DNA from: Bacillota bacterium
Lineage (GTDB): Bacteria; Bacillota; Limnochordia; DTU080
Reading direction: 5' to 3'
Length of the DNA: 45,225 nucleotides
Assembly (NCBI GenBank): GCA_012840225.1
Contig: DULU01000066.1
Coordinates: forward strand, 1 to 45,225
The translations under genes and the position numbers were made by a program. Of the stretch, positions 1-45,225 are shown one piece after another. The notes under the pieces were generated by a model. That model did no database searches, was not told the DNA's origin, and saw only the letters and a program-made list of their open reading frames with translations. Positions within the stretch are counted from its first letter, which is position 1, and each line of letters starts with the position of its first letter.

Positions 1-27
1 CCTATTTCGTCTTCGTCATCATCGGAT

Positions 28-861
28 GTGCTGGTACATGTGGAACGGATTCTTCCCGATCTGCCGGACACTTTGAGTCGGGTGGGCTATTATATGCTGG
101 AAAACCGCCACCGGGTGGCGGCGATGAATATTGCCGAGGTGATCAAATCCACCGGGGTGAGCAAGGCTTCGGTGATCCGCTTCTGCCAGGCCTTGGGATT
201 TCAGGGCTTCAGGGATTTCAAGCAGGCGGTGATCGGGGAATTGCTGCCCAGGCCAAACGGTCACAAAAAGCCGGAGAGCTCCAGGGAAGAAGGGGACTGG
301 GAGGACGCTCTGGCCGATCCAGGTCACTTCCTGACCTATCTGGCGCAATCGGTGGCGGCTGCGGTGATGCAGATGAATTCCAGGACTTTTGCCACTGCGG
401 TGAAAGCAGCGGCTCAGGCCAGGTTGCTCGTCTGGTACGGCACGGGGGATTCCGGCTTTATCGCCGCCAGTGGGGATCATCGCTGCATGATCAACGGAAT
501 TAACAGCCGGGTGATCAATATGCCGGAATCATTGATCTCCATCACCAAGAGCCTCTCGGCTGCCGATTTCTTGATCTGCATCACCCGCTCGGGACGCACT
601 GCCAGTGTGCTGGAGCCGATCCGCTGGGTGCGCCAGGAAGCTCCCTGCCAGTTACTCGTCATCACCGGCGATCCCGGCTCGCCTGTAGCCCGGCTGGCCG
701 ACTTTTGCCTGCCGAGCACCCCGATCGATCTATATGTGGATAGCCAGCGCACCACCATGCAGGTAGCCCAGATGGGTATGGTGGATGCTTTTATAAATGC
801 TTTGTTGAGAGCGAAATATGCCTCGGTAACCACGGTAGGTTTGGCGAAGCGTTCCGGATAG
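28..861 (+). CDS. RpiR/MurR-family transcriptional regulator (HTH + SIS), possibly 5'-truncated by the window
   Basis: Predicted sugar-phosphate-responsive DNA-binding regulator. The N-terminal part (about residues 1-77) is an RpiR helix-turn-helix; the recognition-helix region STGVSKASVIRFCQALGF (41-58) is typical. The C-terminal part (about 120-255) is a SIS sugar-phosphate-binding fold, with GTGDSG and the CITRSGRT loop expected to hold the phosphosugar. The start given is a GTG, but the frame stays open to base 1 and adds a Ser-rich stretch, so the true start may lie outside the window. It sits 115 bp upstream of a sugar-binding-protein gene in the same direction and is the obvious candidate to regulate it. 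The effector cannot be told from the sequence. Confidence 0.88.
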   Translation: MLVHVERILPDLPDTLSRVGYYMLENRHRVAAMNIAEVIKSTGVSKASVIRFCQALGFQGFRDFKQAVIGELLPRPNGHKKPESSREEGDWEDALADPGHFLTYLAQSVAAAVMQMNSRTFATAVKAAAQARLLVWYGTGDSGFIAASGDHRCMINGINSRVINMPESLISITKSLSAADFLICITRSGRTASVLEPIRWVRQEAPCQLLVITGDPGSPVARLADFCLPSTPIDLYVDSQRTTMQVAQMGMVDAFINALLRAKYASVTTVGLAKRSG

Positions 862-976
862 GATATCGGGAGGTGATGGCGGGGTAGAACCTTTAGTTAG
901 GGGGATTTTTGGGATGCGGAAATGCGGAAAAAGAGGATCCGGAAAACGAAAATAATGGTCAGAAGGAGGTTTTCAT

Positions 977-2206
977 ATGAAGATGAAAAGGAGCATCCAT
1001 CTCACGGCATTTTTGCTTATGACTCTGGTTATAAGCCTGGTAATGGGCAGCGCGGCAGCAGTTGCCGGTCAGGCTGTGGTCGAAGTCAGCGTGGTCTCAT
1101 GGTTTCCCACCAATCCCGGTTCTTATCTCGACAATCTGAAGAAGGCTTTTGAAGAGGCGAACCCCGGCTACAAAATCGTCTACCAGACTTTTGATTCCAA
1201 TACATATTACGACCGCCTGCAGGTGATGCTGGTCGGGGAGGTCATTCCTGATGTGGCGATGCTCGGCTTCGACTGGATCGCCACCATGGCTGAAAACGGC
1301 ATGGCCATGAACATCGATCAGCTGGTCAGAGAGGAGTTCCCCTATCAGGAGATGTTCCCTTCCATCCAGCGCTCGCTGCAATGGAAGGGGCAGTTTTATG
1401 CGCTCTGCCGCGACATCACCGCCAAAACCTTCTTCTATAACAAAGCGCATTTCGCCGAAGCCGGTCTGGCCGATCCGGCGGAAACCTGGACCTGGAACGA
1501 TTTTGTGAATATCGGTAAGAAGCTCCAGAAGGGCACAGGCGACAACACCGAGCGCTGGGCTTTTTATACCACCTTTGTCAGGGACGGGTATTATCACTGG
1601 TTCCCCACCAATGGAGCGGACTGGTTCAACTATGACCGCACGGAGGTGACCATGACCGACAGTCGCACCGTTGAGACATTCCAGTTCCTGCATGATCTGA
1701 TTTATCGCGATGGTTTGGCGCCCACTCCGGCGCAAGCCGGTAAGTTGAGATCGCCATTCGAAAACGGGATAGCCAGCATGCAGGTGGGCGGCTCGGTGCC
1801 TCCCAGCGCTACCACCTATCCCAACCTGGAATGGGAAGCCACTTTGCTTCCGAGAAAGCTGCAGGCCGGAAGCCGGGTATGGTCCAATCTGTGGTTTATC
1901 CCGGCCAAGACGGCCAACAAGGAGGCAGCTTGGAAGGTATTGTCCTTTTTTGCCGGACCGGAAGGCCAGCGGATTGCCGCCATGGATAATCGGGTACCCG
2001 CCATATACAGTGTCGTGAGGGAGTTGAACCTGCATCCGTATATCGTTAAGGCTTTTGAGGTCGGCATACCGTTCCCCGTGATCGCCAACCGCGATGTCTG
2101 GAATGTCTTTGATTCTCTCCTGCCGAAACTGTGGGCGAACGAGCAGCCGGTTTCCAATATACTGGCTGAAATCCAGCGCCAGACGGCACCCATGATGCGG
2201 AACTAG
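977..2206 (+). CDS. ABC transporter sugar-binding protein, family 1
   Basis: Extracellular or periplasmic solute-binding protein of the family-1 (CUT1, oligosaccharide) type, 409 residues. A basic N-terminus and a hydrophobic stretch end in AAAVAGQA, a signal-peptidase-I type site; there is no lipobox cysteine. The mature part shows family features: VVSWFPTNPGS at the start, the mid-protein AETWTWNDF segment and the late KEAAWKVLSFFAGPEGQ segment. The ATG is preceded by AGAAGGAGG at good distance, a very strong ribosome site. It follows the RpiR regulator and is followed by a hairpin at 2348-2380, so it appears to be transcribed alone or with the regulator. No permease gene adjoins it, which is unusual for this class. 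The substrate is unknown. Confidence 0.92.
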   Translation: MKMKRSIHLTAFLLMTLVISLVMGSAAAVAGQAVVEVSVVSWFPTNPGSYLDNLKKAFEEANPGYKIVYQTFDSNTYYDRLQVMLVGEVIPDVAMLGFDWIATMAENGMAMNIDQLVREEFPYQEMFPSIQRSLQWKGQFYALCRDITAKTFFYNKAHFAEAGLADPAETWTWNDFVNIGKKLQKGTGDNTERWAFYTTFVRDGYYHWFPTNGADWFNYDRTEVTMTDSRTVETFQFLHDLIYRDGLAPTPAQAGKLRSPFENGIASMQVGGSVPPSATTYPNLEWEATLLPRKLQAGSRVWSNLWFIPAKTANKEAAWKVLSFFAGPEGQRIAAMDNRVPAIYSVVRELNLHPYIVKAFEVGIPFPVIANRDVWNVFDSLLPKLWANEQPVSNILAEIQRQTAPMMRN

Positions 2207-2257
2207 GGCGGAACCAGGGCCGACGGGACCGACAGGGCCGACAGGGCCAAACCAGGG
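2198..2257 (+). repeat. Short degenerate tandem repeats overlapping the stop codon
   Basis: An 11-bp unit CGGAACTAGGG, containing the TAG stop of the binding-protein gene, is followed at once by CGGAACCAGGG, then by 9-bp units CCGACGGGA, CCGACAGGG, CCGACAGGG and by CCAAACCAGGG. The array starts over the stop codon and runs into the spacer. It is one of several stop-anchored arrays in the window. Confidence 0.8.
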
Positions 2258-2347
2258 CAAAGCTTGAGGAAGTAGAGCAAAGTAAGGGATCCACCACTAA
2301 GATAGGTAACCAGCACAAAGCTGGAGGAGCAGCGCGAAGCTGTTGAA

Positions 2348-2380
2348 GAAAGCCCAGCCGGAGCAAGCGGCTGGGCTTTC
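2348..2380 (+). terminator. Hairpin terminator after the first binding-protein gene
   Basis: A perfect 13-bp stem, GAAAGCCCAGCCG pairing with CGGCTGGGCTTTC, encloses a 7-base loop. The T-run after it is weak (CTTTCGTATCG). It is the first strong hairpin after the gene ending at 2206 and it precedes the 590-bp repeat block. Confidence 0.65.
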
Positions 2381-2409
2381 GTATCGTACGCCCGACATGG
2401 TGTATATAC

Positions 2410-3029
2410 CACCGCCCGCCACCACACGTCGCCACATGCCGCCGGCCACGGCGAGGGAGTGTCCAAATAATTCCGCTAGGTGTCCAAAAAAATCCGCTAT
2501 CTGACCGGGTGGGGTGGGGAGGTGTCCAAATCATGCCACAACGGGACGGCGCCGGGCTGGTGGAGTATGAGAATTACCAGTATATGGTAATTTTCAGCGG
2601 TATTTCCTTCCATTTCTTTCCTGAAACCGCTCACCATGACCCCAACCGAGACCTTGAGGGCATAATTTGGACACTCCTGGCGAGTTTGCGTCACTATTTG
2701 GACACCCCCACAGCCCTCTTCCATGTTTGGAGCAAGAAATGGACACTCAAGCGGGCGGGAGGGAGTGCGTGAGATTCTCCACAGAGAGTCGCTGTGTCTC
2801 TTTCGAGAGTTAAGGGTTCTCAAAAATGGCTTGACCGATAGCATTTCCTCCGGAAGTTGGGTCAATGAGAACCATGCCCACTCAGGTGGGTTTTAAGCGA
2901 TGCATCGCCAGGCGCGGTGATTGAGAACTACCACCTTTACGCAGGGTGTTTGTAGTTGGATGGGGCATATCAGCAGCTCAAGGCTTGTTTATTTGCATTC
3001 TCTAATCGTACAATGCATCTCACAGCCTG
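2410..3029. repeat. 590-bp-class tandem repeat, copy 1
   Basis: First of three direct tandem copies; equivalent bases (the GGTGTCCAAATCATGCCAC box) recur at 2521, 3111 and 3702, a period of 590-591 bp. Copy 1 is longer because it carries an extra GTGTCCAAATAATTCCGCTA box directly before the next box (2459 and 2480). The unit has a 226-bp box-bounded core and then a roughly 320-bp tail that includes a palindrome GCGATGCATCGC at 2897-2908. Apparent reading frames inside are not conserved between copies, so it is non-coding. Confidence 0.9.
2480..2705. mobile_element. MITE-like core with doubled inverted GTGTCCAAA boxes, copy 1
   Basis: Bounded by GTGTCCAAA (2480) and TTTGGACAC (2697-2705). A second pair lies inside, at 2522 and 2666-2674; these inner boxes extend to a 16-bp inverted repeat with one mismatch (GTGTCCAAATCATGCC against GTGTCCAAATTATGCC on the other strand). 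The centre holds a hairpin ATTACCA-GTATA-TGGTAAT (2573-2591). Repeated boxes in the same order at both ends are typical of IS21-family ends, so a transposase-less derivative is proposed. No transposase is present, and assignment to a family is an inference. Confidence 0.45.
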
Positions 3030-3621
3030 CTGTCGCCTACCGCCACACGCCGCCGACCACGGTGAGGTGGTGTCCAAAAAACTCCGCTATTAGTCTGGGT
3101 GGGGTGGGGAGGTGTCCAAATCATGCCACAACGGGCCGGCGCCGGGCCGGTGGAGTAGGAGAATTACCAGTATATGGTAATTCTCAGCGGTATTTCCTTC
3201 CATTTCTTTCCTGAAACCGCTCAACATGACCCCAACCGAGACCTTGAGGGAATAATTTGGACACCCCCGGTTGGTTTATGTCCCTATTTGGACACCCCCA
3301 CAGCCCTCTTCCATGTTTGGAGCAAGAAATGGACACTCAAGCGGGCGGGAGGGAGTGCGTGAGATTCTCCACAGAAAGTCGCCGTGTCTCTTTCGAGAGT
3401 TAAGGGTTCCCAATCGATGACTTGACCGATAGCATTCCCACAGAAAGGTGGGTTAATAAGAAACATGCCCACACGGGTGAGGTTTAAGCGATGCATCGCC
3501 AGGTACGGTGATTGAGAACTACCACCTTTACGTAGGGTGTTTGTAGTTGTATGGGGCATATCAGCAGCTCAAGGCGTGTTTGTTTGCATTCTCTAATCGT
3601 ACAATGCATCTCACAGCCTGG
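3030..3621. repeat. 590-bp-class tandem repeat, copy 2
   Basis: Second direct copy, nearly identical to copy 1 over long stretches, for example the segments around 3180-3250 and 3300-3420. It has a single left outer box (3070-3078). Between copies, differences are scattered single-base changes and short indels, so the duplication is not brand new. Confidence 0.9.
3070..3295. mobile_element. MITE-like core, copy 2
   Basis: Same layout and same length (226 bp) as copy 1, with boxes at 3070, 3112, 3256 and 3287. The central ATTACCA/TGGTAAT hairpin is kept. Confidence 0.45.
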
Positions 3622-3999
3622 CACCGCCCGTCACCGCATGCCGCCGGCCACGGTGAGGGGATGTCCAAATAATTCCGCTATCTGACCGGGTGGGGTGAGG
3701 AGGTGTCCAAATCATGCCACAACAGGACGGCACCGGGCCGGTGGAGCAGGAGAATTACCAATATATGGCAATTTTTGGCGGCATCTTCTTCCATTTCTTT
3801 CCTGAAACCGCTCACCATGGCCCCAACTGAAACCTTAAGGGAATATTTTGGACACCCCCGGTTGGTTTATGTCCCTATTTGGACACCCCCACAGCCCTCT
3901 TCCATGTTTGGAGCAAGAAATGGACACTCAAGCGGGCGGGAGGGAGTGCGTGGGATTCTCCACAGAGAGCCGCTGTGTCTCTTTCGAAAGTTAAGGGTT
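3622..3999. repeat. 590-bp-class tandem repeat, copy 3, truncated at the right
   Basis: Third direct copy. It matches the others from the CACCGCCCG start through the conserved TTAAGGGTT near 3991-3999 and then diverges, so about 200 bp of the tail is missing or replaced. The remaining spacer to 4180 shows no recognised gene. Confidence 0.85.
3661..3886. mobile_element. MITE-like core, copy 3
   Basis: Same 226-bp layout with boxes at 3661 (ATGTCCAAA, one change), 3703, 3847 and 3878. The central hairpin is weakened to ATTACCA/TGGCAAT. Confidence 0.42.
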
Positions 4000-4179
4000 T
4001 CGGATCGATGTATAGATCGAGAGCATTTCATCTTAGTAGGTGGGCAAAATGGCTCGTTGCATCTCGGCAATGAAGTTTATTCCATTATTTGGGGAGCTTT
4101 ACGAAACCAAACAAGCTCAAAGCAAACATCATTATGTAGCCATTGGCGCAGTGGTTCGAACCCATCAGGCTCACCAAGC

Positions 4180-4218
4180 AAAAGCCCCCTTGTAGAGCGA
4201 ATCTAAGAGGGGGCTTTT
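4180..4218 (+). terminator. Strong hairpin terminator
   Basis: AAAAGCCCCCT pairs perfectly with AGGGGGCTTTT (11 bp), followed by CG. It is symmetrical in A/T tails and could work in both directions. The transcript it ends on the plus strand is unclear, because no gene is recognised between the repeats and here; a tRNA-like 3' end lies just upstream but cannot be folded. Confidence 0.7.
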
Positions 4219-4301
4219 CGTATTCTCAGGCTCAAGTGAGCCGAACTAAATGGCGCCGGTGCAGTAGCCGGGGTGGAAACAGGCATAGCAGGGAGAGTTG
4301 A

Positions 4302-4386
4302 GGCCTTCGCTTCTCTTAGGCCTTCGCTTCTCTCAGGCCTTCGCTTCCTCGAGGCCGTCACTTCCCCGAGGCCATCACTTCTCCCC
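4302..4386. repeat. Five tandem 17-bp repeats overlapping the flotillin stop codon
   Basis: Five consecutive 17-bp units begin GGCC: GGCCTTCGCTTCTCTTA, GGCCTTCGCTTCTCTCA, GGCCTTCGCTTCCTCGA, GGCCGTCACTTCCCCGA and GGCCATCACTTCTCCCC. The last unit holds the flotillin stop codon (4375-4377 on the minus strand). The units get less alike with distance from one end, as expected for an array grown by slippage. Confidence 0.88.
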
Positions 4387-5823
4387 TTCCGGAGCGGCAG
4401 TCATGGTGATTTCCTTCCGCGTTTCCCCGGCTTCACCCGGATTATCCTGGGCTTTGGCCCGGCCTAGATATTCCGGCAGTTCGATGCCGGCCATGGCGGC
4501 AATATCCTGCAGGGGAGGCAGGCTCTTGATCAGGCTGGAAAGGAAGCCGGCCGTGGAGGAGCCTTTCTCGCCGCCCGCGGCGTCCCAAACGGTGATCTTG
4601 TCGATCTTCAGGCCCTTGATGGCATCGACCTGTTTGGACACCAGCTCTTCCATCTTCTCCACCAAAAGCAGCATGGCCGCGGCTTTGGCATCGCCGTTGC
4701 AGCTCTCCACCAGGGCGTTGTAGCCTTCCGCCTTAGCCTGCAGCACTTGCCGCACGCCTTTGGCTTCGGCTTCATAACGCAGGAGGATGGCGTCGGCCTC
4801 GCCTTTAGCCAGCCGGCGCAGGCGCTCGGCTTCGGCTTCGGCGGCGATTTCCACCTTCTGCTTCTCGATCTCTTCCTTGACCACTTCCTCGGCTTTCAGG
4901 CGTTCTTGCTCGGCCAGGTAATGCGCTTTTTGGATCTCCACCTGCGCCTGGCGTTTGGCCACTTCCGATTTCTGCTGCGCCGCTGCCTGTTTCACAGCGA
5001 GCTCGGCATTGGATTCGGCGATGTGAGCCGCTGCCTCGTTTTCGCCTTTAACCGCTTCAGCTTCTTTGGACTGCACATAGATACGCCGGTCGGCTTCCGC
5101 CTGCTTTTTACCTTTTTCAGCTTCCGCCAGGTTCTCGGCCACCCGGATGTTTTGCTCACGCTGAGCCATAGATTCGCCGATGGCACCGAACTTGTTCTGC
5201 TCGGCCACATCGACCCTGGCTTTGTTGATGGCTTCGGCGGCCGCTTTCTTACCGATGCTCTCTATGTAATCAGATTCATCGGTGATGTCGGTGACGTTGA
5301 CGTTGATCAGATAGAGGCCGATCTTGTTCAATTCCGGTTCGACATTATGGCGGATGGCGTCGAGGAAGCTCTCCCGATCCTGGTTGATCTGCTCAATGGT
5401 GAGTGAGGCCACCGTCAGGCGCAGCTGGCCAAAGATGATCTCTTTGGCCATGTCTTCGATGGCCGGCGGCTCGAGGCCCAAGAGCCTTTCTGCGGCGTTT
5501 TTCATGATGATCGGGTCCGTGCTGATGCCCACTGTGAAGGTGCTGGGGACATTGATGCGGATATTCTGCAGGGAAAGGGCATTCTGCAGCGGGATATTGA
5601 TCGTCATCGGGGTCAGACTGAGATAGGTGTAGTCCTGAATGAGCGGCCAGACAAAAGCACCTCCGCCGTGCAGGCAGCGGCTGGACTGACCAGGCGTCAC
5701 TTTTCCGTAGATCACCAGGATTTTGTCCGAGGGGCAGCGGCGATACCTGGCAGCCACAAAGATAAAAGCGGTAAAGATTAAGACCACAAAGGCGCTCACC
5801 GCAATGAGCCAAAAGTTGATCAA
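4375..5823 (-). CDS. floT: Flotillin-like SPFH/band 7 membrane protein
   Basis: Membrane scaffold of the flotillin (YuaG/FloT) type, 482 residues. One N-terminal membrane segment (about 4-26) anchors it. An SPFH/band 7 domain follows (about 27-200), then a long Ala/Glu/Lys-rich coiled coil (about 205-375) with many EAEA-type heptads, then a flotillin C-terminal region. The start is a TTG with AAAGGGAG about 10 bases upstream. It lies 71 bp downstream of an nfeD-like gene, the usual YuaF-YuaG pairing. Flotillins are known to organise membrane domains and to influence fluidity and the assembly of membrane complexes. The acidic tail (PEGEK) runs into the tandem-repeat array. The symbol follows the Bacillus name. 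Confidence 0.9.
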   Translation of the reverse strand: MINFWLIAVSAFVVLIFTAFIFVAARYRRCPSDKILVIYGKVTPGQSSRCLHGGGAFVWPLIQDYTYLSLTPMTINIPLQNALSLQNIRINVPSTFTVGISTDPIIMKNAAERLLGLEPPAIEDMAKEIIFGQLRLTVASLTIEQINQDRESFLDAIRHNVEPELNKIGLYLINVNVTDITDESDYIESIGKKAAAEAINKARVDVAEQNKFGAIGESMAQREQNIRVAENLAEAEKGKKQAEADRRIYVQSKEAEAVKGENEAAAHIAESNAELAVKQAAAQQKSEVAKRQAQVEIQKAHYLAEQERLKAEEVVKEEIEKQKVEIAAEAEAERLRRLAKGEADAILLRYEAEAKGVRQVLQAKAEGYNALVESCNGDAKAAAMLLLVEKMEELVSKQVDAIKGLKIDKITVWDAAGGEKGSSTAGFLSSLIKSLPPLQDIAAMAGIELPEYLGRAKAQDNPGEAGETRKEITMTAAPEGEK

Positions 5824-5894
5824 GGCGCTACACTCCCTTTCTTAATAGTTTTCTTCTACATCATCCGGTTGCGCGAGGTGCTGCGCTGCTCAGC

Positions 5895-6470
5895 TTAACT
5901 GCGCTGTGGGGAGACCACCAGGACATTGCCGTTCACCACGTCGATCACTACAACCCTCTCTCCCGTCTTCAGCACCTCGTGATTGGCGGACACGGCATTG
6001 CCCACCCGCAGCTGTCCCTGCACGGCTACGCTTACCTGCCCAGTTCCATTGGCAGGAATGGTCAGATAGACTGTTCCCTCCTGGCCGATGGCATTTTCCC
6101 AGCGCAACGTGCCTTCCGATTGCCATTTCTGCATGCTTACGAATATCCGCCCGATGACCCAAACCGTGGCGAAGCCGGCGATCACTCCGCCCAGCACGGA
6201 GATAGCCGCCCCCACTCCGCTCTGGAGCGACAAGGCCAGGCCTACCAGGCCGAACATCATAAAGAAGGCGGTGATCCCCTGGATGGACAAGGCTTTGAAG
6301 CTGGCGTCGGCATCTCCAGAGGAGTCTAAGTCAACATCGGGACCATCGTGGTGGTCAAACCCCCCGAGCAGGGTCATCAGCATGCGCACGATGAATATGA
6401 TGCCGCCGATGATGGCAGAAGCGGCAAAGATCTTTTCCGTCGTGTTCAAGCCGGCAAGAAAAGCATCCAT
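5895..6470 (-). CDS. NfeD-like membrane protein, flotillin partner (YuaF type)
   Basis: Short NfeD protein of 191 residues without a protease domain. It has three predicted membrane segments (about 12-35, 62-82 and 86-110) with an acidic loop DHHDGPDVDLDSSGDAD between the first two, and a C-terminal OB-fold domain (about 125-190; GQEGTVYLTIPANGTGQVSV, then GERVVVIDVVNGNVLVV). ATG start with GAGGGAAAG upstream. It is the first gene of a two-gene operon with the flotillin. NfeD1b proteins are known partners of flotillins and bind through the OB fold on the cytoplasmic side. Confidence 0.88.
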   Translation of the reverse strand: MDAFLAGLNTTEKIFAASAIIGGIIFIVRMLMTLLGGFDHHDGPDVDLDSSGDADASFKALSIQGITAFFMMFGLVGLALSLQSGVGAAISVLGGVIAGFATVWVIGRIFVSMQKWQSEGTLRWENAIGQEGTVYLTIPANGTGQVSVAVQGQLRVGNAVSANHEVLKTGERVVVIDVVNGNVLVVSPQRS

Positions 6471-6615
6471 GATCTTTCCCTCTCGCTCGCGTCGGCCTTC
6501 GAGACAACATATACCTCAGATGCTTTATACATTCGTCATACATGAGCGAATACCTATTCAGATAGGAAAAATCGCGGTAATATACAGTGGAAGAAAGAAC
6601 CGGTAAGGCTGCGGC

Positions 6616-6640
6616 AAATTGGTATGCAGTAAATTGGTAT
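6616..6640. promoter_or_regulatory. Direct repeat AAATTGGTAT x2 upstream of the URO-D-like gene
   Basis: Two exact 10-bp copies, at 6616-6625 and 6631-6640, lie 15 bp apart, 41-65 bp before the start at 6681. Similar TGGTA half-sites stand before the GntR gene (8684-8728), so this may be a regulator site. No search of the genome could be done. Confidence 0.3.
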
Positions 6641-6680
6641 AGAGCCTGGATGGGCCGATGGAGGGTGAGGAGAGAGTCGC

Positions 6681-7745
6681 ATGAGCAGGTCCGTCGCTTT
6701 GGATAATATCCATCTCAAAAACCCGGCCCGCTGGGCACATACCGAATACAGTTTAGATTACCATCTCCACTACAGACAAAAGAAGACCGGGCTGCCGCCC
6801 CATCAGCCGGAGGGCATGCGCCGGTTTTACGACCTGTGCGGCCTTGATCTCCTGTGGTATACCAACGACGGCCTGCACAAAAACTGGCAGGACAGAGGGC
6901 GAGCGACGGATATGGGACACGCCGCATATGGCGCCGGCGGTACCGACATGCGCCGAGCGGCGGAGAGCCCTTTCACCTCGCCTGAAGAGGTGTGGGCATT
7001 TGATGCGGTGGCGGAGTATGGCCTGCCGGACCTGGATGAGCAGGCGCGCATGTATGAGCGGGTGTGGCGGGAGGAGCAAGAGAAATATCCCAATCAGCTG
7101 GTCACGGGCGGCTATTACAAAACCATCGTCTCCGGGGCCATAAAGGCTTTTGGTTGGGAAGCTCTGCTGGTCGGCGCTTCCGACATGGCGAAATTTGAGA
7201 AAGTGCTGGACAGCTTTTTCCGCTTCACCTTGCACCACATGCGGGCCTGGGCTCAAACCGGTGCCGAAGTGATCATCCAGCACGACGATTTCGTCTGGAC
7301 GGCGGGGCCCTTCATGCACCCTGATATATACAGGAAAATCATCATCCCCCGCTATGTCGAACTCTGGAAGCCGCTGCATGCCGCCGGCAAAAAGGTGCTC
7401 TTTTGTTCGGACGGCACCTACACCATGTTTATGGAGGATATCATCGCCGCCGGGGCGGACGGGCTCATTTTCGAACCAACCAACGATTTTCGCTTTGTCG
7501 CCGAGAGATTTGCCGGCACGGTCGCGTTGATCGGCAGCGCGGTGGACTGCCGGGACATGACCTTCAGGAGTTGGGAAGTGGTGCAAGAGAGCATAGATCG
7601 CACCCTGGAGCTGATAAAAGAAGCTCCGGGCTTCGTTTTCGCCGTCGGCAATCACCTGCCGGCCAATATCCCTGAGGAAATGTTGGAAAAATATTTCAAC
7701 TACTTATTGCCGCGCCTGGAACGCCGGGATATGTTTATTAAGTAG
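6681..7745 (+). CDS. Uroporphyrinogen decarboxylase-like (URO-D superfamily) protein, divergent
   Basis: A 354-residue URO-D superfamily TIM-barrel protein, distant from true heme-pathway HemE. Family features include IIQHDDFVWTAGPFMHPDIY near residue 200 (the family segment with the DD/DF pair before the barrel strand), then KVLFCSDG, the place where MtaA/CmuA-type members carry a zinc-binding HxCG, and GADGLIFEP. The His before the Cys is Phe here. ATG start behind a GGGTGAGGAG-type site. It is followed 38 bp later by an HpcH/HpaI aldolase gene in the same direction. Members in sugar loci are widespread but their reaction is mostly unknown; corrinoid methyl transfer is one option. No corrinoid protein is visible nearby. 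Confidence 0.82.
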   Translation: MSRSVALDNIHLKNPARWAHTEYSLDYHLHYRQKKTGLPPHQPEGMRRFYDLCGLDLLWYTNDGLHKNWQDRGRATDMGHAAYGAGGTDMRRAAESPFTSPEEVWAFDAVAEYGLPDLDEQARMYERVWREEQEKYPNQLVTGGYYKTIVSGAIKAFGWEALLVGASDMAKFEKVLDSFFRFTLHHMRAWAQTGAEVIIQHDDFVWTAGPFMHPDIYRKIIIPRYVELWKPLHAAGKKVLFCSDGTYTMFMEDIIAAGADGLIFEPTNDFRFVAERFAGTVALIGSAVDCRDMTFRSWEVVQESIDRTLELIKEAPGFVFAVGNHLPANIPEEMLEKYFNYLLPRLERRDMFIK

Positions 7746-7783
7746 ACCTAAGCAAACAAATAGCTGGAGGTGCCGGATTCACC

Positions 7784-8560
7784 ATGTTGGGTAAAGAGCT
7801 GCGGGCGGCTTTGCTGAGCGGCCGGCGGGTTTACGGAACACTGATCGTGTCTCCTTCCCCCAAGTGGCCTGAGGCGGTGGGGAGATGCGGTTTGGATTTT
7901 GTCTTTATTGATACGGAACATGTGGCCCTGGACCGGGAAAAATTGTCCTGGATGTGCCATACATACCGCGCGATGGGTATTGCCCCCATTGTACGCATTT
8001 TGGCGCCTGATCCTTTTCAGGCCACAATGATGCTCGATGCCGGAGCCTCGGGCATTATTGCTCCGTATATTGAAACCGCCGCCCAGGTGCGGGCGCTGGC
8101 CGGGGCGGTGAAGCTGCGGCCGGTGAAGGGGAGCTATTTACAGAACAAGCTGCATGGGACGGCAGAATTCCCCGGCACCCTGCAGGAATACCTCGATCAG
8201 GTAAATGGGGGAAACGTGCTGGTCGTCAATATCGAAAGTGTGCCGGCCATGGAGGCTCTCGACGAGATTTTGGCCGTCCCGGGGCTCGATGCCGTCTTGA
8301 TCGGTCCCCACGACTTGACCTGCAGTTTGGGTATCCCCGAACAATATGATCATCCCAGATTTAAAGAGGCCGTTTCGCAAATCATAAAGAAAGCCAGAGA
8401 GGCGGGGAAGGGAGCCGGCATTCACTATTCCTTCGGCTTGGCCGAGCAGATGGCCTGGATCAAAGAAGGAGCCAACCTGGTAGTGCACAGCAGCGATATC
8501 ACGCTCTTTTCCGAGGCTTTGCGGCGGGATTTGCAGGCGCTCAGGCAGATGGCGGAGTGA
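7784..8560 (+). CDS. HpcH/HpaI-family aldolase
   Basis: Class II, metal-dependent pyruvate aldolase family, 258 residues, close to 2,4-dihydroxyhept-2-ene-1,7-dioate aldolase and 2-keto-3-deoxy-L-rhamnonate aldolase. Seen: FVFIDTEHVALDRE (metal/acid region), APIVRIL, DAGASGIIAPYIETA, NIESVPAMEALDEI (metal Glu) and the signature VLIGPHDLTCSLGIP. It would split a 2-keto-3-deoxy sugar acid to pyruvate and an aldehyde, which fits breakdown of deoxy-sugar or uronic acids. It probably shares a transcript with the URO-D-like gene before it. Ribosome site CTGGAGG lies 13 bases from the ATG. The physiological substrate cannot be told. Confidence 0.9.
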   Translation: MLGKELRAALLSGRRVYGTLIVSPSPKWPEAVGRCGLDFVFIDTEHVALDREKLSWMCHTYRAMGIAPIVRILAPDPFQATMMLDAGASGIIAPYIETAAQVRALAGAVKLRPVKGSYLQNKLHGTAEFPGTLQEYLDQVNGGNVLVVNIESVPAMEALDEILAVPGLDAVLIGPHDLTCSLGIPEQYDHPRFKEAVSQIIKKAREAGKGAGIHYSFGLAEQMAWIKEGANLVVHSSDITLFSEALRRDLQALRQMAE

Positions 8561-8654
8561 GGAGTGAGAAGCGAGGCGCAAGAAGCGAGGCGCAAGAAGC
8601 GAAGCGCGAGAAGTGAGGAGCGAGAAGCGAGGAGCCTGGAGCAGGGCGTGAGGT
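8557..8654 (+). repeat. Seven tandem 14-bp repeats starting on the aldolase stop codon
   Basis: Seven consecutive 14-bp units: GTGAGGAGTGAGAA (holding the TGA stop), GCGAGGCGCAAGAA twice, GCGAAGCGCGAGAA, GTGAGGAGCGAGAA, GCGAGGAGCCTGGA and GCAGGGCGTGAGGT. Units 2 and 3 are identical. Because 14 is not a multiple of 3, repeated stops fall in different frames. Confidence 0.88.
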
Positions 8655-8683
8655 GCGAGGCGTCTTGCATATCCGGACAAGCT

Positions 8684-8728
8684 ATGGTATTGTAGGCGCG
8701 GAATGGTAAAACAATTAACATATACCAT
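8684..8728. promoter_or_regulatory. Possible GntR operator: ATGGTA half-sites before the regulator gene
   Basis: ATGGTA occurs at 8684-8689 and 8703-8708 and its complement TACCAT at 8723-8728, giving an inverted pair with a 14-bp spacer plus a further direct half-site. FadR-type GntR regulators commonly bind TGGT/ACCA-type palindromes near their own promoter. AT content is locally higher than around it. Placement is suggestive only. Confidence 0.35.
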
Positions 8729-8785
8729 TTGATCATTTCTCCAAGTTATTTCTCCAAACTGCAAGTATGTTTCGAGGAAGGGGGA

Positions 8786-9529
8786 ATGGGGAAGTTGAGC
8801 CAGTTGCCTTTAGAAACCGGAAAGATCAACTTGCGTTTGGCCAAGCGGCCGAATTTGACTCATGAAGTGCGCAAGCGCATTGAAAGGTATATTTTGCTGC
8901 ACAACCTCAAGCCGGGCGACCGTCTGCCGACGGAGATGGAGTTTTGCGAGTTGCTTGGGGTGAGCCGTCCGGTGGTGCGGGCGGCGATGCACACTTTGGA
9001 GGAGATGGGACTGGTCAGTGTGGAGGTCGGGCGAGGCACTTTTCTGAATGCTTTCGATCCGGCGGTTATATTTGCCAATCTGCCCATCAGCCTCTTGTTC
9101 CGCAGCGAAAATATGCGCGAAGTCCTGGAGGTGCGCCACTACCTGGAGCGTTTGTGCATTTCCCGGGCCGTGGAAGTGGCCAGGGAAAACCCCGACCATC
9201 CCTATCTGAAAGAAATGATCGCCTGCGCTGAGGAGATGGAGAAGCGGGCTCAGGCCGACCAGCAAATGCTGGAGGAAGATATCCGGTTTCACCAGGCCCT
9301 GGCCTACCTGGCAGACAACCGCATTCTGCACCTGATTTTGGATGTCTTCTGGGAGTTGCGCCGTCTGTATCCGTTCGACAACAGCCCCGGAGCCAAGATG
9401 CGGCGGGCGCTAAAACACCGGGAGCTCATCGAATCCATATTGAAGGGAGATGTGGAAAACGCTATCAGAGCAAATGAACAGATGATCACCAAACAACAGG
9501 AAGAGACGATGATGGGACAAGGCCGGTAG
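8786..9529 (+). CDS. GntR-family transcriptional regulator, FadR subfamily
   Basis: Winged-helix regulator with an FCD ligand domain, 247 residues from the ATG at 8786; GAGGAAGGGGGA lies directly upstream. The wHTH (about 15-85) shows VRKRIERYILLHNLKPGDRLPTE, then SRPVVRAAMHTLEEMGLVSVEVGRGTFL, the GntR hallmark. The helical FCD domain (about 100-235) has REVLEVRHYLERL, DIRFHQALAYLADN with the family Asp/His metal pair, and the late KHRELIESI His. FadR-type regulators mostly answer to sugar acids or carboxylates, in line with the aldolase next door. It likely controls the URO-D/aldolase pair or the genes after it. An upstream in-frame ATG at 8729 lacks a ribosome site. Confidence 0.9.
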   Translation: MGKLSQLPLETGKINLRLAKRPNLTHEVRKRIERYILLHNLKPGDRLPTEMEFCELLGVSRPVVRAAMHTLEEMGLVSVEVGRGTFLNAFDPAVIFANLPISLLFRSENMREVLEVRHYLERLCISRAVEVARENPDHPYLKEMIACAEEMEKRAQADQQMLEEDIRFHQALAYLADNRILHLILDVFWELRRLYPFDNSPGAKMRRALKHRELIESILKGDVENAIRANEQMITKQQEETMMGQGR

Positions 9530-9610
9530 GCGAAGCGGCGCCTGGAGTTAAGAGCTTAAGAGCGCCGGCGAAACCAGGAATAGGACACCGGAGAAAGGAA
9601 GTGGAATCAG

Positions 9611-10957
9611 ATGATGTTTATTAAGAGAGTCGCTCCAGTCCTTCTGGCTATTATGTTGCTTATGTGTCTGGCTGTTCAGGCAAGCGCGGCAGCAACACAA
9701 AAGCTCGTCATTGCCCATTGGCATTTCGGCAGGCCCGAAGTGAAAAACATGATGCAGGCGGCTATCGACTCCTTTGTCGCCAAGTATCCTGATGTAGAGA
9801 TCGAAATGATCACCCCCGGCACCAGCAATGCCAGCTTCATCGAGGGAGTAAAGGTGCGTCTGGCCGGTGGGGTGCAGTTGGATATTGTGGGGGTCGATAT
9901 TCCCAAGCGGCAGAGTTTTGTCCGGTCGGGATTGCTTCTGGATCTCGAACCGCTGATGAAGCTGGACAGTACCTTTGAAAGACACATGTTTTATCCCTGG
10001 GTGTGGGATGGCTACCGTGTCGGCAATGGTTTATACGGCATACCCGACGTGATCAATCACCGGCAGGTGTTCGTGCGCGGGCAGGTGCTGAATGAAGCGG
10101 GTATCGCCATGCCCGGTAACGACTGGACCTGGGACGAATTCGTGAGCATTGCCCGCAAGGTGACCAGGGATACCAGCGGCGACGGGAAAAACGATGTCTT
10201 CGGTATGGAAGGCTACCGCCTGTGGTGGGATTTCTGGCCGGTCTTTGCCTGGGGCGGCGGTTTGTATAAAGTGAACGCCGCCGGCCAGGTCGAGCTGGCG
10301 ATCACCTCTCCCGAGACCATCGAGGCTTTTGAAACTTTTGCCGCTTTGGAGAGTCAGGCCGGCATAGTCACCTCCCCGGCGGTGGAGAGGGCCTACGGCG
10401 GCCGGGTAAACATGATCAAGACGGGTCAGATCGCCATGTACATCGGCGATGTATATGGCTTGTTGCAGGAAGAATCGGAATTCTCCGCCACCCTGGAACC
10501 GACCTTGCGCCTCTTCCCCAAAGTGAAGACTCAGCCGGTGGTCGGCTTTACCAACGGATGGGCCATCACCAGCCAGACGCCCAACAAAGAGCTGGCCTGG
10601 AAATTCCTCAACCACCTGACCAGCAGGGCAGTGATGATGGAGGGGCGGGTGAAGTATGGCTCCATCGGCGCCCGCATGGATGTCAACAGCCAAGCCAACC
10701 TCTTCCCGGGTCTGGACAGGTCCCTGGTGCAACAGATCATGTTCGGCCTCAGCCGGATGGATATCGATCTCCACGCTCATCAGGGTCAGGGCCCGTGGGA
10801 TAATGTCACCGCCGTGACCAATGCCACCGACCGGATGCGCGCTCAGGAAGCTCCCGTGCGCACCATTCTGGAGAGCATTGAACCCGTACTGAAGAGCAAT
10901 CTGCAGGAATACCTGCAGGAGATGGCTGCCAGGTATCAGCTCGGTCCCGGCCGCTGA
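9611..10957 (+). CDS. ABC transporter sugar-binding protein, family 1
   Basis: Solute-binding protein of 448 residues. The signal peptide runs to about residue 27 (VQASAAATQ), a signal-peptidase-I type; Cys 19 is preceded by Met and does not make a lipobox. The mature protein opens with KLVIAHWHFGRPEVKNMMQA and has the mid segment GNDWTWDEFVSIA followed by DTSGDGKNDVFG, an EF-hand-like calcium loop common in this family, and the late NKELAWKFLNHL. The stop codon overlaps a downstream ATG, and the real next start is 29 bases further on, so it is the first gene of an operon with a sialidase-like enzyme and a URO-D protein. No permease follows. Confidence 0.92.
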   Translation: MMFIKRVAPVLLAIMLLMCLAVQASAAATQKLVIAHWHFGRPEVKNMMQAAIDSFVAKYPDVEIEMITPGTSNASFIEGVKVRLAGGVQLDIVGVDIPKRQSFVRSGLLLDLEPLMKLDSTFERHMFYPWVWDGYRVGNGLYGIPDVINHRQVFVRGQVLNEAGIAMPGNDWTWDEFVSIARKVTRDTSGDGKNDVFGMEGYRLWWDFWPVFAWGGGLYKVNAAGQVELAITSPETIEAFETFAALESQAGIVTSPAVERAYGGRVNMIKTGQIAMYIGDVYGLLQEESEFSATLEPTLRLFPKVKTQPVVGFTNGWAITSQTPNKELAWKFLNHLTSRAVMMEGRVKYGSIGARMDVNSQANLFPGLDRSLVQQIMFGLSRMDIDLHAHQGQGPWDNVTAVTNATDRMRAQEAPVRTILESIEPVLKSNLQEYLQEMAARYQLGPGR

Positions 10958-10986
10958 TGTGTAAAGCAGGCGGAAAGGAGAATCTC

Positions 10987-12060
10987 ATGCCGTCGCAGAG
11001 TGATGTGGAAATCAAATACAGCATCATCGCCAAATCCGGACCGGACAACCCGCGCAACGACACGGCTTCCGTGCTGCCGCTGAAAAGCGGGGCCCTGATG
11101 GTGGTGTGGCACAAATATGCCGCCGGTAAGCTGAGTGGGAGCGATTTCGGTACCTGCCGTATATATGCCAAATATTCCTATGACCAGGGGTTGACCTGGC
11201 AGGATGAGCGGCTTTTGGTGGATGTGGCGCCGGGCGATCTCAACGTGCAGGCCCCGGCCCTCTGCCGTCTGCCGACGGGTGAGATTCTCCTTATCTGCCT
11301 CCGGGCACATGCCCGCAACAGCACTACCATGCTGGTATTCCGCTCGGTCGACGAAGGAGAGAACTTCGTGGAGATCAGCCGGGTGTGGGAGCGCAGCCAA
11401 GGGCAATGGTTGCAAGGCGGCGCCAGCCACCTGGTCCTTTTATCCGGTGGGCGGCTGGTGCTGCCGTTCCATGGGGGCACGGGCGATCAGGGTAGCCAGC
11501 ACAATCAGGCTCGCTGTGCCATCAGCGACGATTACGGCCTGACCTGGCGTTTGTCGAGCGGCTATGTCGACCTGCCGATGCGGGGGGCTATGGAAGCCTC
11601 CGTGGCTGAGTTGTCCGACGGCCGACTGGCTATGTCGCTCCGCACCCAACTGGGCGCGGTCTTCATGTCCTATTCGGACGACGGCGGAGATACCTGGTCT
11701 CTTCCGCAAACCACCGGGTTGAAGGCACCTGAGTCGTGTACCTGCCTGAGGCGCCTGCCGGGTAGCGCCGATCTGGTGTTGTTCTGGAACGACAGCCTCT
11801 ATGATCCACGGCACCATCATTTCGGCGATCGTACGCCGTTGAGCGCCGCCAGATCAAGTGACGGCGGCCAAACCTGGCGCCGCCTCGGCGACATCGCCTC
11901 CGGGGCAGCTGAGTATACCAATCTGGGTTGCACTTTTTTGGTCAATGGGGATGCCGTGCTCACCTACATGAAATCCCCCTATTCCGGAGGTGCGAAGTTC
12001 ACCCGGGAGCACATGGACCTGATGGCGGCCATCATACCAAGGCAGTGGTTTGAGCGATGA
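10987..12060 (+). CDS. Sialidase-like (BNR/Asp-box) six-bladed propeller protein
   Basis: Predicted exo-acting glycosidase or sialidase-superfamily protein, 357 residues from the ATG at 10987 (AAAGGAG six bases upstream; an earlier ATG at 10957 overlaps the previous stop but has no good site). At least five Asp-boxes are visible: SYDQGLTW, SVDEGENF, SDDYGLTW, SDDGGDTW and SSDGGQTW. An early Arg (about residue 20-25, GPDNPRND) and a late Tyr/Glu region fit the family. It has no signal peptide, so it should act in the cytoplasm on imported substrate. Overlaps the following URO-D gene by ATGA, showing translational coupling. Sialic acid genes such as nanA are absent, so another sugar is likely. 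Confidence 0.85.
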   Translation: MPSQSDVEIKYSIIAKSGPDNPRNDTASVLPLKSGALMVVWHKYAAGKLSGSDFGTCRIYAKYSYDQGLTWQDERLLVDVAPGDLNVQAPALCRLPTGEILLICLRAHARNSTTMLVFRSVDEGENFVEISRVWERSQGQWLQGGASHLVLLSGGRLVLPFHGGTGDQGSQHNQARCAISDDYGLTWRLSSGYVDLPMRGAMEASVAELSDGRLAMSLRTQLGAVFMSYSDDGGDTWSLPQTTGLKAPESCTCLRRLPGSADLVLFWNDSLYDPRHHHFGDRTPLSAARSSDGGQTWRRLGDIASGAAEYTNLGCTFLVNGDAVLTYMKSPYSGGAKFTREHMDLMAAIIPRQWFER

Positions 12061-13124
12061 ATCGTAAAGAACGGGTGTTGACGGCTATCGGGCGCAGCAA
12101 GCCCGATCGGGTGCCGGTGGATTATGCTGCCAATCGCTTTGTGCAGGCGACTCTTTATGAGCATTTTCGGGTGAATAATCACAGGGAACTGCTGGAGAGA
12201 CTGCATGTGGATATCGTGGATCTGCGGGGGGTGGTGGATCCCCGCTATGTCGGTCCCATACCTATGGAGCGCCAATTGCCCGGTGAGGTCAGCGAGAACT
12301 TCTGGGGCATGCAGAAAAAGGTGATGATGACCGCCACCGGGCCGGAGGAGTCTTATTGCCGCTTTGTGCTGCAGGAGGCCACCACCCTCTCCGAGCTTGA
12401 GAAACATGGTTGGCCGTCGGTGGATTGGTTTGATTTTACGGATATTAAGGAAAGGATCCGAGCATGGAGCGACTTCGCCGTGATGGCCTCGGGAGCCAGC
12501 GTCTTCCAGCATCCCACCTTTCTCAGGGGACTGGAGACGCTCCTGGTTGATCTGGTGACCGCGCCGGAGCTCGCCGGCTATCTTCTCGATAAATTCACTG
12601 ATTTTTATGTGGCCTACTTTGATCGCCTGTTCAGCTCGGCGCCGGGATTGGTGGATATCCTGCGCATCGCCGACGACTTCGGCATGCAGGACCGCCTGCT
12701 GGTCGGCCCGGATGTCTTTGCCACCTTCTTTGCCCCGCGCCTGAAACGCCTGGTCGACATGGCCAAAAGTCATAATGTATATGTCATGTTTCACTCTTGC
12801 GGCAGCATCGCTCCCTTGATCGAAAATTTGATCGCTCTTGGTATAGATATCCTGGATCCCATTCAGCCATTGGCCAAAGATATGGAGCCCCGGCGTATCA
12901 AGGCACAATTCGGCTCCCGCATATGCCTGCATGGGGCCATCGACACCCAGCACCTGCTCACGGAGGGAAGTGAGCAGGAGGTGGAGGAAGCGGTGCGCCA
13001 AGCCATTGAGGAGCTGGGGCGGGGCGGCGGCTATATCCTTGCTCCCAGTCATGTGCTGCAAACCGATGTGCCTCTCGACAACATTTTAACCTTATATGAA
13101 GCAGCCTTTCGCCTGCAAACTTAG
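12057..13124 (+). CDS. URO-D superfamily protein (methyltransferase-like)
   Basis: A 355-residue URO-D superfamily protein. It starts MNRKERVLTAIGRSKPDRVPVDY, the standard opening of the sugar-locus/corrinoid group. The metal-binding motif VMFHSCGSI is intact, followed by LGIDILDPIQP and a terminal ILAPSHVLQTDVPLDNI segment, both typical. It is coupled to the sialidase-like gene by a 4-base ATGA overlap. True HemE is unlikely because no heme genes are nearby and the protein belongs to a sugar operon. Corrinoid- or cobalamin-dependent methyl transfer is known for MtaA/CmuA relatives; here the reaction is unknown. Confidence 0.87.
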   Translation: MNRKERVLTAIGRSKPDRVPVDYAANRFVQATLYEHFRVNNHRELLERLHVDIVDLRGVVDPRYVGPIPMERQLPGEVSENFWGMQKKVMMTATGPEESYCRFVLQEATTLSELEKHGWPSVDWFDFTDIKERIRAWSDFAVMASGASVFQHPTFLRGLETLLVDLVTAPELAGYLLDKFTDFYVAYFDRLFSSAPGLVDILRIADDFGMQDRLLVGPDVFATFFAPRLKRLVDMAKSHNVYVMFHSCGSIAPLIENLIALGIDILDPIQPLAKDMEPRRIKAQFGSRICLHGAIDTQHLLTEGSEQEVEEAVRQAIEELGRGGGYILAPSHVLQTDVPLDNILTLYEAAFRLQT

Positions 13125-13196
13125 GTCGGTACAACCAAGCCAAGAGCCCTGGACAATTCCTTTGCAAACTAAATCATGGTTTAAGGAGTCTGAAAT

Positions 13197-13886
13197 ATGC
13201 GCCGGTTATTAGAAGAGCTGAGCAGATACGATACCCCTACGGTAGCCAATGCGGCTGCTTTGTTGCAGAGACGTGATCCCTCCCTGGGCTTTGCCGGCCC
13301 GGATGTCAGAGCTTTGACCCCGGAATTCGGGATCAGGGTAGGTGTGGCCGTCACCGCCAGGCTTGATACTACCTCAGCCGGAATGGACGAACCCCCCGAC
13401 CTCTTCCCGGAATGGCTGCGGCTGATCGCCAAGGCCGGTGCGCAGGGCACCATCCCGGTGATCGGGGTGATCGAAGCGGTCGGTCCCCGTCCGCGCCACA
13501 CCGTCACCATCGGCGACTGCATGGGCACCTTGATGCGTCTGGCCGGGGCGGTGGGTATGGTCACCAACGGCTGTATCAGAGATATTGCCGGGGTCAGAAA
13601 GGTGCCCATGGCCTGCTGGGGTTGCGGCTTCACTCCCATGCATGCCGCTTTGCGCTGGTCGGGGCTGAACGAAACCGTCTATATCGACGGGATGCCCGTC
13701 AAGCCGGGCGATATTATTCATGCCGATGAAAACGGGGTGATCGTCCTGCCGCCGGAGGACCTGGCCGATATCTGCGCCAAGGTGCCCGAGGTGGTGAACA
13801 AAGAGCGCCAACTGTTTGAGGCGGTAAAGAAGGGAGGTATGACTATAGAGGATTACCTGCGTAGCATAGGTTTGGCCGGACAGTGA
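13197..13886 (+). CDS. RraA-like (HMG/CHA aldolase-type) protein
   Basis: A 229-residue member of the RraA/dimethylmenaquinone methyltransferase-like fold. It shows TPTVANAAALLQ near the N-terminus, the core GDCMGTLMRLAGAVGMVTNGCIRDI (Gly-rich loop plus the Arg-Asp pair that bind pyruvate and metal in the 4-hydroxy-4-methyl-2-oxoglutarate aldolases) and VKPGDIIHADENGVIVLP near the end. The expected activity is retro-aldol cleavage or decarboxylation of a 4-hydroxy-2-oxo acid. AAGGAG lies 8 bases before the ATG. It follows the URO-D gene by 72 bp and likely belongs to the same transcript, supplying a second aldolase-type step besides the HpcH/HpaI enzyme. Confidence 0.87.
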   Translation: MRRLLEELSRYDTPTVANAAALLQRRDPSLGFAGPDVRALTPEFGIRVGVAVTARLDTTSAGMDEPPDLFPEWLRLIAKAGAQGTIPVIGVIEAVGPRPRHTVTIGDCMGTLMRLAGAVGMVTNGCIRDIAGVRKVPMACWGCGFTPMHAALRWSGLNETVYIDGMPVKPGDIIHADENGVIVLPPEDLADICAKVPEVVNKERQLFEAVKKGGMTIEDYLRSIGLAGQ

Positions 13887-13943
13887 AGCAAAGTGAAGTG
13901 CGGAGTTTAAATGCTGTTTTGTATTGAAAAGGAGCAATGAAAG

Positions 13944-15248
13944 GTGAAAATCTCGGCAATTGCCAAACATTCCCGGCGTTCCTTGCTATTTTTATTGCTT
14001 TTGGTACTCGGCACGGCGGTCCTTGCTGCCCCGGCACTAGCGAAGACCAAGATCACGTTCCTGGACGATCTATCCGACTCCGAGGCTGTGGAATGGCTCC
14101 AGCTGGCCAAAAGCCGGTTTGAGGCCCTTCACCCCGATGTGGAAATTGAGATTTTGGCCATGAAAAGGGATCAGCTGCTGGAGAAAATCGTGATCATGCA
14201 GGCCACCGACATGTTGCCCGACGTGGTGGAAACGTCGCCCGAAGTCGGTTATGAATTCATGCAGAAGGGTTTCTTCCAGGATCTGAACCCCTACATGATG
14301 AAAGAGGCGAACCTCTCGTGGGATGAGTATTTCACCCCTGCTCTGACCGCCATCACTGTGGAAAGCGGCGAGCACAAGGGGAAGCGCTGGCTGTTGCCCG
14401 GTACCATCTGGCTGACGGGGGCGGCGTTCAATCTCAGCCTGTTCGCCGAGGCGGGTCTCAACGCCCCGGTGAGCCATACCAGCCAGTGGGCGAATCAGTG
14501 GACCTGGGATGATTTTGTGGAAATGGGCAAGAAGCTGGTAAGGGTGGACGCCACAGGCAAAGTGACCCGCTGGGCGGCCTTTGTGCCGAGAACCTGGATG
14601 CGCTGGCCGACATGGGTGCATAATGCCGGCGGCTTCATGTTCGACAGCTACTTTGAGCCTAAACAAAGCCTGCTGAATTCCGAACCGGTGCGGGTGGCCA
14701 TCAATTATCTGTATGAGATATACCAGGTATATCGCTTCGCCTACTGGTCCGGCAACTTTGTGCAGGGCAAGCTCCCCATCTCGTTCAATCAGGGGCCCAA
14801 CTGCACCCAACTGTTGGCCAATGCCGGCGCTACCTTTGATTTCGCCTACGGCCCCAATCCCAAACTGGTCCGCGGCGGCAGCGAAGTGCAGGTAGTGGGC
14901 TGGGTGATGAGCGCCACCTCCCGGCATCCTGATATTGCCTGGGAATGGATGAAGTTTCTCAGCACCACCATGGCTACCGAGTATGTGATACAGACTGGTC
15001 GGCCGCCGGCGTGGCAGACCGTGGCCCGGCGCTATAGTGAACTGGTGAAAACCAAGTCTCCCTGGGAGCATGTGTGGATCGATCTCATCAGCCATCCCGA
15101 TTCCTACCAGCGGGCTATATACAATCAGGATATACGCAACACCATGCAGCAGGCTGTGGAAGCCATCTTCGACGGCAATCAGCCTGTTGGCCCGACGCTT
15201 GAGCAGCTCCATGAAGTGATCTCCAATTACCTGAAGGAGAATCGCTGA
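13944..15248 (+). CDS. ABC transporter sugar-binding protein, family 1
   Basis: Solute-binding protein of 434 residues with a GTG start; AAAAGGAG stands 9-10 bases upstream. The signal peptide ends in APALAKTK, signal-peptidase-I type, with no lipobox. Family marks are FLDDLSDSEAVEWLQLAKSRFE at the mature start, WANQWTWDDFVEMGKKL in the middle and RHPDIAWEWMKFLS late. It is followed at once by a very large GHL10-type hydrolase, so binding protein and hydrolase form a pair. A short purine-rich 7-bp repeat (15252-15272) starts four bases after the stop codon. Substrate unknown. Confidence 0.92.
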   Translation: MKISAIAKHSRRSLLFLLLLVLGTAVLAAPALAKTKITFLDDLSDSEAVEWLQLAKSRFEALHPDVEIEILAMKRDQLLEKIVIMQATDMLPDVVETSPEVGYEFMQKGFFQDLNPYMMKEANLSWDEYFTPALTAITVESGEHKGKRWLLPGTIWLTGAAFNLSLFAEAGLNAPVSHTSQWANQWTWDDFVEMGKKLVRVDATGKVTRWAAFVPRTWMRWPTWVHNAGGFMFDSYFEPKQSLLNSEPVRVAINYLYEIYQVYRFAYWSGNFVQGKLPISFNQGPNCTQLLANAGATFDFAYGPNPKLVRGGSEVQVVGWVMSATSRHPDIAWEWMKFLSTTMATEYVIQTGRPPAWQTVARRYSELVKTKSPWEHVWIDLISHPDSYQRAIYNQDIRNTMQQAVEAIFDGNQPVGPTLEQLHEVISNYLKENR

Positions 15249-15318
15249 ATTGAGCGGAGAGCAGAGAGCGGGAGCGGCGGGTGGCGACAAAAGGCCGGTG
15301 GCAAGGAGAGTGATCGAA

Positions 15319-18222
15319 ATGTTACCAGCAAAACGCCTATTTGGTTTGCTCTGCCTCATCTTTATAGGCACTGCCGGTCTTTTCGGCGGGGTAGTGGCAG
15401 GAGCGGCGCCAGGGACAACGGCAGAGGCAGCGGCTGCGGCAGAGAGTACGATAAAGAGTACGGCAGAGGCGGTAGTAGAGGGCGAAATCTACTCCCTCAC
15501 CACGCTGGTCGGTATCGACGATCTCACGGCGCTGACCCGGGCAGGGGGAGTTACTTTGGCGGGATTCCAGGATGAGGCCGGTGTGCCGGTGCTCTCCGTG
15601 CGCTGGGTGATGCGGGGAGGCATGATGCCGACCTGGACCCTTATATTGCAGGATCACCAGGGCTCGTTTTTGAAAGGCGGCCCAAATGCCGAGATGTCGC
15701 TCGCCTATACCTTCGGCTATCCGGTAGCCGGGCATGTATACCAGACGGTGATTAATTACCAGCCGGAAAATGGCGCTCTCTGGATCTCCGTGATCGATAC
15801 GACCGAGGGGCATGAACTATGCCGACAGCAGTTAGTGGCCGGCACCGGGGTCATGCCCCTTCGCCCTTTTGCGGAAGTAGGTCAGGGGATTGGGGCGGTT
15901 TTGTCGCAGGTGGCGTCCGGGGAGTGGATCCCGGCCGGAATGGCCTGGGAGCTTGTCTCCACCGCTCTTGGCTGGAAAAGAAGTACGGTCGGCTCCCAGG
16001 TGATTAATCAACACCAGTTTGTGGTGGCTGCCGATGCCGGTGATCATCCATATCGGGGCCGGTTCCAGCTGCGCTTCCTTTCCGAAACAACTTCGGGAGG
16101 TGAGGCGTTCGTGCCCCTGCGGAGCACGGCCGGGCAACTCGTGCCGGAAAACCCTGCTGAGCTGCCGCTTGGTGAGAACATAGTGATCCTGGAATATGTG
16201 CAGGACGGCCGGACATGGGTGCTGGGAAGGAGCAATGTGAAATTGGTGCAGGCTCAGGTGACTGCAGCCGTGGAAGTGCGGGAGAGGGCGGATAGTTATA
16301 TTCAAGGCGAAGCCGTTTTGACCAGCGCTGCTCCGGCGGCTGGTGTGGCCTTCGAGATGCTCGCCGACATCGATGTCTGGCGTTATACCGGCAAATGGGA
16401 GCCGGTGGCCAAAAATGTAAAGGTGATGACCGGAGAGGTCACATTTGCCAGGGATGAGCCGGTGATCCTGCCGTTCCGCATGGGCAACCCGGCAGCCGGA
16501 GCCGGGGAGCCGGGCGTCTATCGCATTAACTTCCGCTTTGCGGGTATTCCGGAAAACCACTACCAGTGGGTGTTGGCTGAAGGCGATGCCCGTTGGGATG
16601 ACGGTAAAGGAAATCGCTATACCGGGCGGGAGGTCTTCGTGCGCTCCCGCAACTATGGATCGGCAGTGCCCGAGCTCTTTACGGATCAGGCAGCGGATCT
16701 GCAGGCCCAACTGGAGAAACTGCGAGAGGCAAGAGCCGAGGCAGCTCGGCGGCCCCGCCGGATCATCTTCAACAATGATGGTCATGATGCCGTGAGCCAT
16801 GCCATTAGTCCCACGCCTCAGGGGATGTTGTCCGCCCGTTCTTATCCGCTGATCGTGTCGCAGGTGGACGCCATTTTCTATTCCACCTGGGACGTGGGAC
16901 TGGTGAACACCATCCGCCGCACTGAGATCGGCCGCACCATGACCCTCAAGGGCGATTATTTCCCGAACAATATCACCGCAGATTTGCTGGCCCAGGGCAC
17001 CGATCCCCTGCAGGTGATAGTCGATTTCGGCAAAAAGCACGACATCGAAATCTTCTGGTCTTTGCGTATGAACGACACCCATGATGCCAGCGAGGAGCAT
17101 CAAAGGCAGCCTACCTTCGCCTTCAAAAGCGAGCATCCTCACTATCTGCTGGGTTCGGCCGAACAGCCCACCCTCAGAGGGCGGTGGACCGGATTCAATT
17201 ACGGTCTGCCCGAAGTCAGGGAGATCGCTTTCCGGCTGGTGGAGGAAGTATGTCAAAACTACGACATTGACGGCATTGAACTCGATTTCTTCCGCCACCT
17301 GCAATATTTCAAGAGTGTGGCCTATGATATGCCCGTGACCGAAGCCGAACTGGAGATGATGACGGAACTCGTGCGCCGGATCAGGCATATGACCGAAATG
17401 GAAGGCCTAAAGCGCGGCCGGCCTATCCTCGTGGCCGTGCGGGTGCCGGATTCGGTGGAGTATGCCAGGGACATTGGGTTGGATATCCGCACCTGGCTCG
17501 CCGAAGGGCTGGTCGATCTTCTGATCACTGGCGGTTATTTCAACCTCAATCCGTGGGAATACAGCGTCTCGCTGGCGAAGGAATATGGAGTGCAAGTATA
17601 TGCCAGCCTTGATGAATCCCGCCTGCCCGACACCGACAGGCGCAACTCCATCGAATCATACCGGGCGCAGGCCATGAATGCCTGGCTGGCCGGCGTGGAC
17701 GGGATATATATGTTCAACATCTTCAATCCCCGCCTGCCGCATTTCCAGGAAATCGGCGATCCAAAGCTTATCGCCTTCCGGGACAAGCTCTACTTTGCCA
17801 ACGTGCGCAACCGGGGCGGGAGCGGGAAGACGGTGGAAAAACCCATCACCTGGCTGAAAGACGGGTATGCATATCAGCATATGTCCCGGCTGAGCACATA
17901 TGAACCCATGACCGTCACCAAGAGCCGTGAAGGGGCGGTGGAAATTTGGATCGGCGATGATTTTGCTGCCGCCCGTGCCGCAGGCTACCGGCCGCAAGCC
18001 GTGCTCGAAATCCAGTATAAAGGGCGCATCGAGGATGCGGTGATAAAAGTGAACGGAGATAGGGCGGCGCTGAAAAGCGTCTCAGGCGACAGGGCCTGGT
18101 TTACACTTGATCCCGATATGCTGCGGCAAGGAGCGAACCTGGTCACGGTGGCCATGGCGGAAGTGGCCTCCGCCGGATCCATAACCGTGCAGGATATGGT
18201 GGTGGCCATCAGTTACAGGTAG
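15319..18222 (+). CDS. Secreted GHL10-type (DUF187-like) glycoside hydrolase, large
   Basis: A 967-residue exported protein. ATG 15319 is preferred: AAGGAGAG lies 9 bases before it and it starts a clean signal peptide (KRLFGLLCLIFIGTAGLFGG); a TTG 69 bases upstream lacks both. After an Ala/Thr/Glu-rich low-complexity stretch come roughly 430 residues of beta-rich sequence, probably Ig-like or carbohydrate-binding domains, then a coiled-coil linker (LQAQLEKLREARAEAARR). A TIM barrel follows (about residues 490-860): RRIIFNNDGHDA, then YDIDGIELDFFRH, the likely catalytic strand, and GVDGIYMFN. A small beta domain ends the protein. It should cleave an extracellular glycan for the neighbouring binding protein. 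The linkage is unknown. Confidence 0.82.
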   Translation: MLPAKRLFGLLCLIFIGTAGLFGGVVAGAAPGTTAEAAAAAESTIKSTAEAVVEGEIYSLTTLVGIDDLTALTRAGGVTLAGFQDEAGVPVLSVRWVMRGGMMPTWTLILQDHQGSFLKGGPNAEMSLAYTFGYPVAGHVYQTVINYQPENGALWISVIDTTEGHELCRQQLVAGTGVMPLRPFAEVGQGIGAVLSQVASGEWIPAGMAWELVSTALGWKRSTVGSQVINQHQFVVAADAGDHPYRGRFQLRFLSETTSGGEAFVPLRSTAGQLVPENPAELPLGENIVILEYVQDGRTWVLGRSNVKLVQAQVTAAVEVRERADSYIQGEAVLTSAAPAAGVAFEMLADIDVWRYTGKWEPVAKNVKVMTGEVTFARDEPVILPFRMGNPAAGAGEPGVYRINFRFAGIPENHYQWVLAEGDARWDDGKGNRYTGREVFVRSRNYGSAVPELFTDQAADLQAQLEKLREARAEAARRPRRIIFNNDGHDAVSHAISPTPQGMLSARSYPLIVSQVDAIFYSTWDVGLVNTIRRTEIGRTMTLKGDYFPNNITADLLAQGTDPLQVIVDFGKKHDIEIFWSLRMNDTHDASEEHQRQPTFAFKSEHPHYLLGSAEQPTLRGRWTGFNYGLPEVREIAFRLVEEVCQNYDIDGIELDFFRHLQYFKSVAYDMPVTEAELEMMTELVRRIRHMTEMEGLKRGRPILVAVRVPDSVEYARDIGLDIRTWLAEGLVDLLITGGYFNLNPWEYSVSLAKEYGVQVYASLDESRLPDTDRRNSIESYRAQAMNAWLAGVDGIYMFNIFNPRLPHFQEIGDPKLIAFRDKLYFANVRNRGGSGKTVEKPITWLKDGYAYQHMSRLSTYEPMTVTKSREGAVEIWIGDDFAAARAAGYRPQAVLEIQYKGRIEDAVIKVNGDRAALKSVSGDRAWFTLDPDMLRQGANLVTVAMAEVASAGSITVQDMVVAISYR

Positions 18223-18270
18223 CGGCAGGTAGCGTTAGGTAGCGTCAGGTGACGGCAGGTGGCGGCAGCG
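18211..18270 (+). repeat. Six 10-bp repeats running across the stop codon
   Basis: Six 10-bp units in register: AGTTACAGGT, AGCGGCAGGT, AGCGTTAGGT, AGCGTCAGGT, GACGGCAGGT, GGCGGCAGCG. The TAG stop of the hydrolase gene spans units 1 and 2. TAG or TGA recurs at each of the next junctions, each time in a new frame. Confidence 0.88.
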
Positions 18271-18309
18271 GTCTACAGCTCACCGGTCCAATAAAATAGG
18301 GAAGAGAAG

Positions 18310-18361
18310 GGAGCCGTCTCGTAGGTCGCGGATAAATCCGGCGAGACGGCTCCTTTTTTTG
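18310..18361 (+). terminator. Rho-independent terminator after the GHL10 gene
   Basis: A 12-bp stem GGAGCCGTCTCG / CGAGACGGCTCC with an inner CGGAT-AA-ATCCG stem is followed by eight T residues. It is the strongest terminator in the window and closes the transcript that includes the third binding protein and hydrolase. Confidence 0.92.
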
Positions 18362-18414
18362 CGTTATTATGATAATGTATACAATGAATATATTGCCGGG
18401 CAGGTGTGACCAGG

Positions 18415-20589
18415 ATGAACTATACCGATGAATATGTGGAGCGGGTATATGCCGGTGTGCTGGGGAAAATCATCGGTGTCTATTTAGGGCGGCCGGTGGA
18501 AGGGTGGTCATATGAGCGGATCACGGCGGAAATCGGCGAGGTCGATACCTTCCTCCAGCAGCGCCGGGGAGTGCCGCTGATCGCCGCCGACGACGACATT
18601 TCCGGGACCTTCACCTTTCTGCGAGCTTTACCCGATCACGGGAACAGCATTGAAATCACCCCACGGCAAATCGGCCATACCTGGTTGAATTACATAATCC
18701 CCAACCGGAGCATTCTCTGGTGGGGCGGCTTGGGTATATCCACGGAGCATACCGCCTTTCTGCGCCTCTGCTGCGGCATTCCGGCCCCGCAGAGCGGTTC
18801 CATGGCACTGAACGGTCCGGTGATGGCCGAGCAGATCGGGGCGCAGATATTTATCGACGGCTGGGCCATGGTGGCGCCGGGCGATCCGGAGCTGGCCGCG
18901 GAGTTGGCCCGGCGGGCGGCTTCCGTCAGCCATGACGGTGCTGCCGTGCATGCCGCTCAGGTGCTGGCGGCCATGGAAGCTTTGGCGTTTGTGGAAACCG
19001 ACCGGCTGAAGCTCGTCGCTGCCGGTCTGGCGGTGATTCCCAAGGATTCCATCATCCGCCGGCTTATTGAGGATATCAGGGAGTGGTGGGCCGCCGAGCC
19101 TGATTGGCGGCGGGCCCGGCAAAAACTGGACGATCAATATGGATACAGCAAATTTCCGGGCAATTGCCACGTGGTGCCCAACCATGGCTTGATCATCCTG
19201 GCCTTTATATATGGTGACGATGATTTTCGCCGCACCCTGACTATCGTAAACACCTGCGGCTGGGATACCGATTGCAATTCCGGGAATCTGGGTTGCCTGA
19301 TGGGCATTAAAAATGGTTTGGCGGGGATCGACGGCTCGGCTGCCGACTGGCGGATGGCCGTAGCCGACCGGCTATATTTGCCCACCGCCGACAGCGGCCG
19401 GGTGATCACCGATGCACTGCGGGAAACATATGAGATAGTAAATATCGGCCGGGCTCTGCGGCAATGGCCTCCACTCTTGCCCAAGGATGTGGCTCGCTTT
19501 CACTTTGAGGCGGAGGGCGCGGTGCAGGGGTTTCAGGTGGCCTCGGGGGTAGCGGGCGGGGAACGCCTGCAGCTGAAAAATGTGGCAGGTCACAGTCGCC
19601 TCGGGCGGCGGAGCCTCGCCATATGCTACAAAGGGGTAACTGCAGAAGAACCTGCTGCCATAGCCACGCCGGTTTTTCTGCCTCCGGAGACCTTGGCCTC
19701 CAAAGGCGGAGACACTTACACCCTGATGGCCTCGCCCACCCTCTATTCAGGTCAGCTGGTGAGCTGGGGCGCAGTCGCCGGGGAGGGGAACCGCCACCCT
19801 GTGGAGGGGCGCCTTTTCATCGACACCTTTGATGCCCAAGACCGGCCGACTCGGCTTTTTGCCCCGCCCGTGGTCTTCCTGCCCGGAGCATATCGCCAAG
19901 CTTCCTGGCAGGTACCGGATACGGCCGGACAGCCGATCACCGCCGTCGGCCTGACCATCACCCCGCCGAGTGGGGAAGCTCCGGGTGAAGCAGGCGAAAC
20001 AGGGGATATTTCCGGAGTAATATATCTCGATTATCTCACCTGGAGCGGCAGTCCCCGGATCTTTCTGGGGCCGCAACCCGGCGGCGGCCATATGTGGCGG
20101 CACATGTGGGTGAATGCTGTAGACCATTGGCGAGCGGCCGGAGCCTTCAATATGTGTCAAAATGAAGGGATCGGCCTCCTCATCTGTGGTTCCGGGGAAT
20201 GGGTCGATTACCGGGCCACTGCGACGCTCCGCTCAAATCTGGCCAAAGCTTTCGGCCTGGCAGTGCGGGTCGGCGGTCTGAGACATTACTATGCCCTGCT
20301 ATTGACCGATCAGGACAAAGTGCAGCTGGTGCGGCGCCGGAGCGACGCTGAGGAAGCTGAGGTGTTGGAGGAGAAGAGCTTTGTCTGGGAGAAGGGCGCG
20401 GCCTATCGGTTCGAGCTGGCGGTGAGCGGTTCAATCTTGACTGCTTTAGTGGACGGGCGGCCGGTCTTGTCCACCTTTACCACCTTAGCCATTCCTGATC
20501 CCGCTCCCTTGTCCCGGGGCGGCGGCGTGGCTTTCTATTGCGAGGAAGGACAACTGTCAAGCGCCGGCATTGCCGTATCACCCGTATAA
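18415..20589 (+). CDS. ADP-ribosylglycohydrolase-family protein fused to a C-terminal beta-sandwich region
   Basis: A 724-residue two-part protein. The N-terminal part (about 1-330) is an ADP-ribosylglycohydrolase/DraG-type helical domain: LGKIIGVYLGRPVEGW at the start, ADDDISGTFTFL and the di-magnesium signature GWDTDCNSGNLGCLMG. The C-terminal part (about 350-724) is beta-rich; the last 180 residues (GSGEWVDYRATATLR ... GRPVLSTF ... GGGVAFYCEEG) resemble a LamG/concanavalin-like sandwich as in 3-keto-disaccharide hydrolase domains. No signal peptide. Such fusions in sugar loci more likely act on a glycoside than on ADP-ribosylated protein. ATG 18415 is chosen by similarity of the MNYTDEY start; a GTG lies at 18406. 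It follows a terminator, so it needs its own promoter. Confidence 0.82.
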   Translation: MNYTDEYVERVYAGVLGKIIGVYLGRPVEGWSYERITAEIGEVDTFLQQRRGVPLIAADDDISGTFTFLRALPDHGNSIEITPRQIGHTWLNYIIPNRSILWWGGLGISTEHTAFLRLCCGIPAPQSGSMALNGPVMAEQIGAQIFIDGWAMVAPGDPELAAELARRAASVSHDGAAVHAAQVLAAMEALAFVETDRLKLVAAGLAVIPKDSIIRRLIEDIREWWAAEPDWRRARQKLDDQYGYSKFPGNCHVVPNHGLIILAFIYGDDDFRRTLTIVNTCGWDTDCNSGNLGCLMGIKNGLAGIDGSAADWRMAVADRLYLPTADSGRVITDALRETYEIVNIGRALRQWPPLLPKDVARFHFEAEGAVQGFQVASGVAGGERLQLKNVAGHSRLGRRSLAICYKGVTAEEPAAIATPVFLPPETLASKGGDTYTLMASPTLYSGQLVSWGAVAGEGNRHPVEGRLFIDTFDAQDRPTRLFAPPVVFLPGAYRQASWQVPDTAGQPITAVGLTITPPSGEAPGEAGETGDISGVIYLDYLTWSGSPRIFLGPQPGGGHMWRHMWVNAVDHWRAAGAFNMCQNEGIGLLICGSGEWVDYRATATLRSNLAKAFGLAVRVGGLRHYYALLLTDQDKVQLVRRRSDAEEAEVLEEKSFVWEKGAAYRFELAVSGSILTALVDGRPVLSTFTTLAIPDPAPLSRGGGVAFYCEEGQLSSAGIAVSPV

Positions 20590-20669
20590 ATAGCGGCCGG
20601 TAGCAGGAGATGGCACTTGATAATGGGAAACAATATCAACGGACTTATTATGGAACGGAGGATCAGTAA

Positions 20670-21560
20670 ATGGGAGATATTCGCATTGGTATGATCGGAT
20701 TGGATACCTCGCATGTGGTGGCCTTCACCAAGGTGCTCAATGTAGAAAACGATCCTGAGCATGTCCCCGGCGGTAAGGTGCTGGTGGCTTTTCCGGGCGG
20801 CAGCAAGGATTTAGCCGTCAGCTATACCCGGGTGGATGGCTACGTCGCCAAGTTGCGCGATGATTTTGGCGTGGAGATGGTCGATTCCCCGGCAGCGGTG
20901 GCCGAGCGGTCCGACGCCATCCTCCTGGAAAGCGTCGACGGTAGGCAGCATCTCAGCCAGTTTGAAGAGATTGCTCGCTTCGGCAAACCGGTCTTTATCG
21001 ACAAGCCTTTTACCACCTCTTCGGCGGAGGCCAAGCGCATTTTTGAAATAGCCGGGCAGTATGGCACGCCCGTATTTTCCTCTTCATCCCTGCGTTTTGC
21101 TGCCGGCATCTCCGATCTGGCCAAAGATGAGAAAGTGCTCGGCTGCGTAGCCCACGGGCCGAATGCTATATTGCCCGACTTTCCGGGCATGTTCTGGTAC
21201 GGAATTCACTCGGCCGAGATTCTTTTCTCCCTGATGGGCACAGGCTGCAAAGAGGTGCGGGTCAGCACCACCGAGGGAGCCGATGTGGTGACAGGCACCT
21301 GGCAGGACGACAGGATCGGCGTACTCTACGGCGGCCGCCTGGGCAAAATCACCTTCAGCGCCACCGTCTTTACAGATAAGGGAACCCGCTTTGCCGAAGC
21401 CGCCAAATCTCCATCGGGCTACTACCTGATGCTCAAGGCGATCATGGAATTCTTCAAGACCGGCCGCTCGCCCATACCGCAGGAAGAGACCCTGGAGATC
21501 ATCCGCTTCCTCGAGGCGGCCAACGAAGCCAAGGCCACCGGCAATCCGGTAGCACTCTAG
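20670..21560 (+). CDS. Gfo/Idh/MocA-family oxidoreductase
   Basis: NAD(P)-dependent sugar dehydrogenase-like protein, 296 residues. The N-terminal Rossmann part begins IRIGMIGLDTSHVVAFTK, where the usual second and third glycines of the nucleotide loop are replaced, a form seen in a short subfamily. The family EKPx motif appears as FIDKPFTTSSAEAKRI with Lys kept. The C-terminal half is the usual beta-sheet substrate domain, with HSAEILFSLMG supplying the His-helix. GGAGG lies 9 bases before the ATG. It is 80 bp after the ADP-ribosylglycohydrolase-like gene and probably co-transcribed. Oxidation of a sugar or inositol derivative is likely; the substrate is not known. Confidence 0.86.
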   Translation: MGDIRIGMIGLDTSHVVAFTKVLNVENDPEHVPGGKVLVAFPGGSKDLAVSYTRVDGYVAKLRDDFGVEMVDSPAAVAERSDAILLESVDGRQHLSQFEEIARFGKPVFIDKPFTTSSAEAKRIFEIAGQYGTPVFSSSSLRFAAGISDLAKDEKVLGCVAHGPNAILPDFPGMFWYGIHSAEILFSLMGTGCKEVRVSTTEGADVVTGTWQDDRIGVLYGGRLGKITFSATVFTDKGTRFAEAAKSPSGYYLMLKAIMEFFKTGRSPIPQEETLEIIRFLEAANEAKATGNPVAL

Positions 21561-21562
21561 TT

Positions 21563-21595
21563 AGCCGGCCAGCCGGGCCAGCCGGTCGGCCGGCT
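21563..21595 (+). repeat. GC-rich repeat and hairpin just after a stop codon
   Basis: AGCCGGCC, AGCCGGGCC and AGCCGGTC follow each other directly after the TAG at 21558-21560. The first unit pairs with GGCCGGCT (21588-21595), so the array can fold as an 8-bp hairpin. There is no T-run; terminator function is doubtful. The rest of the spacer to 21777 shows no other feature. Confidence 0.55.
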
Positions 21596-21777
21596 GAGGC
21601 CTGACTAGCTAGGGCCTGAAAGAGCGCAAGGGCAGGCACCTGGGCAGTCCGGATGTCGGATAGCAAATATTTATTATTCCGGTGAATTCTGCCGGCAGGG
21701 TGAATGCATCTTAACTAGAATAATGTCTTTCTCAATGTATAAAGATGTCATTAATCCGGATCCGGAGGGTTTGCTTG

Positions 21778-22383
21778 ATGCCTTTTCTGTTGCTGGTAGG
21801 AGCCTTCCTCATAGGAGCGGTACCTACAGGATACCTGGTCGTCTTGATCAGCAAGGGAGAGAATATCCAGAAAATAGGCAGTGGAAACATAGGCTCCACC
21901 AATGTGGGACGAGTGGCAGGTAAAAAAGCGGCTCTCCTCACCCAGGCCGTCGATGTTTCCAAGGGCGCATTGGTCATGCTTCTGACGCTGGCTTATGTAA
22001 ACTGGCGTCCCACCCCCTGGTTGGTGGAAGGGGTGGCGCTGGCGACCATGCTGGGTAATGCCTATACGCCCTTTCTGCGCTTTAGAGGCGGGAAAGGGGT
22101 AAACACCATGTTCGGCGTGTTTACCCCTCTTTTCCCTCTAGCAGCTGTTTTGTCCTTTTTCTGCCATCTGGTGATCAGGAAGATTACCGGTTTCGTTTCC
22201 CTGGCTTCGCTGGTGGCCGGTTTTGTGGCCATTCTGGCTGCCGGCTTCATCTATGGCTGGACCACCCGCACCGCCGTGCTGATCATCTCCTACCTGTTGG
22301 TGATATGGCTGCACCGGTCCAATATATATCGTTTATATAAGGGATCCGAGCACCGGGAGAGCAAAGCGACCAAGCAGCGCTAG
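21778..22383 (+). CDS. plsY: Glycerol-3-phosphate acyltransferase PlsY
   Basis: Integral membrane enzyme that moves an acyl group from acyl-phosphate to glycerol-3-phosphate, the first step of phospholipid synthesis; 201 residues. All three conserved loops are present: GSGNIGSTNVGR, FLRFRGGKGVNT and LHRSNIYRL. About five membrane segments are visible. ATG 21778 is preferred, with GGAGG nine bases upstream; an ATG 33 bases earlier has no site. The partner plsX is not in the window. It ends 68 bp from the convergent YhcN-like gene. Confidence 0.95.
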   Translation: MPFLLLVGAFLIGAVPTGYLVVLISKGENIQKIGSGNIGSTNVGRVAGKKAALLTQAVDVSKGALVMLLTLAYVNWRPTPWLVEGVALATMLGNAYTPFLRFRGGKGVNTMFGVFTPLFPLAAVLSFFCHLVIRKITGFVSLASLVAGFVAILAAGFIYGWTTRTAVLIISYLLVIWLHRSNIYRLYKGSEHRESKATKQR

Positions 22384-22422
22384 GTCCATGCGGGTGATGC
22401 GGATCAGCCGGCAGAGGAGCGA

Positions 22423-22473
22423 AAGCTTGGCCCCCGGCTTAGAGCTGCCGATCAGCCGGCAGGCGCCAAGCTT
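22423..22473. terminator. Possible shared terminator between convergent plsY and the YhcN-like gene
   Basis: AAGCTTGGC (22423-22431) pairs with GCCAAGCTT (22465-22473), and inner CCGGCT/AGCCGG segments can extend the stem. It overlaps the 3' end of the minus-strand gene. T-runs are short, so the call is weak. Confidence 0.35.
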
Positions 22474-23063
22474 CTCAGCAAAGCGTCGATTTCCGTCCTG
22501 AAGCTGGAGAGCGGTTGCCCGGCGGCAATGCCTTCGCTTATCTTGCGGATGCGCACCACCAGGTCCGGATCGGCCGTGACGATAGCCCTGTCGATGCCGG
22601 GCAGCTCTTCCACCTGATCGGACACCTCATCTTTAACCGCTTCCACCTGGCCACGCACCATATCGTTCAATTCCACAGCCACCAGGGCAATGGAGCCGCT
22701 GGTTATGCCCCAGGCATTTTGCACACCTTCCACACTCCGGGCCGCACTGGCGATGCGCCTGTTCAGCTGCTCGGGACTGTTATCCTCCATGCGATCCGTG
22801 CGGTCGGTTCTATCCGGCATAAAGCCTACATTCTCCCCTCCCGGAGTGCCGGGGAGCGGTGTCTGCTCCAACATATTTCTTCCCCCCGGCGGTATCTGCT
22901 GCCGGTTGTTCAGATTCATAGGCAGCAAAAGCAAAGCCAAAAGCAGAAGACTGCCCAAAGCCACGCCTGGCCATAGCCAACTCCTGCTTCCATCCCTGTC
23001 TCGCCGGCCGTCCCTGTTTTCTTCTCTTTTATCTCTATCCTGCCCCTGATTTTCCTGATCCAT
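22452..23063 (-). CDS. YhcN/YlaJ-family spore protein, membrane-anchored variant
   Basis: A 203-residue protein with a very polar Arg/Asp-rich N-terminus (about 1-28), one membrane segment (WPGVALGSLLLLALLLLP), a Pro/Gly-rich linker containing DRTDRTDR, and a C-terminal YhcN/YlaJ domain (about 105-200). The domain shows the typical run RIASAARSVEGVQNAW, AVELND and KISEGIAAGQPLSSF. Family members in Bacillus are spore-associated lipoproteins; this one lacks a lipobox and seems anchored by the membrane helix instead. The ATG at 23063 is preferred over a TTG one codon earlier. It points to a spore-forming host. Confidence 0.75.
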   Translation of the reverse strand: MDQENQGQDRDKREENRDGRRDRDGSRSWLWPGVALGSLLLLALLLLPMNLNNRQQIPPGGRNMLEQTPLPGTPGGENVGFMPDRTDRTDRMEDNSPEQLNRRIASAARSVEGVQNAWGITSGSIALVAVELNDMVRGQVEAVKDEVSDQVEELPGIDRAIVTADPDLVVRIRKISEGIAAGQPLSSFRTEIDALLRSLAPAG

Positions 23064-23322
23064 CAATCACTACCAACCTTTCTCTCTTTGTGCCTGATTT
23101 GTTGGCGGGGAGATGACGCCGCGACTATTCCCCTTCACATAGTCTAGCTATGTCGGGCAGGCTTTAGTCGCCACAGGCGGCAGGTTTGTATCAGGTTGCA
23201 GCACAAGTGGGAGAAGGAATTTGCTTTAATAAAGGAAATACATAGATGAGGTTTATTAGGCGGTTGTGCCGGGCCGCCGGGCCGGTAAATATAAGCAATG
23301 CAAGATGGAAAGGGTGTTTTTT

Positions 23323-24645
23323 TTGGCAAAAGTTGTCTTCATAGGGGCGGGTAGTTGGGGGTTCACCCGCAACCTGGTGCGCGATCTTTTGACGTTTCCC
23401 CTTCTGCAAGACGCCACCATATCCTTGGTGGATATAAATCCTGATCGTTTGGCCTTTGCCAAGCGGGCGGTGGAGCGCATTATCAAGGAAGGCAATTATG
23501 GGGCGAAAATAGAGACCACTTTAAACAGGCGCGAGGTTCTCGAGGGCGCAGATGCCGTCTTGTGCACTATTTTGGCCGGTGGTGTGCAGGTGTGGCGGCA
23601 TGATATTGAGATACCCAAAAAATACGGGGTCGATTTCAATGTGGGAGATACCCGCGGCACGGCGGGGATATTCAGGGCTCTACGCACCATACCGGAGATG
23701 GTCAACATTTGCCGCGATATGGAAGAGCTTTGTCCCAATGCCATTCTCCTTAATTACACCAACCCCATGGCTATGCTCTGCCGGGCCATGCAGCGGGAAT
23801 CCTCCATTCAGGTGACGGGCTTGTGCCATAGCGTGCAGGGCACTGCCGCCATGCTGGCCCGCTGGATCGGGGCACCGATGTCGGAAGTGGATTATGTCTG
23901 TGCCGGCATCAACCATCAGGCCTTTTACCTGAAGTACACCTGGAAGGGTGAGGATGCATATCCGCTGATCCGGGAAGCCGTCAAGAAGCCTGAGATTTAT
24001 AATCAGGAACTGGTGCGCAACGAGATGTTCCTCCACCTGGATTATTATGTCACCGAATCGAGCGGGCATAATTCCGAGTATAACTGGTGGTTCCGCAAGC
24101 GTCCCGATCTGATCGAGAAGTATTGCCTGCACGGGACGAACTGGAATCCGGGTAAACATGCGTATATCCTGGAGACCTACCTGTCCCGGGAAGACACCTG
24201 GCGGGCCGACGCGGAAAAATGGTTTGAGCGGCCGATCGATCTGCGGCGCGGCAATGAGTATGCGGCTTCCATCATCAACGCTTATCTGGGCGGCGAGCCG
24301 TTTGAATTCAACGGCAATGTGCCCAACAAGGGCTTGATCCCCAATCTGCCGTATGATGCCTGCGTGGAGGTGCCCGTCGTTGCCAACCGGCGCGGCTTCA
24401 ACTCCATCTTTGTCGGGCCGTTGCCGCCACAGCTCGCGGCATTGAACAATCTCAACATCGCCATTGAGGAGATGGCGGTGGAAGCCGCTCTGACCGGCAA
24501 TCCGCGCTTGGTCTTCCAGGCCTGCGCTTATGATCCGGTGGCGGCCTCGGTATTGTCGCTTGCCGAGATCAAAGATATGGTGCAGACGATGCTGAAGCAG
24601 AACGAACCGTATCTGCCTCAGTTTAAGCACATTAATATCGATTAG
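23323..24645 (+). CDS. melA: Alpha-galactosidase, GH4 family (MelA type)
   Basis: NAD- and Mn-dependent alpha-galactosidase of family GH4, 440 residues, cytoplasmic. It opens with the Rossmann loop [17 protein letters not shown]. Key motifs are [10 protein letters not shown], the metal-binding [14 protein letters not shown] and [11 protein letters not shown], then [16 protein letters not shown]. All match MelA rather than the 6-phospho-glycosidase branch. GH4 enzymes use an oxidation-elimination route through a 3-keto sugar. A TTG start at 23323 fits the family N-terminus and has AAAGGGTG upstream; an in-frame ATG (23305) would add six residues. It stands alone, closed by the hairpin at 24666. 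Alpha-galacturonidase is an alternative, but the motifs favour MelA. Confidence 0.88.
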
Positions 24646-24665
24646 GTAGTCACAAGGTAGTCATG

Positions 24666-24706
24666 AAAATTCCCTCCTCCCTATATGCTGCGGAGGAGGG
24701 AATTTT
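24666..24706 (+). terminator. Terminator hairpin that also contains the spoVB ribosome-binding site
   Basis: A perfect 15-bp stem, AAAATTCCCTCCTCC pairing with GGAGGAGGGAATTTT, has an 11-base loop. It looks like the terminator of the GH4 gene ending at 24645. Its 3' arm is also the only Shine-Dalgarno (GGAGGAGGG) for the GTG at 24707, which directly abuts the hairpin. In the folded RNA the ribosome site would be paired. Confidence 0.85.
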
Positions 24707-26140
24707 GTGCGCATCTTTGTCGGTTATTTCGGGTATTTCCGGAAGCGCCCGCTCATCCGCTCGATATTGGCGTTGTTCAGCAGCGCCTTTGTGGGAAGGA
24801 TTTTGGGTACAGTTTACCGGGTGGCGCTGGTGCGGGCGGCGGGGCAGGATGCCGTCGGGATACTGCAGCTGGCTATGCCGGTGTATCGCATCACCCGCAG
24901 CCTTGCCACCTTAGGTATGCCGGTGGCCATTGCCAAAGTCACGGCGGAGCGAACGGAGCTGACCGGGAAACCGGATCTGGCTGCATATCGCCTGGGGCTT
25001 TCCATTATGCTCCCGGCGGCGATAGCAGCTTTTTTGCTGCAGGCGCTCTTCTCGGGCTTTTGGGGCACAAAGGTGCTTACCGACAGCCGCACCGAACCGG
25101 CTTTGGTGGTTTTGGCTGTTTTGCTCATCCCTGTGGCTGTCTCAAATGCGCTGCGGGGAGCCGTGCAGGGGTGGCAGCGGCAAAGCTATATGGCGGCGGC
25201 CGATGTGAGTGAAGCATTGGTGCGCATCCCGGTGGTCCTTGGGCTGGCCATCCTTCTGGCACCATACGGTACGGCCTGGGTGGCGGCAGGTGTGGCCATC
25301 GGTTTGATCGGCGGGGAACTGGCCCATATGGGAGTGTTATATGCCGGCTTCCGGCGCACTCTGACCAGGTGGAACCGCAGGAACCATGCTCCGCCTGCCG
25401 GCAGCGCACGCCTTGGCACCGGCACCCGCACCGGCAGCACCCGCACCCACACCGGCGCCATCGCCGAGCTCCGTGCCCGGGAGCTGCTCGCACTCTCCCT
25501 ACCCCTTATGGTCACCGGCCTCCTCAACAATCTGATGAGCCTGGTGACGGTAGCCATGATTCCCCGCCTCCTGCAGAGTGCCGGTCTGACGGTAATGGAG
25601 GCTACCAGGGAGTATGGCCGGCTGTCGGGAATGGCCATGCCCACCATATATATGCCGATGATGCTCATCTTTCCGGTCACTTCGGTAGCTTTGCCGGAAA
25701 TCACCCGCCTCGCCGCCATGCCGGAAGGCCGTGGTCTGCCGAAGCTCTACCGCCTGCTTGTGCGGGTTTTTCTCTGGACCGCGCTGGTCGTAGTCTTTTT
25801 GCTTCCCTTTTTCTGGTATAAAGGTCATTGGCTGGCCGGTTTGCTTTATGGAGATGCCGGTGTGGGAGAACTGATCAGACCGCTGACCATCGCCTTGCCT
25901 TTCACCTATCTCGGCAGCGTCAGCATGGCAGCCCTCTATGGCCTGGGGAAAACCGCCTGGACCATGGTGAGCAGCATGGCCGGGAACATCCTGCGGGTGG
26001 TGGTCATCTGGTGTCTGGCCGGACGGCCTGAGTTCGGCATCATGGGTGTTCTCTGGGCCATGGTGGCCGACAGCATTTTAACTGCCGTGTTGGCCGGCGG
26101 TGGTCTGGTTTGGCTGCTCCTTTTCAGACTGAGGAGATGA
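24707..26140 (+). CDS. spoVB: SpoVB/MurJ-like MOP-superfamily flippase
   Basis: Polytopic membrane protein of 477 residues with about 14 hydrophobic segments, belonging to the MOP flippase superfamily (SpoVB/polysaccharide-synthesis proteins). The start region SAFVGRILGTVYRVALVRAAG and VSNALRGAVQGWQR match the family. SpoVB is needed for spore cortex synthesis in Bacillus and is a lipid II flippase-like protein. A low-complexity loop (GTGTRTGSTRTHTG, near residue 240) interrupts the central cytoplasmic region. No other start codon lies near the beginning, so GTG 24707 is well supported. The 3' end overlaps the convergent ABC exporter gene by 63 bp. Confidence 0.85.
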   Translation: MRIFVGYFGYFRKRPLIRSILALFSSAFVGRILGTVYRVALVRAAGQDAVGILQLAMPVYRITRSLATLGMPVAIAKVTAERTELTGKPDLAAYRLGLSIMLPAAIAAFLLQALFSGFWGTKVLTDSRTEPALVVLAVLLIPVAVSNALRGAVQGWQRQSYMAAADVSEALVRIPVVLGLAILLAPYGTAWVAAGVAIGLIGGELAHMGVLYAGFRRTLTRWNRRNHAPPAGSARLGTGTRTGSTRTHTGAIAELRARELLALSLPLMVTGLLNNLMSLVTVAMIPRLLQSAGLTVMEATREYGRLSGMAMPTIYMPMMLIFPVTSVALPEITRLAAMPEGRGLPKLYRLLVRVFLWTALVVVFLLPFFWYKGHWLAGLLYGDAGVGELIRPLTIALPFTYLGSVSMAALYGLGKTAWTMVSSMAGNILRVVVIWCLAGRPEFGIMGVLWAMVADSILTAVLAGGGLVWLLLFRLRR

Positions 26141-28084
26141 GGCCGAAAGTGGGGGCTCGGGCGGTAAAGGTGGCATTTGCCCCGGCAGCATCTGCCCCGG
26201 CTGCGGTGCCGGCTGCTCCTGTCCTTTCTTTTGCTGGCGCATGAACTGTTGGCGGTATAGGGTGGCATATAATCCGTTTTTGGCCAGCAATTCGGCATGG
26301 GTGCCCGATTCGGCGATGCGGCCGTTTTCGATGACCAATATGAGGTCGGCGGCCAAAATGGTGGAGAGGCGGTGGGCAATCACCAGGCTGGTGCGGCCGG
26401 CCAAAAGGGGCGCCAGAGCTTCCTGGACATAATATTCCGCCCTGGAATCCAGTGAGGAAGTGGCTTCGTCGAGAATGAAGATGCGCGGGTTCTTCAGTAT
26501 GACGCGAGCGATGGCAATGCGCTGCTTTTCTCCGCCGGAGAGCTTGATGCCCCGCTCTCCCACCACCGTATCATAACCTTCAGGCAGGGAGGTGATCAGA
26601 TCATGAATATAGGCGGCTTCGGCGGCTGCTATCATCTCCGCCTCGGTAGCCTCGGGACGGGCATAAAGCAGGTTCTCGCGCAAGGTGGCATTGAAAAGGA
26701 AAGTATCCTGGGTCACCATGCCGATCTGCTTGCGCAGGGAAGCGACAGAAAAATTACGGATGTCCTGGCCGTCGATAAGTATGGAGCCGCTTATGGGCTC
26801 ATATAGCCTGGGCACCAGGTTGGTGATGGTGGTTTTCCCGGCACCGGAAGGACCGACCAGGGCTACCAGTTGGCCCGGTTCCACCTTGAAACTGACCTTA
26901 TCCAGCACGAGCGGGCCGTCGGCCGAATATCTGAAACTGACCTCCCTGAACTCGATGGCCCCTTTCACTTCGGGGAAGGCCGGCAACTTTTCGTTGCCCG
27001 GGTATTCCACTTCCGTATCGATATATTGAAAGACCCGTTCCACCAGCGCCATCGACCGGGATATATCCACGTGCAGGTTGGAGAGTGAGGAGATGGGCGA
27101 ATAGAGGCGGGAGAGATAGGCATTGAAGGCAATGACGGCTCCCACCGTCATCTCGCCCCTGATGATGAGATAGCCGCCGTAGAGCCAGATGATGGCCGGC
27201 CCTATGCTGCTGAATGTGCGTACCGCCATGAAAAACCAGCGGCCGGCGAGGCTTTCCTTCAACTGAAAGGCAGCCACTTCGTTGCTGAGCTTTTCATATT
27301 GTTTGGCCTGATCCTCCTGCCTCACGAAGATCTTGCCGAGGATGATGCCGCTGATGCCGAGGTGCTCATGAATGAAGCTGTTCATTTCGGCAAATTTTTC
27401 CATGGTCACCCTGGCGATGCGCCAGCGCACCTTGCCGACCATCCTGGTAGGGATGATGAAGAGGGGTACAACGCAGACACCGATCAAGGTCATGCGCCAG
27501 TCCATCACCAGCATAGCCGCCAACACCGTCAACAGGTTCACCACGTTCGATGTCACCTGGGTGGCTGTGTTGGTGACCGCACCCTGAATGCCGTTGATGT
27601 CGTTATTCATGCGGGAGATAATGTCGCCGGTGCGGGCGTTGTTATAGAAGGAGAGGGGGAGAAGCTGGAGATGGCGGAACATGGAATTGCGCAGGTCCCG
27701 GATGATGCGGGTGCCGATCCAGCTGTTAAGATAGCTCTCTCCCACGCTGACCAGGCTGGCGAGGGCGGAAAAGCCCACCGAGGCCAAGGTGTAGATGACC
27801 AGCAGGGTGAAATCCATCCGGGCGATGGCCACGTCTACTACGAGGCGCATCAGTTGCGGCGGGATGAGGGCTAAGCCGGCTTGCAGGAGGATGGCGAGAA
27901 AGACCAGGATGAGGGCACCGATATAGGGACGATAATAAATGGCCAGACGGGGCAAGAGGCTCCAGTTGATGACCACCTTTTCCTCGTCGTTGAAGCGCAT
28001 GCGACCGAAACCATAACCCCGGCCACCACCGCCGAATCCTCTGAAACCGAAATCACCGCCGAAACCTCCACCGTGCATGCCCAT
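26078..28084 (-). CDS. ABC exporter half-transporter (MdlB/MsbA type)
   Basis: A 668-residue fused permease-ATPase. An unusual Gly/Phe-rich N-terminus (about 1-30; GGGFGGDFGFRGFGGGGRGY) precedes six membrane helices (about 45-330). The nucleotide-binding domain has Walker A GPSGAGKTT, a Q-loop VTQDTFLF, signature LSGGEKQRIAIAR, Walker B IFILDEATSSLDS and the switch His in VIAHRLST; all are intact. A Pro/Gln-rich tail of about 55 residues follows. Probably a homodimeric exporter of lipids, peptides or drugs. The gene is alone on its strand and divergent from the URO-D gene at 28424. The substrate cannot be told. Confidence 0.9.
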   Translation of the reverse strand: MGMHGGGFGGDFGFRGFGGGGRGYGFGRMRFNDEEKVVINWSLLPRLAIYYRPYIGALILVFLAILLQAGLALIPPQLMRLVVDVAIARMDFTLLVIYTLASVGFSALASLVSVGESYLNSWIGTRIIRDLRNSMFRHLQLLPLSFYNNARTGDIISRMNNDINGIQGAVTNTATQVTSNVVNLLTVLAAMLVMDWRMTLIGVCVVPLFIIPTRMVGKVRWRIARVTMEKFAEMNSFIHEHLGISGIILGKIFVRQEDQAKQYEKLSNEVAAFQLKESLAGRWFFMAVRTFSSIGPAIIWLYGGYLIIRGEMTVGAVIAFNAYLSRLYSPISSLSNLHVDISRSMALVERVFQYIDTEVEYPGNEKLPAFPEVKGAIEFREVSFRYSADGPLVLDKVSFKVEPGQLVALVGPSGAGKTTITNLVPRLYEPISGSILIDGQDIRNFSVASLRKQIGMVTQDTFLFNATLRENLLYARPEATEAEMIAAAEAAYIHDLITSLPEGYDTVVGERGIKLSGGEKQRIAIARVILKNPRIFILDEATSSLDSRAEYYVQEALAPLLAGRTSLVIAHRLSTILAADLILVIENGRIAESGTHAELLAKNGLYATLYRQQFMRQQKKGQEQPAPQPGQMLPGQMPPLPPEPPLSASSPQSEKEQPNQTTAGQHGS

Positions 28085-28423
28085 CTGCTGAACCCACCAC
28101 CAATTCAGTTGCTGTTACCGGTACTATGATGGCTATCATCATTTTGTATGCAAAGTATTCCGGCGCAAGTATTCTGCAATCATAATTCTATTCCTGCTGC
28201 CGAGCGGCTCGTCATTACGCTGCTGCTGAGCAAAACTAGCAGCCTAGCAGCGCTCATTTATAAACGTAGCAGAAAAATACCAAAGTAAAACAAGGCAACA
28301 ACCCATTATGCTCGTATTATTACTGCATAGCAAATGAGTGGAAAATGCCTCGGCAGGTGACACAAGTCCAGACTTAACTCGATGGTCGACGGCAACTCAG
28401 CAACAATCATCAGGAGGTTCCTA
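28085..28423. other. Divergent intergenic region with local AT-rich DNA
   Basis: Separates the ABC exporter (minus) from the URO-D gene (plus). AT content is clearly higher than in the flanking exporter gene. GCTGCTGCTGAGC and related GCAGC/GCTGC runs around 28200-28260 form imperfect inverted repeats. The only clear signal is AGGAGG at 28412-28417, the ribosome site for the next gene. I see no gene here. Confidence 0.5.
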
Positions 28424-29566
28424 GTGATCATGACATCTCGGGAGAGATTGCTAGCAGTTTTAAGAGGTGAAACGCCAGATTGTGTCCCGGTGGCGCCGGA
28501 TACATCAAATATGATTCCGGCCAGGTTAACCGGAAAACCGTTCTGGGATCTCTATCTATATCAGGACCCGCCGATATGGAAGGCTTACATAGATTGCGTC
28601 AAGCATTTTGGGTTTGATTCACTGATGGACGGATATGCCCCTATTATATTCCCGGATGAGGTCAACCAAAATGAGCCGGCTTGGGAAAGTGCCATAATTC
28701 ATAAAGATAATACCAAAATAATTGTCCGGAAATACTACAAAGAAAACCGGAAACTCATATGGGCGGCAAATGTCACGGTATTTCACCGAGATAACCCTCC
28801 TACCAGGAATGTCAAGCCGGAAAAAATTGGTTTGCCTGAAATTCCCAAGCGCTGGCAACCGGTTGAAGGCGTGAAAGAATGGCCGTCAGGCGGAGAGTTG
28901 TTGAAATATGTCAAAGAGCTGATGGGGGATCATGGTCTTGTAGGCGTATGGTGCGGAACATCAATCTTGCTTCATACCCCGGAGGCGATCTATGACTACT
29001 TTGATAACCCGAGCAAATACCGGAAGCGGTCGGAAGAGTTGTTGGAGTGGTACGAAAACAGGTTTCATCGTTTGATGAGCCTGCCGGTCAAGCCTGATTT
29101 CCTTTGCGTCGGCGGCTCGGGTAGTTTGGTTTTTCAGACGCCGCATATATTCCGGGAGCTAGCGTTGCCTATTATACAAAGAATAACTGCTTTGGCAAAA
29201 AACGCAGGCATTCCTACTCATCTGCACTCTTGCGGTCCTGAAAAGGAGTTAGTGCGCATTTGTGCCGAGGAAACTGATCTAACCGTTATCGATCCTTTGG
29301 AAGTGCCGCCAATGGGTGACTGTAATCTCAGAGAGCTGAAAGTGAAATATGGTGACAAATTGGTATTAAAGGGCAATTTGCATACCACTACAGTTATGTT
29401 AAAAGGCAGCATAGCCGATGTCGTCGCTGCAAGTCGCAAAGCTATCGACGATGCGGCTGAAGGCGGCAGGTTCATCCTATCAACAGGTGATCAGTGCGGC
29501 AGAGACACACCGGACGACAATATTCGGGTTATGATTGAAACAGCTCGCACATATGGCAAATACTGA
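28424..29566 (+). CDS. URO-D superfamily protein (methyltransferase-like), low-GC variant
   Basis: Third URO-D superfamily member, 380 residues. AGGAGG stands six bases before a GTG at 28424 and twelve before an ATG at 28430; the latter gives the family-typical start MTSRERLLAVLRGETPD. The metal motif is complete, THLHSCGPEKEL, and is followed by TVIDPLEVPPMGDCNL and a Cys-containing ILSTGDQCGRDTPDDNI. The DNA is poorer in GC and uses more A/T-ending codons than the neighbouring genes, which suggests separate acquisition. No partner gene adjoins it. Function probably a methyl or decarboxyl transfer on an unknown substrate. Confidence 0.87.
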   Translation: MIMTSRERLLAVLRGETPDCVPVAPDTSNMIPARLTGKPFWDLYLYQDPPIWKAYIDCVKHFGFDSLMDGYAPIIFPDEVNQNEPAWESAIIHKDNTKIIVRKYYKENRKLIWAANVTVFHRDNPPTRNVKPEKIGLPEIPKRWQPVEGVKEWPSGGELLKYVKELMGDHGLVGVWCGTSILLHTPEAIYDYFDNPSKYRKRSEELLEWYENRFHRLMSLPVKPDFLCVGGSGSLVFQTPHIFRELALPIIQRITALAKNAGIPTHLHSCGPEKELVRICAEETDLTVIDPLEVPPMGDCNLRELKVKYGDKLVLKGNLHTTTVMLKGSIADVVAASRKAIDDAAEGGRFILSTGDQCGRDTPDDNIRVMIETARTYGKY

Positions 29567-29705
29567 TGCGGTTGTCGGGTGTTAATCGGCCGAATCAGTG
29601 CAGGTTAACCTGGGCCTTTCTCGAAATATGCCATGATCAGATAAGATTGGAAGAGAATGCCGGTACTCATGTTATTTGATCGATGGTAGCGAAAGGATGA
29701 GTCGG

Positions 29706-30920
29706 ATGGAAAATGGGTTGGAAAAAGGGAATGAGCAGAAGGATTTGGTGTTGACGGTGGAGGCGGGGGCCCATGACCGGTTTTGGGAACCGGTGACCGC
29801 CATCGTCGATGAGGAGGCTGTCGGCGCTATACCATGCTGCTGCTGTTCGGGTATGCAGGCTGTGATGGAAAATGGTCTGAAGTGCCCGGTGCAGGTAGAA
29901 CGGCTGGAGGGGAAACTGGCGCTTACCTGGCTGGTACCCAGTCTCAAAGCCGGCCATACCCTGGATTTTACTATTACGCCGGATTGCTCCTGTGAAGGGG
30001 AGAGCGGCGTGGAGCTGGCTGAACGGGGCGACGGCGATGCCACGGTAATCGACATCAAGGTAAACGGCGAACATTTTACGTCATATCATTATGGCGCAAA
30101 TTTGCCCAGACCGTTTTTGTATCCGGTTTATCTGAGCCCCGGTGTGGCTGTTACCAGGCATTTTCCCATGAGAGATGATGTGGAGGGAGAGCCGCACGAT
30201 CATCGTCATCACAGGTCCATCTGGTTTACCCACGGTGATGTAAACGGTCATGACAACTGGTCGGAAAACCCCGGACACGCAGTCACCAGGCATAATTCCT
30301 TTACGAAAATGGAGTCGGGTCCGGTATTCGGCACCCTGGCCAGCGACAATACCTGGTACAGTGTCGACGGTAAGCCGCTTCTCAACCATAAATTGGAAAT
30401 GAAAGTATATGCCTTGCCTTCCGGGATAAGGCTGGCCGACTTCCAGCAAGAGTTTTCTGCCGACTTCGGCGACATCGTTTTTGGCGATACCAAAGAAGGC
30501 GGCTTGCTTTCCGTGCGGGTGGCCGGCACCATGCAGGAGAACAAGGGTGGACAGATCCAGTTGGCCTCCGGCGCCTGCAGCGAAAAAGAGGCTTGGGGCC
30601 AGCCGGCTCCCTGGTGCCACTATACAGGTTTGGTATACGGGCCGAACGGTCCGGTTGCCACTGGGATAGCCATTATGGATCATCCGGAAAATCCCCGCCA
30701 TCCCTCGCATTGGCATGTTAGGGCTTATGGGCTGATGACGGCCAACCCATTCGGCCACTCCCATTTCTATCGTAACAAGGAGAGAAATGGATCGATGACC
30801 CTGCCGGCCGGGAAAAAGGTGGTCTTCCGCTATCGCCTCCTGATACATGACGGCGAACCCGGGCACCTGCAGGGCATGTATCCTGGCTGGGCATTTCCGG
30901 CCAAAGTGAGCGTGAAGTAA
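29706..30920 (+). CDS. PmoA-like DUF6807 protein
   Basis: A 404-residue protein of the DUF6807 family, named 'methane oxygenase PmoA' by old database transfer but common in sugar-utilisation loci and unrelated in evidence to methane oxidation. The signature is HDHRHHRSIWFTHGDVNG with many His residues, followed by HWHVRAYGLMTANPFGHSHF late in the protein, probably a metal or carbohydrate site on a beta fold. A run of four Cys (AIPCCCCSGM) near residue 40 is odd. ATG 29706 has AAAGGATGAG upstream; ATGs at 29676 and 29697 are worse placed. No signal peptide. The activity is unknown. Confidence 0.83.
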   Translation: MENGLEKGNEQKDLVLTVEAGAHDRFWEPVTAIVDEEAVGAIPCCCCSGMQAVMENGLKCPVQVERLEGKLALTWLVPSLKAGHTLDFTITPDCSCEGESGVELAERGDGDATVIDIKVNGEHFTSYHYGANLPRPFLYPVYLSPGVAVTRHFPMRDDVEGEPHDHRHHRSIWFTHGDVNGHDNWSENPGHAVTRHNSFTKMESGPVFGTLASDNTWYSVDGKPLLNHKLEMKVYALPSGIRLADFQQEFSADFGDIVFGDTKEGGLLSVRVAGTMQENKGGQIQLASGACSEKEAWGQPAPWCHYTGLVYGPNGPVATGIAIMDHPENPRHPSHWHVRAYGLMTANPFGHSHFYRNKERNGSMTLPAGKKVVFRYRLLIHDGEPGHLQGMYPGWAFPAKVSVK

Positions 30921-31025
30921 GTCCGGCAAAGGTCAACCATGGTGGGGCAGCGATTAAATAGACCGGCAAAGGGATATCATGGATATATACGCTGTTCTAT
31001 AAAGGAAAAGGGGTCGTGCCTCGGA

Positions 31026-31226
31026 ATGGTGAGGTGCCCGCGCTGTGATATATGGAACCCGACCGTCAAGGTAATAAAAGAGAAAGTTTTTACCATAAAG
31101 GGCGAGGGCGAGCCGCGGACCCTCGGTTCGAAGCAGGACGTGGAAGTCGCTTGTCTATCCTGTCGGAGCCATTTTGTTTTGCAGTATGAAGTGGTTCCCG
31201 CCGGTATTGTCATCGATTTATCATAA
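31026..31226 (+). CDS. Small zinc-ribbon protein
   Basis: A 66-residue protein with two CxxC pairs, MVRCPRCDIW at the start and VACLSCRSHF 40 residues later, enough for one zinc ribbon. The sequence between is rich in Lys, Val and Glu (TVKVIKEKVFTIKGEGEPRTL) and looks like real protein. The ribosome site is unclear: AAGGAAAAGGGG lies about 14 bases before the ATG, and a GTG follows one codon later. It is closed by the hairpin at 31247. Partner and role unknown; nucleic-acid binding or a structural role is possible. Confidence 0.6.
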   Translation: MVRCPRCDIWNPTVKVIKEKVFTIKGEGEPRTLGSKQDVEVACLSCRSHFVLQYEVVPAGIVIDLS

Positions 31227-31246
31227 TCAACTGCGTCAAATATCAG

Positions 31247-31280
31247 GGGTGCTGCTGGGTGTGCGGCAGCACCCTGTCTT
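31247..31280. terminator. Hairpin terminator between the zinc-ribbon gene and the AraC gene
   Basis: GGGTGCTGC (31247-31255) pairs with GCAGCACCC (31266-31274), loop of 10 bases, followed by TGTCTTTG. It lies between convergent genes ending at 31226 and 31291 and may serve both. Confidence 0.7.
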
Positions 31281-31290
31281 TGCGTGACGG

Positions 31291-32169
31291 TCAGTCAGGA
31301 TATTGATGACCAATGCGGTATTCTGTCGGCGTCATGTTGGTTTGGTTCTTAAAAAAACGAGCGAAATAGTGAGGGTCGTTGTAACAGATGGTGGCGGCAA
31401 TGACCTTGATGGGCAAGTTGCTGGTCTGTAGCAACACCTTTGCTTGCCGTAGACGAATTTCATTTAGAACCATCGCACTGGATCTTCCGAAGACTTGCTT
31501 GAAGACGCGATCGATGTAATCTGCCGAGTATTTCAGTTCGTCGGCGAGGAACAGCCGGGCACTTTTAATATTGGCCATATGCTGTTCCAGCAGTCGATGT
31601 CCGTGTGTTGCCAGCTGTATGTGGTGTTCATCAATACGGGTACCGCTTCTGTTAGAGAGCGGCATGGACAGTTGCAATAAAAGCCTTTCAAAAATAACCT
31701 GTTGACGTAGCCTGGATGATACGGTTCGCTGCTCCCAAACAAGCAATTCATCCAAAAGAGACTCAATTGGCTCCCAATTATGATGAGTTGAGTATTGTGG
31801 TATAGACAAAATCGTCCGTATGCCGGTTTGCGAGCTGGGTGTCTCACTATCGATATCATCAATAGTGCAATCCACCCTAAATGACGGGTGGGTAAAGTGC
31901 AGCCAAATGAAGGAGGTATTTGGCTTAGCTTCGTCATGCCCAAAAAAAGCGACCTCGGGGATAAGAATTAGATGTTGTTTGGGACTGATATCGTATGATA
32001 TATCGCCTTGAGACATTGGTAAATTTCCCCTGACGCAATAGATTATTTCTATCGACCGGTAACGGCTGGGCTTGTGACGATAGCCTTGGCCGCATTCTGC
32101 TCTGCCGCAGCGTAAGAATTCTGGAAATGGCAGGATAGGCAAATGAATTATTTTAGAACTGTTCAACAT
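31291..32169 (-). CDS. AraC-family transcriptional regulator
   Basis: A 292-residue regulator with an N-terminal cupin-like ligand domain (about 1-150; SIEIIYCVRGNLPMSQGDISYDI, then HLILIPEVAFFGHDEA) and a C-terminal double helix-turn-helix (about 190-290). The second HTH has IKVIAATICYNDPHYFARFFKNQTNMTPTEYR, the AraC hallmark. The DNA is AT-richer than average. The start is uncertain: ATG 32169 is given, while a TTG at 32181 would add four residues. It is divergent from the binding protein and lyase genes that start at 32386 and is their likely activator. The ligand may be a sugar or uronate. Confidence 0.9.
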   Translation of the reverse strand: MLNSSKIIHLPILPFPEFLRCGRAECGQGYRHKPSRYRSIEIIYCVRGNLPMSQGDISYDISPKQHLILIPEVAFFGHDEAKPNTSFIWLHFTHPSFRVDCTIDDIDSETPSSQTGIRTILSIPQYSTHHNWEPIESLLDELLVWEQRTVSSRLRQQVIFERLLLQLSMPLSNRSGTRIDEHHIQLATHGHRLLEQHMANIKSARLFLADELKYSADYIDRVFKQVFGRSSAMVLNEIRLRQAKVLLQTSNLPIKVIAATICYNDPHYFARFFKNQTNMTPTEYRIGHQYPD

Positions 32170-32385
32170 CTTTGCCCGCAATCCCCTTACACATGGCTGT
32201 ATGCACCTTGGAAATTCAACAATATCTGCGACATTCCTTTTTCAAAATCATGCAGCTCTATGGCCTGATCTAGCCTATTCGCGGGAATAACAGGTCGATA
32301 TAGTCCACGTTCAGGTCGCTGGAATCCACAGGATAGAAGAACACTGCTGCCAATTCATTATGCAAAAACTTTAAGGAGAGGGAAT

Positions 32386-33657
32386 ATGCGAAGCAGTAAA
32401 GCTGTCGGTGTTGGCTTGTTCTTTACGTTCCTGTGTGTTTTATGTTTTTCGGCTTATGCCTCAGAGACGACTACGTTAATTTTTCTCAACCCGCATAGAG
32501 ATCCACCGTATGTAGCAGCAAGACAAGCAGCCGTCAATAGATTCATGGAAAAACATCCCGGTGTCACCGTAGAGATGATCACCCCTACCACTAATTATAC
32601 GGATGCTCTCATCAGGCAGGTAGTCTCGGGAAGACCTGCCGACATTGTTGGTACCAATATCGGATATGATACATGGCAGCTTGTCCAAAAAGGGCTCATT
32701 CGCGACGTAACCCAGTTTGCGGCCAAAGACAAGAATTTCATTGAAGCTTTTGCTCCCACTATCATGGAACATGGAATGTTTGAAGGTAAGTTATGGGGTA
32801 TACCGATAAGCATAGTGGCTTCCTATTTCATCTGGTACAATCAGGATACCTTTGATCAACAAGGTTTACCCACGTTAAAGAACAATTGGACACATGACGA
32901 CTTTTTATCTATCAGTCGTAAGCTGGTCCGCGATTCTGACGGCGATGGGGACCCCGATCGTTTTGCATACACATATCATTCCTGGTATGCGTGGAAACCG
33001 TGGTTTTATAACCGTGGCGGTCAATTCACCGATGCTTCCATGAAAAAGCAGACGATAACGAAACCGGAAACAATCTCTGCCTTTGAGTGGATTACCAGAT
33101 TAGAGCATGAATACAACATTGTGCCTAATGCTTCTCAAGTTAAGGATCGCGGCCGCAACGCCTATACCAACGGCGACGTGGCTATGATTCAAGCCGGCCC
33201 GTTCCTGATACCAATTGTGGAAAGCGCCATTCCGAATACCAAACATGGTGTTGTTCTAGAGCCGGCCGGTCCATATGGTCAAAAGCATATGCTCACCACC
33301 CATATTGGTCTGATCAGCAGTCAGAGCAAGCATCCCGATCTGGCTTGGGAATTGCTTAAAGAGCTGGCTAGCTACGAAACGCTGGCGGAGCTGTCCACGG
33401 CCTTTGCTTCACCATCACCCCGACTGGACGTCTTCAGGAATGTGTTCATGAGAGCACCTATTCCGAATACCATCAATGCGGCACAATGGTACGATACGCT
33501 TACCGGTTACTTCGAAGTGCCGCTGTTTGCCGGTAACGATGTCCCGCTACCCGATTTGAACCCCGTATTAAATGGACTAAAACCTGCCAAAGTCTATTTT
33601 ACCGAGATTGAGAATTCTTATCAAAATATTTTGGATACGTTCTGGAACGCACAATAA
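32386..33657 (+). CDS. ABC transporter sugar-binding protein, family 1 (AraC-linked)
   Basis: Fourth family-1 binding protein, 423 residues. AAGGAGAGGGAAT precedes the ATG. The signal peptide ends FSAYASETT, signal-peptidase-I type; the two Cys in the hydrophobic core are not in lipobox context. Family marks: TLIFLNPHRDPPYVAARQAAV, NNWTHDDFLSISRKL, then DSDGDGDPDRFAY, an EF-hand-like calcium loop, and HPDLAWELLKELA. It is divergent from the AraC regulator (216 bp between starts) and is followed by an oligogalacturonate lyase gene, so an oligogalacturonide or related uronide is the best substrate guess. Confidence 0.92.
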   Translation: MRSSKAVGVGLFFTFLCVLCFSAYASETTTLIFLNPHRDPPYVAARQAAVNRFMEKHPGVTVEMITPTTNYTDALIRQVVSGRPADIVGTNIGYDTWQLVQKGLIRDVTQFAAKDKNFIEAFAPTIMEHGMFEGKLWGIPISIVASYFIWYNQDTFDQQGLPTLKNNWTHDDFLSISRKLVRDSDGDGDPDRFAYTYHSWYAWKPWFYNRGGQFTDASMKKQTITKPETISAFEWITRLEHEYNIVPNASQVKDRGRNAYTNGDVAMIQAGPFLIPIVESAIPNTKHGVVLEPAGPYGQKHMLTTHIGLISSQSKHPDLAWELLKELASYETLAELSTAFASPSPRLDVFRNVFMRAPIPNTINAAQWYDTLTGYFEVPLFAGNDVPLPDLNPVLNGLKPAKVYFTEIENSYQNILDTFWNAQ

Positions 33658-33698
33658 TTTACGTGCACGCACCACGATTATATTGGGAGGCTACCGGG

Positions 33699-34919
33699 TT
33701 GTTACTGCAGAAAGGCGCCGTTTTCAATGAAATGATTGAAAGTTACGATGGGGCAACAGGCCGTCTGACGCGTCGGCTTACTGTAGCCGGTGAGTACAAT
33801 CATGCTCCTACGTACCATTACAACACAGCCTTTACACAGGATAGTCGCCACCTCGTTTTTACCACGGCACGCGCCGGTAAGTCGGCAATAGTCAGCGCCA
33901 ACTTAGAGACGGGCGATATCCGGGTATTGGCTGTAGCTGATGGAATTGGCGCCTATTATTGCGGTACCAACTGGGGACCATACTCCGCCGGTAGCCTCGG
34001 AGGCGGCTTCTGCGGCAACCATATTTGCCTTGCGCCGGCCAGCAACTGGATTGTAGCCGTCATCGGTAAGCGTTTTATGGCCGTTCATCACGACACACTT
34101 GAGGAGCGGGTGTTGATCGATGATATCGGAAAAGAATACGTGTACGGTGGCCCGGGTTGTACCAGCGATGGTAAGGCAGGAGTAGTAACATATGCTCCGG
34201 AGCATCCCGATGTAGTAGCCGGTCGCTGGCCGATAAAGCGTGATTACTGGCAGGCACTGATAGAAGAGTACGGTGGGCGGCCTACGGTATTTGTCCAGGC
34301 GGATATCGAAAGTGGGGAAGTACAGGAAGTGTTCCGCGAAGAAAGGGCGGGATGCAACCATGTACAACCGAATCCCGTTAATCCGGATATCTGGCTTATT
34401 GACCGTGACTGGCCCACCACTGAGGAAAAGCGAAATATTGCCCGGGTCTGGGTACTTAATGTGCGTACCAAAGAGTTAACGGAGATCCGACCGCTGAACG
34501 AATATCGCTTTGCTACGCATTCCACCTGGAATCGGACAGGGGAGAGGATCTACTATCATGGGCCGGCCAAAGAAGGTGGACAATTCGTAGGTGTGGCCGA
34601 TATTTCAGGCCGGGTCCTATGGGAAAAAGTCTTTAGAGGTGGATCCGTTGGCCACGTCAGTGCCCATACGCAGCACGAAGCGATCCTCACGGACGGACTA
34701 TGCAGCACGAATCTGATATCCGTTATGTACTATGAGGAAGCTGACGCCGCCGGCGCTCCCCGCATCGAGATACTCGGCAGCCATAATACGGATTGGCAGT
34801 GCATGCATTGGCAATATACCCATCCTCATTGCCAGATGTCTCCTGACGGAAAGTGGGTATATTACAATCGCGGCAGCAGAGGCCGTTCGGATGTATATGT
34901 CGTCAAAGTGGCCGACTAA
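33699..34919 (+). CDS. Oligogalacturonate lyase-like seven-bladed propeller (PL22)
   Basis: A 406-residue beta-propeller protein resembling oligogalacturonate lyase (Ogl, family PL22), which cuts unsaturated digalacturonate by Mn-dependent beta-elimination in the cytoplasm. The late segment QYTHPHCQMSPDGKW carries a QxxHxH arrangement like the metal ligands of the family, RFATHSTWNRTGERIYYHG supplies a further His, and AGCNHVQPNPVNPDIW matches the substrate-site region. No signal peptide. The start is uncertain: TTG 33699 has GGGAGG eight bases upstream; an in-frame GTG at 33663 lies five bases after the previous stop. It likely shares the transcript of the binding protein. Confidence 0.8.
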   Translation: MLLQKGAVFNEMIESYDGATGRLTRRLTVAGEYNHAPTYHYNTAFTQDSRHLVFTTARAGKSAIVSANLETGDIRVLAVADGIGAYYCGTNWGPYSAGSLGGGFCGNHICLAPASNWIVAVIGKRFMAVHHDTLEERVLIDDIGKEYVYGGPGCTSDGKAGVVTYAPEHPDVVAGRWPIKRDYWQALIEEYGGRPTVFVQADIESGEVQEVFREERAGCNHVQPNPVNPDIWLIDRDWPTTEEKRNIARVWVLNVRTKELTEIRPLNEYRFATHSTWNRTGERIYYHGPAKEGGQFVGVADISGRVLWEKVFRGGSVGHVSAHTQHEAILTDGLCSTNLISVMYYEEADAAGAPRIEILGSHNTDWQCMHWQYTHPHCQMSPDGKWVYYNRGSRGRSDVYVVKVAD

Positions 34920-34972
34920 TAGATTGAGATCAGGACTAGGGCCGCGAACAAAGCACAGCAATTGATGATCCC

Positions 34973-35003
34973 AAAAATACCTCCGCTTGCCGGAGGTATT
35001 TTT
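34973..35003 (+). terminator. Terminator hairpin overlapping the ribosome site of the next frame
   Basis: AAAAATACCTCCG pairs with CGGAGGTATTTTT (13 bp, loop CTTGC), with one more T after it. It closes the binding protein-lyase transcript. The 3' arm provides GGAGG exactly six bases before a TTG at 35003 that opens a radical-SAM/ferredoxin-like frame. The layout repeats that at 24666-24706. Confidence 0.88.
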
Positions 35004-35323
35004 TGTTAACAGTGAAGGGTTGTCCTTTGCGTTGCCAATGGTGTCACAACCCTGAATGTCAACGCGGCGTGCCTGAGTTGATGGCGTTTCCGGAGAAATG
35101 TATAGGTTGCGATGCTTGCCTTTCGTCATGCAGGAATGAAGCTATCATTGAGAAGCACCCTTTGCCGGATCGTTCCAGATGTGGCGGTTGCGGCAGCTGC
35201 GTTCAGGTGTGCCCGGCCGGAGCGCTGGTTCTCAGTGGACAGGGGCGACACCTGGTCGACGCCGGTGCCGTCGCAGTTCACCTCACCTTGCTTGCCGCTT
35301 TCCATGAAGCGCATTCCGGGTGA
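35003..35323 (+). pseudogene. Fragment of a glycyl-radical-enzyme activase (radical SAM + ferredoxin insert)
   Basis: A 106-residue frame matching only the middle N-terminal part of glycyl-radical activating enzymes. It shows KGCPLRCQWCHNPEC (the radical-SAM CxxxCxxC), then two ferredoxin-type cluster motifs, CIGCDACLSSC and CGGCGSCVQVCP. The usual 25-30 residues before (with the HDGPG-type segment) are absent, and the roughly 180-residue barrel remainder after the clusters is missing; from about 35235 the sequence no longer resembles the family in any frame up to 35500. No glycyl-radical enzyme adjoins it. It could still be made as a small iron-sulfur protein, because a TTG start with GGAGG is present. 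Remnant of a deleted gene is the simpler reading. Confidence 0.65.
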
Positions 35324-35500
35324 CGGCCGACTTTTGGCGGTCTGGAATCCCATTCCTGCCTATCCAGGCCGCCCGACCGGGGTTACTGTTACACCGCCAT
35401 ACACTTCACTGCCGATGCGGTGCTTCTGGCATACGGCGCCGGCAGCAAAGCCGAGGGTTCCTGTCTGGCCAGGACCGTGATACGCAAGGTTCCCCTCCCT

Positions 35501-36721
35501 CTACCTTGCTTTAAACCGCTCCTTCACATATGAGGCGATCATCTTGAGGAAGTCGGCGGTGAGGTTTTCTCCCTGGAGGATGGCGGCCCGCTTCCCTTCG
35601 ATGAACACCGGGGCGGCGGGTTCTTCGGCATCGCCGGGCAGGGAGATACCGATGTCGGCATGGCGGCTTTCGCCCGGTCCGTTCACCACGCAGCCCATCA
35701 CGGCGATGCGCAGATTCTCCACTCCCGGATAACGGCTCCGCCAATGCGGCATCTGCTCATCGACGAAGGCTTGCACCGCCGCCGCCAGCTCCCGGTAGCG
35801 GCTGCTCGTGGTGCGGCCGCAACCGGGGCAGGAAGTGATCTGCGGGCAAAAACGGCGCAGATCGAGCGCCTGCAGGATTTGCCGGGCTACCCGCACTTCG
35901 TCGGCCCGGTCGCCGCCGGGAGAAGGGGTGAGGGAGACGCGCAGCGTATCGCCGATTCCCTCGGCCAAAAGCACAGCGGCGCCGGCAGCGCTGGCTACCG
36001 CGCCGCTCAGGCCGGAACCTGCTTCAGTCAGGCCGATGTGCAGGGGATAGGAGCAATGGGCCGCCAGGTAGCGATTGATGGCGATGAGTTCGGGCACACT
36101 GGAGGTTTTGGCGCTGAGCACGATATTTTGCGGCGGCAGACCAAGTTCTTCAGCCCGGCGGGCCGAGCCAAGGCAACTCTCGGCCAAAGCCTCCAGTTTC
36201 ACCCGGCTCACCGGCCAAGGTTCGCTGCGGCGGGCATTCTCCTCCATGAGCCGGGCTGTCAGCTCCTGATCCAGGGAACCCCAGTTGGCACCGATACGGA
36301 TAGGCTTATTATATTTGATGGCTATTTCCACTATGGCCTGGAAATGCTCGTCCCGGCGCTTGCTCCCGACATTCCCCGGATTGATCCTGTATTTGGCCAA
36401 CGCCGCCGCACATTCGGGATATTTGGGCAGGAGGATATGACCGTTATAGTGGAAATCGCCGATCAGCGGTATTGAGATCCCCATGGACTCCAGGCGGCGG
36501 ACCAGCACCGGCACAGCCTGAGCGGCTTCCTCCGTGTTCACCGTGATGCGTACCAGCTCACTGCCGGCCTCGGCCAGCTGGGCGATCTGCCGGGCAGTGG
36601 CTTCGGTGTCTGCCGTTTTGGTATCGGTCATGGACTGGACCACCACCGGATGCTTACCGCCGATCATGACCCCGCCGACATTGACGGAGTAGGTAGTCCG
36701 TCTGGCCTTGATGCCTTCCAA
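35501..36721 (-). CDS. ispG: 4-hydroxy-3-methylbut-2-en-1-yl diphosphate synthase (flavodoxin), GcpE
   Basis: Iron-sulfur enzyme of the MEP isoprenoid pathway that reduces methylerythritol cyclodiphosphate to HMBPP; 406 residues. It starts RRTTYSVNVGGVMIGG and has PVVVQSMTDTKTAD, IRIGANWGSLD and IGLTEAGSG, all typical. The cluster cysteines are in TSCPGCGRT and MGCVVNGPGE. TTG start; AGGGGG lies nine bases upstream. It is 4 bases after panB on the same strand, so the two are co-transcribed. The stop codon sits within a short hairpin CAAGGT/ACCTTG. Confidence 0.96.
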   Translation of the reverse strand: MEGIKARRTTYSVNVGGVMIGGKHPVVVQSMTDTKTADTEATARQIAQLAEAGSELVRITVNTEEAAQAVPVLVRRLESMGISIPLIGDFHYNGHILLPKYPECAAALAKYRINPGNVGSKRRDEHFQAIVEIAIKYNKPIRIGANWGSLDQELTARLMEENARRSEPWPVSRVKLEALAESCLGSARRAEELGLPPQNIVLSAKTSSVPELIAINRYLAAHCSYPLHIGLTEAGSGLSGAVASAAGAAVLLAEGIGDTLRVSLTPSPGGDRADEVRVARQILQALDLRRFCPQITSCPGCGRTTSSRYRELAAAVQAFVDEQMPHWRSRYPGVENLRIAVMGCVVNGPGESRHADIGISLPGDAEEPAAPVFIEGKRAAILQGENLTADFLKMIASYVKERFKAR

Positions 36722-36725
36722 CCCT

Positions 36726-37616
36726 TTAAGCCCCCTGCTCCCGGCTGTCCTTATCCTTATCCTTGCCGGTCACATAAGCCATGATCTCGGTCAACTGCTC
36801 GGGTGGGATGGGATAATAATGCTCCGGACCGGGGAAGACGCCCTCTTTTACCTCCCGGCAATAAGCGGCGATGGCTTCGGTGATAATCTGCCCCACCTCG
36901 GCGTAGCGCTTGACAAATTTCGGCTTAAATTCATCGAACATACCGATCAGATCATGAATGATCACGAGTTGGCCGTCAACGCCGCTGCCGGCACCGATGC
37001 CATAGACCGGAATTTGGAGCTGGTCGTGGATTAAAGCTGCCACCTCGTTGGGAATAGCTTCCAGGAGGAGCATATGAGCGCCCGCATCTTCCAGAGCCAA
37101 GGCGTCGTCCAGCAGCTGGCGATATTGCGCCAGGCTTTTACCCTGCACTCTATAGCCGCCCATCTGCGCCAGAGCTTGCGGGGTGAGACCCAGGTGGCCC
37201 ATGACCACTATGCCGGCGCCGGCAATAGCCTTCACCCTCTCAGCCACCCGCCTGCCGCCTTCCAGCTTGACGGCATCGCAGTTAGCTTCAGAGATGAAGC
37301 GGCCGGCATTGATCACGGCATCCCGGTCTGAAGGTTGATATGACATAAAAGGCATATCGCCGATGATGAAAGGCGCTTTGGCGCCGCGGGTTACGGCTTG
37401 GCTCGCCCTGATCATGTCGTCCATAGTCACCGGGAGGGTGGTTTTGTGGCCCAAAACCGTCATTCCCAGGGAGTCGCCGACCAAAATCATATCTATGCCG
37501 GCTCTCTCGGCGTATTTAGCCAATGGGTAGTCGTAGGCGGTGATGAATGTGGCCTTCTCACCCTGTCTTTTCATTGCCCGTAGTGTCTCGATGGTAACCT
37601 TTTTCCTCTCCTGCAT
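36726..37616 (-). CDS. panB: 3-methyl-2-oxobutanoate hydroxymethyltransferase
   Basis: First step of pantothenate synthesis: it adds a hydroxymethyl group from methylene-tetrahydrofolate to ketoisovalerate, giving ketopantoate. 296 residues, cytoplasmic. Conserved segments: FITAYDYPLAKYAERAGIDMILVGDSLGM, PFMSYQ, NCDAVKLEGG and VMGHLGLTPQA. The ATG has GGAGG six bases before it. panC and panD are not in the window; instead ispG follows four bases after the stop. Divergent from uvrC with a 330-bp spacer. Confidence 0.96.
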   Translation of the reverse strand: MQERKKVTIETLRAMKRQGEKATFITAYDYPLAKYAERAGIDMILVGDSLGMTVLGHKTTLPVTMDDMIRASQAVTRGAKAPFIIGDMPFMSYQPSDRDAVINAGRFISEANCDAVKLEGGRRVAERVKAIAGAGIVVMGHLGLTPQALAQMGGYRVQGKSLAQYRQLLDDALALEDAGAHMLLLEAIPNEVAALIHDQLQIPVYGIGAGSGVDGQLVIIHDLIGMFDEFKPKFVKRYAEVGQIITEAIAAYCREVKEGVFPGPEHYYPIPPEQLTEIMAYVTGKDKDKDSREQGA

Positions 37617-37626
37617 GGCGGTCCTC

Positions 37627-37773
37627 CGATCAGTTACTTTACTAGTCAGCAGTCAGTCTTAGTTATTAGTTATTAGCTATTGGCTATCAGCCGGGTGAAG
37701 CTAGATTTAGCTTGATCTGGTCCGGCTAGGTTTAGCTTAGCTAGCTTAGCTTAGCTTAACTTGGCTTGGCTGA
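37627..37773. repeat. Low-complexity TTAGCT/GTCAGT repeat stretch in the panB-uvrC spacer
   Basis: The stretch runs through short overlapping repeats: AGTCAGCAGTCAGTC, then TTAGTTATTAGTTATTAGC, then AGCTTAGCTT-type units with CTTGGCTTGGCTG at the end. The rest of the spacer to 37946 has no recognised gene; a TATACTATACC stretch near 37915 could be part of a promoter for uvrC, but no matching -35 is clear. Confidence 0.65.
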
Positions 37774-37946
37774 TTATTTTTTATCATTGATGTGCTTTAC
37801 CGAAGTGTTAGTCAGTGGTATTCTAGCAAAACCGGCCGGTACCTGCTTTGGATTTTTTTGCGTATTGAACGACGCCGCAGAGGCCGAGGGCGGCGGCCGG
37901 CGAAACTTATTTTATATACTATACCATAACAATTGCCTGATGCGGG

Positions 37947-40028
37947 ATGGTGGTGCAGAAAAAAATGACCCGCCGAATATATCAAAAGAATATGGCGGCC
38001 TACAAGCCGGCACCGTCTTTGGTCGCCAAGGCGGCGAGGATGCCGAGGCGACCCGGAGTCTATTTTATGAAGAATGCGGCGGGGGAAACCATCTATATCG
38101 GCAAAGCCAAATCACTTGTCCGGCGGCTCACTTGGTATTTTCGTCCCCATTACAAACTCGACACCCGGATAGCTCACATGTTGTCGGAAACGGTTGATTT
38201 TGACGTCTTCCTTGCCGAATCGGAGACGGAAGCATTGCTCCTGGAAAACAACTTGGTAAAAGCGCTCCGGCCCCGTTTCAACTTCAAATTGAAAGACGAC
38301 AAAAGCTACCCATGTATATGCATAAAAAGCGAACGCTTCCCCCGCCTGACGGCTGCCAGGTACCGGGAATCCGGCGCATCTCAAGGCGAGTTGTATGGAC
38401 CTTATCCCGATGCAGCGGCTGTGCGTAATGCCCTGAAACTGTTGCATGAGCTGTTACCCCTGCGCACCTGTAATCTGACCTTGCCTCCCCGCCGGACTGT
38501 CAGCCCCTGTCTGCGTCATCAGCTGGGCACTTGTGGTGCCCCATGCGCCGGCAGGCAGAGCGAAGAGGAGTATATGGAACTGATAGAGCAGGCCCGCCAC
38601 TACCTCCGCGGCCGCTTCACCGCCCTCTTGCCTTTCCTGCGGGAGCAGATGACCGCGGCGGCCGCAGCTCTGAGGTATGAGCGAGCGGCAGCTTTGCGCA
38701 GGCATATCGAAACCCTCACCAAACTGTCGGAAAAACAGAAAGCCGCAGTGATGGCGGCTGTGGCGCCGGCTCCGGAAGCGGGACATGATCGGCAGCCGGA
38801 TCTGGATGTGCTGGGAGTAGCCATATTTGGCCCGCTCTCCTGCCTCTTGCAGATAGAGGTGCGTCAGGGGGTTATTGCCGGGAGAACCTCTCACTTTTAT
38901 GAGATCGATTCCAGTCCAGCTTTCCATGACGGTCTGACCGCCGATAAATTGATTAGCGAATTTATAGGCAGACATTATGCTCCGGCGCGCTCCATAGGCC
39001 TGCTCCTGCCAAAAGTGATCCAGGACCGCTCGGCCATAGAAGCGGCTGCAGCTCAAGCTGGACTGCATGTAACCATCCCCACCCGCGGGGACAATTGGCG
39101 CCTGGTCAAGATGGCCATGGAAAACGCCCGCTTGGCCTTGATGGAGCATATGGAGCTTCCCGCTGTCCGCCGGGAACTGCATCAAAGAGGATTGGCGGAA
39201 TTGCAAAGGCTACTGGGTTTAGGTTTGGATAGGGTGGCAAGCGGCAGAATTGACGGGGATGGCGGGGATAGCGGAGTTGGCGGGACTGACAGAATGAGCG
39301 AAAAGGGCGGCTCGCCGGAAGCCGGGCCGCATTTGCGGCTGGAAGTATACACATTGATAGCTGCCGGTTCCACCGCTTTGACGGGGGCGATGATCGTGCA
39401 CCAGGATGGCGATATTTATCCCGGTGCCTGTCGCCACCTGCGCCTGAAGACTGCTTTACCTTCCGGAATGCCGCCCGAGCCGGAGGAAGCTATGGCGGCG
39501 TCCATGAAGGAGGCAATTGAGGAATTTATTACCAGACGTTTCGCCTTGGCGGAAAAAGAAAGGAAGAAGCACAATTCGGCCTCTGCCGGCACCGCCGCCG
39601 GCGGCCGGGACAAGTACCGATGGACACCCATACCGGACTGTATATTGATCATAGGCGAAGGCCGCACTCTTCCTGCTCCCAATCCATCACCACCGCGGCA
39701 GGCTTCCGCCACCATCGACCATCTGACGGCGGAGTTGGTTCGGGCTGCGGTGCAAACACTGAACAACCTGGGTTATAAAGTGCCTGTGATAGGCGTGGGG
39801 AGCTTAGACAGCCTATACATGCCTTCCGGATCGTCCGGGTCGACCGGACCTTCTGGGCATGCCGTACCATCCGGGTCGACCGGACCGGTCGCTGCCCCGG
39901 CCGGCGGCACCCTCCTCGTTCTGCCACCGCATTCCTTCCTCTGGCCGCTCCTATTTGGGCTGGCCGGGGAGATGAAAAGGTTCAATACCGCCTATCGCCA
40001 TGGTTTATGGAAGAGGAGACGTCGTTGA
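37947..40028 (+). CDS. uvrC: UvrC-like protein with intact GIY-YIG half but degenerate C-terminal nuclease
   Basis: A 693-residue UvrC homologue. The N-terminal GIY-YIG domain is complete (PGVYF 36-40, TIYIGKAKSLVRRL 48-61, ALLLENNLVK 96-105), and so are the Cys motif (CLRHQLGTCGAPCAG) and the UvrB-binding UVR helix pair (LREQMTAAAAALRYERAAALR). The second, RNase H-like nuclease is badly altered. ECFDISH is EVYTLIA (Asp to Thr469, His to Ala472), LIDGG is LIIGE (Asp to Ile569), and RDEAHRF is AGEMKRF (Asp to Gly674, His to Lys677). The protein then stops at KRRRR, without the helix-hairpin-helix domain. Low-complexity Gly/Ser inserts lie near 440 and 640. Expected to make at most the 3' cut. 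No strong ribosome site is seen; the start is uncertain. Confidence 0.88.
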   Translation: MVVQKKMTRRIYQKNMAAYKPAPSLVAKAARMPRRPGVYFMKNAAGETIYIGKAKSLVRRLTWYFRPHYKLDTRIAHMLSETVDFDVFLAESETEALLLENNLVKALRPRFNFKLKDDKSYPCICIKSERFPRLTAARYRESGASQGELYGPYPDAAAVRNALKLLHELLPLRTCNLTLPPRRTVSPCLRHQLGTCGAPCAGRQSEEEYMELIEQARHYLRGRFTALLPFLREQMTAAAAALRYERAAALRRHIETLTKLSEKQKAAVMAAVAPAPEAGHDRQPDLDVLGVAIFGPLSCLLQIEVRQGVIAGRTSHFYEIDSSPAFHDGLTADKLISEFIGRHYAPARSIGLLLPKVIQDRSAIEAAAAQAGLHVTIPTRGDNWRLVKMAMENARLALMEHMELPAVRRELHQRGLAELQRLLGLGLDRVASGRIDGDGGDSGVGGTDRMSEKGGSPEAGPHLRLEVYTLIAAGSTALTGAMIVHQDGDIYPGACRHLRLKTALPSGMPPEPEEAMAASMKEAIEEFITRRFALAEKERKKHNSASAGTAAGGRDKYRWTPIPDCILIIGEGRTLPAPNPSPPRQASATIDHLTAELVRAAVQTLNNLGYKVPVIGVGSLDSLYMPSGSSGSTGPSGHAVPSGSTGPVAAPAGGTLLVLPPHSFLWPLLFGLAGEMKRFNTAYRHGLWKRRRR

Positions 40029-40167
40029 GCGCATTGGCCATTGGCAGCCCGCCAACTAAGCCTGTGGTGTATAATCAGTTTGAGGCAGGTTGCTTTGACC
40101 GGTAGCCGGCCTCCTGATTCATGTAATCCATCTCATATAAACCATCTATTGAAAAGGGGAAGCTCAT

Positions 40168-41223
40168 ATGTGCAATATAGCAGGATATGTCGGAAAAGAG
40201 GACGCCGCCCCTATTTTGCTGGAGATGATGCGGCGGGAGGAAGGTTTCGCCGGCGGCTATTATACCGGCATAGCCACCATTGACGAGGACGGCAGGTTAC
40301 ATCATGTTAAGGTGGTCGGCGATTTGGCGGTGCTTTTGCGCCAGACCGAAGCCCGCCGGCTGCCCGGCAAAATCGGCATAATTCACAGCCGCAGCAAAAG
40401 CGGAGGCGATGCTGCCTGGGCGCATCCTTTCGTCGACAAGGATCATCAAATGGCTTACATAGCCAACGGTGCCGGCGGCTTCTTTGACTCAAAGCGGGAT
40501 GCCAACGGGGTGGCTAGCCGGCTGGCGGAAGAGGGATATGTGTTCACCTCCCGCAGCGCCACCCCTGTCGGAAAATATCCTACTCTGCAGGACGGCTCGG
40601 CGGTGCATGTCAGTGAAGTGATGTGTGCGCTTATTCATGCGCTGATCAAAGAAGGATTGCCTCCGGCTGAAGCCATGCGCACGGCATATGCCCGCTTTCC
40701 CTCGGAAATTGTGGGATTGATGCTGCATGTGGCCGATCCCGGAGCGCTGTTTGCCGCCCGCATCAACCAGCCGTTGATGATCGGGAGAAATCAAACGGGG
40801 GTTTATGCGGCTACCACGGCTTTGGCTTTTCCGGAAGATGTGGACTGGATCATGCCGGCCCCTCCTCTCTCGGCATTGGTCATCAAGCCTGAGGCGGTGA
40901 CCATATGGCCTATCGAGTTGCCGGAGCGGGTCTGTAACATCATGCCTTGGGCAGAGGGGTTTGCTGCCGTTGAAAAGGAACTGGCCGGAGGGAAACCGGT
41001 AGGATTTGGAGCTTTGAAAAAAGCTACGGCTTCTTTATGGCCGGCAGATCAGGTATCCCAGAAAGATATGATGCTCTATGAAATCCTGCGCTCCCTGAAG
41101 CAAAAGGGCTTGATTTCCTTTGAAACTGTGGCGGTGCCCGGCGTCGAACCGCAGACAGAGGTGGTCAATTTCCGGGTCCGCCTGCGGCAGCCGGAAGAGA
41201 TAGAAAGCGGCCGGTTAGGTTAA
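40168..41223 (+). CDS. Class II glutamine amidotransferase-like protein with C-terminal helical domain
   Basis: A 351-residue stand-alone relative of the GlmS glutaminase domain. It begins MCNIAGYVG, with Cys2 able to act as N-terminal nucleophile once Met is removed. GIIHSRSKSGGDAAWAHPF and YIANGAGGFFD occupy the places of GlmS HTRWATHG and NG motifs. The isomerase SIS domains of GlmS are absent. The last 90 residues (after NIMPWAEGF) look like a small winged-helix or helical domain, KKATASLWP ... MMLYEILRSLKQKGLISFE. AAAAGGGGAAG precedes the ATG. Substrate and acceptor unknown. The stop codon abuts the convergent ABC permease stop with no spacer. Confidence 0.75.
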   Translation: MCNIAGYVGKEDAAPILLEMMRREEGFAGGYYTGIATIDEDGRLHHVKVVGDLAVLLRQTEARRLPGKIGIIHSRSKSGGDAAWAHPFVDKDHQMAYIANGAGGFFDSKRDANGVASRLAEEGYVFTSRSATPVGKYPTLQDGSAVHVSEVMCALIHALIKEGLPPAEAMRTAYARFPSEIVGLMLHVADPGALFAARINQPLMIGRNQTGVYAATTALAFPEDVDWIMPAPPLSALVIKPEAVTIWPIELPERVCNIMPWAEGFAAVEKELAGGKPVGFGALKKATASLWPADQVSQKDMMLYEILRSLKQKGLISFETVAVPGVEPQTEVVNFRVRLRQPEEIESGRLG

Positions 41224-42141
41224 TCAGCTGCTGGCCGAGGAGTAATGGCGCAGGGCGAAGAGCCAGCCGGCCCGGGAGATGAGGAGGAAAAGGCCGGCTA
41301 CGACGAGCGAAACTAGGGCGCCGGCCGGCGTGGCCCGTCCCAGCAAGGCCGATGAGGGAGCGGCGGCGACAAAGGCCAGAGGCAAGACAGTGCGGAAAGC
41401 CGCCTGCAGGAGAGGCGGATAGGCTGAGATGGGATAGCGGGCTATCTGCATGATGGGTACAAAAAGATAACCAAGGCCTTCGGCTTTGATCACCCAGAAG
41501 ATGATCAACACGCTGAGCAGCCATAAGGCATAAAGAAGCAAAAAGGCCGCCACGAGGGAGACGAGATATGAGAGCCAGGAAAGTATAGCCGGTGAGGCGA
41601 GTGTGGCCGGGTGGAGGGCGGGGGAAGGAAGAACCGACCCGCCTCCGCCGGAAGCCAGGGTATGTTTTAGGCCATAAGCCACTGCCGTGAGACCGATCAG
41701 AGCCCGGCCTGTGCCGGCAAATTCCCAGTGCCGCACCGACAGGTAAAACTGGGTATCGATAGGCTTGGTGAGGAGTAGATCCAGTTCTCCCGTGCGCACA
41801 TATTCGGTCAGCTTGATCATGTTGGGCATAATGATCATGCCGGCTACTGCTTCGAGGATCATATAAGTGCCGTAGAGCACATACATCGCCGGTCGGTCCC
41901 AGCCGGCAATGCTCCCGGTGTGGGATAAAATCACTTCGATGAAGACGAGATACATGCCGGTCCAAAGCACGCCGGCAAAAGTGTTGCCCCAGAAATGCAG
42001 GCGGTATTGCATCTCCCTGGAGAGACACAGCCCGGCGGAGCGAAAAGCGAGGCGCGGATATTTAAGGAGCGGGGCAAAAGCCGGCTTCCACATCGGCTTC
42101 GAGGTCGGCTTTCCTGCCGTTGCCGTCTTGCGGTACCTCAT
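41224..42141 (-). CDS. ABC-2 family permease, second subunit
   Basis: A 305-residue membrane protein with about six hydrophobic segments, of the ABC-2 (DUF990/ABC2_membrane_6) exporter type. The family segment ELDLLLTKPIDTQFYLSVR lies in the first cytoplasmic loop. It is the third gene of a minus-strand operon, 6 bases after the first permease. A Gly/Ser/Pro-rich periplasmic loop (SGGGGSVLPSPALHP) is present. Function probably export of a lipid, polysaccharide or drug together with the ATPase. Confidence 0.86.
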   Translation of the reverse strand: MRYRKTATAGKPTSKPMWKPAFAPLLKYPRLAFRSAGLCLSREMQYRLHFWGNTFAGVLWTGMYLVFIEVILSHTGSIAGWDRPAMYVLYGTYMILEAVAGMIIMPNMIKLTEYVRTGELDLLLTKPIDTQFYLSVRHWEFAGTGRALIGLTAVAYGLKHTLASGGGGSVLPSPALHPATLASPAILSWLSYLVSLVAAFLLLYALWLLSVLIIFWVIKAEGLGYLFVPIMQIARYPISAYPPLLQAAFRTVLPLAFVAAAPSSALLGRATPAGALVSLVVAGLFLLISRAGWLFALRHYSSASS

Positions 42142-42147
42142 TTCACC

Positions 42148-42954
42148 TCATCCTCCCACCCCTTCATATACTGCGAGCCCCCGCATCCACACCAGGCGGG
42201 ACACCACCAACAAAACCACAGCCCAGCAAACCTGTAAGCCCAGGCCCAAGACAGCTTCCTGAACCGGCACGCGGTCCAGGAAGAGTTCTGTGGGGAACCA
42301 GACTACATACTTAAAGGGAAGAAACCCGCCTATAACCGTGAGCCAGATGGGCAGAAGGGAGAGGGGGAGGATCTCTCCGGAAAGGAGTCCCCACAGACAT
42401 TCCAGCACCTGGAAAAGACCTCTGGTCTCGGTAACCCAAAAAGCCACGGATCCGAGGAGCATCTTCATGCCGCAATTGATGAGATAAGCCAGGAGCACCG
42501 CGCTGCAGAAAAAGAGTAGGTTCAGCGGTGTGAGGGTAATGATGATATAGCGGCGCAAAAACCAGCAAACCACCAGGTAGGAAGGGAGAAACATGAGGAA
42601 TTTCATCACTTGCCAGACCGTTTCCGACACGATGTGCATGGTGTAGCGGTCTGCAGGCCGGGTGAGATAGCCGGACAAGAGCCCCTGGCGGATTTCCCAG
42701 ATGATGTTATATTCCATGTGAGGGGTGGTGAGGAGGGAAACGGCAGAGGCCACCAGGTAGTAGGTGATCATCTGGTTCAGGCTGTATCCGCCGATTTCAC
42801 CGCGATCCCTGAAGACGGACAACCAGATCAAGGCCATCACCATACTGCCGCAGCCGTCCACCAGCGCCCAGATGGCGGCGTTGGCCCGGTAAGCCAGGCA
42901 ATCCTGCCAGGAAAGCAGGCCGGCGGTGAGGTATTTGCGCCCGCTGCTTATCAT
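42148..42954 (-). CDS. ABC-2 family permease, first subunit
   Basis: A 268-residue membrane protein of the same exporter class as its neighbour, about six membrane helices. Family marks: IWEIRQGLLSGYLTRPADRYTM in the loop and GLLSGEILPLSLLPIWL late. Its start overlaps the ATPase stop by ATGA (42951-42954), showing translational coupling. The two different permeases suggest a heterodimeric channel. Confidence 0.88.
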   Translation of the reverse strand: MISSGRKYLTAGLLSWQDCLAYRANAAIWALVDGCGSMVMALIWLSVFRDRGEIGGYSLNQMITYYLVASAVSLLTTPHMEYNIIWEIRQGLLSGYLTRPADRYTMHIVSETVWQVMKFLMFLPSYLVVCWFLRRYIIITLTPLNLLFFCSAVLLAYLINCGMKMLLGSVAFWVTETRGLFQVLECLWGLLSGEILPLSLLPIWLTVIGGFLPFKYVVWFPTELFLDRVPVQEAVLGLGLQVCWAVVLLVVSRLVWMRGLAVYEGVGG

Positions 42955-44036
42955 AATCGGCTACCTGCCCTTTCGTCACCGGCGCCGTCCGTGCCGGAAG
43001 CGGGAGCGGTGGAGAACAATTCCGCCATCACTTTTTCTATATCAGGTTCCTGTATCTGCACGTCGGAAACGGGTATGACGGCGGTGATCTGCGCCGCTGT
43101 CCGCCCGGCGGCTGTGGCGCCTCCACTTACCTCAAGCACTGTCGACCAGGCATCGAACTCTGCTATCCTAAACCGGCGCTCGCTATTCTCGGCCAGCGTC
43201 ATGAGGCTCCGGCGCATGTCTTCCTGGACCTGTTGGTCGGGCAAAGGTTCCGCCCAGGTCAGTTTGATCAGGCGGGTGCCGGCATGCTGCGCCAGAAGAT
43301 CGCTGATGCTGCCGTCATAGATGATGACGCCGTGGTTGATCACCACCACCCGCCGGCAGAGCTCCTTCACATCCTGCATGTAATGGCTGGTCAGCACGAT
43401 GGTCAATTGGTGCCGGGCATTGTACTCCTTGAGGAAGTGGCGCAGTTTGCGCTGGGAGACGAGATCGAGGCCGATGGTAGGCTCATCCAGAAAAAGGACG
43501 GTGGGAGAGTGAAGGAGGCAGGCGGCCAGTTCACACTTCATACGCTCTCCCAAGGAGAGTTGGCGGACGGGGATATGCAGCAAATCTTCCAGCTCGAAGA
43601 GCTCGGTCAGCTCTTTCAGGCGGCGCCGGTAGTCGGAGGTGGATAATTCATATATATCCTTATTTAATAAGAAGGTATCCGCGGCGGGCAGATCCCACCA
43701 CAGCTGCGATTTTTGCCCCATGACCAGAGCGATCTGCTTCAGGAGGGACTTCTCTCTTTTCCAGGGGATATGACCCAACACATAGGCTTCTCCGGCGGTC
43801 GGGTGGAGAATGCCGGTGAGCATCTTGAGGGTGGTCGTCTTGCCGGCGCCGTTCGGCCCCAGAAAGCCGACCAACTCGCCCGGCGCGACGGTGAAGCTGA
43901 TTCCTTTCACCGCTTCCCTGGCCACCCGTTCCCGGTAAAATAGACTGCGGAGGGCACCTCTGAGGCCCTCCGGCTTGCGAAAGGTATAATAAGTCTTGCT
44001 CAGATGGCGAGCGGTGATGACAGGGGTGGTAGGCAT
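42951..44036 (-). CDS. ABC-2 exporter ATP-binding protein
   Basis: A 361-residue ATPase with Walker A GPNGAGKTTT, Q-loop VMGQKSQLWWDLP, signature LSLGERMKCELAAC, Walker B VLFLDEPTIGLD and switch SHYMQDV. The form with QKSQLWWDLP and ERMKCELA is that of the NatA-like group paired with DUF990-type permeases. A C-terminal domain of about 100 residues follows the NBD. ATG 44036 is preferred (GTGGGG about 8 bases before it); an ATG at 44054 would add six residues. First gene of the three-gene export operon. Confidence 0.92.
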   Translation of the reverse strand: MPTTPVITARHLSKTYYTFRKPEGLRGALRSLFYRERVAREAVKGISFTVAPGELVGFLGPNGAGKTTTLKMLTGILHPTAGEAYVLGHIPWKREKSLLKQIALVMGQKSQLWWDLPAADTFLLNKDIYELSTSDYRRRLKELTELFELEDLLHIPVRQLSLGERMKCELAACLLHSPTVLFLDEPTIGLDLVSQRKLRHFLKEYNARHQLTIVLTSHYMQDVKELCRRVVVINHGVIIYDGSISDLLAQHAGTRLIKLTWAEPLPDQQVQEDMRRSLMTLAENSERRFRIAEFDAWSTVLEVSGGATAAGRTAAQITAVIPVSDVQIQEPDIEKVMAELFSTAPASGTDGAGDERAGSRL

Positions 44037-44116
44037 TGAACAACCCCACTTCATGTTCCGGATCCGGCCGGCCAGCCCGGCACCGCCTGACCGGCTGACT
44101 GTGGGCTCCGATCAGA

Positions 44117-45225
44117 TCAATATATCTGGTGCAGCAGCAAATCCTCCAGTCTATCCCGTTCCCTGATCAACCGGAGTTGCCCCTCTTCCGTGATCAATAC
44201 TTCCGCCGGGCGCAGGCGGGAATTATAGTTGGAAGACATGCTGAAGCCATAGGCTCCGGCATCGAGAACGGCCAGCACATCGCCTTCCCGCAAATCGGAG
44301 AGCCGGCGGTTTTCTCCCAGTATGTCGCCTGATTCACAGATATTGCCGCACACAGTTACCGGGGTGCCGGCGGTCCCGTCGACCTCTCGGGTGTTCAGAA
44401 TTTCGTGGTAGGCTCCATACATCATGGGCCTCGCCAGCACATTGAACCCGCCGTCGGTGCCGGCGAAGGTGATGCCCGGGTTTTGTTTCAGAGCGTGTAC
44501 GGTGATGAGGAGCAGGCCGGATTCGGCCACCACATAGCGTCCCGGCTCAATTTTGGCCGTGATGCGCTTGCCGTAGCGGGTGGTCCATTTTTCCAGCACT
44601 TCGGTGATCTGTTCGCCCAGTGTGGCCAGATTGAGCCGAGCGGCGTCGTTTTTATATGGTATCCCCATGCCGCCGCCGAAGTCGATGAAATCGAGATCGG
44701 CAAAATTTTCGGCAATGGAGAGCAGTCTCTTCACGCTTTCCAGGTAGACCGTTCCGGTCAGATAATTGGAACCAATATGCTGGTTCAACCCGGTGATAGT
44801 GAGGTTATAACGTTTGGCGATGGAGAAGATGTGCTCCACATCGGTGTGGAAGATGCCGAATTTGGAATGAGCTCCGCCGGTGATCACTTTTTCATGATGC
44901 CCGTCCCCGATGCCCGGATTGATGCGCACCGCCACCCGGCCGCCCGGATTGAGCCGGCCATAGCGTTCCAGCTGGGCCAGGGAATCGACGCTGATGGTCA
45001 CGCCGGCCCTTATGGCAAAGCGCATTTCTTCATCATCGACATAATTGCTGACAAAGAAGATCTCCTCGGGACGGAAGCCGGCGGTCAAAAGCAGAAAAAT
45101 CTCCCCAGGGGACATGGCGTCGGCATGAAAGCCTTCGCTCCTGATGATCTTCAGCAAGGCGACATTGGTGTTGGCCTTGCAGGAGTAATTGGGCATGAAC
45201 GGCTCATAACCGATGAAGTTTTTGA
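44117..45225 (-). CDS. lysA: Diaminopimelate decarboxylase, 5' end cut by the window
   Basis: PLP enzyme for the last step of lysine synthesis, meso-diaminopimelate to lysine. The frame continues beyond the window end (KNFIGYEPF before the first Met), so about 40-60 residues are missing. Present: PLP lysine in YSCKANTN, QHIGSNYL, DFGGGMGIPY, the phosphate loop in EPGRYVV, the CESGD motif (as CGNICESGD, with Asn where Pro is common) and DAGAYGFSMSSNYNSRLRP with the substrate Tyr. About 370 residues are visible. It follows its own promoter outside the window; 80 bp separate its stop from the next gene on the strand. Confidence 0.93.
   Translation of the reverse strand, partial: KNFIGYEPFMPNYSCKANTNVALLKIIRSEGFHADAMSPGEIFLLLTAGFRPEEIFFVSNYVDDEEMRFAIRAGVTISVDSLAQLERYGRLNPGGRVAVRINPGIGDGHHEKVITGGAHSKFGIFHTDVEHIFSIAKRYNLTITGLNQHIGSNYLTGTVYLESVKRLLSIAENFADLDFIDFGGGMGIPYKNDAARLNLATLGEQITEVLEKWTTRYGKRITAKIEPGRYVVAESGLLLITVHALKQNPGITFAGTDGGFNVLARPMMYGAYHEILNTREVDGTAGTPVTVCGNICESGDILGENRRLSDLREGDVLAVLDAGAYGFSMSSNYNSRLRPAEVLITEEGQLRLIRERDRLEDLLLHQIY

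Follow-up and report, generated by a model that had tools for sequence, protein, structure and literature searches.

Tandem arrays in the window

The window, by which is meant the whole stretch of 45,225 nucleotides that was analyzed, is one contig of a bacterial draft genome of 3.55 Mb (154 contigs, 96.6% complete, 4.3% estimated contamination). Tandem arrays were detected with Tandem Repeats Finder (TRF), a score of at least 36 being used to count window stops with an array and a score of at least 50 to compare densities. The arrays noted in the window, which showed 63–100% matches between copies in TRF, are given below, with Pfam as the source of gene assignments where indicated.

2197-2248, plus strand: 11-bp unit in 2.2 copies followed by a 9-bp unit in 3.8 copies (TRF scores 41 and 54), over and past the stop (2204-2206) of a solute-binding-protein gene (977-2206; Pfam)
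4301-4383, minus strand: 17-bp unit in 4.9 copies (TRF score 94), including the stop (4375-4377) of a flotillin-like gene (4375-5823; Pfam)
8559-8635, plus strand: 14-bp unit in 5.5 copies (TRF score 98), beginning within the stop (8558-8560) of an HpcH/HpaI aldolase gene (7784-8560; Pfam)
15252-15272, plus strand: weak 7-bp unit in 3 copies (11/14 matches, below the TRF threshold), past the stop of a solute-binding-protein gene (13944-15248)
18216-18268, plus strand: 10-bp unit in 5.3 copies (TRF score 64), including the stop (18220-18222) of a GHL10-domain gene
21563-21594, plus strand: palindromic array of an 8/9-bp unit in about 4 copies (TRF score 41), right behind the stop (21558-21560) of a Gfo/Idh/MocA gene
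24644-24665, plus strand: weak duplication of an 11-bp unit (9/11 matches, below the TRF threshold), at the stop of a GH4 gene (23266-24645)
25416-25456, plus strand: 21-bp unit in 2 copies (TRF), within the coding sequence 24707-26140, with a period that is a multiple of 3
37659-37771, no strand assigned: arrays of a 7-bp unit and of a 5-bp unit (TTAGC in 8 copies) in a divergent spacer (TRF)
42082-42111, minus strand: 12-bp unit in 2.5 copies (TRF), near the stop of a minus-strand gene (42148-42954)

The first seven of these had been cited in the original prediction as arrays anchored on stop codons. Five were backed by TRF, whereas those at 15252-15272 and 24644-24665 were weak and sub-threshold, with a match quality that was reached in 1/1056 and 5/1056 shuffled stop regions, respectively. 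The array described as seven copies of 14 bp at 8557-8654 is real, although its extension to 8654 was generous in view of the limits and copy number found by TRF. That such arrays occur at gene after gene was an overstatement, as arrays scoring at least 36 were present at only 6 of the 31 called stops in the window, the sixth being that at 42082-42111, which lies beyond the range cited earlier. From the divergent spacer at 37659-37771 it is evident that arrays are not confined to stops, and the array at 25416-25456 is the coding counterpart of the process that makes the spacer arrays. A terminator-like stem was observed at approximately 24670-24703, downstream of the duplication at 24644-24665. 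No plasmid with DNA similar to the window was found among the plasmids searched.

Distribution and periods of arrays in the genome

Examination of 1.41 Mb of the window's own genome (92 pieces) confirmed that the stop-side pattern of tandem arrays is real and extends past the window. Genes in this sample were called with our own caller, a fifth-order Markov model, the stops of which are reliable, the starts less so, and which missed some genes (e.g., 24707-26140). Array coverage was approximately 8.5% at 0–60 nt after stops, 2.7% over the same distance before starts, 3.1% in the remaining spacer DNA and 1.1% in coding DNA. Arrays were borne by 101 of 657 stops (those followed by a spacer of at least 40 nt) and by 37 of 766 starts (odds ratio 3.6, p = 2e-11). 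Spacers held 142 arrays as opposed to 1–11 (about 5) in ten dinucleotide shuffles, an excess of approximately 30-fold. Enrichment near stops and occurrence in the remainder of the genome, the two points on which the original prediction was to stand or fall, were therefore both seen in the 1.41 Mb. The array listing from this sample also bore out the claim that the unit sequence is different at each locus; periods were mostly 8–21.

The claim of a shared anchor at the stop codon held in part. Arrays do cluster there, but array starts occurred at a flat rate of approximately 2.6 per 1000 positions between -20 and +40 relative to the stop, fell sharply in rate upstream of -20 and, beyond +60, occurred at approximately 1 per 1000 positions, a third of the rate in the stop zone. 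The flat rate and the upstream drop therefore indicate that the anchor is a zone around the gene end, which takes in the final 20 nt of the gene and reaches approximately 40–60 nt past the stop, rather than the stop codon itself. A limit at -20 would be expected if the stop had to lie within the first copy.

Periods differed between arrays within genes, 202 of 218 (93%) of which had a period divisible by 3, and stop-containing arrays, for which remainders of 1, 2 and 0 after division by 3 were evenly spread (15, 13 and 11 arrays). The stop lay in the first copy in 31 of the 39 stop-containing arrays, and a first copy that holds the stop leaves the protein untouched. Among all spacer arrays, 84 of 185 periods were divisible by 3, which is above one third; perhaps uncalled genes or gene remnants among the spacers account for this surplus.

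An artefact of assembly or binning, whether misassembly or contigs contributed by another organism, might be suspected from the draft state of the genome (154 contigs) and its estimated contamination (4.3%) but is extremely unlikely. Arrays were found in 63 of the 73 pieces that measured 8 kb or more, a spread that speaks against their origin in a subset of contaminating contigs; their copies have diverged, and most arrays, at less than 100 bp, do not reach the length of a read; and misassembly would not obey codon periods within genes.

Starts had the fewest arrays (e.g., 0.5% coverage at 0–20 nt in divergent spacers). In convergent spacers, coverage was approximately 12% up to 60 nt from a stop and 3.8% at distances of more than 80 nt, and the 2–3-fold excess of the stop side over mid-spacer persisted both here and in spacers 160 nt or more in length. 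Under simple neutrality, the profile should be flat at a distance from promoters, so that the 2–3-fold stop-side excess in convergent spacers exceeds what tolerance alone provides. The leading alternative for this excess is targeted mutation at gene ends, in which, in addition to relaxed selection, R-loops, polymerase pausing or transcription-replication conflict raise slippage at gene 3' ends; the reason could be that the stretch immediately beyond the stop is transcribed but bare of ribosomes. Such targeting is favoured by the persistence of the excess in convergent spacers and in those of 160 nt or more, since the gradient there cannot be put down to promoters. Nevertheless, the sense-strand composition of arrays was barely shifted (G 0.31 vs 0.29, T 0.18 vs 0.22), and unannotated elements in long spacers could also depress the mid-spacer rate, so that targeted mutation as the explanation is considered rather unlikely. 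A purine or R-loop-type strand bias, sought in the arrays, was weak.

Absence from relatives and tests of a function at the stop

The density of arrays at a TRF score of at least 50 was 1.77 per 10 kb in the own genome, approximately 45 times that of a same-family relative; 1 array was found in 267 kb of same-family relative G002 and none in 80 kb of same-family relative G001 (P = 2e-19), both of which were sampled more thinly than the own genome. At the same threshold, E. coli K-12 yielded a single array in 200 kb, and 70 mixed bacterial loci averaged 0.42 arrays per 10 kb, a few of them matching the density of the own genome in small samples. Coding DNA showed the same difference, with 0.56% of coding bases in arrays of this score in the own genome vs 0 in G002. 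No same-genus genome was present among the 40 relatives searched. This lineage-wide excess of tandem arrays, beyond their clustering at stops, is the real surprise.

Orthologs in G001 and G002 had 50–76% identity and their gene ends mostly aligned at the same place, but no repeats were found behind these aligned ends; the same-family ortholog of the flotillin-like gene, for example, was without the repeat. For gene pairs shared with a relative, array-bearing spacers exceeded the corresponding spacer in length by a median of 47 nt (n=5), as opposed to a median difference of -6 nt (n=21) for array-free spacers (p = 0.003). In one case, a spacer of 7 nt in G002 measured 68 nt here and consisted mostly of 3.5 copies of a 16-bp unit. 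Judged against orthologous spacers, the arrays are lineage-specific insertions. Against this stands the finding that, of six coding arrays with an ortholog, three were without an insertion.

The original prediction had offered, as one possibility, a selected arrangement that reinforces stops or limits decay. Conservation of stop triplets, distance to the next in-frame stop, numbers of stops and folding gave no support to it, and a dedicated role of the arrays in either function is thus not supported. Stop triplets were kept between neighbouring copies at a frequency of 0.701 compared with 0.640 +/- 0.064 for offset-matched positions of other arrays, and 83 of 500 replicates reached the former value; the apparent conservation relative to all other triplets (p = 0.02) was therefore gone against matched offsets. 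The next in-frame stop was a median of 16 codons away with or without an array, and arrays that started after the stop held 41 stop triplets vs 42.3 expected, i.e., no excess in arrays that lack the gene's own stop. Selection for repeated out-of-frame stops that catch readthrough or frameshifted ribosomes could draw on the finding that 71% of further copies of the stop position were still stop triplets and on the finding that array genes somewhat more often had a stop in each of the three frames within 60 nt (25% vs 15% of others), a surplus that arises partly because the stop itself gets copied. With only 121 of 1112 genes carrying an array, with the excess extending to coding DNA and with same-family relatives lacking it, such reinforcement is very improbable.

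It is likewise highly unlikely that the arrays form 3' RNA structures that limit decay or insulate transcripts, thereby protecting mRNA or tuning termination. The region 21555-21600 folds strongly (z -3.4), as would be expected of such a structure, but is only one of the seven arrays cited, and folding of the other six was ordinary relative to their own shuffles (z -1.2 to +0.5). No Rfam family was matched in the window, and terminators were equally frequent with arrays (9/92) and without them (46/474). A downstream shift of the terminator by the array was considered as well, but the medians of 87 and 65 nt did not differ significantly, with 9 array cases.

Origin of the arrays and comparison with known systems

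The arrays are best explained, with a probability of about 0.72, as by-products of short tandem duplications that arose in excess across the genome in one lineage and were filtered by purifying selection. Duplication and expansion of units, mostly 8–21 bp and copied from local DNA, would have occurred in the lineage, and the copies would later have diverged by point mutation. A duplication that extends from the last 20 nt or so of a gene past its stop would leave the first copy of the gene end intact and could have any period; within genes, only duplications in multiples of 3 would survive selection; and just upstream of starts, duplications would disrupt ribosome-binding and promoter DNA and be purged. 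Arrays would gather past gene ends because repeating that stretch leaves the protein unchanged, and duplications after stops are presumably close to neutral. The original suggestion of slippage tolerated only outside coding DNA comes close to this reading, although arrays also occur within genes and the excess is lineage-wide. Overall, the genome looks like one prone to small duplications rather than one equipped with a purpose-built stop signal.

The duplications probably originated by replication slippage or by microhomology-mediated duplication, for which extra homology at the borders gives partial support. Exact two-copy duplications had on average 3.9 extra bases in common at their borders, compared with 0.76 for blunt duplication, the former figure being inflated by partial third copies. 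Some of the duplications are thus consistent with slippage or with annealing at short homologies. A mutator lesion was considered as the cause of a high duplication rate, but no loss was found among MutS, MutL, RecJ, Ku and PolA, all of which were encoded at full length in the own genome, as they were in the 12 relatives examined. It is conceivable, but unlikely, that a duplication process peculiar to the lineage, through a change in repair or replication, acts mainly past stops, where RNA is transcribed but untranslated, and builds new arrays of 8–21-bp units, so that spacer DNA is formed from copies of gene ends.

Tandem repeats are usually scarce in bacterial chromosomes, a rule to which the same-family relatives conform whereas the own genome does not. 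The genome thus provides a natural record of where duplications are tolerated, in the order stop-side spacer, mid-spacer, genes in multiples of three and, last, starts. It also makes a case for asking what alters the duplication rate of a lineage, and whether spacers grow by the copying of gene ends.

When the literature was searched for bacterial tandem repeats anchored at stops, the closest reports found were those of Borg and TAACTGA repeats. The arrays share features with VNTR or minisatellite-type loci, as they consist of head-to-tail copies of short units beyond chance and are insertions relative to homologous loci (5 array pairs). According to the available part of a survey of bacterial short tandem repeats and VNTRs (PMC12699852), most bacteria are depleted in such repeats and units range up to approximately 9 bp. 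The VNTR loci described in that part are slippage-prone, as the present arrays would be, but the latter have mostly longer units, an approximately 30-fold excess over shuffles and a sharp stop-side profile.

TAACTGA heptamer repeats occur between genes at many loci in Beggiatoaceae and some other bacteria (PMC4679880). Like the present arrays, they are short, intergenic, tandem and lineage-bound, some overlap the stop of the upstream gene and they contain stop triplets; unlike the present arrays, whose units differ from locus to locus and which avoid starts, they have a single fixed 7-bp unit and lie mainly just upstream of starts (PMC4679880).

The tandem repeats of Borgs, archaeal extrachromosomal elements, are scattered genome-wide, over spacers and genes alike (Schoelmerich et al. 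2023, PMC9879509). In both systems, units are nearly locus-specific and apparently derived from local DNA, which here is the local gene end; periods in open reading frames are divisible by 3 and those in spacers mostly are not; partial repeats flank the arrays; and repeat regions can begin in the end of an open reading frame (PMC9879509). The near absence of Borg repeats from the associated host genome (PMC9879509) can be likened to the near absence of arrays in the relatives examined here. However, a Borg is a linear extrachromosomal element of Methanoperedens, as opposed to a bacterial bin of 3.55 Mb with mutS, mutL, recJ and polA, and its units are perfect and A-rich as opposed to degenerate and GC-rich. 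The present arrays are further set apart from Borg repeats by the excess on the stop side of genes, which was quantified here.

The tandem ~591-bp segment

Head-to-tail repetition of a ~591-bp segment occupies 1 region of the window:
2410-4230, three copies of the segment in tandem

Identity between these copies was 90-94% across the first 300 nt, and TGTCCAAA...TTTGGACA motifs recurred within them. The first 387 nt folded better than shuffled versions of the same sequence (z -2.5), and none of the four ORFs tested from the region had a Pfam match. Related copies were present in six other pieces of the same draft genome (L149, L151, L164, L169, L210 and L211), where they were also arranged in tandem in several places. 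The segment may be a mobile element that is decayed or non-autonomous, or else it may represent a structured RNA family.

Short tandem arrays in spacers

Two spacers of the window carried the following arrays:
21563-21594, GC-rich, palindromic array of AGCCGGCC units, sited after a stop codon
37659-37771, arrays of TTAGC (x8) and of TTAGCTA-type units, sited in a divergent spacer

The palindromic array was predicted to form a strong hairpin (z -3.4 relative to shuffles), and this product of slippage may act as a terminator-like structure. The gene at 37947-40028, which has the arrays of the divergent spacer upstream of it, encodes a GIY-YIG/UvrC-like protein. Multiples of three made up 45% of spacer array periods in the genome, i.e., more than one third, an excess that may be a sign of uncalled small genes or gene remnants.

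Array density in other lineages

The draft genome (G000) yielded no 16S rRNA gene; such an absence is common among metagenome bins. In the survey of 70 mixed bacterial loci, three loci with Planctomycetes or Anaerolinea labels (L052, L057 and L069) contained 2-2.4 arrays per 10 kb, which, on small counts, is similar to the density of the window's own genome (1.77 per 10 kb). Thus, the array excess may recur in further lineages.

Follow-up and report, generated by a model that had tools for sequence, protein, structure and literature searches.

In UvrC, the N-terminal GIY-YIG half is described as making the 3′ cut and the UVR motif as binding UvrB, and the RNase H half as making the 5′ cut with the aid of the helix-hairpin-helix (HhH) domain (PMC7835731). 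It was also reported that UV tolerance in H. pylori needs residues of both the RNase H and the GIY-YIG domains but not HhH (PMC9426483), so the loss of HhH alone is less telling than the loss of the RNase H catalytic triad. A related nuclease, Cho, reportedly cuts only on the 3′ side (PMC518961), has a C-terminal domain of its own and no UvrB-binding domain (PMC1564403), and in E. coli is encoded by a LexA-regulated gene (PMC3820734). Cho-like proteins form a further class, described as comprising GIY-YIG, Cys and UvrB-binding domains without the second nuclease or HhH, and these short forms were inferred to descend from duplicated UvrC (PMC1564403). Full duplications of uvrC have been noted in Clostridium acetobutylicum and Listeria (PMC518961), and a second UvrC-like protein with a GIY-YIG domain in Metabacillus (PMC11164402). 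In those parts of the open-access literature that the search covered, no UvrC paralogue is described whose RNase H domain is still present yet dead.

The window analysed here is the whole 45,225-nucleotide stretch of contig DULU01000066.1 from a Bacillota bacterium (assembly GCA_012840225.1). An open reading frame (ORF) of 693 codons was confirmed in it, which may begin at either M1 or M16. The features of this locus are as follows:

37947..40028, + strand: UvrC-paralogue ORF, 693 aa (ORF, Pfam, TIGR00194)
38052..38276, + strand: GIY-YIG nuclease domain, residues 36-110, active site kept (Pfam, alignment, conserved columns)
38469..38546, + strand: four-Cys motif C175/C188/C196/C200 (identical in 34/34 other rows)
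38625..38711, + strand: UVR (UvrB-binding) helix pair, residues 227-255 (Pfam; 10/10 conserved columns kept)
38799..39149, + strand: middle RNase H-like domain PF22920, residues 285-401 (Pfam; 13/14 conserved columns over residues 285-425)
39225..39326, + strand: Gly/Ser-rich insert preceding the RNase H domain, residues 427-460, predicted disordered (pLDDT <50)
39333..40001, + strand: degenerate 5′-nuclease RNase H domain, residues 463-685 (alignment, profile, fold, conserved columns)
39351..39353, + strand: Thr469 replacing the catalytic Asp of the DIS motif (alignment)
39651..39653, + strand: Ile569 replacing the catalytic Asp of the DGG motif (alignment)
39828..39902, + strand: Ser/Gly/Pro-rich insert with SGSTGP repeats, residues 628-652, predicted disordered (sequence, pLDDT)
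39975..39977, + strand: Lys677 replacing the catalytic His of the RDEAH motif (alignment)

The protein was matched by TIGR00194 over residues 27-412 (1.1e-77, 262.1 bits, under the cut-off of 285.45). The GIY-YIG, UVR and middle domains were found above the Pfam cut-offs, the catalytic RNase H domain PF08459 reached an E value of only 0.16, and no HhH domain was found by Pfam. The Cho model NF007833 scored 70.8 bits against a cut-off of 367, over profile positions 2-213 of 289.

For the active sites, the protein was aligned with 34 UvrCs, comprising the canonical UvrC of its own genome, the best 29 loci from matches in 53 of 59 other genomes, a phylum member (L040), an Aquimarina sequence (L036) and two UvrCs from viral contigs (L070, L071). 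The GIY-YIG residues Y39, Y50, R60, Y64, E100 and N112, as well as the four cysteines, are the same as in all 34 other rows. At the RNase H triad, the protein has T469/I569/K677 where D/D/H occurs in 33 of 33 other rows, one row (L030) being truncated in this region. We take these positions to be D367/D429/H488 in T. maritima numbering, and the motifs are consistent with the alignment to 2nrt, a solved UvrC C-terminal half. The initial annotation had described the ORF as a UvrC paralogue that lacks HhH and has a dead second nuclease, beside a normal GIY-YIG half, Cys motif and UVR pair, all of which agrees with these results. Its further statement that the catalytic motifs of the C-terminal half are replaced holds for the triad, although some motif residues are still present (E466, G570, E675, R678, R530, R531 and F532). 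Acidic residues E466, E571 and E675 lie near the triad in sequence but off the triad positions.

The pattern of loss was assessed against 33 UvrC rows, in which columns were called conserved at >=95% and placed in a second class at 70-95%. The protein keeps 25/30 conserved columns in GIY-YIG, 16/19 in the Cys region, all of those in UVR and all but one in the middle domain, compared with 11/35 in the RNase H domain. Thus 64/73 are kept before the RNase H domain versus 11/35 within it (Fisher p 7e-9); for the 70-95% columns the counts are 43/106 and 21/42 (p 0.36). In the N-terminal half and middle domain, the conserved columns outlast the 70-95% ones (64/73 vs 43/106, p 8e-11), while in the RNase H domain they have no such advantage (11/35 vs 21/42); conserved columns are not independent events, and these p-values serve as guides only. 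As a control, the canonical UvrC of the same genome, left out of its own reference, kept 30/30, 19/19, 10/10, 15/15 and, in RNase H, 34/37. Three other UvrCs kept, in GIY-YIG and RNase H, 29/30 and 35/35 (L005), 30/30 and 35/35 (L006), and 30/30 and 34/36 (L004). Because retention is far higher at invariant columns than at the 70-95% ones, the N-terminal half and middle domain appear to bear a sign of purifying selection despite their divergence, with 9/73 conserved N-side columns altered, including R148E and S63W. By the same column counts, the positions lost from the RNase H domain are the invariant, functional ones, whereas its ordinary ones behave like those of the rest of the protein, so the pattern looks like silencing of a nuclease and not like a frameshift or uniform decay.

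The reading frame itself appears genuine. The C-terminal UvrC profile matched the ORF's own frame only (16.3 bits); the best score among shuffles was 0.7, with a score returned by 337/1000. In 39000-40400, the remaining frames scored <0 or gave no score. Codon statistics of the C-terminal half in the ORF frame gave 0.036 per codon, compared with a maximum of -0.197 in 300 shuffles; the signal is weakest in the last 123 codons, yet above all 300 shuffles even there. None of 20000 base shuffles was free of stop codons. Codon adaptation of the gene is 0.63 in the N-terminal and 0.585 in the C-terminal half, versus 0.78 for canonical uvrC.

With regard to the host, the genome (3.55 Mb, 154 contigs, 96.6% complete, 4.28% contamination) contains one full uvrB (C51:43759-45738) and one full uvrA (C51:45812-48562), directly followed by a full uvrC (C51:48649-50733). 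The product of the latter keeps the D/D/H triad and, with the same Pfam library, is matched by PF08459 (1.6e-51) and HHH_5 (4.5e-11). The suggestion that the window protein might be the sole UvrC of the organism was therefore rejected, and the search for a second, full UvrC in the same genome, which had been proposed as a check, was answered by this gene. The canonical UvrC (L002:1474-3558) also has a long Gly/Asp/Glu-rich insert within its middle domain, and a short second UvrA-like stretch, spread over three reading frames and broken-looking, was seen at C66:44045-45321 (-).

The window copy is solitary, located between a divergent panB and a same-strand gene labelled amidotransferase-like from its N-terminal sequence, for which Pfam gave no match. 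No synteny around ispG, panB and the amidotransferase-like gene was seen in the relatives' regions compared, several of which were short. A scan for LexA-type boxes between panB and the ORF gave none, the window holding no more matches than shuffles, and a scan of the same kind showed no excess in the canonical uvr cluster. In the window, Rfam gave no match and the promoter/terminator scan no noteworthy excess over shuffles. A tandem repeat of the 5-bp unit TTAGC, in about 8 copies (37732-37771), occupies part of the intergenic region between panB and the uvrC paralogue.

In none of the 59 other genomes did a second copy of the UvrC N-terminal part turn up; four of them had small extra C-side pieces and six no UvrC match at all. 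With the C-terminal half alone as query, 2 of 71 other genomes of the class gave matches, both weak, one of them being the canonical UvrC of G001. The whole protein matched 7 of 397 other phylum genomes at E <= 1e-70 (37-41% identity), and all seven matches (L008-L011, L014, L016, L040) have intact triads in the alignment. A search of genome contigs with the protein returned only the Aquimarina UvrC, and a single-protein query found no close relatives among viral sequences. TIGR00194 matched 143 of 149 phylum genomes; among the matches listed, from about 210 bits up, at least one other genome, G092, has a clear second UvrC copy as the present one does, in its case a 374-aa short form. No orthologue of the window protein was found in the genomes searched, which makes it a singleton, and a clade-wide loss of the triad, raised earlier as a possibility, is contradicted by the 33 UvrCs alignable there, all of which keep it. 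In addition, six class genomes have no UvrC over the TIGR00194 cut-off (G006, G011 and G015 of genus g7, and G027, G039 and G048); the three g7 genomes may be without UvrC, with the caveat that assemblies are incomplete, and a full uvrB is present in G006.

In a tree built on residues 27-425, the protein is sister to the canonical UvrC of its own genome (86/47), within a four-row family clade that includes both UvrC copies (96/99). Its end branch is 3.12 long versus 0.27. Such a long branch makes the placement less certain, but attraction would be expected to pull the protein toward other long rows and not to this position.

The fold was predicted by AlphaFold2 from a 17-row alignment (mean pLDDT 71.6, pTM 0.63). 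In VIA-align, the UvrC C-terminal half 2nrz_B was matched by residues 409-685 (Z 18.6, rmsd 2.0, 155 residues) and the GIY-YIG domain 1yd6_A by residues 21-116 (Z 15.3), and Foldseek agreed on these UvrC fold matches. The RNase H fold is partly imported, since the 16 other alignment rows have a canonical RNase H domain; a single-sequence model of residues 405-693 had a mean pLDDT of 39.5.

Compared with the described classes, the protein resembles UvrC in its GIY-YIG active site, four-Cys motif, UVR pair, middle domain and RNase H homology, and is most closely related to its own genome's UvrC, but it differs in the T/I/K triad, the missing HhH and a TIGR00194 score under the cut-off. With E. 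coli Cho (NF007833) it shares the matched GIY-YIG and Cys region and the expectation of cutting on the 3′ side only; it differs in retaining UVR, where Cho has its own C-terminal domain, as well as the middle domain and an RNase H domain that is dead, and it falls below the model cut-off. The Cho-like (C4-UvrBb) UvrC of Gloeobacter violaceus, as described in PMC1564403, likewise has GIY-YIG, Cys and UvrB-binding domains and no working second nuclease or HhH; it is without the EndoV (RNase H) domain, whereas the window protein has a degenerate one. Because it departs from defining features of UvrC, orthodox Cho and the strict Cho-like class alike, the protein is best filed outside all three, as a UvrC paralogue that probably acts like a Cho-like protein. 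The short form in G092 (L117, 374 aa) also occurs beside a full UvrC and has GIY-YIG, with UVR just below the cut-off, but neither of the RNase H-like domains was matched in it by Pfam (E up to 0.01). With 30% identity over 246 residues, it is probably separate in origin from the window protein.

It appears, with about an even chance in our judgement, that the protein is a fast-diverging, lineage-specific uvrC duplicate that now serves as a one-sided, 3′-only excinuclease of Cho-like type, recruited by UvrB and carrying a dead RNase H domain. Briefly, the genome's own uvrC would have been duplicated within the lineage and the copy would have diverged fast. Because GIY-YIG and UVR are kept and the RNase H triad is lost, the product should be able to use its UVR pair for docking on the UvrB-DNA complex and make only the 3′ incision, and the canonical UvrC would supply the 5′ incision; the dead RNase H domain may stay as a folded spacer or as a DNA or protein surface. 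The residues that are kept would fit UvrB binding with 3′-only cutting, as in a fused Cho. Against this reading stand codon adaptation below that of the canonical gene, the weak codon signal in the last third, the changed conserved N-side columns, a fold match that leans on the supplied alignment, the missing LexA-type box (unlike LexA-regulated E. coli cho, PMC3820734) and the singleton status. The lower codon adaptation and the singleton status, together with the very long branch, the low-complexity inserts and the complete UvrC elsewhere in the genome, would also suit the main rival, in which a redundant duplicate is becoming a pseudogene whose 5′ half decayed first while the canonical UvrC does the work and the N-terminal half merely looks intact. 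This is rather unlikely, as the loss is strongly uneven across domains, 693 codons run without a stop or frameshift, and at columns of moderate conservation the RNase H domain has fared as well as the N-terminal half.

The fully conserved UVR pair and the loss of one nuclease and HhH might instead point to a regulator of excision repair that sits on UvrB-DNA complexes, modulates the canonical UvrC and cuts only secondarily; the intact GIY-YIG catalytic residues, needless for a pure blocker, make such a role quite improbable. Still less probable is a GIY-YIG nuclease repurposed outside UvrAB-dependent repair. The gene lies outside the uvrBAC cluster, and other UvrC duplicates with replaced C-termini, as described in PMC1564403, may be of this kind, but the UVR pair and middle domain, on which constraint would be expected to relax away from UvrB, rank with the best-kept parts. 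An artefact could be imagined in an assembly so fragmented and partly contaminated, and it is the least credible explanation of all. A contaminant contig is unlikely in that IspG is single-copy in the genome and this copy sits on the window contig, the tetranucleotide correlation of contigs C67 and C51 is 0.79-0.90, and the protein groups with its own UvrC in the tree; a frameshift or misassembly was rejected because the UvrC profile match is confined to the ORF's own frame, where the codon signal also lies, and the substitutions are spread across 24 conserved columns. The window protein is thus real, ordinary in kind and unusual in form, albeit a singleton in a fragmented draft assembly.

More tentatively, the one-sided excinuclease reading could be extended to a stable pseudonuclease UvrC, in which a folded, catalytically dead second domain persists beside an active GIY-YIG domain, halfway between a dual-incision UvrC and a Cho-like form, with 3′ and 5′ incision split between two paralogues; this possibility is a doubtful one. 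A copy silenced but not deleted would reveal the order of loss, with the active site and HhH going before the domain itself, and would offer a natural test of whether two UvrC molecules can divide 3′ and 5′ incision between them. A different reduction was observed in viral mini-UvrCs of about 424 aa (L072-L085, at about 2500-3770 in IMG/VR contigs), which, like the window protein, are without HhH, but which have GIY-YIG, Cys and UVR with intact RNase H residues (D/D/H) and no middle domain.
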